Shown here: one piece after another, positions 1 to 64,000 of the stretch
Position numbering within the stretch: the first letter of the stretch is position 1
Layout of the letters: every line of letters starts with the position of its first letter
NCBI RefSeq assembly: GCF_963675165.1
Contig: NC_087382.1
Coordinates: 4,193,963 to 4,257,962, forward strand
Origin: Halichondria panicea
Lineage: Eukaryota; Porifera; Demospongiae; Suberitida; Halichondriidae
Length of the DNA: 64,000 nucleotides
Direction: 5' to 3'
Program-made: the position numbers and the translations under genes
The notes under the pieces: model-generated
Told to the model about the DNA's origin: nothing
Database searches by the model: none
What the model saw: only the letters and a program-made list of their open reading frames with translations

Positions 1-317
1 TGCTCGCAAAACATTCTAGCATTGTATATATTCTACCATATCTGCCTTCCTGTAATAATTATACTATGTGCATATTATTACCAATTAACTATTGCTTATA
101 AAATACCATCATGCCCCTCCCTCTTGCCCCTCCCTCTTACTTATTTCTCCACACAATTTCTTCACAAAATAACGACTGCACTAAATAAGCACATGCAATA
201 CAGAACCATGTGATTATCTATTATAAAGTACAGCTATATACACCTAACTATAAAAATGATAAAATTCCAGCTTTCTGTCTGTTCAGCTTAATTCTCACGG
301 ATGAGCTCCTATTTAAG

Positions 318-1281
318 TTACTCGCACGTTGGTGCCATACATGACTTAGCACGAACTCTCATCTCAGCATAATCGAAGGCCATGAAACCTCCAGCGCTTC
401 TTTGATGGAGCTGTGGACGAGGGTCTAATGATATACCAACGTTGTAGCAGTCGTCGACGTTGAACCACCACCCTCCATTTCTACGTGCAGCACATGGGTT
501 TTCGTTGTTTCTATCTTCTGTAGTAAATTTCAATGCATTGTGATAACCAAAGAAGTCGAATCCAGTGTGCTGTTGGTCAGAAACTTGCAGTGTGTAGCTT
601 GTGCCGGGTCCTTCAACTTGAAATTGACCATACGACAATATCAATTTTGTGCCGTTAATTTTGCTCACTTCAATTTCTACCTCCATTGGCTGTGCATTTG
701 TAAGACAGTGCATGTTCTTTAGTCCGTACCAGAACTCGCCACTCAGGTTTCCGAATCCATTCTCATAATCGACCCAATTTCTGTCGAAATATATTCTCTC
801 AGCAACGTTTGGTGTCCTTCGAACGAGAACGATCCATCCACCATCACCACTCTCCATGTTACAGCGTGCTTGCACTGGGGATAAGTCCAGGCCAAATGGC
901 GTAGTTGGGCAGAAATCTTTGATGTTATAGATACCAGATTCCAGGTTTTGGTCCAGTAATGTTTTGGAGACTTGTGCTATCTGCGAATGTGTACGGTGGT
1001 TAAGGCATTGTATAATTATACATGTATTTAATTTAATTTTGTTATCTATTTGCTTGCTATGTACATATCCATGTATATGCAGTGAATAGCTTTATTTCAC
1101 TTGTACAAAATGTATGTATTACCTGGCAACAGTCCTTGTGCATAGCCGTGGTACATGTTTTCTTTAGCTGTAGCGCTTCCGTAAGAGATTGTTGGAAACG
1201 ATCGGAGCAATCGCTGATTGGAGTACCAGTTGCAGTTGCCATGAGACCAGCAACTACTATCACCACTGCTTTCCACTCCAT
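318..1281 (-). CDS. secreted fibrinogen-related protein, subfamily 1 copy 1
   Basis: Two exons: 1123..1281 and 318..980 on the minus strand, joined in phase 0 (exon 1 ends CAG before GTAATA; exon 2 follows an AG at 981-982), giving 273 residues. Residues 1-20 are a hydrophobic signal peptide starting MEWKAVVIVV. Residues 21-53 form a short module with cysteines ending KDCCQ. The rest is a fibrinogen C-terminal domain: SGIYNI, CNMESGDGGW, then the typical WVDYENGFGNLSGEFWYGL block, GFDFF, a GGWWFN motif with a nearby Cys, and the ending DYAEMRVRAKSC. The usual DxDxD calcium loop reads DRNNEN here, so calcium binding may be altered. FReDs are secreted lectin-like proteins that commonly bind acetylated sugars or microbes; that role is inferred from the family. 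It differs from copies 2 and 3 by very few residues (for example AERIYF instead of AERTYF). Confidence 0.88.
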
Positions 1282-1369
1282 GATTAAAATTCTTGACTAA
1301 AGATTTATTGATGTGAAGATTTCTTCTTAAAGCGTCTATTGTAATTATTTTTTGCCTCTCGCAAAACTC

Positions 1370-1377
1370 CTTTTATA
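1370..1377 (-). promoter_or_regulatory. TATA box of FReD copy 1
   Basis: TATAAAAG on the minus strand, about 90 bases upstream of the ATG. The same octamer stands at the same distance upstream of the other copies with intact upstream DNA, so it is probably the core promoter element of the family. Confidence 0.65.
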
Positions 1378-2078
1378 CTGTCTGATAGTCGATATGAAAA
1401 ACATGGCATAATTTTAACACTATATCACTGTTAGCATCCTCAGTGACTATACTCTATATGGTATCTCACTACATTGTCATTGTTCATAAAACTGCTGAGT
1501 CTACATGTCCTGTGAAGCCTTACAGGAATACAATGAGCTCGTTTAGCGTGTGATGTCTTGTGAACTTTGTATATATAGGCCTATACAGTGCATTATCTGT
1601 CACATCCTCTAAAGCCAACAACATGACTTCATCCATGTTGTGTACGGTAACGTACCGTTGCAAAGAAAAGTGTGTGACGGTTGACGAAGATTTTGTTTAA
1701 CTTTGCAAATTCGTAAAGTTAAGGCTTCGTGGTTTCATAATTATTAAACTCTTCAGGAAGGCCTTTCCAAACTTTTTTTTTCGAAGCAAGCGAACTTTTT
1801 CTTATGCAGCAGCCACATATGCGCCATCATGTGCAGTATTCCCAAATTACCCGAAGACTTCGCAAACTTTTTTTGCAACGTGTCGTACACATTTATTGCT
1901 GATGATGTGACTATACTTTAAATGTCTTATTGCCCGTTATTGACTGGTTGACTAGTAATTATGGCTTATAACCAACCTCAGCCTCGGGCGCACTAATTTC
2001 CTAATATACCGTATATTATGCTCGATCAGAGGCCGTCTTGTATAAAGGCCGCTCTCAATATCCCTCTATAACGCTTAT

Positions 2079-2758
2079 ATAGTGCAATTCAGCATAAACT
2101 TCCGAAATTGTATTTGCACTCCAAAATTGAGTATTCTACAACAGCTTCATTGAAGGCTCACTAGTGATTACTTACATTATTAGGAGTGTAGGAACTTATT
2201 TCTGAAAAAATTAATTAATGAAAGACGTTAAAAATGGCACAAAAGGTTGGTCCAAACGAATGTTAGGCCACGCCCACTCCTAAACTACCTCAGAACTTGT
2301 TCCCTGTACCATCTGCGCAAAATTTGTGAGCGTAACTTTTTTTTCATCCACTTATAATGCTATATATGAAGTTTTGATGTCTGTATGTGTACAGTGATTG
2401 ACTAGAATCCATTTATAGGAAAAACCCCTAAAAGTGACTTGTGGTTTACTGCATTGACATTTTTAAAATTCCTGAGCGTAGAATGGTTTGCAATGGAATG
2501 TAAGGCATGCATAACAAATTTGGTGTTGTAAAATTGAGCAGGGGAGGAGTTGAATCCTTTTGAAGCAAAATCAATCAATCAATCCAAATCAATTAGTGAG
2601 GCGTTAAGTGTATTCATGAACATTGAATCCATACAAAATGTAGGCCCACCACCTCTTAGTTGACCTGCATAGTTGAATAGTGGCCTTAGTGATTCATTAC
2701 TGAGTTATTATGTCTAATTGTAAAACAACATTTTGGAAGTTTATGCTGAATCGCACTA
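2079..2758. mobile_element. TA-flanked MITE in the spacer between FReD copies 1 and 2
   Basis: The ends are inverted repeats of about 25 bases (left AGTGCAATTCAGCATAAACT, right its near complement ending in GCACTA). The spacer between copies 2 and 3 carries the empty site at about 5510-5530, where the flanks join with a single TA. No transposase reading frame is visible. It looks like a non-autonomous mariner-type element inserted after the unit duplication. Confidence 0.7.
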
Positions 2759-3513
2759 TAATTGGCCCATAAAGATTTCTGTGTACTTGTTTACCACTAA
2801 CTCTTATATATAGCGCCAGTTTGACTAATTTCATCCCATTAACCAGCTGACTATTATTAATAAGAGCTAGATTATTTCTTAGACTGCCTACTCTAGCCTC
2901 TCGATCAGCATTTAACTGATATTATACTATACATGTACTGGATCATTGTTAAAAGTCCTTGATTGCTCAACCCTACAGCTGATATACTGTTTAAATAAGC
3001 GTGTGAGGTCTTGTACCGTATTACTAGATTATTTTGCGGGTGAAAAACCTTTGCGAATGAGCCAAATCAGCAGAAAATTTGATCATTTGCAATCTAACTA
3101 TTGCGTTCTGGCAAGGATCGTGTGTATTTACTAGTAATCATTGCTGACTTTATTGTTGCGAATTGATCAACCATCGCAAAGTTTGCAAATGTTTGATGCT
3201 CGCAAAACATTCTAGCATTGTATATATTCTACCATATCTGCCTTCCTGTAATAATTATACTATGTGCATATTATTACCAATTAACTATTGCTTATAAAAT
3301 ACCATCATGCCCCTCCCTCTTGCCCCTCCCTCTTACTTATTTCTCCACACAATTTCTTCACAAAATAATGACTGCACTAAATAAGCACATGCAATACAGA
3401 ACCATGTGATTATCTACTATAAAGTACAGCTATATACACCTAACTATAAAAATGATAAAATTCCAGCTTTCTGTCTGTTCAGCTTAATTCTCACGGATGA
3501 GCTCCTACTTAGG

Positions 3514-4476
3514 TTACTCGCACGTTGGTGCCATACATGACTTAGCACGAACTCTCATCTCAGCATAATCAAAGGCCATGAAACCTCCAGCGCTTCTTTG
3601 ATGGAGCTGTGGACGAGGGTCTAATGATATACCAACGTTGTAGCAGTCGTCGACGTTGAACCACCACCCTCCATTTCTACGTGCAGCACATGGGTTTTCG
3701 TTGTTTCTATCTTCTGTAGTAAATTTCAATGCATTGTGATAACCAAAGAAGTCGAATCCAGTGTGCTGTTGGTCAGAAACTTGCAGTGTGTAGCTTGTGC
3801 CGGGTCCTTCAACTTGAAATTGACCATATGACAATATCAATTTTGTGCCGTTAATTTTGCTCACTTCAATTTCTACCTCCATTGGCTGTGCATTTGTAAG
3901 ACAGTGCATGTTCTTTAGTCCGTACCAGAACTCGCCACTCAGGTTTCCGAATCCATTCTCATAATCGACCCAATTTCTGTCGAAATATGTTCGCTCAGCA
4001 ACGTTTGGTGTCCTTCGAACGAGAACGATCCATCCACCATCACCACTCTCCATGTTACAGCGTGCTTGCACTGGGGATAAGTCCAGGCCAAATGGCGTAG
4101 TTGGGCAGAAATCTTTGATGTTATAGATACCAGATTCCAGGTTTTGGTCCAGTAATGTTTTGGAGACTTGTGCTATCTGCGAATGTGTATGGTGGTTAAG
4201 GCATTGTATAATTATACATGTATTTAATTTAATTTGTTATCTATTTGCTTGCTATGTACATATCCATGTATATATGTGAATAGCTTTATTTCACTTGTAC
4301 AAATGTATATGTATTACCTGGCAACAGTCCTTGTGCATAGCCGTGGCACATGTTTTCTTCAGCTGTAGCGCTTCCGTAAGAGATTGTTGGAAACGATCGG
4401 AGCAATCGCTGATTGGAGTACCAGTTGCAGTTGCCATGAGACCAGCAACTACTATCACCACAGCTTTCCACTCCAT
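3514..4476 (-). CDS. secreted fibrinogen-related protein, subfamily 1 copy 2
   Basis: Exons 4318..4476 and 3514..4176 on the minus strand with the same phase-0 junction as copy 1, giving 273 residues. Signal peptide, KDCCQ module and full fibrinogen domain are all intact. The fibrinogen exon is identical at protein level to that of copy 3, although each has its own flanking indels, which points to very recent duplication or gene conversion. No disabling change was seen. Function as for other secreted FReDs: extracellular recognition or matrix binding, inferred from the family. Confidence 0.88.
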
Positions 4477-4563
4477 GATTAAAATTCTTGAATGAAGATT
4501 TATTGATGTGAAGATTTCTTCTTAAGCGTTGATTGTAATTATTTTTTGCCTCTCGCAAAACTC

Positions 4564-4571
4564 CTTTTATA
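4564..4571 (-). promoter_or_regulatory. TATA box of FReD copy 2
   Basis: TATAAAAG on the minus strand, 88 bases upstream of the ATG at 4476, in the same context as in copy 1. Confidence 0.6.
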
Positions 4572-5345
4572 CTGTCTGATAGTCGATATGAAAAACATGG
4601 CATAATTTTAACACTATATCACTGTTAGCATCCTCAGTGACTATACTCTATATGGTATCTCACTATATTGTCATTGTTCATAAAACTGCTGAGTCTACAT
4701 GTCCTGTGAAGCCTTACAGGAATATAACAATGAGCTCGTTTGGCGTGTGATGTCTTGTGAACTTTGTACCGTTGCAAAGAAAAGTGTGTGACGTTTGATG
4801 AAGACTTTGTTTAACGTTGCAAAGGTTCGTAAAGTTAAGGCTTCGTGGTTTCATAATTATTAAACTCTTCAGGAAGGCCTTTCCAAACTTTTTTTCGAAG
4901 CAGGTGAACTTTTTAATGAAGCCTATACAGCAGCCACATATGCGCCATCATGTGCAGTATTCCCAAATTACCCGAAGACTTCGCAAACTTTTTTAGCAAC
5001 GTGTCGTACACATTTATTGCTGATGATGTGACTATACTTTAAATGTCTTATTGCCCACTAATTTCCTAATACCGTATATGCTCGATCAGAGCAGCTCTTG
5101 TATAAAGGCCGCTCTCAAATACCTTATTGTTACTATTATAAACGGGTACTAATTTTAGCGAATTTTAGTGAATTTGTAATTAACTCTAAATTAAGTATGC
5201 GCTAATAATAAAACACAATTCTATATACGTGACTATATCTACAACAAAGTTCACAAAGTTCAACAAGTTCGAAATTGAATTGAATTGATAACTTTCACAT
5301 TTGCAATTATTGTTGGTATAACATAATTATAAAAAAAACAAACAT

Positions 5346-5400
5346 TTCATTCCATGTCAATAAGTGTGTGACCCCCCCCCCCCCAGAATCCCTGGACCCC
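5346..5400 (+). pseudogene. fragment of UBE4A intron 1 / exon 2 junction
   Basis: A stretch containing TGTGTGAC, a run of C and CAGAATCCCTGGACC matches the 3' end of intron 1 and start of exon 2 of the UBE4A gene at about 18545-18600 (TGTGTGACA, C-run, CAGAATCACTGGACC). It lies in a FReD spacer far from the parent gene, has no reading frame and is a displaced copy of a splice-acceptor region. The C-run alone could be chance, but the matches on both sides of it are not. Confidence 0.6.
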
Positions 5401-6283
5401 CCCCTAGCTCTGGTCAACTACAATATAGTCTAACACGTACATAAAATAATGTATATAATTATACCACAGTTTGTGGACGATTATCCAATAATTATATATC
5501 CCTCTATAACGCTTATAATTGGCCCATAACGATTTCTGTGTACTTGTTTACCACTGGCTGTCTCACTAACTCTTATATAGCGCCAGTTTGACTAATTTCA
5601 TCCCATTAACCAGCTGACTATTATTAATAAGAGCTATAGATTATTTCTTAGACTGCCTACTCTAGCCTCTCGATCAGCATTTAACTGGTACTATACTATC
5701 ATGCACTGGATCATTGTTAAAAGTCCTTGATTGCTCAACCCTACACCTGATATACTATTTAAATAAGCATGTGAGGTCTTGTACCATATTACTAGATTAT
5801 TTTGCGGGTGAAAAACCTTTGTGAATGAGCCAAATCAGCAGAAAATTTGATCCTTTGCAATCTAACTATTGCGTTCTGGCAAGGATCGTGTGTATTTACT
5901 AGTAATAATTTAGATTTTGCGGATTTTATTGTTGCGAATTGATCAACCATTGCAAAGTTTGCAAATTTTTGATGCTCGCAAAACATTCTAGCATTGTATA
6001 TATTCTACCATATCTGCCTCCCTGTAATAATTATACTATGTGCATCAATTAACTATTGCTTATAAAATACCATCATGCCCCTCCCTCTTGCCCCTCCCTC
6101 TTACTTATTTCTCCACACAATTTCTACAAAATAATGACTGCACTAAATAAGCACATGCAATACAGAACCATGTGATGCTCTATATACTATAAAGTATACA
6201 GCTATACACCTAACTATAAAAATGATAAAATTCCAGCTTTCTGTCTGTTCAGCTTAATTCTCACAGATGAGTACCCATTTAAG

Positions 6284-7246
6284 TTACTCGCACGTTGGTG
6301 CCATACATGACTTAGCACGAACTCTCATCTCAGCATAATCGAAGGCCATGAAACCTCCAGCGCTTCTTTGATGGAGCTGTGGACGAGGGTCTAATGATAT
6401 ACCAACGTTGTAGCAGTCGTCGACGTTGAACCACCACCCTCCATTTCTACGTGCAGCACATGGGTTTTCGTTGTTTCTATCTTCTGTAGTAAATTTCAAT
6501 GCATTGTGATAACCAAAGAAGTCGAATCCAGTGTGCTGTTGGTCAGAAACTTGCAGTGTGTAGCTTGTGCCGGGTCCTTCAACTTGAAATTGACCATACG
6601 ACAATATCAATTTTGTGCCGTTAATTTTGCTCACTTCAATTTCTACCTCCATTGGCTGTGCATTTGTAAGACAGTGCATGTTCTTTAGTCCGTACCAGAA
6701 CTCGCCACTCAGGTTTCCGAATCCATTCTCATAATCGACCCAATTTCTGTCGAAATATGTTCGCTCAGCAACGTTTGGTGTCCTTCGAACGAGAACGATC
6801 CATCCACCATCACCACTCTCCATGTTACAGCGTGCTTGCACTGGGGATAAGTCCAGGCCAAATGGCGTAGTTGGGCAGAAATCTTTGATGTTATAGATAC
6901 CAGATTCCAGGTTTTGGTCCAGTAATGTTTTGGAGACTTGTGCTATCTGCGAATGTGTATGGTGGTTAAGGCATTGTATAATTATACATGTATTTAATTT
7001 AATTTTGTTATCTATTTGCTTGCTATGTATATATCCATGTATATGTGAATAGCTTTATTTCACTTGTACAAAATGTATATGTATTACCTGGCAACAGTCC
7101 TTGTGCATAGCCGTGGCACATGTTTTCTTCAGCTGTAGCGCTTCCGTAAGAGATTGTTGGAAACGATCGGAGCAATCGCTGATTGGAGTACCAGTTGCAG
7201 TTGCCATGAGACCAGCAACTACTATCACCACAGCTTTCCACTCCAT
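6284..7246 (-). CDS. secreted fibrinogen-related protein, subfamily 1 copy 3
   Basis: Exons 7088..7246 and 6284..6946 on the minus strand, phase-0 junction, 273 residues. The domain order is signal peptide, KDCCQ cysteine module, fibrinogen C-terminal domain. The fibrinogen exon protein is the same as that of copy 2. Its spacer on the upstream side carries a LINE insertion (7889-8479) that the other units lack. No frameshift or internal stop is visible. Confidence 0.88.
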
Positions 7247-7341
7247 GGTTAAAAAAATTCTTGAATGAAGATTTATTGATGTGAAGATTTCTTCTTAAAG
7301 TAAGCGTTGATTGTAATTATTTTTTGCCTCTCGCAAAACTC

Positions 7342-7349
7342 CTTTTATA
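7342..7349 (-). promoter_or_regulatory. TATA box of FReD copy 3
   Basis: TATAAAAG on the minus strand, 96 bases upstream of the ATG at 7246, in the conserved upstream block. Confidence 0.6.
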
Positions 7350-7888
7350 CTGTCTGATAGTCGATATGAAAACATGCATAATTTTAACACTATATCACTG
7401 TTAGCATCCTCAGTGACTATACTCTATATGGTATCTCACTACATTGTCATTGTTCATAAAACTGCTGAGTCTACATGTCCTGTGAAGCCTTACAGGAATA
7501 CAACAATGAGCTCGTTTAGCGTGTGATGTCTTGTGAACTTTGTACCGTTGCAAAGAAAAGTGTGTAACTTTGCAAAGGTTCGTAAAGTTAAGGCTTCGTG
7601 GTTTCATAATTATTAAACTCTTCAGGAAGGCCTTTCCAAACTTTTTTTTTCGAGGCAGGCGAACTTTTTAATGAAGCTTATACAGCAGCCACATATGCGC
7701 CATCATGTGTAGTATTCCCAAATTACCCGAAGACTTCGCAAACTTTTTTTGCAACGTGTCGTACACATATAATTATTGCTGATCATGTGACTATACTTTA
7801 AATGTCTTATTGCCCGTTATTGACTGGTTGACTAGTAATTATGGCTTATAACCAACCTCAGCCTCGGGCGTACTAATTTCCTAATACC

Positions 7889-8479
7889 TTTTTTTTTTTT
7901 TATTTTATTATTTTTTTTTTTTATGAAAGATTTAGCAATTAATTGCAAGGATACACAAATAGCTACAAAGCTAGGGTGAAGTGAGTCCTATAACATACGT
8001 TTTAATAGTTACAACATGTCAACTAGATGTGAATACAGATGTGACTTAAATGAACTTATACTAGTACAGTCTACTAAAGTAAAGTCCTTGTGGCTAACCA
8101 GCCTATTCCATATTGTGATTGCATGCGGAAAAAATGAGAATTTATAAAAGGATGTTCTACATTGGTAGGGGACCAGAGTAAAACAGTTAACAGTTCTACT
8201 ACTGTACGTCATATTCTCTTGGTTGCTGGGTTGTTTGGGAAGTCAGTTAGATTGTATAGTATTTTGAAAAGGTGGCATAGCACCGCAGCAAGGCGCCTCA
8301 GCTGCAGAGAAGGAAGCCTGGTCAAGGTGAGCAATTCTTCACTTTTCAAATTCCATTTCTTCAGACAGACTCTCATAGCAAATCTCTGGACTTTTTCTAA
8401 ATTGTTTATTTCACACTTGTGAAATGGGTTCCATACAGAGGATGCGTACTCCAGATGTGGTCTCACGAACGATGAGACA
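7889..8479 (-). mobile_element. 5'-truncated LINE 3' end (reverse-transcriptase C-terminus)
   Basis: On the minus strand, 8466-8209 encodes a stretch with RPHLEYASSVWNPF, LEKVQR and LPSLQLRRL, typical of the region after the reverse-transcriptase palm in jockey/CR1-like LINEs. After a one-base frame change, 8212-8009 encodes SFFPHAITIWNRL, the typical LINE C-terminus. The minus-strand 3' end is A-rich (T-rich on plus, 7889-7921), consistent with a poly(A) tail. The corresponding spacers of FReD units 1, 2 and 4 lack it, so the empty site is known. It is a dead copy. Confidence 0.85.
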
Positions 8480-8738
8480 ATATATTATGCTTGATCAGAG
8501 GCCGCTCTTGTATAAAGGCCGCTCTCAAATACCTTATTGTTACTATTATAAACGGGTACTAATTTTAGCGAATTTTAGCGAATTTGTAATTAACTCTAAA
8601 TTAAGTACGTGCTAATAATAAAACGCAATTCTATACAATTATAGTCTCTGATTCAGTAACTATATCTACAACAAAGTTCACAAAATTGTCATGTTCAGTT
8701 CTTTTCCCTTCTTTTCGTACTCACAACTATCAGGATCA

Positions 8739-9241
8739 TCATGCACCGAAAGCTGGGCAACCTTTGGGACGCACTCGTAGCTCAGCATAATCATAGGGAA
8801 TATAGTAAAATAGGTCATCGTGATATAGCTGAGGTTTCGGCGTGTCAGTTAGATATATGCCGTAGCAGTTATTAAACCAGAATCCGCCTTCGTTGAAAAA
8901 TTTTGAACAACTGCCGGAGTCTAGGTCATTATCTTGATCAAATGTGACGTCATAATATCCTATATCCTCACTCTAACACATTGGAATCTGCAAAGAAAAA
9001 GGAGCTGAAACTAAATGTCCACTTGAAGTGGCCTTATGTATGATTATATAATTATGTGCATATGTGCATGCATGTTACCTGGCCAGCAGTCCTTGTACAT
9101 AGCCGTGGCACATGTTTTCTTCAGCTGTAGCACTTCCGTAAGAGATTTATGGAAACGAGCGGAGCAATCATCACTGATTGGAGTCCCAGTTGCAGTTGCC
9201 ATGAGACCAGCAACTACTATCACCACTGCTTTCCACTCCAT
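8739..9241 (-). pseudogene. chimeric, decayed FReD copy (subfamily-1 5' end, subfamily-2 3' end)
   Basis: The signal-peptide exon (ATG at 9241) is a subfamily-1 exon starting MEWKAVVIVV, but near its donor the KDCCQ end reads KDCW because of a one-base insertion. The fibrinogen remnant 8739-8946 encodes only the last third of the domain and matches subfamily 2 (EGGFWFNNCY, DYAELRVRPKGC). Homology stops abruptly at about 8946 and the front two thirds of the domain are missing. A TATAAAAG lies at 9339-9346, so the promoter may survive. It cannot encode a complete FReD. Confidence 0.8.
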
Positions 9242-9557
9242 GATTGAATGAAGGAATTGATTTCTTGATATGAAGCTTTCTTCTTATAATTATATAGCGT
9301 CGATCACAATTATTAATTTTGTTTGCCTTCCCAAACTTCTTTTATACTGAAATTCGGTTATGTTAAGCATGCATAATAATATACTGTACTTGCTGTATGT
9401 TTTCTGTGTACCAATACCATGCATATGTTGTTTACCACTTGTTGTCTCCACTGATAGCATCAGTGTGGCTATATTGGTACTACACAGGTTCATCGTTAAG
9501 AGGACTTAATTGCTATCGTGTGTGAACTCTATGGCTGATTTTATTGAAGTAGTGTTT

Positions 9558-10040
9558 GATGTCTTGTGAAATTTGTAGCATTCTGTACCCAGCGGTGTAT
9601 GTTATCCATCATCTGCCACATTGTGTACTGTAAAGCCCTGCATGGCTCCATGTGTTTGTGTATACAGCTATGCATGAGTTGGTATAGCGTGAGATGTCTT
9701 GTGAAATTTGTAGCATTCTGTACCCAGCGGTGTATGTTATCCATCATCTGCCACATTGTGTACTGTAAAGCCCTGCATGGCTCCATGTGTTTGTGTATAC
9801 AGCTATGCATGAGTTGGTATAGCGTGAGATGTCTTGTGAACTTTGTAGCCCTGCGGTGCATGTTATCCACCATCTACCACATACTGTATGCATGACTCTA
9901 GCGTACAGCAATAAGCAATAAGTTGGTATAATTATAGTGTGAGATGTCTAGTGAACTTTGTAGCCCTCTATACAGTGCATTTTCCACCATCGACCACTTT
10001 TGTGTACTGTATAAAGCCTTGCATGCATGACTCATATATA
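9558..10040. repeat. 135-bp tandem repeat
   Basis: Units begin at 9558, 9693 and 9828 with GATGTCTTGTGAA; the first two are nearly identical, the third is partial, and a more diverged fourth follows from about 9942. The unit resembles the region just upstream of the FReD promoters (GTGATGTCTTGTGAACTTTG), so it appears to be an amplified piece of FReD upstream DNA. Open frames across it are by-products of the repeat. The remainder of 9242-10342 holds no gene that I can see. Confidence 0.85.
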
Positions 10041-10342
10041 TACAGCAATAAGTTGCTCTTGTGATGTGTAGCCCTATTTTCACTAATTCATTATATTAAT
10101 GACTGCACAAAATGCTAACTCGTGATTCTCTCTTCCTATTTGTTAAACGAGTGCATTTTTTTTAATCAACTCCAACTTTATTTTGTTATAAATGCTATAT
10201 AATTATAAGCACACGTAAATACAGAACCATGTGATGCTCTATACTATAAAGTATACAGCTATACACCTAATTATAAAAATGACAAAATTCCAGCTTTTTG
10301 TCTGTTCAGCTTAATTCTCACAGATGAGTATACCCATTTAAG

Positions 10343-11308
10343 TTACTCGCACGTTGGTGCCATACACGACTTAGCACGAACTCTCATCTCAGCATAATCG
10401 AAGGCCATGAAACCTCCAGCGCTTCTTTGATGGAGCTGTGGACGAGGGTCTAATGATATACCAACGTTGTAGCAGTCGTCGACGTTGAACCACCACCCTC
10501 CATTTCTACGTGCAGCACATGGGTTTTCGTTGTTTCTATCTTCTGTAGTAAATTTCAATGCATTGTGATAACCAAAGAAGTCGAATCCAGTGTGCTGTTG
10601 GTCAGAAACATGCAGTGTGTAGCTTGTGCCGGGTCCTTCAACTTGAAATTGACCATACGACAATATCAATTTTGTGCCGTTAATTTTCCTCACTTCAATT
10701 TCGACCTCCATTGGCTGTGCATTTGTAAGACAGTGCATGTTCTTTAGTCCGTACCAGAACTCGCCACTCAGGTTTCCGAATCCATTCTCATAATCGACCC
10801 AATTTCTGTCGAAATATATTCTCTCAGCAACGTCTGGTGTCCTTCGAACGAGAACGATCCATCCACCATCACCACTCTCCATGTTACAGCGTGCTTGCAC
10901 TGGGGATAAGTCCAGGCCAAATGGCGTAGTTGGGCAGAAATCTTTGATGTTATAGATTCCAGATTCCAGGTTTTGGTCCAGTAATGTTTTGGAGACTTGA
11001 GCTATCTGCGAATGTGTATGGTTGTTAAGGCATTGTATAATTATATATACATGTATTTAATTTAATTTGTTATCTATTTGCTTGCTATGTACATATCCAT
11101 GTATATGTGAATAGCTTTATTTCACTTGTACAAAATGTATATGTATTACCTGGCAACAGTCCTTGTGCATAGCCGTGGCACATGTTTGCTTCAGCTGTAG
11201 CGTTTCCGTAAGAGATTGTTGGAAACGATCAGAGCAATCGCTGATTGGAGTACCAGTTGCAGTTGCCATGAGACCAGCAACTACTATCACCACTGCTTTC
11301 CACTCCAT
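10343..11308 (-). CDS. secreted fibrinogen-related protein, subfamily 1 copy 4
   Basis: Exons 11150..11308 and 10343..11005 on the minus strand with a phase-0 junction, 273 residues. The most diverged intact subfamily-1 copy: PDVAERIYF, EVRKING and TLHVSDQQ replace the residues in copies 1-3, and exon 1 reads LQLKQTC. Signal peptide, cysteine module and complete fibrinogen domain are present. It lies between the chimeric copy and the first subfamily-2 pseudogene, so the array has been shuffled after subfamily divergence. Confidence 0.88.
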
Positions 11309-11396
11309 GATTAAAATTCTTGAATGAAGATTTATTGATGTGAAGATTTCTTCTAAAGCGTCGATTGTAATTATTTTTTGCCTCTCGCAAAACTCC

Positions 11397-11404
11397 TTTT
11401 ATAC
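11397..11404 (-). promoter_or_regulatory. TATA box of FReD copy 4
   Basis: TATAAAAG on the minus strand, 89 bases upstream of the ATG at 11308. Confidence 0.6.
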
Positions 11405-12194
11405 TGTCTGATAGTCGATATGAAAAACATGCATAATTTTAACACTATATCACTGTTAGCATCCTCAGTGACTATACTCTATATGGTATCTCACTATATT
11501 GTCATTGTTCATAAAACTGCTGAGTCTACATGTCCTGTGAAGCCTTACAGGAATACAACAATGAGCTCGTTTAGCGTGTGATGTCTTGTGAACTTTGTAC
11601 CGTTGCAAAGAAAAGTGTGTAACTTTGCAAAGGTTCGTAAAGTTAAGGCTTCGTGGTTTCATAATTATTAAACTCTTCAGGAAGGCCTTTCCAAACTTTT
11701 TTTTTCGAAGCAGACGAACTTTTTAATGAAGCTTATACAGCAGCCACATATGCGCCATCATGTGCAGTATTCCCAAATTACCCGAAGACTTCGCAAACTT
11801 TTTTTGCAACGTGTCGTACACATTTATTGCTGATGATGTGACTATACTTTTAAATGTCTTATTGCCCGTTATTGACTGGTTGACTAGTAATTATGGCTTA
11901 TAACCAACCTCAGCCTCGGGCGCACTAATTTCGTATATTATGCTCGATCAGAGGCCGCTCTTGCATAAAGGCCGCTCTCAAATACCTTATTGTTACTATT
12001 ATAAACGAGTACTAATTTTAGCGAATTTTAGCGAATTTGTAATTACTCTAAATTAAGTACGCGCTAATAATAAAACGCAATTCTATACAATTATAGTCTC
12101 TGATTCAGTAACTATATATATCTTCAACAAAGTTCACAAAATTGTCATGTTCAGTTCTTTTCCCTTCTTTTCGTACTCACAACTATCAGGATCA

Positions 12195-13160
12195 TCATGC
12201 ACCGAAAGCTGGGCAACCTTTGGGACGCACTCGGAGCTCAGCATAATCATAGGGAATATAGTAAAATAGGTCATCATGATATAGCTGAGGTTTCGGCATG
12301 TCAGTTAGATATATGCTGTAGCAGTTATTAAACCAGAATCCGCCTTCGTTGAAAAATTTTGAACAACTACCTGACTCTAGGTCATTATCTTGATCAAATG
12401 TGGAAAATTTCATTCTGTTTTTACGACTAAAGAAATCATGGCCTTCATACTGTTTGTCCGACACATGCGGTGTGTAACTTGTATCAGGTCCATCCACTTT
12501 AAAGTTATCGTACGGAAGAACATTTTTTTGCCATCAGTCTTTTTCAATTCAATTTCAACCTCCATTAATTGGCTCTCGACTCATAAGACAGTGCATGTTC
12601 TTTAGTCCGTACCAGAACTCGCCACTTAGGTTCCCGAATCCATTCTCATAATCCACCCACGGCCTTTTGAATGAAACTCTCTCATCAACGTCTGGTGTCC
12701 TCTTCACTAGCACTGTCCATCCACCATCACCACTCTCCATGTTGCACAGAGTTTTCATGCTTGCTTGAGTGAAGGCTTCAGTACAGGGACAAGCATTTTT
12801 GATATCGTAGATCCCTGATTTTGGAGTGTATAGTTATCATTGATGATGATTATGGATGCTTCTGCAATCTGTGTAAATTTTTAATGTGATAACTGTGATT
12901 ATATGTAATATGATCATGCATACATAAATTATATAATCTCACCACTGTAGTTAATGTCATTAGTAGCTATAGTTGTATAATAATATAATGAATAGTAACT
13001 ATATATACGTGTATAATTGTTAGCATTTGGTATATAATATATCAATAATAATAATTATAGCATTAGCTATAATAATTATAGTAGATATAATTATCTTACT
13101 TGGCAGCAGTCTTGAATGTTAGCATCCACGCAGTACTTTTTTGCCGCTTTTTCGAACCTT
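12195..13160 (-). pseudogene. FReD subfamily-2 pseudogene lacking its signal peptide
   Basis: Two halves of a fibrinogen domain remain: 12758-12555 (CNMESGDGGWTVLVKRTPDV) and 12497-12195 (ending DYAELRVRPKGC). Compared with the intact copy at 14463-15467 there is a two-base deletion near 12518 and a one-base insertion near 12568, which break the frame. The exon-1 remnant, about 13100-13160, keeps RFE...CVDANIQDCCQ, but the signal-peptide part is gone: 5' untranslated DNA joins directly to the middle of the exon. No TATA box was found at the expected place. Confidence 0.85.
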
Positions 13161-13476
13161 GACATTGACATTGACGTTTTTGCTGTCGGTGTGTGTGTGT
13201 GTGTGAATGCTGGTCCTAACTTGTTTCAGATTTGTAATACTACACTGGACCATACATTTTTGTATCACTGCATGTACTGGATCATTAATTGTATAGAGGG
13301 CGTGGTGTATCACCTGGTATATGTAATGGAAGTAAAGAAGCTTCCACTATTGGCGCCAGTTAGTTGTTGGCATGTATACTGGATCATTAATTGTTTAACG
13401 TGTCACTGTCACTGTCACAATGCGTGTAGCTTCCGGTATAATTATGCCTTGGTGCGCATGCGCAAGCGAGGTATGC

Positions 13477-13839
13477 TAGGAGCGTAGCCAGGATTTGCGC
13501 CAAAATTTTGACCGGAAGCCACGCCTCTTAAGTGTGACGTCATATTTGACATATCTATTTAGTTGCGTGTGGCCTGATATTTTATTTGCATACATGAAGA
13601 AGAAGCTAGTTTAATTAGCAAAGAACTATAGATTTAGACCAGAATAGCTCACAGTTTAGAGACTAAATTATTTTGCTTGCCTATACTAGCTAGCTAACTG
13701 CAGCAAGATTCAGAAGAAAAGTAGTGCTCAGGAAGATAATCAGATACGTACACTAACCTAGCTGAGCTGAGTAGTAGAGATCCAGAAAAAGGGGGGGGGG
13801 GGGCATTTGCCCCCTTTGCACCCCCTGGCTATGCCACTG
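13477..13839. mobile_element. hAT-like MITE
   Basis: The ends are inverted copies of a CAGTGGCGTAGCCAGG-type terminus (left degenerate GCGTAGCCAGG near 13481, right CCTGGCTATGCCACTG ending at 13839), with the G/C-rich run just inside the right end that is usual in these elements. It has no coding capacity. A related interrupted copy lies near 33491. The rest of 13200-14462 shows no gene that I can recognise. Confidence 0.65.
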
Positions 13840-14462
13840 TATAGGGTAGTGTGTTTGTGCATGTGTCTCTGTGTCTGTGTGTCTATGTAGACTGCTACAG
13901 CTGCATGCTCAAGGATCAATCAAGTGCAAGTAAGAGTTTCTATTAGTCATGTTTACTTGGATTTTAATTAGTGGATAATGCTTCGTTCTCGAGTTATGCC
14001 TAGTCAGTTTTGCTCTTAATAATTGGAATGCCATTTGCAGCCTTTTCAGAAGAATGCGTGTATCAAAACTTGTCCATGGAGTGTTGCTACTCAGTTAGCT
14101 CTGCACTAGAATGCTATATAGCTATTGGCAGCTGCAACAGTGGGAAGAGAGCTGCAAGTTTTTACAGGATTTTCAGACCTTTGTACACAGTTTGTGGGAC
14201 GACTAACCTTATTAATTTTGGTTTATGAGGTTCATGCAGCATTCATGGGATATAGTTGTATTCATTATTCTACCTCAATTCTCATAATTGCGACACATCT
14301 TCTTTGATTTGCTAAAGTTCAGTTTGGATGTTTCTACACATCCATAATTACACACACTAATTAGTCCTCTGATTCAGTATCTATAATTATATCTACAACA
14401 AAGTTCACAAAATTGTAATGTTCGATTATTTTCCTTTTTCTTACTCACGACTATCAGGATCA

Positions 14463-15467
14463 TCATGCACCAATAAGAGGTGTGCAAGTTTTGGGACGCA
14501 CTCGTAGCTCAGCATAATCATAAGCGGTAGTGGTACGACTATAATAAAGCTGAGGGTTAGGCATGTCAGTGAGATGCATGCTGTAGCACCGATTAAACCA
14601 GAACCCGCCTCCGTTGTAATGTTGTGAACAACTATAACTCTTTTTCTTGTCATTATCTTGATCAAGCGTGGAGAATTTCATTCCATTATGAGCTAGAAGA
14701 AAATCAAAACCCTCATATTTTTTATCCGACACATGCAGTGTGTAGCTTGTATCAGGTCCATCCACTTTAAAGCTACCATACGAAAGAACTAGTTTTGTGC
14801 CATCAGTCTTTCTCAATTCAATTTCGACCTCCATTGACCCTTGTCGACTCGTAAGACAGTGCATTTTCTTTAGTCCATACCAGAACTCGCCACTCAGGTC
14901 CCCAAATCCATTCTCATATTCCACCCACGGCCTTTTGAATGAAACTCTCTCATCAACGTCTGGTGTCCTCTTTATTAGCACTGTCCATCCACCATCACCA
15001 CTCTCCATGTTGCACAGAGTTTTCATAAAGAGAAGGTTTGCTTGAGTGAAGGTTCCAGTACTTGAACAGGTATTTCTGATATCGTAGATCCCTGATTTTG
15101 GAGTGTAGTTGCCATTATCGATGATCTTGGATGCTTCTGCCATCTGCATACATTTTTTACTTTATGCCACAACTGTTTACAGTAAATATAATTATTGTTA
15201 TGATCATATCTCACCATGCACTGTAGTTAGTATTAGCTATAGTTGTATAGAATATCCAACAACTACATGTATAATTGTAGAATTTGGTAAATAAAAATAG
15301 CTTACTTGGCAGCAGTCTTGAACGTTAGCATCCACGCAGTATTTTTTCTCGTCCGTAATCTTCTTGAGTGATTCCTCGAACCTTGTCAAGCAGTTGCCAA
15401 CGCTCAGTATTGCTGTAGATCCCTCCAACAATACAGAGATGAGGAGAACTGCCAGTTGTAGCTTCAT
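14463..15467 (-). CDS. secreted fibrinogen-related protein, subfamily 2 (intact)
   Basis: Exons 15306..15467 and 14463..15143 on the minus strand; exon 1 ends DCCQ before GTAAGC and exon 2 starts after an AG with MAEASKIIDN, phase 0, giving 280 residues. The start is set at MKLQLAVLLI, which gives a clean signal peptide; an in-frame ATG lies upstream. The fibrinogen domain runs from SGIYDIRN through CNMESGDGGW, YENGFGDLSGEFWYGL, the calcium-loop-like LDQDND, GGGFWFNRCY, to DYAELRVRPKTC. Unlike subfamily 1 it keeps the acidic loop expected for calcium binding. It is the only intact subfamily-2 gene here; two neighbours are pseudogenes. Confidence 0.87.
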
Positions 15468-15532
15468 CTTCTTTGCTCTTAGTTGATATGTTGACATTGA
15501 TGTTTTTGCTGTTGGTGTGTGTGTGTCTGGTC

Positions 15533-15540
15533 CTTTTATA
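15533..15540 (-). promoter_or_regulatory. TATA box of the subfamily-2 FReD gene
   Basis: TATAAAAG on the minus strand, 66 bases upstream of the chosen ATG at 15467, next to a short GT repeat shared with the other subfamily-2 copies. Confidence 0.55.
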
Positions 15541-15739
15541 GAAGCATGCATGCATGCACGAAAAACCTGTTTCAGATTTGTACATACCTGCTGTCTCACT
15601 ATATTAGCGCCAGTGTGGCTACTAGTATGGATCATAAACTTGTAGAAGGTTTAATGTATATCACTGTGTGTGCCAGTGTGGCTTCTGGTATGTACTGGAT
15701 CATTAATTGTAAAATTGTTTACAGGGATTGATGTCTCAT

Positions 15740-16489
15740 TTTTGTGTAGCTTGTACTAGGTCCATCCACTTTAAAGTCACCATACGAAATAACTTTTTTT
15801 GTGTCATCAGTCTTTCTCAATTCAACTTCGACGCTCTCGACTTTAGTCCGTACCAGAACTCGCTACTCAGGTTCCTGAATCCATCCTCATAATCGACGCA
15901 AGGACGACTAATAAAAGTAAACTCTCTCTCATCAACGTCTGGTGTCCTCTTCACTAGCACTGTCCATCCACCATCACCACTCTCCATGTTGCACAGAGTT
16001 GTCATGCTTGCTTGAGTGAAGGCTTCGGTATTTGGACAGGTATTTCTGATATCGTAGATCCCTAGCTGATTTTGGAGTGCATGTAGTTGTCATTATCGAT
16101 GATCTTGGATGCTTCTGTAATCTGCATACATTTTTACTTTAATAACGTCGCTATACTGTTTCCATGCATGCAGTAAATGTTATTATCGTTAGCAATGATC
16201 ATACTTTACCATGCAGTAGTTAGTAGCTATATAGTTGTATAGAATGATCCAGTGGTGTACAGTCAACTATACATGTATAGTTATTAGCATTAGGTATCTA
16301 TACTATCATAATAGATATTTTACTTGGCAGCAGTCTTGAACATGCATATGCATGTACGCATTCTTTTTTGTTGTCTGTAATCTCCTCGGTGATTTCTCGA
16401 ACCTTGTCAAGCATTCTCAGTAATGCTACAGATCCCTCCAACAATACAGAGATGAGGAGAACTGCCAGTTGTAGCTTCAGTTGATATGT
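15740..16489 (-). pseudogene. 3'-truncated FReD subfamily-2 pseudogene
   Basis: The front half of the fibrinogen exon is recognisable (CNMESGDGGWTVLVKRTPDV and a decayed FRNLSSEFWYGLKS), but the sequence stops matching at about 15740, before the C-terminal third. The block between GLK and the next strand has a deletion. Exon 1 (about 16322-16489) keeps a signal peptide (LKLQLAVLLISVLLEGSVA) but is frameshifted before its cysteine end. A TATAAAAG at 16548-16555 is retained. Confidence 0.8.
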
Positions 16490-16936
16490 TAGCATTGATG
16501 TTTTTGCTGTTGGTATATATAATTATGTGTGTGTGTGAATGCTGGTCCTTTTATACTGTAATTTTTTTACAGCATAATGCATGCGCGTGGATACACTATA
16601 TAGTAGTGTATTATGCTAACCGGATATGTGCATGCCCTTGTATATACAGTACTTACATAATTAATATCGTGTACAAATTAAAGATAAGGACTAATGCAAA
16701 TAACGAGTACATTACTCTTTAAAATAATGACAAAAATTGATGTGCTTTCCTGCAGCTCGAGTGGTAAGATATTGCATGTGGGAAAAAAGACTCGACATCG
16801 GTACATGACTGTACATGATAGCTGCAATTGTATTGGTATTGTATACTATTTTTAAAGAATTCCTTAAAAATGCTCAATTAACGTATGCAGTCAACAGGTT
16901 AATTATGGTCATTGCTATAACCAATTGTTAACTCCC

Positions 16937-17231
16937 CCCCCACACACACACACACACACACACCACACAGCTGTTTGACAGAACCCTACGTGAGGTTAAA
17001 GACGCGCTCACCTTCTGGCTAGTCTAATGCTTCGATCCATCATGATAACGTAGACTGAAATGGCCGTCGGAATGGACCCCACGGCAACTCTAGCGGCGGC
17101 TATATGCTCACGGCTAGTGATGGCTTCTTCTTGAATCTGTCCTGGGTATTATTGAGATTGTGCGTACCGCTCAGTAGCCAAGGGGCTGGAGCTAAAGGAG
17201 TGCTTGCATCGCTAGTATTGACCCCACCTAT
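16937..17231 (+). pseudogene. displaced copy of UBE4A exon 9 with its acceptor
   Basis: Sequence from a CA repeat through an acceptor CACACAG (exon homology from 16971) to about 17231 matches exon 9 of the UBE4A gene (21670-22003) together with the end of its intron. It carries a stop (GTCTAA where the gene has GTCGAA), small indels and a truncated 3' end. It sits about 0.7 kb upstream of the parent gene, on the same strand. Confidence 0.9.
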
Positions 17232-17269
17232 ATTTGCACTATAATTATTATATAATAGAGACATTCGGA

Positions 17270-17334
17270 GACTGATCTAATATTTGGTGATATAGCAGGA
17301 AATTCCTGCTATATCACCAAATATTAGATCAGTC
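17270..17334. repeat. perfect 31-bp palindrome with 3-nt loop
   Basis: A 31-base arm (17270-17300, beginning GACTGATCTAATATTTGGTG) is followed by AAT and then its exact complement (17304-17334). It directly follows the UBE4A exon-9 fragment. It may be a tiny palindromic MITE or a replication-generated hairpin; a transcript would form a 31-bp stem. Confidence 0.9.
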
Positions 17335-17447
17335 TGGTATATTCTAATGTGTTTGTTTGAGTTACAATTTTACCATGATATAATTTCAAAGGTATATTCG
17401 CGCCCATGCAGTTTAGTTTGTATAGCTGAGTCCCATCACTTCCCTTA

Positions 17448-17527
17448 CTCACAACTATCAGGATCGGCATCACCGACAGTTGTATGCAACCTCCTTTGGG
17501 ACACACACTCACAGCTTAACATACTAA
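17448..17527 (-). pseudogene. relic of a FReD 3' end
   Basis: The stretch from CTCACAACTATCAGGATC to CACAGCTTAACAT matches the stop codon and 3' flank block of the subfamily-2 FReD genes (for example 14443-14515). Only about 80 bases remain, with small indels. It marks the former edge of the array. Confidence 0.65.
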
Positions 17528-17532
17528 GTCGT

Positions 17533-17657
17533 ACACTGTAAAAATAAAGTGCGGTGGGCACACTAAAACGGTCGCATATAGCACGCTCAAAAAAGTGTGC
17601 TGTTACATGCGACTGTTTTAGTGTGTCCACCGTACCGCACTTCATTTTTTACAGTGT
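17533..17657. mobile_element. 125-bp MITE with long terminal inverted repeats
   Basis: Starts ACACTGTAAAAATAAAGTGC and ends with the near-exact complement; the arms are about 50 bases each, so the element folds into one hairpin. The flanks suggest a TA target duplication. A smaller element with the same CACTGTAAAAA end lies at 28579-28660. Confidence 0.75.
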
Positions 17658-17919
17658 AGGGAGCAGTGTTATTAAAGGGTAGGCATATATTATCGGTAAT
17701 CAGTATAAAGATGCATGTGATACAAGGATATAAATTAAATCCACATTACTTTGTTGTTACCGGCCGCGTTGGTCATGTATCCCATTATGCATGAGTCTCA
17801 TAAATTAGCCGCCCTTTTTTTAGCTTCTTTCCACAAGGGAATTTCCCCAAATGTGGGCGTGCCTGACTCGTGGCTAAATAGAAGTTAGCTAGGTAAACAC
17901 AAGCTCAAGAAAAGAAGAG

Positions 17920-31552
<13,633 letters not shown>

Positions 31553-31677
31553 GACTGAAATAGTGACTGTAGTTCTGTGATCAATTTTCTGATAAATTTC
31601 TTATGCTTGTTTCAACCATGTAGGTGTTGAAATGTATGCATGTAGATACTTACTGCATGGGAATTGTGTGGCACTAT

Positions 31678-31683
31678 AATAAA
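31678..31683 (+). promoter_or_regulatory. polyadenylation signal of UBE4A
   Basis: AATAAA 126 bases after the UBE4A stop codon, followed by GT-rich sequence. It is the first canonical signal downstream. Confidence 0.6.
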
Positions 31684-31987
31684 CTAGTGTTCAAGCTGGC
31701 GCTGTGCTAATGCCTCTTGCCATGATTTGCTTTCGCTCAAAAGTATAGAAGAGGAAGTATAGAAGAGGAAAAAGTGTATAAAATAATCTGTCTAAAACTG
31801 ACTTGCATCTATTCAATTGTATAATTATGGTATCATTGTTGTGTAAATATACAGCCAAAAATAGTAATTCGCTACGATTGTATTACTATGTGAGTAGAGT
31901 ATGCTGACTCAGCAGGCTCTAAAAAGGCTCAACTTTAAATGTATGGTGATTATTGATAACGCGTGTCCAGCCTCCTCTGATTGTGCG

Positions 31988-32215
31988 CCGTATAGCGCGA
32001 AATTTTCGAGGCACTTATATTTCGTGGAAATGGCCTCTATAAAACATTCGTTGCACAATGGGGCCAGATAACTGCTTACCGGAAGCCACGCCTTATCTTT
32101 GCACATTATAGTAGATAATTTAAAGAACAATTTTTCATGGAATTAATTTTCATGTAGGATTGCTAACCCACAAAAACAGCGAAAATTAAGCCCCTTGAAA
32201 ATTTCGCGCTATATG
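31988..32215. mobile_element. MITE of the TACCGTATAGCG family downstream of UBE4A
   Basis: Starts CCGTATAGCGCGAAATTTTC and ends AAAATTTCGCGCTATA, with the same interior as the intron-15 copy but more diverged. A fragment of a further copy starts at 32225. Confidence 0.8.
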
Positions 32216-32354
32216 TATAGTAAGTACCGTATAGCGTGTAATTTTCGTGGGGCAAATATTCGATTTTTCTGGTAGGGGTATACATGTACGTATCTTCTGA
32301 GAGTCATTCATACTGTACCATGGTTATCTCCAAGTACCCTTGGCTAACTCAAAA

Positions 32355-32583
32355 AAGTGAGGAGTTCATTGACTCGCTGATTCAGGAGCTGATAAGCGAT
32401 CCAAAAAATGATATGCATGGATTCAACTGCCCAACAGGCCCCAGAGGGGTTCCTTGACCCGCTGACTTAGGAGCTTAAAAGCAACCCTTCCAAAATTATA
32501 TTTGATAATACTGGCTCACAACCCCCCCCTCCCCCCCTCCCCCCCTCTGACTGTTAAACAGAACTCCACTGACAGTTGACATG
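32355..32583 (+). pseudogene. decayed copies of the UBE4A U-box exons
   Basis: Three pieces are recognisable: 32355-32403 and 32434-32486 both resemble the start of exon 24 (GAGGAGTTCATTGAC and CCAGAGGGGTTCCTTGACCC, the second still preceded by an acceptor CAG), and 32547-32583 resembles exon 25 (AACAGAACTCCACTGACAG). Stops and indels are frequent. They are tandem duplicates of the gene's last exons that have lost function. Confidence 0.8.
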
Positions 32584-32673
32584 GTATATATACAATATAT
32601 GGTATAATTATATACAATTGAATAATAAATTGTAAACTTCAGGAACTACTATAATGGTAATTTTGATCAGACA

Positions 32674-34426
32674 TCATTGATTCAGAGTCTTCCAACAGCA
32701 TATAGACACAAGACTGAAAAAAAAAATGTTTCAGTCACATGCGTGCTTGTCATATTGCACATATAATTTATCAACTCACCAGATAGCTAATACTACGGCA
32801 ACAATGAAAAAGACAACTGCAAGGCCAATGGCTATATTGCGATCTCTGTTATCACATGCGCATGGGCCTGTATATAATATATAGAAACAATAAATAATAG
32901 CACGCCACGGTGTCAGGACGTTAATTGGCTATAAAATTATGTCAGTGACTTTAGTTGATTTGAGATATTGAAACTGTCTATAATTATAATCCAACATGCA
33001 TGCGGACTCTATTAATTTATACCACATGGAGCCCATGCCATGAATGTGCTTTGTTTTTGTATGTGAAGATTGGACAGCTTTGAAAGCAGAAGATTATGTT
33101 GCTCAAGTTGAAGGCTTTGCCCCGAATGTGGGGTGATATGCTCAGCAGGGCTAGATAAGCTTGTATTTCTACTCGCATTTTGATAAAGAAGGCTATGCAC
33201 TCGGTAGTCTCCATGCAAGTGATAATCTGTAATCTGGTTTCTGATTCACCGTTTGCATTATATTTATTCCTTGATTTTACTCAGGTTACTGTTTCTATGC
33301 GCCCTATCGTCCACGTGGCGCAACATACGTATTGTGTAAATATTAATTATTTGCAAAAAATGATACTGGTAATTCAGAAACAAATAATGCAAGAAATTGG
33401 TTGCATGATGAATTCACTTGGAGTGGCCGAATGCCGAGCTGGGGCCTGCAGTTTTAAATTAGAGCTCTAGTATAGTGATTGCCTATAGTACAGTGGCGTA
33501 GCCTGGATTTTTGGAAGAGCAGGGCAACTCAAATCAGTTGAGCAAGACCAGAGCAGGCGCTGGAAAAAAAGTCATTACTCAGTTTTCCTTAGCAATCAGC
33601 ATGCGCATTAGATATGGCCCTGACCACATTTCAATTGCATGACATCATTCTATTATTATAATTATGCATACAGTATAGATTGACAGATCACGGTGATTCA
33701 AGCTAAGTTTAGAGAGTTCATGGGAGCACAAAAGGGGGGGGGAGCTCTAGCCCCGTCAGCCCCCCGATAATTTTTTTATGGCATGCATGAATAGAAAGTA
33801 GTTGGAACTTGACAATACAAAATAAATGTTTCCATGCAAGCGATGCTCTAAATATAGTTATATAAATAAAAGCACTGTAGGCGCCAAAGCTTTCTGGCAA
33901 CGAAATTTGCATCTGCATGCAGAAAAGAGTGGGAATTGATCGATCTATGATTGTACTAAAAAGGATTGCTAAAAACGGCAAAAGTTGAAAGTTTATAATA
34001 TTAATGGCTGCCTCATAAAAAACAGTGTGGCTGTGAAGCTCTTTTCTTACTGTGCATTTAGTGGTGACATTTTTTGACTGGAGGCCATGCCTCTTATTAT
34101 AATGACGCCATTTAACTTATCTGCCTAGTTGGCTGTGGCCCAATCTTCTATTACAATGGAACCTCGCTAATCCGAATAGAGTCAGACCAGACCCCATCCG
34201 AATACATAAAATTTCCGGATTAACGGATGTCATTAAGTGATCATTAACGAAGACACTTGTGTACATGTATTATGAGTATTACTGTGGCCAGAAGGGAAGC
34301 TGTTAGCTAGAATAGTCTTTTATTTCTCCAGTCTTGTGAGCTCTCTTCGTTTTCTTTGCAGTGGCCATTGTATTGAGCAAGGTATTAACAGTTTATTAAT
34401 AAAATTATTGCTGATTCAGCAAAGCA

Positions 34427-34472
<46 letters not shown>

Positions 34473-36223
34473 CCTTTATGGCGAAAAGAGTAGTTAAGGT
34501 AAGTACAAACGGGTAAGTTAGAGTGCGCATGCGCAGTAGTCTATTGATAGCCCCTCCTCTTTTTCAGATTGCGATTTTGTCCAAATTTGCGAGGTTTCGG
34601 ACTAAAGGAGTTCGTCTGGATTAGCGAGGTTCTACTGTATTGCATATAATAGAGAAGCTATTTATTTACTTTAGCTACGAAAGAGAACTGCAGTCATTTT
34701 CGAGCCCCACCCAGTAACCGGATGTCTATGTGATGAGAAATGACTCGTTAGCTAGCTAGAAAATCAACCCTATAACTAGATCTTTACATGTACATCATAA
34801 TAATACAGTTCATTTTGCAAAAACATTCAGAAAAAAGGGTCCGGGTCCACCTCATCTATATATCTCTCACATTCTCTCAGCACGATCAGACAAGGTAACA
34901 GCGTGCCCTTCCAGATAGATCATCATCACCAGCTATAAGGCTACCATGCACTGTACAAGCTAGCTAGCCATAGATAGACGAAACTATCTCACTACTATCC
35001 TTCGCATAATTATTGAAAAAGCGCTTCAATTCGAGTAAAAAACCTGCAGTTATGAGCATGCGCTTAAAATAAAGATACGCTAGCGCTTATAAATAAAGTA
35101 CTAAGCTACGGTAGCACCCTCGCTATAATTATGCTCAGGATACTACAATAATGCCTTTGGGCTTATAATTATATATAGGTCTACCCATGCCATCATTATA
35201 ATTTATAGACACCTCCAAACAGTGTTATATGTTGCAACTGAACTTACTAGGACTAGGAGTCGAAGTTGGGAAAGATGAAGATGGAGATGGAGTTGGGCAA
35301 GATGGATTATCTATAATGCATGTAGAAAATGATGGCTGTTATAATTATATGCATGAGATTACGATTTTAAAACTAAAATGTTGTGCTATAATTATTAACC
35401 AAGTATGAAGAAATAAATTAAAGAAAAATCGGCCTGGAACTGAGGTTAGGGCCAGACAAGAAATGTCAAGGTCAATGGCATGACAACTCACGTGGCATGA
35501 TGAAATCAATCATCAAAGTATTCATTGATACATCCATCATTCGTATACCATTCGTATACTGAGCAGTACATTGAACGTTCAGGCTCGTGTTTCCAGTCAC
35601 ACCGTATATGTGTATATTAGCCTCTAACAGAGTATTCTGAGGAGGTCTGCTAACCAACAACTTAAACTGTGAGAAGGTCTCATTTAGGACACATAAATCA
35701 TTAGGCGATACTATCTTTTTGTGTTCGCACTGTCCACCACCAGGGCAAAAATATACTTGAAGCATATTAGCCGTGTCTGAAGTATTGTGTAATCTACACG
35801 TTGAAGAAACATTTTTCCCAATAAAAATGTCATGCGACCCAGGCTGGGAACAGAGTTGAAACTCTAAAAAAATGATTAAACACATAATTATATAATGAAA
35901 TATACCAGTGCATAAACTGCTTACCCTTTGGGCAGCTACAGCTTGTACTCAAGTTAATGGTATTATTATTCATTTGAAACTCGTCCAGTACCCTCTCACA
36001 CTGCTGAGCACAGATCAGGCCTGATGAGACCTGCATGTCACAACCATGCAATCATAATACCTGCACCTATATACATTGTATTTCTAGATTATGCGATTAC
36101 CTAAATTTATGCAGCATTGACATTCATTCATGTAGAGTGAGTCTAAGATACTACAGTGTTATAGATCTATACGCACACACTTAAGCTTACCAGCAAAAAA
36201 CAGATAATTATTAGATATTGCAT
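32674..36223 (-). CDS. type I membrane protein with cysteine-rich ectodomain and short tail
   Basis: Six exons on the minus strand: 36191..36223, 35925..36030, 35492..35863, 35248..35310, 32780..32867, 32674..32713. All junctions are GT/AG and keep frame, giving 233 residues. Signal peptide MQYLIIICFLL continues over the first junction (phase 0; later ones are phase 1, the last phase 2). The large exon encodes a domain of about 124 residues with cysteines in LCSQ, STCRL, YFCPGGGQCE, DLCVL and VQCTA. A short Ser/Thr/Pro stalk follows, then a membrane segment (IAIGLAVVFFIVAVVLAI) and a tail of about 14 residues without tyrosine. I cannot name the domain; three more genes in the window share it. 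It is head-to-head with the Ig/FN3 gene at 36667. The 2.4-kb intron before the membrane exon is filled with transposons. Exon 6 is the least certain. Confidence 0.72.
33491..34850. mobile_element. hAT-like element interrupted by a second transposon
   Basis: The left end is CAGTGGCGTAGCCTGGATTT. Downstream segments (about 34078-34145 and 34640-34700) match the MITE at 13477-13839, for example GGAGGCCATGCCTCTTA and GAGAAGCTATTT. The right end is not clear. A pogo-like element at 34154-34637 splits it. All of this lies in an intron of the minus-strand gene. Confidence 0.55.
34154..34637. mobile_element. pogo/Tigger-like MITE nested in the hAT-like element
   Basis: Starts CAATGGAACCTCGCTAATCC and ends GGATTAGCGAGGTTCTACTG, with TA on both sides (34152-34153, 34638-34639) as a target duplication. 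CAGTRGAACCTC termini and TA duplication are typical of pogo/Tigger elements. A run of 42 T lies at 34429-34470. Confidence 0.75.
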
Positions 36224-36666
36224 TCTGAACTAACTAAACTGGAGTTCTTTGATTAGGCCAGGCAAAGTAGATTAGTAGTTTCTCGGTTTTTGTAAATTGA
36301 TGAGGCCCAAGGAAGGCTGGACTTAATTAAGTCATTAGGGATTCACTCTATGTCAGGAACGGAAGTTATTTAACCACAACACACCCTCGAATTCTTCACA
36401 CGTATATGTTGTGACAACTTTTTGAGGGGAAGGCTAAAGTGAAGCGGGGGCTGATGAGAAACTACTCTGTAGACTCGCGGTAAACATTTTCAATTGAGGA
36501 CCCCCGCGAGGATTGCATGGCTTTACGTACATGTAGTCTCAAGTCGAGTCATAATCAGTATTGCATCATAGTTCTATGAACCAAAAAGACATAGAAGGAT
36601 CAGAGCTAGCTAGCTTCTATAGCGCGCGCTAGTCATAGAAGATGTTGAGATAGCTCTAGATCCAAG
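36224..36666. promoter_or_regulatory. shared upstream region of a divergent receptor pair
   Basis: The two start codons (36223 minus, 36667 plus) are separated by 443 bases with no other gene. No clear TATA box was seen. The short gap suggests a bidirectional promoter; this is inference from layout. Confidence 0.45.
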
Positions 36667-39447
36667 ATGAACCGATGCTGTACAAAGTTATTCCTCGTAA
36701 TATTTGCCTTAATTAATTCTCCTTGTTCTCTGCAACGGTGTCACTGGTAAGTCCAAAAACTAATATACAAAAACGAGCTTTAATTTCTAGGCTACTGCTT
36801 GATAGATGATCTATATTTTTTTCTATTCCAGCCGGTAGTTTTGTTTCTGTGCCTGAAAATGTGACTGTTTATTCTGGGGAAATGGCAAGACTTACATGTA
36901 AGGTAACTCAGAGTGGACAGAGCGGACTCTACTGGCTGATTACTGAGGAGCGTTTGCTACCAAGTAATCTCCCAGACTTCTATCAAGCAAGTAGATATAT
37001 CTGGAGTCCTGAAGGATTTGATGACCCATACACAACTTCCATAGCTTTGGAGATGATTGGAATATCTGAAACCGATAATACATCAGTGGAGTGTATAGGA
37101 CATTATTCGAATGCAGGATACATTCTCAGTGATAAAGTGTACCTAAGGGTACAAGGTAAAAATAGTTATAAGTACATGTACGTGTATATTTCGAGGTCCT
37201 GGTTAAGCATGTAGATCTACCGCACCCACGAATTTAATATCGTATGCTGCTGCTATTCCGCGAAAGTTTATATCCTTGAAATATACCCGCTATATGGTAT
37301 ATAGACACTAGTTGATAAGATCTATATGGAAAGTACATGGGAAAAGTGCCTCAGAGCAGGTATACTATGGGACTTAGTATACTAGTATTCTGTTGTCAAG
37401 TAATTGTATTGTAGTCAAGCCTCGAGGGCAAGGTTTGCGCGTGTGCACTAGATCTAGACACTGTTCTGTCGGTGTCCATGTGATTTACAAGCCCTCAGCC
37501 ACCCTCGCTATACACTCGGGATATTAAATCAGTGCCCATAGACAAAACAGTGTCTAACTACTATGTATAGGCGGACCATAACAAGTATGTGGAGCTAGAG
37601 CTTTATCTAGAAATGATTACCATGGACAGTGGAGTCATCTTTTAGCTTGTAGAAGTTGGTCTATATAAGTTTGTATCAGCACAATACACGAGAAATCGAG
37701 AGATTCTCTTAAAAATAGGGCTCCGAAAATGGTGTTCGTTTCAGTATTGCTACTGTTATTTTCCGGCAGGCGTTCATTTCCAAGGAGAGCATAACTTTTA
37801 CTATCTGCTGTTTATTTCGTACAAAGTACAAAAAATGATAACCATGCATGTCACTTGTGTGAATTAAAAGAAAAAAACGACATAAGTGTTCACTAAACAA
37901 CCTCTGATATTAGATTTGTTGCTCGTGTCACATTGTAGGAATTCTCAATGCTCCAAGTAATCTGGCAAGCTCTGCGGTAATCAATGACTCAGTGCTGATA
38001 ACCTGGACTCCTCCCTCTACTCTGCCGGGTACTACCATGAGCTTCACAGTCAACGCATCAGTCGAAGACCACTCAGAAACCTTTACTACCTCTCAACACG
38101 ACTTCCTTATCAGCCTATGTGATCTTGGTGTTAGCGGTTGTTACTCCAATTGTGAGCTGAGTGTGTCTGTGAGAAGTATCAACCAAGCTGGTGAAGGAGA
38201 ACCAACATCCATCACTGTTCCTGTCCAACCGTTCTTATGTGATGGAGCTGAACATGGTATAATATGTACATTTATGCAGTGTATTGTCATTGACTTTGTT
38301 CCTCTTAATTGTGCGTGTCTGTGCAGATAGACCAGGACTCCCTACAGACCTTGTAGCCAGTGCTCTGGACGACTCTCTATCTGTGTCTTGGTCACGCCCC
38401 TCCTCCAGTCACCCCATTTCCCACTATAGTGTGGATGTATGGGATACTCAGACAGAGTCCCTAATAGCCAATGGAACTGAAATTACTGATCTGCAGTATA
38501 CACTGGAGTACATGGCTGTGGGCATAGATACATGCAATAGAAGTTATAACGTTGTAATCAGTGTTTGTGGGGTGAATGTTGCTGGTAAAGGCAAGACTGC
38601 AAACACAACTATGGCAATACAACAAAACATGCAGTCGTGTCCTACTACTTCTGGTAATATCTTTGGCTATAATATTGTACATAATTCCCTGAATTGTTTA
38701 TGCCAGATTGTGGTAATCTTGATCTGTTATAGAATTAAGCATTGAGTTTTCTGGTACATACGTATGTATATACAAGGTACTTTGCCCATTAATATGTATA
38801 CTTAAATTCAAATAGTTAATTTTCATTTGTCTTTCTCATACAGTTGTAGAAAGTGTCACAACTCCACAAGTATCTGCCTCAACCCATTCGCCACATCATT
38901 TCCCCCAAGGTTTGTTGTGTCTGTATTATTGGCTGGTTAATATACACAAAACTTAGTGTATGTATTGACTCTTTGTTCTTTGAACTACAGATCTAGTGCC
39001 ACACCTCATGCCAATTGTTGCTGGTGGTGTAACAGCCGTAGTACTACTGATGATTTTGGCAGGTATACTGATAATAATTGTGTATAATTATAGCCTCCTT
39101 GCAATTGTCTCTTACTCAATTTAAACATTCTCCAGTTACTGTTGCAGTATGTATTTGTGTGAAAAGAAGAAACAAGATAGATGGTAAAGTTGCCGGCAAC
39201 ACTGTAATCCTATGAAATGTTTGCTTCCAACTTATTTTTTGCAGATGATTCTAAACGATCATCCTTTGAGACTGGAAAGAATCCATCATACGGATATTCC
39301 CCTCCTCTAACAAAGAATCCATGTTATGAAAAACCGCATCAGTACGAGTCAATTGACCCAGTTTACAGTACCGTAACTGAGGTTAAAGTTCAACCACACC
39401 CAACGGGTGTACCTTCCCAATTATACCCGGCTCATGAGAATGCGTAG
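36667..39447 (+). CDS. Ig-FN3-FN3 transmembrane receptor with tyrosine-motif tail
   Basis: Eight exons: 36667..36746, 36839..37155, 37939..38256, 38327..38653, 38844..38909, 38991..39062, 39136..39183, 39245..39447, total 476 residues, frame kept throughout; most junctions are phase 1, one domain per exon. A signal-peptide exon is followed by an Ig domain (LTCKV, LYWLIT, SVECIGHYS), two FN3 domains (LITWTPP, SVRSINQAGEGEP; SVSWSRP, VCGVNVAGKGKT), a short stalk, a membrane segment (IVAGGVTAVVLLMILA into VTVAVCICV) and the basic stop KRRNK. The tail holds HQYESI and VYSTV three residues apart, plus two further tyrosines. The YxxI/V pair resembles tyrosine signalling motifs, but its spacing is shorter than in an ITAM. 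The exon-2 acceptor at 36838 was chosen because the preceding AG would give a stop. The ligand is unknown. Confidence 0.84.
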
Positions 39448-41725
39448 TACAACAAAACACAGAATTAACTGGCAGAATGGCCCAAACACAATAGCTTTTA
39501 TATTATAGCTGATTAACTCAAGTTTGTCACTTACAGCGGAACTGTTGCCATGTCATACCTAGAAGCCCTATAATACTCTCACTATCTTGTAATTTGATGT
39601 AATTAGACACATGCAGTGTATTATTATCTGTGACATAATAAGAAACTGCCCATATAAGGAAACAACAACTATTACGTGTATAGCACTCAGTTGGGGGGGG
39701 GGTTCAAAATCTTGATAGCATTGTGACAAGTGACAATAATTATGTACCGTATAGCGGGTATATTTTGAGGGTATAAATGTTTTAGTGTGGTTTTCGTATT
39801 AGGCATGAACCGCGAAAATGTATATACACAGAACACTAATGTATACAGTCTGGTATCACTGTGTTCATGTTGCTAGCCTACCGGTATTATTGCATGTACA
39901 TAACATAACATAACTGTGGGGAGGGGGCCAGTGTGCATGTGTTTACGGGGGACCCGGAGTGAGGGGGGGGGGCAGAATGGTAAAATGGTATAGCTATGGA
40001 GTCTTCCTAAGAATTGAGGTGAACAACTTTGTTTTACCACAACTACACATGTCATCTGTTTGTGGTGCATGCATGACACAACACAGCCAACAAATAATAT
40101 AGGGGCGTGGTGCAACAACATTGTGTGTGTGGGAGGTGGATATTTAAAATTCATTACCAATAATCATGGACAGTATTGATCACCGTACTAAAGACTTCAG
40201 TAAAGTGGGAGCAAAAAAATAATTATAGATATTCACAATTAGAGGTCACATTAATTGTTGAACTGAACATTGGCTATAATTAAAACAAGTCCTCTCGCTT
40301 CATTTAATTCAGTGGTCACTGTATCAACTATGTGTGTCCAAACTTCTCTCTAGGGAATTTCCTTAATTGCTTCTCCCAGGGATTTCTGTAATATGTGCAT
40401 GTATGAATCAGATTTCTGTGTCAATAAACAATAAGCAATGGTTTCTTGCTTATCAGCATTATTCACCATGCAGTCATGCAATGTATTCGTTACAAAGGAT
40501 ATACAGTCAAAAGTGTCTCATTGTACACTTGCTTATCAATTCTCACAATTCTTAGTATCAGTGACATCATAATGTACTTTTAACCGGCCATGTTGACAAT
40601 TGAAAATAAACGTTACTTTTCTTCATTATTATGCAATGCCATAATTATATAACAGGTTTCTCACACAATTAGAACAATAATTATTGTGAAGAAGTCTATA
40701 TACATGTGAGAATCTCTATGCCTTGATAGCAATGGGTTTGCTGAGAATCTCACCATGCATGTAGCAGTTGCAGCACTGTTTACATGCACATAGTGCAAGG
40801 GATGTTATTACGTTACGTATAATTATATACTCATCATTACAACTGCATAATATAATTTGCACATTGCAGTGTCAGTTAGCGAATTACAACAAGAGTTTCT
40901 TGCACACACAACTAATGATACAAAATCCACCATTTAGACGGTCTACTCTCTCCTCAGCCTCGATTCCAGGCCACATTATAATACGTATTTTAATCCTACT
41001 ATCTCCTGAGTGAGGTATTGCTCTCACTGCATGGGTGGAGCAACAATTCAGCTTCATGGGTGGAGAGATGTATACAGACTCACCATGCATCCATCAAACA
41101 AACTGTGAAGCGTCATGCTGTATATGTACTATGGTGGTGAGGGATTTATGGCAACGTAAATCAACTCGCCCTCGGGCGTTGCACTGAATGTAATAATAGC
41201 TACCCAACGTTCACTGTTATAAGTGAGTACCAGGCATATTAGAATCTATTTTATGATATCATTGATGACAGAGCATGCACATAGGGACCTAACCCTAACC
41301 TTATTATCTAGCTGAGGTGTGTGATGGGCGTTCTAGTGAATCTAACAATGCACATAGAGCAGCATTCACCAGTTGTTCTCCTAACCGTTATAAAAGCGAA
41401 AACTCGGCCTGGGATCGAGGCTACATTCACCCCACGTTAAGCAGGGGCAAAACTAACTTTTTACTGTAATGACCTTAGGCTTATCGTAAATAGGAAATGA
41501 TCATGAATTTATAAAGCAATGATTAGTTTTTTGTCACCTTCAAAGATGGCCTACAAGTTTCATTTTTCAACTACTGTCTCATCCGTGAGGTACTAGATCT
41601 ATTTCTAAAAATTCACATTTACAAATATAAGTAGTCTGAAATTATGCATGCATGATGGATAGATGATAACAATGTCATGGAAAGCTGAATTACTGTTGTA
41701 AGCCAAGAAGTATTGTCGATTTAAG
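39448..41725. other. intergenic region with MITE fragments
   Basis: This is the gap between two convergent receptor genes. It holds a MITE fragment at 39745-39826 (TACCGTATAGCGGGTATATT), G-runs near 39690 and 39965, and copies of a short dispersed palindromic motif near 40958 and 41400. The part 40310-40480 recurs in diverged form at about 45150-45260. I see no coding region. Confidence 0.6.
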
Positions 41726-43767
41726 TCACACAATTTCTTCGTAAATGTGCAGTTCGTTATCAGAATTGCATCCATATGCATCATTAACTTTCATTGGTAA
41801 ACTTATGCCGTAGGCTTCATTTTCTCGCAGATTCACATTTTGATGTTCATTTGATCGCTGTCTCTTTTTTACAATCACAAGTATTTTGATGATTGCAACT
41901 GACACTCCTGCATTATGAATGAGACTAAAAATGTTTTGGCGGCATAATAGAAGTACATACCACATATTTGTGCTATTACAGCAGCAACAGGAGCAATCAC
42001 AGTCCACATAATTTCCGAATCTGTATCTGAATATGCATGCATGGTGTAATATATTATGACAGCGTAGTTGACGTTGGATACATACATACCCTGAGTAGTC
42101 CCGGTCGTAGTTTCCGTAGTTGCTTTTCTGGTGAATATATACATATCCTGAGTAGTCCCGGTCGTAGTTTCCGTACTTGTTTCTCTGGTGGATACATACA
42201 TACCCTGAGTATAGTCCCGGTCGTAGTTTCCGTAGTTGTTTCTCTGGTGGATACATACATACCCTGAGTAGTCCCGGTCGTAGTTTCCGTACTTGTTTCT
42301 CTGGTGGATACATACATACCCTGAGTAGTCCCGGTCGTAGTTTCCATACTTGTTTCTCTGGTGGATACATACATATCCTGAGTAGTCCCGGTCGTAGTTT
42401 CCGTAGTTGTTTCTCTGATGGATACATACATATCCTGAGTAGTCCCGGTCGTAGTTTCCGTAGTTGAGGGTTTTGTGCTCGGTCTGGTTGTTTTAATAGT
42501 TGTAGTGCCTAATGGATAAGTGATATTATTATAGTATTCACTGACTGCATTGCTCCATTCATACCTGCATCAGGGGTAGTGGGTATGACTGTACCTGTTC
42601 GGTCTTCAGTCACATGAAATAGAGATTACATTACATATGAAGCAAATGCACACCTGCATCATGCGTGTGCACAACTTGTGTAAAGAATCATGCAGTGAAC
42701 GTTTAGTGCCTCGAAAATAACCAGCTATTATGGTAAGTTACATTATAGAAGTGCAATAAATAGTGCAATATGTCTATATACGAGCTCTTCAACATACCCT
42801 GTTCATCGGTTAATTGAAGAAGAATCAATAAAGTTTGCTGACTATGAATAACCCGGCTACCATCAGATGACATTGTCAGCGCTAAATATTTCACTCGAGT
42901 ATTATTGTTGAACTTGCTTGGATTAGGAATATATATGTTGATCTGTCTATTTGTGATTCGTTCAATCCATATATTTGTCTTATTATCGTACCTACACTGA
43001 TGATAATATAATGAAGGCCTTTCACAATTTGAATCTGAACATAATTGTATATCAACAATGTTAGCGATGTCATTTACGATACAGCTAGCAAATCCCATTT
43101 GTTGAGTTGATCTAATAGTATAGCTACTCTCAGGACAGAGAACGAAATCTGCATGTAAAATAATGTATATAATTATGTAACAGTAACACAATTACTCTAT
43201 ACTATATATAATACATACCACAGAATACTGAGAACAAATGAACACTCTTCTCTCAAATTGGTGTCAACTGTCAACACACCAAAATTAACGAATAAGAAAT
43301 TACCACAATTGCGTCAGCATACCGGGTATATTTCGAGGGTATATGCATGTTTGTGGTTTTCGCGGATTAAGCATGTACCGCAAACATTTATAACTGTGAT
43401 TGAAATATAATATCGCATGCTGCAAAAGGCTGCTATTTCACGAAAATCAAGTCCACGAAAACCTTTCTAAAGGCATTTCCACGAAAATTTATATACCCTC
43501 GAAATATACCCGCTACACGATAACTTATAGGTGTGCAATGTCTGGATATAACAGGAGCAAATCCTCTAAACTATGTATGTACATTGCATGCATGCATGCT
43601 CATGCACACATAAAAAACTCACAATCTTCACAGCCCTCTGTGGTAGAAAAATTATTCCAGCCTTGAAATGGCCCGATTAAGCTATAGTACAACTCTCGTC
43701 TTGAGCGATACAGTAACAAGTTAGAGACTGCATGAAAGAGAAAAACACTCTGACACTGCATCACCAT
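41726..43767 (-). CDS. transmembrane receptor with cysteine-rich domain, repeat stalk and tyrosine tail
   Basis: Minus-strand exons: 43623..43767 (or an alternative signal exon 44069..44113, MAKFYAYILAILSFK), 42798..43148, 42565..42603, a stalk exon from 42508 down to 42263 (or 42320), 41961..42020 and 41726..41907, total about 340 residues. The 117-codon exon encodes the cysteine-rich domain (FVLCPESSY, ASCIVND, LCSDSNCE, HQCRY, INIYIPNP). The stalk is a Thr-rich 19-residue repeat. The membrane segment spans two exons (TVIAPVAAVIAQICG, VSVAIIKILVIV) and is followed by KKRQR. The tail holds ENEAYGISL and ends HIYEEIV. Exon 1 at 44069 cannot be joined to the acceptor at 43727 without a frameshift; starting at 43767 avoids this but gives a poor signal peptide, so the 5' end is uncertain or damaged. 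Confidence 0.62.
42090..42470 (-). repeat. 57-bp coding minisatellite with a splice donor in several units
   Basis: About seven units encode MYVSTRETSTETTTGTTQG-like stalk repeats. Several units contain CAGGGTATGT, a good splice donor (exon ends at 42320, 42263, 42204 or 42090). The unit near 42211 has a two-base insertion that shifts the frame of everything downstream of it. Confidence 0.88.
43318..43522. mobile_element. MITE of the TACCGTATAGCG family in a receptor intron
   Basis: The left part reads ACCGGGTATATTTCGAGGGT, and the right part CTCGAAATATACCCGCTACA is its complement. It lies in the intron between the first and second exons of the receptor gene at 41726-43767. Confidence 0.75.
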
Positions 43768-44442
43768 AGTAAACTAAACTATAATAAAGCTCGGCTATAG
43801 GTTGTGAATCACCAGTATATATATAAAATGTCTATAGTCTGTTAAGTCAGCATCTTATACAATGCTACCCAATCTATAAACTGCTCTGTTTATATGTGCC
43901 ATAATTATGGCAGCCAGTTCATGCAACTCTCATGTGCTGTAGAAGCTATTATACAATTATATGTAGTGAATAGTTAACCTCGTGCAGTCTGCTAGATCAC
44001 ATAGGTATACAAGTATAATTATAGATCTATATAATAATTATGGTCATATAATTATAGTATAAGCTTACCTTAAAAGACAGTATTGCCAAGATGTATGCAT
44101 AAAACTTCGCCATCGGGCTAGCTTGATAATGCAACACTAAGGTGTTTTGCACAAGTTTTAAAGTTGGGTAATTTTGGTTGAGCTTTCCTAAAAAACTTAG
44201 CTATGTGTATCTAGATCTAATTGCATGTAGTTAGCAAAATATAGAAATCTGAAGTGCATGGACTCAATTGACAATTTCTATATTTTACTGCTAGACTATA
44301 ACATAATTATAGTGCTGTGTCTGGCAGGCATTGTGTATAAAGCCTTATAAGTTTTCACTTGAGTCTTACTAAATTTAGCTAGTGCATGCATGGTATAATA
44401 TACATTTAGGTAAAAACTACAATAGCACCATACTTTAATTTT

Positions 44443-45360
44443 TAGTTCCAACTTGTTTTGCACAAGATTCTAAAACAATTATCCATTGCATGCATGAGAC
44501 TGGAAAGAATCCATCATATACGGAGATCCTCCTCCTCTAACAAAGAATCCATGTTATGAAGAGCTGCCACATTTGTATGAGTCAATTGACCCAGATTACA
44601 TGCTAAGGTTGTATACAAGCACTCAGTTGAGGGGCTCAAAATCCTAATAGTACAGCACTATGCAGTACTGTGTGCATGTGTGTATGCATATGTGCATGCA
44701 GGCTACCGATGGCCCCAGAGATTGAAGACCGATATAGAGGAACCGGGATATAGGGTCAGCTATGGAGATCAGTGGCTGCATGTGCAAGTATGTGTGTGCA
44801 TGTGTATGTGTGTGTGCATAATGTCATAAACAGAAAACTATACATACTTGCAAAGTGCTGGCGCATGTACATAGCTATAATATGACACAGCGAACGAAGC
44901 TATACGTTTTGCAACCACACAACGGTTATGGGGGACACAGTTAAAATTCTATATGCACCTCATGCTCATAATCATTATAGGCACATGTCAGAGGTATTGC
45001 ATGTGATCCCCGTTTCATGAGTATAATAATAATTATAGCATTCGTCATGCTTTCGTATACAAAATTAATATTCACTTTCATTGATATAAGATTGATACAC
45101 CAAAACATTTAGGCAGAATTATAATCGGTATAAAGAGTCATCAAACTTCTCTCCAGGGAATTGCTTCTCCCAACGATAATGTACGGGCATGTATGAATCA
45201 GATTTCCAGGTAAATAATAAACAATCAACAATGGTTTTCTTGCTTATCAGCAATATTCACCGTAAATATGTTCATATAATATAATAAACAGTCAACAGTC
45301 AACAGTCAGTATTGTGCGCACAAACAGTTCTTAGTAATTATGACATAACTAAGATTGATT
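44443..45360 (+). pseudogene. decayed duplicate of the Ig-FN3 receptor tail exon and 3' flank
   Basis: 44470-44600 matches the last exon of the gene at 36667-39447 (GAGACTGGAAAGAATCCATC, ACAAAGAATCCATGTTATGA, GAGTCAATTGACCCAG) with several indels and stops. Further on, 45150-45260 matches 3' flank near 40340-40460 (ATGAATCAGATTTC, TTGCTTATCAGCA). The upstream domains are absent. It indicates an old segmental duplication of a receptor gene plus its flank. Nothing else was recognised in 44114-45791. Confidence 0.8.
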
Positions 45361-45791
45361 GACTCACATCAGAGACCTGCAACATGAAATGCTGACAAAT
45401 TCTTAATTAATTTCCAAAATGCCTTCTTTTCGGCAGTATAATAGTTAGCTTGATAGAAGTATATATACCAGGGCATCCTGTACAGGGATCACCCCTACAC
45501 ACATTCATGCACACCCTCACACCGTCACACCTCATCCCAATACCTTACACGGCTCGTCCCCCCTGATATACATGTGAGTATATACGTCATTATATATGCA
45601 TGATGGGAGGGTTAAGGGTTACAACCTAACTATAGGTCTATCTAAAATAATAATTCTATCGCATGCAGCAAATTATTATGAAAAGTGGAGGTATACACTG
45701 AAACAGATGTGCATGTGATTGATTTGTATTTAGCTAAGTACTGAACAGTACTTCTTGGACTATAATTATGTATGAGCGTGCATGCTTCATT

Positions 45792-48033
45792 CTATGCAGT
45801 TCCATGGGCTTCAAGTTCCACTCGACTTTCAAGTACAATTTCTTCATAGATGTGCTGTTCTTCATTGGAACTGCAGCCATATGCATTATTGATTTTCATT
45901 GATAAACGTATGCCATAGGCTTCATTTTCTTCCAGGTCTACATCAGGATCTTGATGAGGAGTTGACCTCCATTGTTGCTTCTTTATTATCAAGAGCACTA
46001 TGATCAATGTAGCTGACGCACCTATACAGATTGAAAGAGATCTGTAACTATTAGCAGTTTTACAGTATAAATATATAAGGCATCATATCTCGCTCGTACC
46101 CAATGTAAAAGCTATTACAGCAGGAGTTGTAACAGCAGCAATCGTAATTATCACGTCTGAATCTGCATGAGTAAATCAGTGTTGCCATAATAATATACAA
46201 TGCAGTGCAGGTGTATATATATATATATATATACCAGATTGTGTATGTCTAGTTGTCACAGATCCACTAGTACTCGGTGCCATGGATTCACTGGTAATCA
46301 GGGTCACAGATCCACTAGTACTCGGTGCCACGGATTCACTGGTAGTCAGGGTCACAGATCCACTAGCACTCGGTGCCACGGATTCACTGGTAGTCAGGGT
46401 CACAGATCCACTAGTACTCGGTGCCACGGATTCACTGGTAGTCAGGGTCACAGATTCACTAGTACTCGGTGCCACGGATTCACTGGTAGTCAGGGTCACA
46501 GATCCACTAGTACTCGGTGCCACGGATTCACTGGTAGTCAGGGTCACAGATCCACTAGTACTCGGTGCCACAGATTCACTGGTAGCCAGGGTCACAGATC
46601 CACTAGTACTCGGTGCCACGGATTCACTGGTAGTCAGGGTCACAGATCCCGGTTCATTATTCCCTATATATATACACGGGTGACTATATATACTGTAATA
46701 TACATAGTACAACTACCTGTCACCAATAATCCGGGATAGAGCAGCTTGTATTTACTCACTATAATTATACTTCTGACTTAGGTCAACCCTATACACAGCT
46801 TCGGTTCCAGGCCAATTTTTCTTGAAAAATCGGGCCGGGGCCGAGGCTAGGTCAACCCAATCTCTACTATAATTATATAAGCATGCAAGAATGCCTAGGA
46901 TTCCAGCCTAGATTAAACGACTTGCGTAAGCATGGTATTGAATTAAGAGCAAAAGAAAATAATAGATACATCACCCTCATTAATTTTTAGTCAGCATGCA
47001 GCTGTAAATATAGGATAACCTTATAATAATTATAGCCTAGACCCATGCATATATATAGCTGGTGGTTTGCACACTTAATTGTACAACTACGTGTAAATTT
47101 CATCATACATAACTATATGGAACTTACCGTATCTGACAATAAAATTAAAACGCTCTAGCTCTTTCATCATTAAAAATGTGGTCCCTGTGTACTATGCATT
47201 GAATCGAAATTTCACAACTATTTATCACATTGTAGTTCTCAATGTACACAGTTACATGTCGGTTAAAGTCTGTCACAGGTCTTACATACACTATATTAAT
47301 GCCTGGAATAGTAGTACTGCTCTGAAAACAACGGCTTAATCCTATGTTGTTAAATATAGCTCCTGGGCCACAACCACAGCCACATTCAGCTGTTCTCACA
47401 GAAACTGCTGCTCTTTCCTCTGCTTGGCATGTTACAAACAGAACATTACTATCGACGCCAATGGCTTGATTCACAACTTCCATCGGAGGGCAAAGTTTCA
47501 AGTCTGTAATAAAGAGCCATGGCAAGTAACCTAAGGAAGAATCAGATGCAATGGCAGTGTAGTAAATTATAAAATTATGGTGAGAAATCTCAGTATATTG
47601 GTAGTGGAGAGGGAAGTACTTATAATTATTAAATATAATTATTATTATAAGCCATAATTACTAGTCAACCAGTCAATAACTGTAACATATGGCCCACTGT
47701 AAGCAACGATTGGCGCAAGAAGATGCATGGATCCCATAAAAATGTAGCCGAACCTCCTGTACTGATATATAAGATAAAACTCACTCTGCTGAGTCCCCTG
47801 CTGACACTGATTTGTAGACTTGTTTATCGCACCAGTAAGACCAATCAGTTCATTTCCATTGCACAACAGCTCCTGTCCATGAACGGTAGAAACGTAAGCT
47901 AGTAGATCTACCTGTAGCCAATAGAACGTATGGTATAAATCTAATCATCAGCACATGATAAGAAAACAAATATACATCAATATAAATTTACTGAAGCAAA
48001 TAGTAGCAGCAGGTCTATTATTAATGTTGCCAT
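45792..48033 (-). CDS. transmembrane receptor, cysteine-rich domain, Ser/Thr repeat stalk, tyrosine tail (one-base frameshift)
   Basis: Minus-strand exons: 47992..48033, 47785..47911, 47128..47503, 46235..46663, 46100..46162, 45792..46021. The signal peptide MATLIIDLLLLFAS is followed by a linker with CNGNEL, then the cysteine-rich domain (LKLCPPM, FVTCQAEE, CGCGCGPG, SRCFQSS, CEISIQC). The stalk is a 16-residue repeat (VTLTTSESVAPSTSGS), in frame over about eight units. A membrane segment (IAAVTTPAVIAFTLG, ASATLIIVLLII) is followed by KKQQW and a tail with ENEAYGIRL and HIYEEIV. It is the closest relative of the gene at 41726-43767. The domain exon is one base too long to stay in frame: a stop follows a run of five A (plus strand 47172-47176) while the next frame stays open to the donor. 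This is either an assembly error, a recent pseudogene, or a truncated secreted product. Confidence 0.65.
46250..46650 (-). repeat. 48-bp coding minisatellite (receptor stalk)
   Basis: About eight units of 48 bases encode SVAPSTSGS and VTLTTSE alternately in the minus strand. The array is a multiple of three and stays in frame through the whole 429-base stalk exon. Units are nearly identical, so length polymorphism is likely. Confidence 0.92.
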
Positions 48034-48100
48034 TAGCTGTATAGAGTTAACAATTATTCTAACTGCAGTAAGCGCAGCGACACCGTTGCACGATATTTGC

Positions 48101-49290
48101 TTTTGATACTCATGATCTTTACCTACTCTACTAAACGCTTACTTCTTCCTGACTCCTGATTTGCTTTTGATGTCATCATCGCTCAAAATCAAAACAAGCA
48201 ACTGGACACCTCCAAAGTGATTGAAATCAAAGCATCTGTAAGGCACTCGAACCGTTCACTTCAGGACCAACAAGCTGAGACAGTTTACGGCCAAAAAACT
48301 GTCTCCACAGTCGAAACGCCTTATTGACCTGGCCAAAGAGAAAGGTGCCTCATCGTGGCTTTCAGTTCTACCTATTGATGACCATGGTTTCTCCCTCCAC
48401 AAGGGCGCATTCAGAGATGCACTCTGTTTTCGCTATGGCTGGCCACTGCCATCGACCCCTACTAAATGCAACTGTGGCTCAGCCTTCTCAGCAAACCATG
48501 CAATGATTTGCCCAAAGGGCGGCTTCCCAACGATAAGGCATAATGAGCTACGTGATCTGACAGCTTCACTTCTCATCAAAGTCTGCCACAATGTTGCCAC
48601 AGAACCCCGACTACAACCACTAAGCGGATAGTCTTTATCCCACCGCTCAGCCATTACCACTGACAATGCCCGTCTTGACATCCGTGCGAGAGGGTTCTGG
48701 TCTGCTGCTCAAGACGCATATTTTGATGTGAGGGTTTTCCACCCGAATGCGCCCAGCAACAGTTCCAGAACCATCAAAGCTGCCTACAAGAAACATGAAG
48801 ACGAGAGAAAAAAACGGGCTTACGGCCAACGTGTCAGAGACATTGAGCAAGGAGTTTTCACCCCCCTAGTCTTCTCAACCACAGGTGGACTGGGACAAGA
48901 GGCCACCACCTTTTACAAAAGATTAGCAGACATGCTCGCCTGGAAAAAAGGAAAAAACTACTCAGTAGTAATCAGCTGGCTAAGATGCAAGCTATCATTC
49001 GCTGCTGTCCGATCATCAATCATGTGCATCCGAGGGACAAGATCATCAACTCATCGACCCCTACGTGACGCGGACATTACTCTCGCAACGGAAGAGGGCC
49101 TGATCCCTCAAATTTAATTAACTGTAACTGTTTCCAATAAATTTATGTACATGTATACATGCTATTATTATAATATTACTACTTTTGATACTCATGATCT
49201 TTACCTACTCTACTAAACGCGTACTTCTTCCTGACTCCTGATTTGCTTTTGATACTCATGATCTTTACCTACTCTACTAACGCGTACTCC
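48101..49290. repeat. 70-bp direct repeats flanking a LINE fragment
   Basis: A block starting TTTTGATACTCATGATCTTT and running through CTACTAAACGC to CCTGATTTGC occurs at 48101-48170, again at 49183-49252, and partly at 49246-49290. The LINE fragment lies between the first and second copy. It could be a long target duplication or an older tandem repeat hit by the insertion. Confidence 0.8.
48299..49117 (+). mobile_element. C-terminal fragment of a LINE with restriction-like endonuclease domain
   Basis: The translation reads WLSVLPIDDHGFSLHKGAFR, then a zinc-knuckle-like CNCG...H...C segment, GGFPTIRHNELRDLTASLL, then ARLDI and YFDVRVFHP, and LVFSTTGGLG near the end. I recognise this as the region after the reverse transcriptase in R2-like, RLE-type elements; ARLD and FDVR would be the PD-(D/E)xK-type catalytic residues. 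A TAG interrupts the frame at about 48629 and the reverse transcriptase itself is absent. An AATAAA follows the last stop. Confidence 0.72.
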
Positions 49291-49294
49291 TGGC

Positions 49295-51740
49295 TACGGT
49301 GGCCCAGAGAGTTCACAAGAGTACGATTGACCTTCGCTAGTGGACAGTACGATTGACCTTCGCTAGTAGAGAGTTGACCATCGCTAGTAGGGAGTTGACC
49401 ATCGCTAGTAGGGAGTTGACCATCGCTAGTAGAGAGTTGACCTTCGCTAGTAGAGAGTTGACCTTCGCTAGTAGAGAGTTGACCTTCGCTAGTGAACAGT
49501 ACGATTGACCTTCGCTAGTGGACAGTACGATTAACCTTCGCTAGTAGAGAGTACAAGTGACCTTCGCTAGTGGACAGTACAACCTTCGCTAGTAGGTAGT
49601 ACGATTAACCTTCGCTAGTAGAGAGTACGATTAACCTTCGCTAGTGGAGAGTTCTTTTTTTCTAGTAAAAGCTCACCTTTTAGCTAAAAACCTTTACCTA
49701 GGTACGTAGGGGGGTGCTGACCTTATATTTGACCTTTGCTACACACAGATGCTGTATTAAAGAGCCATGCATAGCCTGCTTTGGACAGCAGGCATAACAC
49801 TAGCCTATAGTAGGTTACAGTTGAACAGTAAGTTGAGCTTGTTTGTGTGCTGTTGTTTGACATGTTCTAATACAGTCATTCCTACAGGCTACATGTTCTA
49901 CTCTGGACTTCAATCTGGCAAAAGAAAAATAGTCCACTCAACACTGAACAGCCCTAGAGTAGAACATGGAATTATTGTATTATTTAGCTACAACAAATCC
50001 TACATGTACTAGAAACATCAGCACACAAATAAGCAACCTAGCCTCGATCCCAGGCCGAGTTTTCGCTTTTATAACGGTTAGGCGAACAACTAGGCCTGGT
50101 ACTACCGTATAGCGGGTATATTTCGAGGGTATAAATGTTCGCGGTTTTCGCGGATTGAGCCTGTACCGCGAAAATTTATACCCACGAAAATTTATAATAG
50201 TAGGCGTGTTCAGTATTATGGATTCGAGGCTAACAGTGGAGTGGTACAGCTGCATGTTGATGTGCGCATGCGCCAAAAGGCTGGAACTCAGACCACGAAA
50301 ATAAAATCCGCGAAATCCTTTGTAATGGTCCATCCGCGAAAATTTATACCCTCGAAATATACCCGCTATACGGTATATAGTTGTCTGCCATGCGTCAAAT
50401 TTTCATTGTGTTTGTGGTCGGCAAAAATATTTCTAATCGAAATTTGTACACAGAAAATGCACAGAGTGAGTACACAAAAGATGCACATAGAGAGCTGCTT
50501 CACAAGGGCCTGGGGAGTTGCCAGTTGTGCTGCAGCACGATTACAGTGACCCAGGGCAACTTCAGGATGATTGAATGCCTTCAAATTACGTTTCAAAAAT
50601 ATTTAGCAGGCTGCTGGACTTCTCTGATTCTAGGCCCCAACTCGTAATTCTTGAGAAAACGTAGATTCTCTTGATGCCTCTGTCAGTCTGAGCTACCCAG
50701 CAACGCTCGAACGAGCAGGTCATACTCCAGTCCTGTAAGTATAGGACAATAATTACAAAGACGGTTAAACCCTTACCTCAAACTGTCCAGTCTCGTCCGT
50801 TAGTATAGCCAAGCGGAGCACTGTTGGGATAGCTGGATATTAGCCATTGCTCCTGTACAGAGAAATAGACATTCTAAATACGTGTAGATCTATATTAAAT
50901 TTCTCGTATTAAACAGGTTATAGTGTCATTGTCGACGAGCTGATGATGGCAGCACCAAGTTCTCTAGCTCACACTCTTCACTTGATCCACCATATTAATG
51001 ATGAAACTATAGTCTACCTAGATCTTGCCAAACATGAACAAGATTTGATAGCACAGGGCCCACACTGACCTTAACAAGCTTGACAAAGCTTTATACCTCT
51101 TCCCTTGTTGTTCAGTCTTCAGAGTAATGTTTTCTAAGCTTCAGAGAAGAGAGAAGCTTCAGCTAAGAGCCATTCCAATAATGATAAAACGGGAGCTGAC
51201 TTCTAGTACACGATAGTACACGAATATAAATGTCACAAAAGTGAACGAGAATATCCATTAGTCAGAACAGGCCTAGTTGTTCACCTAACCGTTATAAAAG
51301 CGAAAACTCGGCCTGGGATCGAGGCTAATAAGCAACCATGCAGCTTAATTGCTTACTGTTCAACTGTAGTCTACTAGGCTAGTGAGTCACTAGGACATCT
51401 AGTGTTGTGCCTGCTGTCCAAAGCAGGCCAACATGGCTCTTTAATATTTATGTGTGTAGCAAAGGTCAAATATAAGGTCAGCACCCCCCTACGTACATGG
51501 TAAAGGTCTCTAGCTAGAAGGTGAGCTTTTACTAGAACTCTCCACTAGCGAAGGTTAATCGTACTCTCTACTAGCGAAGGTTAATCGTACTGTCCACTAG
51601 CGAAGGTTAATCGTACTGTCCACTAGCGAAGGTCAATCGTACTGTCCACTAGCGACGGTCAACTCTCTACTAGCGAAGGTCAATCGTACTGTCTACTAGC
51701 GAAGGTCAATCGTACTCTGTGAACTCTCTGGGCCACCGTA
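49295..51740. mobile_element. long-TIR non-autonomous transposon with minisatellite ends
   Basis: The element begins TACGGTGGCCCAGAGAGTTC and ends with the complement (GGGCCACCGTA). It is flanked by the 6-base direct repeat CCTGGC (49289-49294, 51741-51746). The inverted ends are several hundred bases long and contain a degenerate tandem repeat of about 20-27 bases built on TTGACCTTCGCTAGT (49320-49650, inverted in 51535-51715). The middle holds inverted copies of the dispersed CGATCCCAGGCC motif (50039-50100, 51265-51330) and a MITE. No transposase was seen. Confidence 0.82.
50103..50375. mobile_element. MITE of the TACCGTATAGCG family nested in the long-TIR element
   Basis: Starts TACCGTATAGCGGGTATATT and ends with the exact complement (CCGCTATACGGTA). 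The inner part pairs around CGCGAAAATTTATACC. Confidence 0.88.
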
Positions 51741-51746
51741 CCTGGC

Positions 51747-53345
51747 TTTACAAACAGCATATCCAGAGGAGGTTGGACGCGCGTCATCCACCGTCTGGTT
51801 TTATCACGTGCGCTCATAGAATCTGGCTGATTAGGCACCATTAGGCACCTCGATGCTCCACTGTTTTGTAGGCTGTACAGAGACACTGCAAGTAGCCAGA
51901 AGTGGTCTAGGAGCATTCCCACCGCCCTCTCACCTTCCCTACACTGCTGAAAAGATTCCAAGATGGATCTAGACTAGTATTTATATTTTTTTGACACTTT
52001 TCCAATTTTTGTTTAACAGGATTATGATCTATATGAGCAGAGGAGGTCAGAGCACCATTAATCTGTTTCTCTTCACTGTTCTCTAGCTCTTACTTACACT
52101 GATAAGCTTTACATTCTCACCTTTGACCTCAAAGGAATTCTATAAAGGTTTATAATTATCACATGACTGAAGGCGTCATGATGATGCATGTCCAACCTCT
52201 GCAGCATATCAGAGGGGCCTCTTTTTGTGCATTAGCTGTTGGGCGTGGCTCGACCGTCTCCTGACAGGAGGTAGTCTGGCCCAGACCACTCCCTTGCACG
52301 TGATCTGACATGTGCCAGGGAGAGAGGGTCTAGTCACTTTTCTTGGTTCAGATGTCAAAATTTGACATCTCCAATCAGATTCGCAAGAATGCAATTAAAC
52401 TGTCACATGATTCCACTTCACAGAGGAGGTTGATAGTACTTGACCTTTGTCATTTTTAAAACTATGCCAGTAGGCAATGGCTAACTTAAATTCCTGTATA
52501 CATCAACTAAAAAAGTTATTTCAAGTACAGAGAATCTTTCAAATCTCACTAAATCTGTATAGGAGTAGAGATAATAGCCACCCAGTTTTAGCATTGTCAC
52601 CACGCCCATTTCCGACACGCCCACTTTTGACTGTCTGAAAACCAAGAAAAGTGACTCTGTTTGCCAGACTCTCTCCCCTGGGAGGAGTCTGGCCTCGAGA
52701 CTAGACGGGAGGTCGGCAGAGGAGGTTGGTCACGAAGCCAAAAAGTTAATAATGACGTATATAGTCTTTATTAAAATACTTGAACCTTGAACCTACTTTA
52801 TCAAGCTCTTTTCTAGCCTCGACTCCAGCCCCTTGAATAGTGGGCCTGGTATTTACTGTTGGCGCGTGGGTGGACAATTAATTTATTATTTACCGTATTT
52901 TATCTCATTGAACGTTAAACAGTTATTGTGATAAAGAACAGAAAAAAGAAAAAGAAGAGGCTACCTCTCTGTATATACTGTAGACAGAGACAGCTAAGTA
53001 AAACATCAGCTCTGTAGATTTATTCATTAACTTGAGGCTCGGATCGGATACACACTCAGGTGACAAGTTAATCTCATAAGAAAATTAATTAGTTAAACCT
53101 GTGGGTAAAAAATAAATGTGGATAAGTACAGTGGCTGTGACGTAACATAATGTGAGGACTACTTATTGATTTACACAATAGATTTACCATTGAAAGCACT
53201 ATCCATTAATACACACTCAAGCAACAAGTCCGGATACACACTCAAGCAACAAGTCCCTCGGATCAGATACACACAAGTCCCTCGGATTGTAAACACATTC
53301 AGGCCACACAGTTCTCGGATCACCACGTACTTACTCTGTGACCAA
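51747..53345. other. transposon-derived intergenic sequence
   Basis: No gene was recognised. The motif CAGAGGAGGTT recurs at about 51765, 52423 and 52715 (a related CAGAGGAGGTC at 52037), with an inverted CCAACCTCTG near 52193. A segment around 52330-52350 (AGTCACTTTTCTTGGTT) is inverted near 52640 (AACCAAGAAAAGTGACT). From 53040 to 53320 there is an irregular repeat of ACACTCAAGCAACAAGTC. Confidence 0.5.
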
Positions 53346-53349
53346 TTTT

Positions 53350-53704
53350 CGGCAAATGTCACAACAATACTTCCTTCCAGAGAGAATGGCACTGAACGTC
53401 GAACAGACACACCAACACTTTGAAGATGGCTTCACTCAGAGAAACAAGAGGAGAAATCACCATCACAACACTTCTTTCAGAGAGAGGTGCACTGGTCCTG
53501 TCAAGCTTCACATCAATCAAGAAAGGGAGTGTCTGGAAAGCAGATGGACTTGCTCTGGGACTTGCCATAGCCGGTCGGTACGGTACCCACATAAACACCA
53601 GCGTACAGACACTTTAACGCCTCCAGCTGCTTGTCTTTCACTAGACCTGGTTTTCCAACACAGGATAACGCGTACGCGAGAGCAGAAGAGAAGGTAGCAG
53701 CCAT
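53350..53704 (-). pseudogene. RecQ-like DEAD/H helicase fragment
   Basis: On the minus strand, one frame from 53704 reads KDKQLEALKCLYAG...VPTGYGKS, matching the start of the RecQ helicase core with its Walker A motif. After a frameshift another frame (from 53598) continues FQTLPFLID and SVVMVISPLVSL, the next helicase motif. Only this short piece remains, so it is a dead fragment of a gene or of a helicase-carrying element. Confidence 0.65.
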
Positions 53705-54126
53705 TACACAACTTGGACTAGATTTCTTTTTTCAATGACATCATTATAAATGAAACGGATATCAATGTTTTACAAACTAATGCGGAATAAGAATACTGAT
53801 AAATATACTGCAATTTACGATTACCCAGATTCTGGGTAATTCTGGCGCATGCGTAAACAGTGTATACCAGGCCGTCTTTCTCAGCGGCTTGGAATCGAGG
53901 CTAGCTCTTTTCTAGCCAGCAGGCCACCTTTTAGGCACTGCACGATTTCTCTGGAGGGGCGCAGTAGCTAAAAGTTGACTAATTTGCAGCAGCAATAACA
54001 TGAAGGGGCTACTTTATCACAAGAATCAGGGTGCGATGTGCAGTCAAACTTGCAAATTTACTGCACAAAACATAAGCTCACGTGATGATTCATTAGTGAC
54101 CTTTTGACCCTGTCCACCCTCCTCTA

Positions 54127-54521
54127 GGAGGTCGGGTTGCAAGCCTATCTGGGATTTGTTCTAGCGCCACTATAGTGGCGCCCTATCAGATTGCAGCATT
54201 TTTCACGTGCTTGGTTACACTTCCGTTTGCATCTAGTTGCGATATGCTGTGGTTTATCACGTCATCATGTCGGTTAACACCCACTTGAGAAGAAGAATAT
54301 TCATGGCAGTGTTACATAATGCTGTGCAGAACAAATCTCAGATAGGCTGACAGTAAAAACAGATACGTTATAACAACATAAAACATCTCAAATAAAATGC
54401 ATCATTTGAAATTTAATGTAGAAAATTTCTGTCATTTTAACACTAAAATACGATGATGCATCCCATATAACATATGTGTTTTTGCTGTGATATATATATA
54501 TATACTTGCAACCCGACCTCC
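54127..54521. mobile_element. inverted-repeat element
   Basis: The ends are GGAGGTCGGGTTGCAAG (54127-54143) and its exact complement (54505-54521). A second inverted pair lies inside: GCCTATCTGGGATTTGTTC near 54144 and GAACAAATCTCAGATAGGC near 54329. There is no coding capacity. Confidence 0.65.
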
Positions 54522-54689
54522 CGTCAGGGAGATGGTCGGGCCACGCCCAACTATAGCTAACCGTTATAAAAGTGAAAACTTGGCCTGGGATCGAGGCTAA
54601 TCCATACATCTGCTTTTATGACTCTTTTGAGCTACATAACCTCTTCACCGGTTGTACGACTGCGGGGTGAATGGCAAACTCGTGGTGCC

Positions 54690-55350
54690 TTAGTATTCAA
54701 ACTCTTATATGTCTTGTGAAATTTTGGAATAGTTTAACTGACTCACTGACCAGCCGCGGAGTAAAGCAAGGATTAGCGTCGATTCTAGGCAGCCCTCACG
54801 GCCCCTCAGCGCCTTTCTTCTTCCCAGCGGCCTGGAAGGCTAAGCAAGGATCTTTTTCTATCACCCACTTACTAGTATGGACATACTCCTGCGTACACGA
54901 TGAGAGAAAGCAACATTGATCTATGTGTCCGTAGCCTATACACTGCAGTCCATACTGACGATCTCCGATCCACCGCTGCCTCGGTGACTGGCTTACGGCA
55001 ACAATCAGGTATGCATATTATCACCCAAAGACCCCTGAACCATCAAAGCCTATCAACATAATAAGGGATCAGCCTAAAGTCCACACCACCGAAGCTGTGG
55101 TGTAACTCTTCAATCTATGGTTCAACGGGGAACCCCTTTTTCACATGCAGTGAGTATTTTTGAAACCTGTGTCGTACCCAAACTATTATAGCTATGGATG
55201 CGAGACCTGGTTGCTGACACTTCCTGTCTCTCAAGCACATGTACATTTCTAACACAAAATTGGCCGTCATATTCTCCGCCTCGGAGATGCTGTTCGTATC
55301 GATCTCTATATATTGACCCTCTATGCATGGCCATGGCAGTCCCACCATAA
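54690..55350 (+). pseudogene. heavily decayed LINE reverse transcriptase
   Basis: In shifting plus-strand frames the order of motifs fits a LINE reverse transcriptase: SRGVKQG near 54750, HTDDL where YADD would stand near 54953, and YGCETWLLTLPVS near 55190, followed by HILRLGDAVRID. Stops and frameshifts separate them. Each motif alone is weak; their order and spacing are what support the call. Confidence 0.5.
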
Positions 55351-56010
55351 TTCTCTTAGTAAGAAAACTAGGTTCTTCTTAATGCATCTCGCACTAACAC
55401 TCTCAACTAAAAAGCGTTTGCTAGCCTCGCTATCGAAGATATATCTTGATATATACATCTATCATATATAATAATTATATTACAGTGTCGTTATTGTCGT
55501 ATGCTGCAGTCCCAAAACGAAGATTTTGTCCCCCCTCTAGTTATTGCAGCATTTGTAGTAGATCTATAGTGCATGGTAAGGTGGTTGTCTGCCTATTTAC
55601 TGTAATCCTATTGAGCATCATGCATGCATACATGGGGTGATGACCTCAAAGTATGTCAATATAATTATATGTCTGCATGCATGCTTAAAGTGAGAGGGTA
55701 TAGGTTAAAGCCAGCTTTTTGCTAGGACTGCATGATCCTTATATGAGACTAATTTTGTGTACATATTATATAGATTGAACACTAATCTCAAACACGGACA
55801 CCTCTCCCCCTCTCTTACCCGCCCGGCCAGATTCGATATACATAATTGTGACAGAACTTCACAACAATTAGGACAAAACTGAACATATACATGCAGGGTA
55901 CTTGCAGGTATACACAGAGACACGCATGCAGGGCCTCTTTAAGTATGAGAACAGTTAAAGACTATTGAGAGAGGCTCTTTTCCGGAAATCTTCCAGAGAT
56001 AATTACAAAA
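55351..56010. other. intergenic, nothing recognised
   Basis: AT-rich sequence with scattered short open frames and no repeated motif or family resemblance that I could find. Confidence 0.5.
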
Positions 56011-59000
56011 CTATAGAGCAATACAAAAACCTCCAATAATTAACAGCCAGTTAATAGGGTAGGTTAAAGATGATGATGTAGAATCGGCAGTAGAATCGGC
56101 AGTAGAATCGGCAGTAGAATCGGCAGTAGATGCACCTATATAATTATAAGAAAAAACAGTACAATGTACATAATTTTATACGTAATTACCGTATATCTTC
56201 TAATTTATCGGACAGCAAAAAATAATTATTTTGGAAATTGTCCGGGTATAATTGGAACAGATTTTTATACAGCATGCGAAGTGTCCGGAATAATTAGAAC
56301 AAGCAAGCAGCTGCATGCGAGCTAGCTAAGTTTAATAGACCAGTGTGCGACTGAATAGTTGCACTAGCTATCTAAAACTAGCTACTCAAAGCTATCTAAC
56401 TGCAGCACTCTAAGTCTTGTCTTACTTGCCGTCTGTGAATGGTGAATGTAACTCAATATTGTCCGGATATTTAGAACAAATGTAATATTAAAGCACTGGA
56501 GTGTCCGTTGTATTAGAACAACGAAAATTGCCCAAAAGAGTGTCCGGGGTAATTAGAAGTGTCCGATAAATTAGAAGATATACGGTATATATAATTACCT
56601 GTGTCATCATCTAGCTCTACATAGATAATAGCAGATGTTGTATCCAAAGGAATTGGAGTATCTCCTGATGATGAAAAATGTTCTTCAATGCATTCAATCA
56701 TAGTTAGGCTTGTACTTAAAATCACGTCTTCGATAAAAATCTCAATTTCTCTTCTAATAGTTGATGTTCTAAAAAAAATATTTGAGTTCGATACTTGGTA
56801 GCAACTATTGTTACTTCGTATACCAATTATTTCGCAACTCTGATTTTGTGCACTAGTCGGAGGACAATACATTGCTGACACAATTCTCCCATTAAAATGC
56901 AGTGGTAGCCTGCAGACACCATAGGCTGACTGGGTTTCATTAAGATGAACACTCGGTTGTAAACAAATGAGGAAATCTGCAGAATTAAAAATTATATACC
57001 GCATAGCACGAAATTTTCAAGGCATTTAAATTTCACCCGGCTTGATTGCTTACCAAAAGTACTTCCAGGCCACGCCTTGCATGTTATATATATATAGCAG
57101 AAAATTGAAGAAATAATTTTTGTAGTTTTGCTAACCCATGAAAACAGCGAAAAATAATCTTTTTATTACCACTGTGCAAATTGTTGATCCTCTTTCATAG
57201 GGTGTTGAAGTCTTTCGAAAATTTCGCACTAATGATTCAGTATAATTATACTGAATTCAGTTTATATGCATGTATAATTATATAAATTCCCCTAATCTGA
57301 GTAAAATACCATTGGTGATGTTGGAGCCATTACAGTTGGGCGTGCTGAAGTTTCTCCACGTTGCATCTATTACTGGACATTCAACACTTTCTGCATTTTT
57401 AAATGCAAGTAGCTGGAACTGAAATTATATGACAAAGCAGTATAAGTGTATGAGTTGAGTGTCACTGTGTATATCATAGATTGTGTGAATGAATGTGTAT
57501 ATACAATCATAGATATAAGAAGGGAGAGTATGGTGAGCCTTTTGTTTCAAAATGGCGATACAAAATACCATGTGTTGGTCCCAAAAATCAACTCGATTTG
57601 TTTTATCAACTATCGACTTTATCTGGTAGGGATCGACTCGATGTGTTATATCAACTCCATTTCATCTGGTAAGGATCGACTCAATGTGTTTTATCAACTC
57701 GATTTCTTCTGGTGAGAGGATCGACTCGATTCCAGGCCGCTGGGGGAAAAGGCGAGTTTCGAGGGCGGCTTGATGTCGAGGCTATCTATGGCTGTACTCT
57801 TGCAACAAAGGCGCTAGGCTCAGACAAGGCACTGAGACTCTTGAGGCCACAGGCAGGCCTACAGCAGGTCAGAGTAGCTGACCTTCCAGGCACGCCTGCA
57901 GAAGGTCACAGCAGCTTACTTGTGCTGGATCACAGTAAATTAAATCACTAAATGCTTGTCTACTTGACTCTTGAGTTCATGACACATACCAAGTAGCTGC
58001 TGTGTGATCTCAGGCTCAGAAGGTCCCCATCTGAGCTACTCTGAGCTGCTGTAGGCATGCCTGTGGCCTCAAGAGTCTCAGTGCCTTGTCTGAGCCTAGC
58101 GCCTTCGTTGCACACTAGAGTACAGCGACTACAGCCATATCAGGCCGCCCTCGAAACTCGCCTTTTCCCCCATGGCCAGCGACCTGGAATCGAGTCGATC
58201 CTTACCAGAAGCAGTCGCTAAATCGAGTTGATAAAACACATCGAGTCGATCCCTACCAGATGAAGTCAATAAAATAGAGTTGATAAAACACATCGAGTCG
58301 ATCCCTACCAGATGAAGTCGATAAAATCGAGTTGATAAAACACATCGAGTCGATTTATCCTTCCAGTTTGGGACACCAACACATGGTATTTTGTATCGCC
58401 ATTTTGAAACAAAAGGCTCACCATAGGAGAGGGATGGGAAACGGAGCACGTGCGCACAATCACTTCTGTGTAATGCCAAAAGTTGATCCGCGTTTCGCCT
58501 TTAGACACCCCGCCAACCCAGTGGGAAATGTTATTACTATCATTCACAGCTCCCCACTGGGACTCTTAGTCCTGTGCTGAGCATCCACGCTCACCGAAAA
58601 CTTTCAAAGGCAGTTTTTTTAGTGTTGTATTATCGTTTTGGCTCTATCTAGTGGCTTTGTGCACCTTCTACAAGGAGAGGCTGTGACTACAGCCCAAAAT
58701 ATTAATGATTCCCTCTTTCTTAAGTAGCTGGGCATTGTATGCAAGTAAAATCAAAGCCACTTGGCTTTAGGTTGGTAAGTAATGTTCATTTTTGTCTTAG
58801 TAAGCTGGCTTTGACAAGCAGACTTTTTGTGTACCCATTTTTAGACAGTTATATCGAATGTAGGTAAATGTCTCTTTGTAATTCATTGATAGTTGGTTCA
58901 TCGTATCGGCACAATAATTTACGACAGAACTTTGCTACATTTCCATAATTCTCTATCATGTCTGTGACTGTACAGGAATACTCAACGGTACAGACAGAGC

Positions 59001-60145
59001 TCCTCTCAAGAATTTGCCTGTCCAAGCTGCTTTTTACTGCTTGGAGGGGTCTCACTAACTATTGCTGCTACCTTGTTGTGACTGTTCCACTAGCCATTGC
59101 TAATACATGGAGCTCAGTAGCTAGTTTATAGCCTAGTACTAGCTAAAAGCATGGGCTGGAGGAAATATAAAGAAGAAAACATTGACCGAAACCAGGATCG
59201 TCAATGCTAATTTACGTAGCGTTTCCCATCCCTCTCCCTTCTTATATCTATAAGTTGGTGACAGCAAGTTGGAAGTTGCCATACTCAAAGGATATGAAAT
59301 AACAGTTGACCTTTTTTTTAGTAAAACATTTTCAGTTGTTATTTTGCCACTCCTGCAAACCTAAGCTATCTACGGCCCTGTATAATCTGATATGGCGCTA
59401 TATATGCACTATATATGTACTGGCGACAGGACAATCCCAGAATAGCTTGCCCCAGTCCTAACGGAGGTTGGGCCACGCCTAGCCTCGAGACCACACCGAT
59501 TAACCGGCGTGGTCTCGAGGCTAGGCCACGCCCAACTAACCCACTCGTTGTTTGGACTCCGCCCAACTTTTTATCTCATTATTGGATTCTGTCTATACTA
59601 TATATACGCATGCGCAGGATGGTCCATGCATGCATGTATAGTACAAAATAGTGCAAAATAATGATATTCAAAAGGTGAAACCAGCAAATAATGAATGACA
59701 AAAGTCGCCCGCCCGCATGCAATTAGGAAACTTCAGGACCAGAAACCAGAGTATCACTTGGAGTGGCCATAGGTTATGCAGCCAGCTCTTTCCCCGGTGC
59801 ATGCATGCAGGCCTCCAGTATAATCTAGCCATCCATGAAATTTATTTGCAAAGTTGTGCACTATACACATCATAGTAGCCCCCCAGGCCAAAAACGGCAG
59901 ATTTATAATAGATCTATGAGCTTCTAGATATAAATACACATAATTATGTATATAGCTACGTATCAGTATTATAAATTTTATACATGTATAGGCTATTATA
60001 TATTATAGAAGTATATGATTATACAGAAGTACATAGAAGTATGTCTACTGATATAGGCTATATAGAAATCTATAAACATACATGCATGCATGCTTACCAT
60101 TGCAGCAAGTATGGCTACAGCCTTTACCATAAGAAGAGCTCCCAT
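56011..60145 (-). CDS. secreted or GPI-anchored protein with cysteine-rich receptor domain
   Basis: Four minus-strand exons: 60098..60145, 57310..57418, 56599..56976, 56011..56135, 219 residues, all GT/AG and in frame (phases 0, 1, 1). The signal peptide MGALLMVKAVAILAAM leads into a linker (VECPVIDATWRNFSTPNC) and the cysteine-rich domain (DFLICLQPS, YGVCRLPL, AMYCPP, QSCEIIG, NSCYQVS, REIEIFIEDV, TMIECIEE). The last exon encodes four STAD repeats, a Ser-rich stretch and a hydrophobic end (INWLLIIGGFCIAL) with no residues after it, which is typical of a GPI-anchor signal. It has no cytoplasmic tail, unlike the genes at 41726 and 45792. Intron 1 (2.7 kb) and intron 3 carry MITEs. It is head-to-head with the gene at 60364. 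Confidence 0.75.
56187..56587. mobile_element. MITE with TACCGTATATC ends
   Basis: Begins TACCGTATATCTTCTAATTT and ends with the exact complement; the interior repeats TGTCCGG-like blocks near both ends. It lies wholly in the last intron of the gene at 56011-60145. The first nine bases match the TACCGTATAGCG family, but the rest differs. Confidence 0.85.
57000..57235. mobile_element. degenerate MITE of the TACCGTATAGCG family
   Basis: The left end ACCGCATAGCACGAAATTTT and right part CGAAAATTTCGCACTA are diverged but recognisable, with the same interior (TTGCTTACC, GCCACGCCTTGCA) as the copy at 31988. Confidence 0.7.
57529..58425. mobile_element. near-palindromic 897-bp transposon with 6-bp target duplication
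   Basis: Starts TATGGTGAGCCTTTTGTTTC and ends with the complement; the two halves (57529-57960 and 58010-58425) are inverted copies over most of their length. GGAGAG stands on both sides (57523-57528, 58426-58431). An inverted copy of the flanking DNA without the insertion lies at about 59218-59250. Short tandem repeats of CATCGAGTCGATCC occur inside. No transposase was seen. Confidence 0.8.
59465..59537. repeat. imperfect hairpin in a receptor intron
   Basis: GCCTAGCCTCGAGACCAC and its complement GTGGTCTCGAGGCTAGG face each other across about 12 bases, extended outward by GTTGGGC/GCCCAAC. It resembles the dispersed GAGGCTAG motif seen elsewhere in the window. Confidence 0.75.
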
Positions 60146-60363
60146 CGTGCCACAGTTTTGTACTGAGATCTGCTGTATAGATAGCCATGCATAAGATCTA
60201 GGTCTCTGATGTGAGGCGGATATATGGTCTCATGAATGATTTTGACTTCATCGGAATGTCATTGAATTTCGGCCCTCCTGACCATGCAGTAGGGCGTGGA
60301 TCTATAATTGAACATGCGCAAACAACCCTTCTTCTCAAGAAGCTAGTTTGAATTGTTGAAAAG
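60146..60363. promoter_or_regulatory. shared upstream region of the second divergent receptor pair
   Basis: Only 218 bases separate the start codons of the genes at 60145 (minus) and 60364 (plus). The layout matches that at 36224-36666. No TATA box was identified. Confidence 0.5.
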
Positions 60364-61457
60364 ATGAGCAAGTTTTCTCTACTTTGCTTCATGTTAATCT
60401 ACTTGTCAATGATTGACCTTACTGCAGCTGAACATGAGTGTAAATAAATTCCCAAGTTCTGAATGATATGCTAAATAATTATAACAGCAATGTTACAGTT
60501 ACATAATTATTATATAGTCTAGTTGAAGGCTGACTAGTGTGGAAATCTAGATCTGTAGTATAGATGATCATTCTAGCTATATAGACCTATTGAGGCTACG
60601 TAATCTATTAATTGTGCCCATGTATAGGTTATGTGACTCAAAAACCCACTGTCAATATGGATTTTCAAAACCTGCAGCAAGCATCCATATCTATAAAAAT
60701 GATTTGTACCAACCTTATAAACTTGCTATGGATAGTAGATGACAAAGATACAATATCTACGACAGAATATCTACATGCTGTGGTCAGCATACATGTAGAG
60801 GAAAGTCTTCAAGGCGAGAACGCAATTGAAAGCAAGCTCATGTTCATACCAGCTCCAAATGAAAGACACACTATATACTTTAAAGCACTATACGAGGCAG
60901 ACAATAATGAACGGAGAATATACCGCAGTGAGTCCGTCACTGTTAAACTCTTACAAAGTAAGTGTATAAGTATCATCAAAATAATGTACTAACTCTCTTC
61001 CAATAGATAAGTTGAGTGCTCCAAGATTTACATTTTATGACGATTCCATCACGATATCGTTTGCCAGTCAATCAAGAAATATGCACCTAGAAATTGAGGC
61101 CACTGACAAAACTCGTACTCAGGGTGATTTTGACTGGATATGCAAACCAAAAAAATCTAAAATGCCGGTTAACCTGAGCAACACAACTAAACAATCTGGG
61201 AGGCATGTCCTTTTCCTTGACTTCTGTGAGCCTAACGGGACGTTTTCTCTAATGCATAGTACAGGTGTTGACGTCGAACTCCCGTCAGTGATAACATATC
61301 TGTCTAGTGCTGCTCAACACCGTAAGTTATAGCCTGCATAATTATTATATATAACTGACTATAATATCTTTATGATTATATAGGTACGCTGCTCACACAT
61401 TGGTTGCTACAGGTGATGGTACTAGTCCTTCACATTGCCTATTTCGAATTCTGGTAA
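60364..61457 (+). CDS. secreted or membrane-anchored Ig-like protein, no tail
   Basis: Four exons: 60364..60439, 60628..60957, 61007..61321, 61384..61457; all junctions phase 1, 264 residues. The signal peptide is MSKFSLLCFMLIYLSM. Exon 2 encodes an Ig-like domain related to that of the neighbouring gene at 61595-63113: LLWIVDDKDTIS aligns with VFWIVDGMDSIS, and RHTIYFKALY with NHTIQCVVYG. The second Ig cysteine is thus replaced. Exon 3 (APRFTFYDDSITISF, DWICKP, DFCEPNG) may be a diverged FN3 domain, but I cannot assign it firmly. The C-terminus (THWLLQVMVLVLHIAYFEFW) is hydrophobic with nothing after it, suggesting a GPI signal or a tailless membrane anchor. It is head-to-head with the cysteine-rich gene at 56011-60145 and tail-to-tail with its own paralogue. 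Confidence 0.7.
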
Positions 61458-61594
61458 TAAGGGCTGACGGATAATTATAATGACAATTATAAATAAACAT
61501 GCATGCATCAGAACGAATGGACGTATATATAATTATACGTGATCTATAGATCTATAGCTAATTAATTTTTGTTTTCAGCTTATTTTTATTCGAG

Positions 61595-63113
61595 TTATTT
61601 GATGGTTTCATAAATGTGTTGCGTGCCAGGCAACGAAGCATAGGCTTCATTTTTCACTATTAGTTGTACTTCTCCATAAGCACTGTTCTTGCAGGTTGGA
61701 ATGCACTCCGGGGGGTCTGTTTTGATAATCATGCATGATCACTGACAGACATAGCAAAGTTATAATATTATATCTAATGCATGCATGCATACATGTATAC
61801 TGATTTTCACATAACTCACGCTCAACCGTCTGCTGTTTGCTTTGATATTGTCTCCACTTCCAAACCATAATGGAAATTATCATCAAAATAGTAGCTGTCA
61901 GGCATGCATGCACAATAAAAAAAATTATTGCAGCTTACATTACATGTATGTACTACAACGTACATTGAGGCAACATGCCACAATTATTCACTTACTCACT
62001 ATTGCAGTTACAGGGGCACAAATGTAAGCCACAAGACCTGCACGCGTGTATGTGTATATAATTTGTCATGTATGCATGCATGCATGTGCATGATGCATAG
62101 CCTTTTTAATTCGCAAGTTTCTGACATTATACCTAAATCATAATCTCTTGTTGTATCAATCGTAGAAGCAATGGGCACTGTGAAAGTGAAACGAAGGCTG
62201 TTTTGAGTTGAATTGATTGCAGAGGTGAATTTTACAACAGTGTTTCTTAAAGTTGTACTTGGTGTAATAACACAACCAGCTATGAGGACAGTCATGTTTG
62301 AGAAATTTCCAGCACCAGCAGGATTGTCAGCACGAACGCCAAATTCAACTTCCATGTCTTCACAACCACTATAGTTGTACTTGTATTCATAGAGAGGTTG
62401 GTGTATTAAAATGAGTTCAAAGCTACTATTGATACGAACTGCAACACTGTAAAGAGATACAGTGACCAGACTAGGGGGTGGATCCCACATAAGATTGATG
62501 ATGTGAATATTGCGAAATATCGTCGTATTCACATGAAAGTTAGGAGGAGAACTCAGTGCACCTATATAATTATGCACAGCAAAAATATAGAAAACAGTGA
62601 CTCAGAATCAACTCGTACATTTATACATGTCATAATTATAATTATCGAGTTACCTTGTACTGGTATTGTTATTGGGTCACTCCGCTCGATCATTCGATCA
62701 GGTCCATAAACCACACATTGAATGGTGTGGTTAGACTCAGAAATTGCAGTAAATGACAAACGACTATTCAGTACACTAGGTGATACTTGAAATAATTCAT
62801 TTTGAGCCATTAATTGGGTGTCTGCCAAACTAATTGAATCCATGCCATCCACAATCCAAAAAACAGTGATACTGCCAGTGCAAAGAGAACAGTTTAAGGA
62901 TATTCTTTGTCCAGAAAATCCCACTACAGGCTCAGGGGGGGATAAAAGACCTGCATTGGTGCATGCATGATCACATCATATTAATATAACTACAGTTATA
63001 CGTGCATGCAGACGCCAGCAGCTTATAATGATACACCTACATGCTTCCATCACAATGAACTTGTTAAAGTATTGTAGAAGAAAAAGTATGGTCAGGTACC
63101 AGCACTCTTCCAT
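61595..63113 (-). CDS. Ig-FN3 transmembrane receptor with tyrosine-motif tail
   Basis: Six minus-strand exons: 63041..63113, 62654..62950, 62133..62561, 61996..62037, 61820..61894, 61595..61716; all junctions phase 1, 345 residues. The signal peptide region is WYLTILFLLQYF. The Ig domain has ISLNCSLC, VFWIVDGMD and HTIQCVVYG. The FN3 domain has INLMWDPPP and FGVRADNPAGAGNFSN, followed by a Ser/Thr stalk. The membrane segment spans two exons (LVAYICAPVTAIV, TILMIISIMVWKW). The tail holds three YxxI/L/V motifs: AYGEV, AYASL and HIYETI at the end. It is the signalling-tail counterpart of the tailless paralogue at 60364-61457, which is convergent and 137 bases away. The first donor (after 63041) was set by frame. 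Confidence 0.75.
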
Positions 63114-64000
63114 TTTTTTTAGTTTTAGTACTGAGTCCGATTTCTGACCAACAGATAATAATTATAGCAAGCTGCAGACTGAATGTTAAGCTAGTTAGGT
63201 GATTATATTATGTGCATAGGCCATAAACTTATGGAAAATTGTCACAGAGTTCTATATACATGATTGCATAACAGTATATTGTGGAAAAGGTTAATGTTTT
63301 ACAAACTTGCAGGCTGGTTATATGCATGTGCATAATAATATACATGATTTTCAAAAATAATATTTACAGACAAACTAGTAAATAATAAGTGCATGCATAC
63401 ATGCATGCGTGTGTTTGCCGTCACAATCATGCTCATGGAGCAGTATTAGCTCCATTGCTTCCATGCATAGTATGCACTTGTTCCGTATAAGGTTTCATAC
63501 ATCTGTTTTTTTGTCTGCCGGCAAAATTACAATCATGAGTATGACATATATACATGGCACATCTGTTTGACAATATAATTATATTCATTTTACACAACAC
63601 CCAATTAAGGTTGAAGTATATAGACAATTGACGCAAGAAAATCTCTCATACTTTATAACATGTACATTGCTATAAGCCTCGATCCCAGGCCGAGTTTTCG
63701 CTTTTATAACGGTTAGGTGAACAGGATCTAGAAACCTGTATAGTGTGCAAAAGTCAAACATTCCGTCCACGTGGAATGTCTAAAAATAATAACAGATGGA
63801 AAGTGCTGATTCTGAGAATAGCCCCGAGTTGCATGCCTTCTTCTCTTTATAAGCCCTTGGCACAACAAAGACTTAGAGTTCATTCATCCTTTGAACTCTT
63901 AATATAATTATAATAGAGCTTGGTACAACACATGCAGTCATGTCATAATGATAGCGCAATTATTTAGTGTACGTGACCTAGTTTCAACATATTCAATTGC
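63114..64000. other. upstream intergenic region, nothing coding recognised
   Basis: AT-rich sequence with CATGCATG runs. One copy of the dispersed motif GCCTCGATCCCAGGCCGAG lies at 63676-63717, followed by CGCTTTTATAACGGTTAG. Confidence 0.5.
63676..63717. repeat. dispersed 42-bp repeat with a palindromic core
   Basis: GCCTCGATCCCAGGCCGAG plus CGCTTTTATAACGGTTAG. Full or near-full copies in either orientation occur at about 41381-41423, 50042-50084, 51285-51327 and 54555-54597, with shorter variants near 35425, 40958, 46797, 52813, 53865, 57725 and 58190. One strand contains GATCGAGGC, which fits the tRNA B-box consensus, so a tRNA-derived SINE end is possible. Copies also sit in the inner ends of the 49295-51740 transposon. 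Confidence 0.7.

Follow-up and report, generated by a model that had tools for sequence, protein, structure and literature searches.

Cluster organisation and gene content

The analysed window comprises 64,000 nt of the demosponge Halichondria panicea (GCF_963675165.1, NC_087382.1, positions 4,193,963 to 4,257,962, forward strand). Genes were named after their window position in kb (g35, g39, g41, g45, g57, g60 and g61), and loci beyond 64 kb (g74, 78-kb, g83, 95, 97.7, 99, g103 and 118) were placed on the same scale. The seven genes proposed in an earlier note on this DNA are present as exon sets (Table 1), and most of the delimitable exons show GT-AG borders and phase 1. Relatives were detected up to about 126 kb, hence the cluster runs about 60 kb beyond the end of the window. 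The four tyrosine tails with an H-x-Y-E-x-I motif were recovered at the places where they had been reported, and the remaining three genes (g35, g57 and g60) indeed lack such a tail. The count of four motifs stood for these genes, but a fifth occurrence, located in a gene remnant on the forward strand, had been overlooked.

Table 1. Genes, exons and tail motifs of the receptor cluster within the window (stop codons are given as *).
Feature	Position	Strand	Description
Gene g35	32776..36223	-	V-like exon 35863-35492; Pro/Ser-rich stalk ~35310-35248
g35 last exon	~32867-32776	-	Ends ...GLAVVFFIVAVVLAIW*, GPI-signal-like; preceded by 2.4-kb intron
Gene g39	36667..39447	+	Signal exon from 36667, without in-phase strong donor
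g39 ectodomain exons		+	Ig 36832-37155; FN3 37939-38256; FN3 38327-38653; stalk 38844-38909
g39 TM and tail exons		+	TM 38991-39062; 39136-39183; tail 39245-39447
HQYESI of g39	39337..39354	+	Tail NPSY-x8-NPCY-x3-HQYESI
Gene g41	41726..43148	-	V-like exon 43148-42798; Thr-rich stalk, 57-bp repeats, ~42508-42090
g41 TM and tail exons		-	TM ~42020-41961; tail 41907-41726
HIYEEI of g41	41732..41749	-	Tail NEAY-x8-NDAY-x8-HIYEEI
Tail remnant	44519..44599	+	HLYESI at 44570; upstream exons not recognised; duplicate near 97.7 kb
Gene g45	45792..47530	-	V-like exon from 47530; stalk of 48-bp repeats 46649-46255
g45 TM and tail exons		-	TM ~46160-46102; tail 46021-45792
HIYEEI of g45	45837..45854	-	Tail NEAY-x8-NNAY-x8-HIYEEI
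Gene g57	56011..56976	-	V-like exon 56976-56599; (STAD)n exon 56135-56011 ends SSSLTYPINWLLIIGGFCIAL*, GPI-signal-like
Gene g60	60364..61457	+	Signal exon 60364-60439; Ig-like 60628-60957; second domain 61007-61321
g60 last exon	61384-61457	+	Ends HWLLQVMVLVLHIAYFEFW*, GPI-signal-like, one acidic residue
Gene g61	61595..63113	-	63113-63041; Ig-like 62950-62654; FN3-like 62561-62133
g61 TM and tail exons		-	TM 62037-61996 and 61894-61820; tail 61716-61595
HIYETI of g61	61601..61618	-	Tail NSAY-x8-NEAY-x7-HIYETI

The C-terminal ends of four non-tailed genes were examined (g35, g57, g60 and g74, the duplicate of g35 at 74.4 kb). All four display a hydrophobic stretch up to the stop codon with no basic cytoplasmic residues, which in g74 reads ...VICIVIW*. 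The weakest GPI-like end is that of g60, with a mean hydropathy of 1.57. Judged from hydrophobicity alone, the three untailed genes of the window are probably GPI-anchored. The start of g35 (~36223-35926) and its signal exon are uncertain.

Ectodomains and exon shuffling

Two ectodomain types had been distinguished earlier, one cysteine-rich and the other made of Ig with or without FN3 domains. Both types were found, but their separateness did not hold, as they occur together in the 118-kb gene and may both be Ig: a low-confidence model points to a possible V-type Ig fold of the cysteine-rich domain. Pfam Ig models from four families matched g39 (E 0.0027-0.005), and four also matched the 78-kb protein (E 0.0057-0.047), in all cases under the curated cut-offs. 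With the fn3 model (cut-off 25 bits), the two FN3 exons of g39 scored 30.3 and 31.1 bits, the 78-kb protein 44.2 and the draft of g83 26.7, and no match above this cut-off was obtained for g61 and g60. The Ig-like exon of g60 is devoid of the usual Cys pair and is akin to the Ig exon of g61 (tblastn).

Comparison of g83 with g103 gave identities of 97% for Ig and 96% for the first FN3 domain, against 66% for the second FN3 domain and 55% for the tail. Near-identical heads followed by a diverged second FN3 domain and tail point to exon shuffling. The head-to-head pair g35/g39, consisting of a GPI-like and a tailed gene, recurs as a unit at 74.4/76-78 kb. This duplicated pair and the adjoining of tailed and untailed genes, which bears out one part of the earlier comparison with paired receptors, would fit true paired activating/inhibitory immune receptors that follow ITAM/ITIM logic, at a locus for allorecognition or the recognition of symbionts. 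Protein fragments on other contigs, 83-84% identical to the nearest locus, could also be cited in its favour as ectodomain variants, and represent either alleles or other species. However, near-identical heads with opposite tails were not found, g83 and g103 both bearing HIYEEI, and dN/dS exceeded 1 in none of 15 ectodomain exon pairs, one of them being undefined. This explanation is considered quite unlikely, also in view of the tail sequences discussed below.

Origin and conservation of the tail motif

The tails share a register of roughly NxxY-x8-NxxY-x(3-8)-HxYExI. By raw count in the window alone, the motif is not significant: H.YE.[IVL] gave 5 six-frame matches, and in 60 order-2 Markov sequences it was matched 1.67 times on average and 6 times at most. 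The longer register, a pattern composed after the tails were known, was found 5 times in 146 kb and in none of 60 simulations. Homology searches starting from two tails retrieved 4 and 7 places, i.e. 11 with the queries included, all inside 79 kb of the contig of the window; homologous tails outside the cluster were not found in these searches. H-x-Y-E-x-I is kept at 10 of these 11 places and lost at 95 kb.

The relationship between the tails was further evaluated with the motif masked. The score of g61 against five of the six HIYEEI tails was reached by 0-17 of 2000 shuffles, against the sixth (the 99-kb copy) by 113, and against the 78-kb tail by none of 2000. Direct comparisons of the g39 and 78-kb tails with the HIYEEI tails were weak (more than 40 of 2000 shuffles in 11 of 12 comparisons), and the link between HQYESI and HIYEEI tails therefore runs mainly via the HIYETI tail of g61. 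Seven columns are invariant in an alignment of eight tails, from which the 99-kb copy, with Cys replacing the first Tyr of the tail, was omitted. The tails are homologous, thus the four occurrences are not independent; on sequence grounds, the motif recurs by descent from one tail and not by fourfold convergent origin.

The two upstream tyrosines of this register would also fit another function. In adhesion or endocytic receptors, an integrin-beta-like double NPxY/NxxY module would bind talin or PTB-type proteins and thereby connect cell contacts made by the Ig domains with the cytoskeleton; the last tyrosine would then be secondary. The Tyr-Tyr spacing in integrins is 12. NxxY-x7/8-NxxY is present in seven of nine tails, and exact NPxY occurs twice in both HxYESI-type tails examined (39 and 78 kb), as in the integrin beta cytoplasmic tail (Pfam PF08725, Integrin_b_cyt). 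This profile aligned with the 78-kb tail up to the profile end (E 0.0053). With 16.9 bits, however, the match stays below the curated cut-off of 23.4, the other four of the five scanned tails were unmatched, and the HIYEEI and HIYETI tails are devoid of NPxY. The ectodomains are Ig/FN3-like, unlike those of integrin beta, and the retention of H-x-Y-E-x-I at 10 of the 11 homologous places speaks against this explanation. Two NPxY/F motifs have been described in two cnidarian integrin beta tails (PMC2397394), and a review ties sponge IgSF proteins primarily to adhesion and recognition (PMC11999971). Taken as the main function, adhesion or endocytosis appears unlikely. It is compatible with the signalling-receptor reading.

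Several genes are not intact. The exon sets proposed earlier were recovered, but not their full integrity: the V-like exon of g45 contains one extra base near its end, absent from all three relatives, which breaks the frame; the signal exon of g39 is not followed by an in-phase strong donor; and signal exons were looked for and not found in g41, g45 and g57. Broken or partial copies lie at 44.5, 95 and 97.7 kb. The annotated proteins yielded no HIYEEI tail, as none of 17 candidates scored, and g39, g41, g45 and g83 themselves were not found among them either. These defects would be expected from a mostly decaying, weakly expressed duplication cluster, the motif being merely a relic of common descent. 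Against this stands the constraint on the tail exon, with dN/dS of 0.23-0.76 (15 pairs of six HIYEEI copies chosen by motif) and HIYEEIV identical in all six motif-chosen copies. At the DNA level, the 118-kb copy matches g45 and g83 in the tail exon alone, whereas the g45/g83 and g83/g99 matches extend past it. Moreover, RefSeq proteins exist for two tailed members, g61 (LOC135336931 isoform X1, HIYETI tail included) and the 78-kb paralogue of g39 (LOC135337289, just beyond the window); the latter confirms the g39 tail type. Decay as the general explanation is considered very improbable.

Signalling consensus and candidate SH2 partners

Nine tails were examined for the ITIM ([ILVS]-x-Y-x-x-[ILV]) and ITAM (Y-x-x-[LI]-x6-12-Y-x-x-[LI]) patterns. 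In hemITAM, an acidic pair directly precedes Y-x-x-[LI]. The ITIM consensus was found in two tails (SAYGEV in g61 and ISYPTL in g83), both times elsewhere than at H-x-Y-E-x-I. One tail shows ITAM spacing (YASL-x6-YETI in g61), but none does so once an acidic residue at -3 is required, and the hemITAM pattern was found in none of the nine. HIYEEI tails display a single Y-x-x-[ILV] at a shared tyrosine. The motif is thus close to, yet mostly outside, the ITIM/ITAM consensus, as had been stated before. The failure of most tails weighs against paired activating/inhibitory receptors; the ITAM spacing and the one ITIM of g61 speak for them.

Of the 11 homologous tail places, among them the two queries, 10 show Y-E-x-I, as do nine of nine tails of a partly motif-chosen set. 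The genome encodes a Src-family kinase (E 3e-159 to Src), whose SH2 domain alone is nearest to Fyn-related kinase, as well as Syk-type (E 2e-38) and SHP-2-type (E 5e-50) SH2 domains, the last two being also compatible with paired receptors. The Src-family SH2 of the sponge retains V-K-H-Y, which we take to correspond to Lys betaD3 and Tyr betaD5. These SH2 residues contact pY+1 and pY+3, and among ligands of the Src SH2 domain pYEEI is given as the sequence that binds best (PMC7337045). HIYEEI contains the exact Y-E-E-I, and in HxYESI and HIYETI the E of position +1 and the I of position +3 are retained. A role of the tail motif as SH2-docking site is plausible.

Proposed function and comparison with known systems

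It seems fairly probable that the family represents lineage-specific immunoglobulin-superfamily surface receptors encoded at a single locus, whose growth involved tandem duplication, the shuffling of exons and the loss of genes. In the window, four members would be type I membrane receptors sharing one inherited tail with its three tyrosines in nearly fixed register, and three are probably GPI-anchored. In such receptors, the Ig head would bind a ligand on a microbe or a neighbouring cell. A Src-family kinase would phosphorylate the last tyrosine of the tail and then dock with its SH2 domain on pYE(E/S/T)I. Adaptors with phosphotyrosine-binding or PTB domains would be recruited at the two NxxY sites, and Syk could be engaged by the g61 tail, which has ITAM spacing. 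GPI-anchored members located beside tailed ones may act as co-receptors or competitors, i.e. as partners or decoys. More tentatively, and on balance rather unlikely, a sponge recognition complex can be envisaged, in which a single fast-turning Ig-receptor locus with tailed receptors and GPI-anchored partners, some as duplicated pairs, would sense self, non-self or symbionts via the NxxY-NxxY-HxYExI tail into Src/Syk. An allorecognition role of the cluster is possible, although none of the analyses lent support to it, to high variability of the locus or to a division into activating and inhibitory members.

According to a 2025 review, how allorecognition works in invertebrates is a complete mystery; it reports that candidate proteins are not conserved among sponges, cnidarians and ascidians, and that cnidarian, Botryllus and mammalian systems converge on ITIM/ITAM-type signalling (PMC12065747). 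If true, the recognition complex would mean that sponges share, via descent or convergence, the logic of clustered Ig receptors and phosphotyrosine tails known in cnidarians, tunicates and vertebrates. The locus combines clustered Ig-type receptor genes with a conserved tail of three tyrosines and probable GPI-anchored partners, and matching SH2 domains are encoded in the same genome; it offers concrete candidates for whether sponges use the same logic. Among the matches listed in the open-access literature, no comparable sponge locus was apparent from titles and the beginning of abstracts. The main text of a grafting study in Amphimedon does not contain the words immunoglobulin, receptor, tyrosine, Syk or Src (PMC5450542). 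A survey of the H. panicea immune repertoire, whose main text does not use the terms ITIM or ITAM, reports putative cytokine receptors with Ig and FN3 domains (PMC8242945).

Hydractinia and Botryllus loci join Ig-type receptors to ITIM/hemITAM tails, Botryllus also showing gene pairs (PMC12065747), which would favour paired receptors in the sponge. In contrast to the Hydractinia Alr family of the allorecognition complex (PMC11999971, PMC12065747), most sponge tails lie outside the ITIM/ITAM consensus, FN3 domains are present, and the V-set reading comes from a low-confidence model. The fester and fester co-receptor genes of Botryllus resemble the sponge cluster in their adjoining gene pairs, Ig domains and Y-x-x-I/L/V core in one partner, and their gene content varies by pairs (PMC12065747); the Botryllus co-receptors combine Ig and sushi domains, whereas the sponge pair consists of a predicted GPI-anchored and a tailed member. 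The mammalian CEACAM family, likened here by description, differs in its tail motif, and some of the sponge genes have FN3 domains and repeat stalks. It is similarly a fast-changing Ig family mixing ITIM/ITAM-tailed and GPI-anchored members, with gene conversion of the binding domain and gene birth and death (PMC2832619).

Genes of the cluster

A search of the genome of the demosponge Halichondria panicea placed the window at C6:4193963-4257962. The seven receptor-like genes proposed in an earlier note, named here by their position in kb, were all recovered as exon sets: g35 (-), g39 (+), g41 (-), g45 (-), g57 (-), g60 (+) and g61 (-). All four tyrosine tails (g39, g41, g45, g61) were confirmed at the positions given there, and a fifth H-x-Y-E-x-I motif, which had been overlooked, was found at 44570 within a gene remnant. 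Most delimitable exons of the cluster have GT-AG borders and both begin and end in phase 1; symmetric exons of this type are open to shuffling. The exon joins of the earlier note are correct in outline, and two genes of the window have faults. An extra base is present in g45, absent from all three relatives, and an in-phase strong donor is missing 3' of the signal exon of g39, so that not all genes of the window need be working.

The g61 gene is fully supported by RefSeq LOC135336931, isoform X1, whose protein is equal to that of the 61.6-kb gene. The tail type of g39 (HxYESI) is backed by RefSeq LOC135337289, its 78-kb paralogue. The search of annotated proteins covered g39, g41, g45 and g83 (a relative beyond the window) and returned none for these four genes themselves. 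No annotated protein with an HIYEEI tail was found either (17 candidates, no score at E up to 10).

Common descent of the tyrosine tails

The short motif gave five six-frame matches in the window, within the range of 60 simulated sequences (mean 1.67, maximum 6), and its count was rejected as evidence on its own. The longer register N..Y.{7,8}N..Y.{5,11}H.YE.[IV], a pattern composed after the tails had been seen and missing the HxYESI type with its shorter last gap, occurs five times in 146 kb, against none in 60 simulations of equal length.

Four independent origins of the motif were rejected, as the tails are homologous. With the motif masked, the score of the g61 tail against five of the six HIYEEI tails was reached by 0, 0, 3, 3 and 17 of 2000 shuffles, and against the sixth (99-kb copy) by 113; against the 78-kb tail it was reached by 0 of 2000. 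Masked comparisons of the g39 and 78-kb tails with the HIYEEI tails were weak (more than 40 of 2000 shuffles in 11 of 12), so the link between those tail types is indirect. Homology searches with two tails returned four and seven places, counting the queries themselves; every one lies on C6, in the stretch from 4233206 to 4312061. H-x-Y-E-x-I is kept in 10 of the 11 homologous tail places and lost in the 95-kb copy. Seven residues (Y, N, Y, H, Y, E, I) are unvarying across eight aligned tails, a set without the 99-kb copy, whose first tyrosine is a cysteine. HIYEEIV is identical in all six HIYEEI copies, which were themselves chosen by motif, and their 15 pairs gave tail-exon dN/dS values of 0.23-0.76.

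Class of the tail and candidate partners

Assignment of the HIYEEI tail to the ITIM, ITAM or hemITAM class was rejected on consensus patterns. Among nine tails, ITAM spacing is found in g61 only (YASL-x6-YETI), and the stricter ITAM or hemITAM form in none. Searches of solved structures with one tail and with a tail profile gave no match up to E 10. One account describes pYEEI as the best binding sequence of the Src SH2 domain (PMC7337045). The H. panicea genome encodes Src-family kinases as well as one SH2 domain of Syk type and one of SHP-2 type; Syk-related proteins have been reported in sponges (PMC9486129). The main rival explanation is that of adhesion receptors, whose double NxxY tail would couple through PTB/talin-type proteins; it is suggested by the resemblance of the double NxxY to integrin beta tails, for which the Pfam match is sub-threshold and confined to one of five tails.

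Untailed genes and overall layout

The three genes described as tailless (g35, g57, g60) carry no tyrosine tail. Like the 74-kb duplicate, they have a hydrophobic stretch directly at the stop codon, a predicted GPI signal, which suggests that all four products are probably GPI-anchored. The CEACAM family is described as mixing GPI-anchored and tyrosine-tailed relatives (PMC2832619), and the sponge cluster resembles it in bringing together tyrosine-tailed and predicted GPI-anchored ones. The locus is a real and coherent sponge receptor cluster, whose tail is conserved and lineage-specific and whose GPI partners are probable; no description of such a cluster was found among the papers listed in the literature searches. 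It resembles clustered Ig receptors elsewhere in layout; membership of an ITIM/ITAM paired-receptor family, or a role in allorecognition, would be possible but unlikely.

Extent of the locus and ectodomains

A further 82 kb past the window were read, and the exon map showed cluster relatives as far out as about 126 kb, counted from the window start. The head-to-head pair g35/g39 has a second copy at 74.4/76-78 kb, and the block at 41.7-47.6 kb another at about 95-100.6 kb, where one tail is broken. Between the relatives g83 and g103, the Ig and first FN3 exons are near-identical, while the second FN3 exon and the tail differ. Judged by exon order on the chromosome, the g118 gene appears to combine an HIYEEI tail with FN3 exons and a V-like one. 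The segmental duplication beyond the window (see table) is either very recent or an assembly effect.

Five ectodomain queries (g61 FN3-like, g39 FN3s, g41 V-like, g57 V-like, g60 Ig-like) matched genome-wide only at this locus, in searches of limited sensitivity. The protein fragments P0003, P0004, P0006 and P0007 may represent alleles or other species; the single genome match of the g61 FN3-like exon indicates that P0003 and P0004 are probably from another genome or haplotype. Positive selection on the ectodomain exons was rejected, dN/dS exceeding 1 in none of 18 exon pairs (15 ectodomain, 3 tail); for one Ig exon pair the ratio was undefined (3 non-synonymous, 0 synonymous changes). The V-like and Ig domains showed no significant link at the level of sequence. 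Pfam matches to ACT_9, TMEM154 and HCMV_UL124 were below cut-off and taken as chance.

Repeats and neighbouring elements

Coordinates of repeats and other features on the window scale
Feature	Position	Strand	Description
Stalk exon, g41	42075-42466		57-bp tandem repeats
Stalk exon, g45	46255-46649		48-bp tandem repeats
Stalk exon, g57	56078-56130		12-bp tandem repeats
Ig-like exon, g60	60628-60957		without either cysteine of the usual Ig pair
Mobile-element-like stretch	48242-51718		within the cluster
Overlapping ORFs of this stretch	48242-49117	+	
Repeat arrays of this stretch	49318-49652; 51537-51718		long, 21/26-bp, inverted orientation
Repeated coding segments	31217-31262; 32358-32403; 32443-32488		directly upstream of the cluster
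CTAACCGTTATAAAAGCGAAAACTCGGCCTGGGATCGAGGCTA	41371; 50040; 51275; 54547; 63675	both	49-53 bp
Segmental duplication	88292-92151; 106329-110459		~99% identity, outside the window

Given the tandem-repeat make-up of the stalk exons, stalk length may differ among individuals. A possible splice donor, GTATGT, occurs in units of the g41 stalk repeat, where a single spacing of 59 rather than 57 bp shifts the frame. The repeated coding segments upstream are U-box-like. The recurrent sequence CTAACCGTTATAAAAGCGAAAACTCGGCCTGGGATCGAGGCTA is perhaps part of a small transposon.
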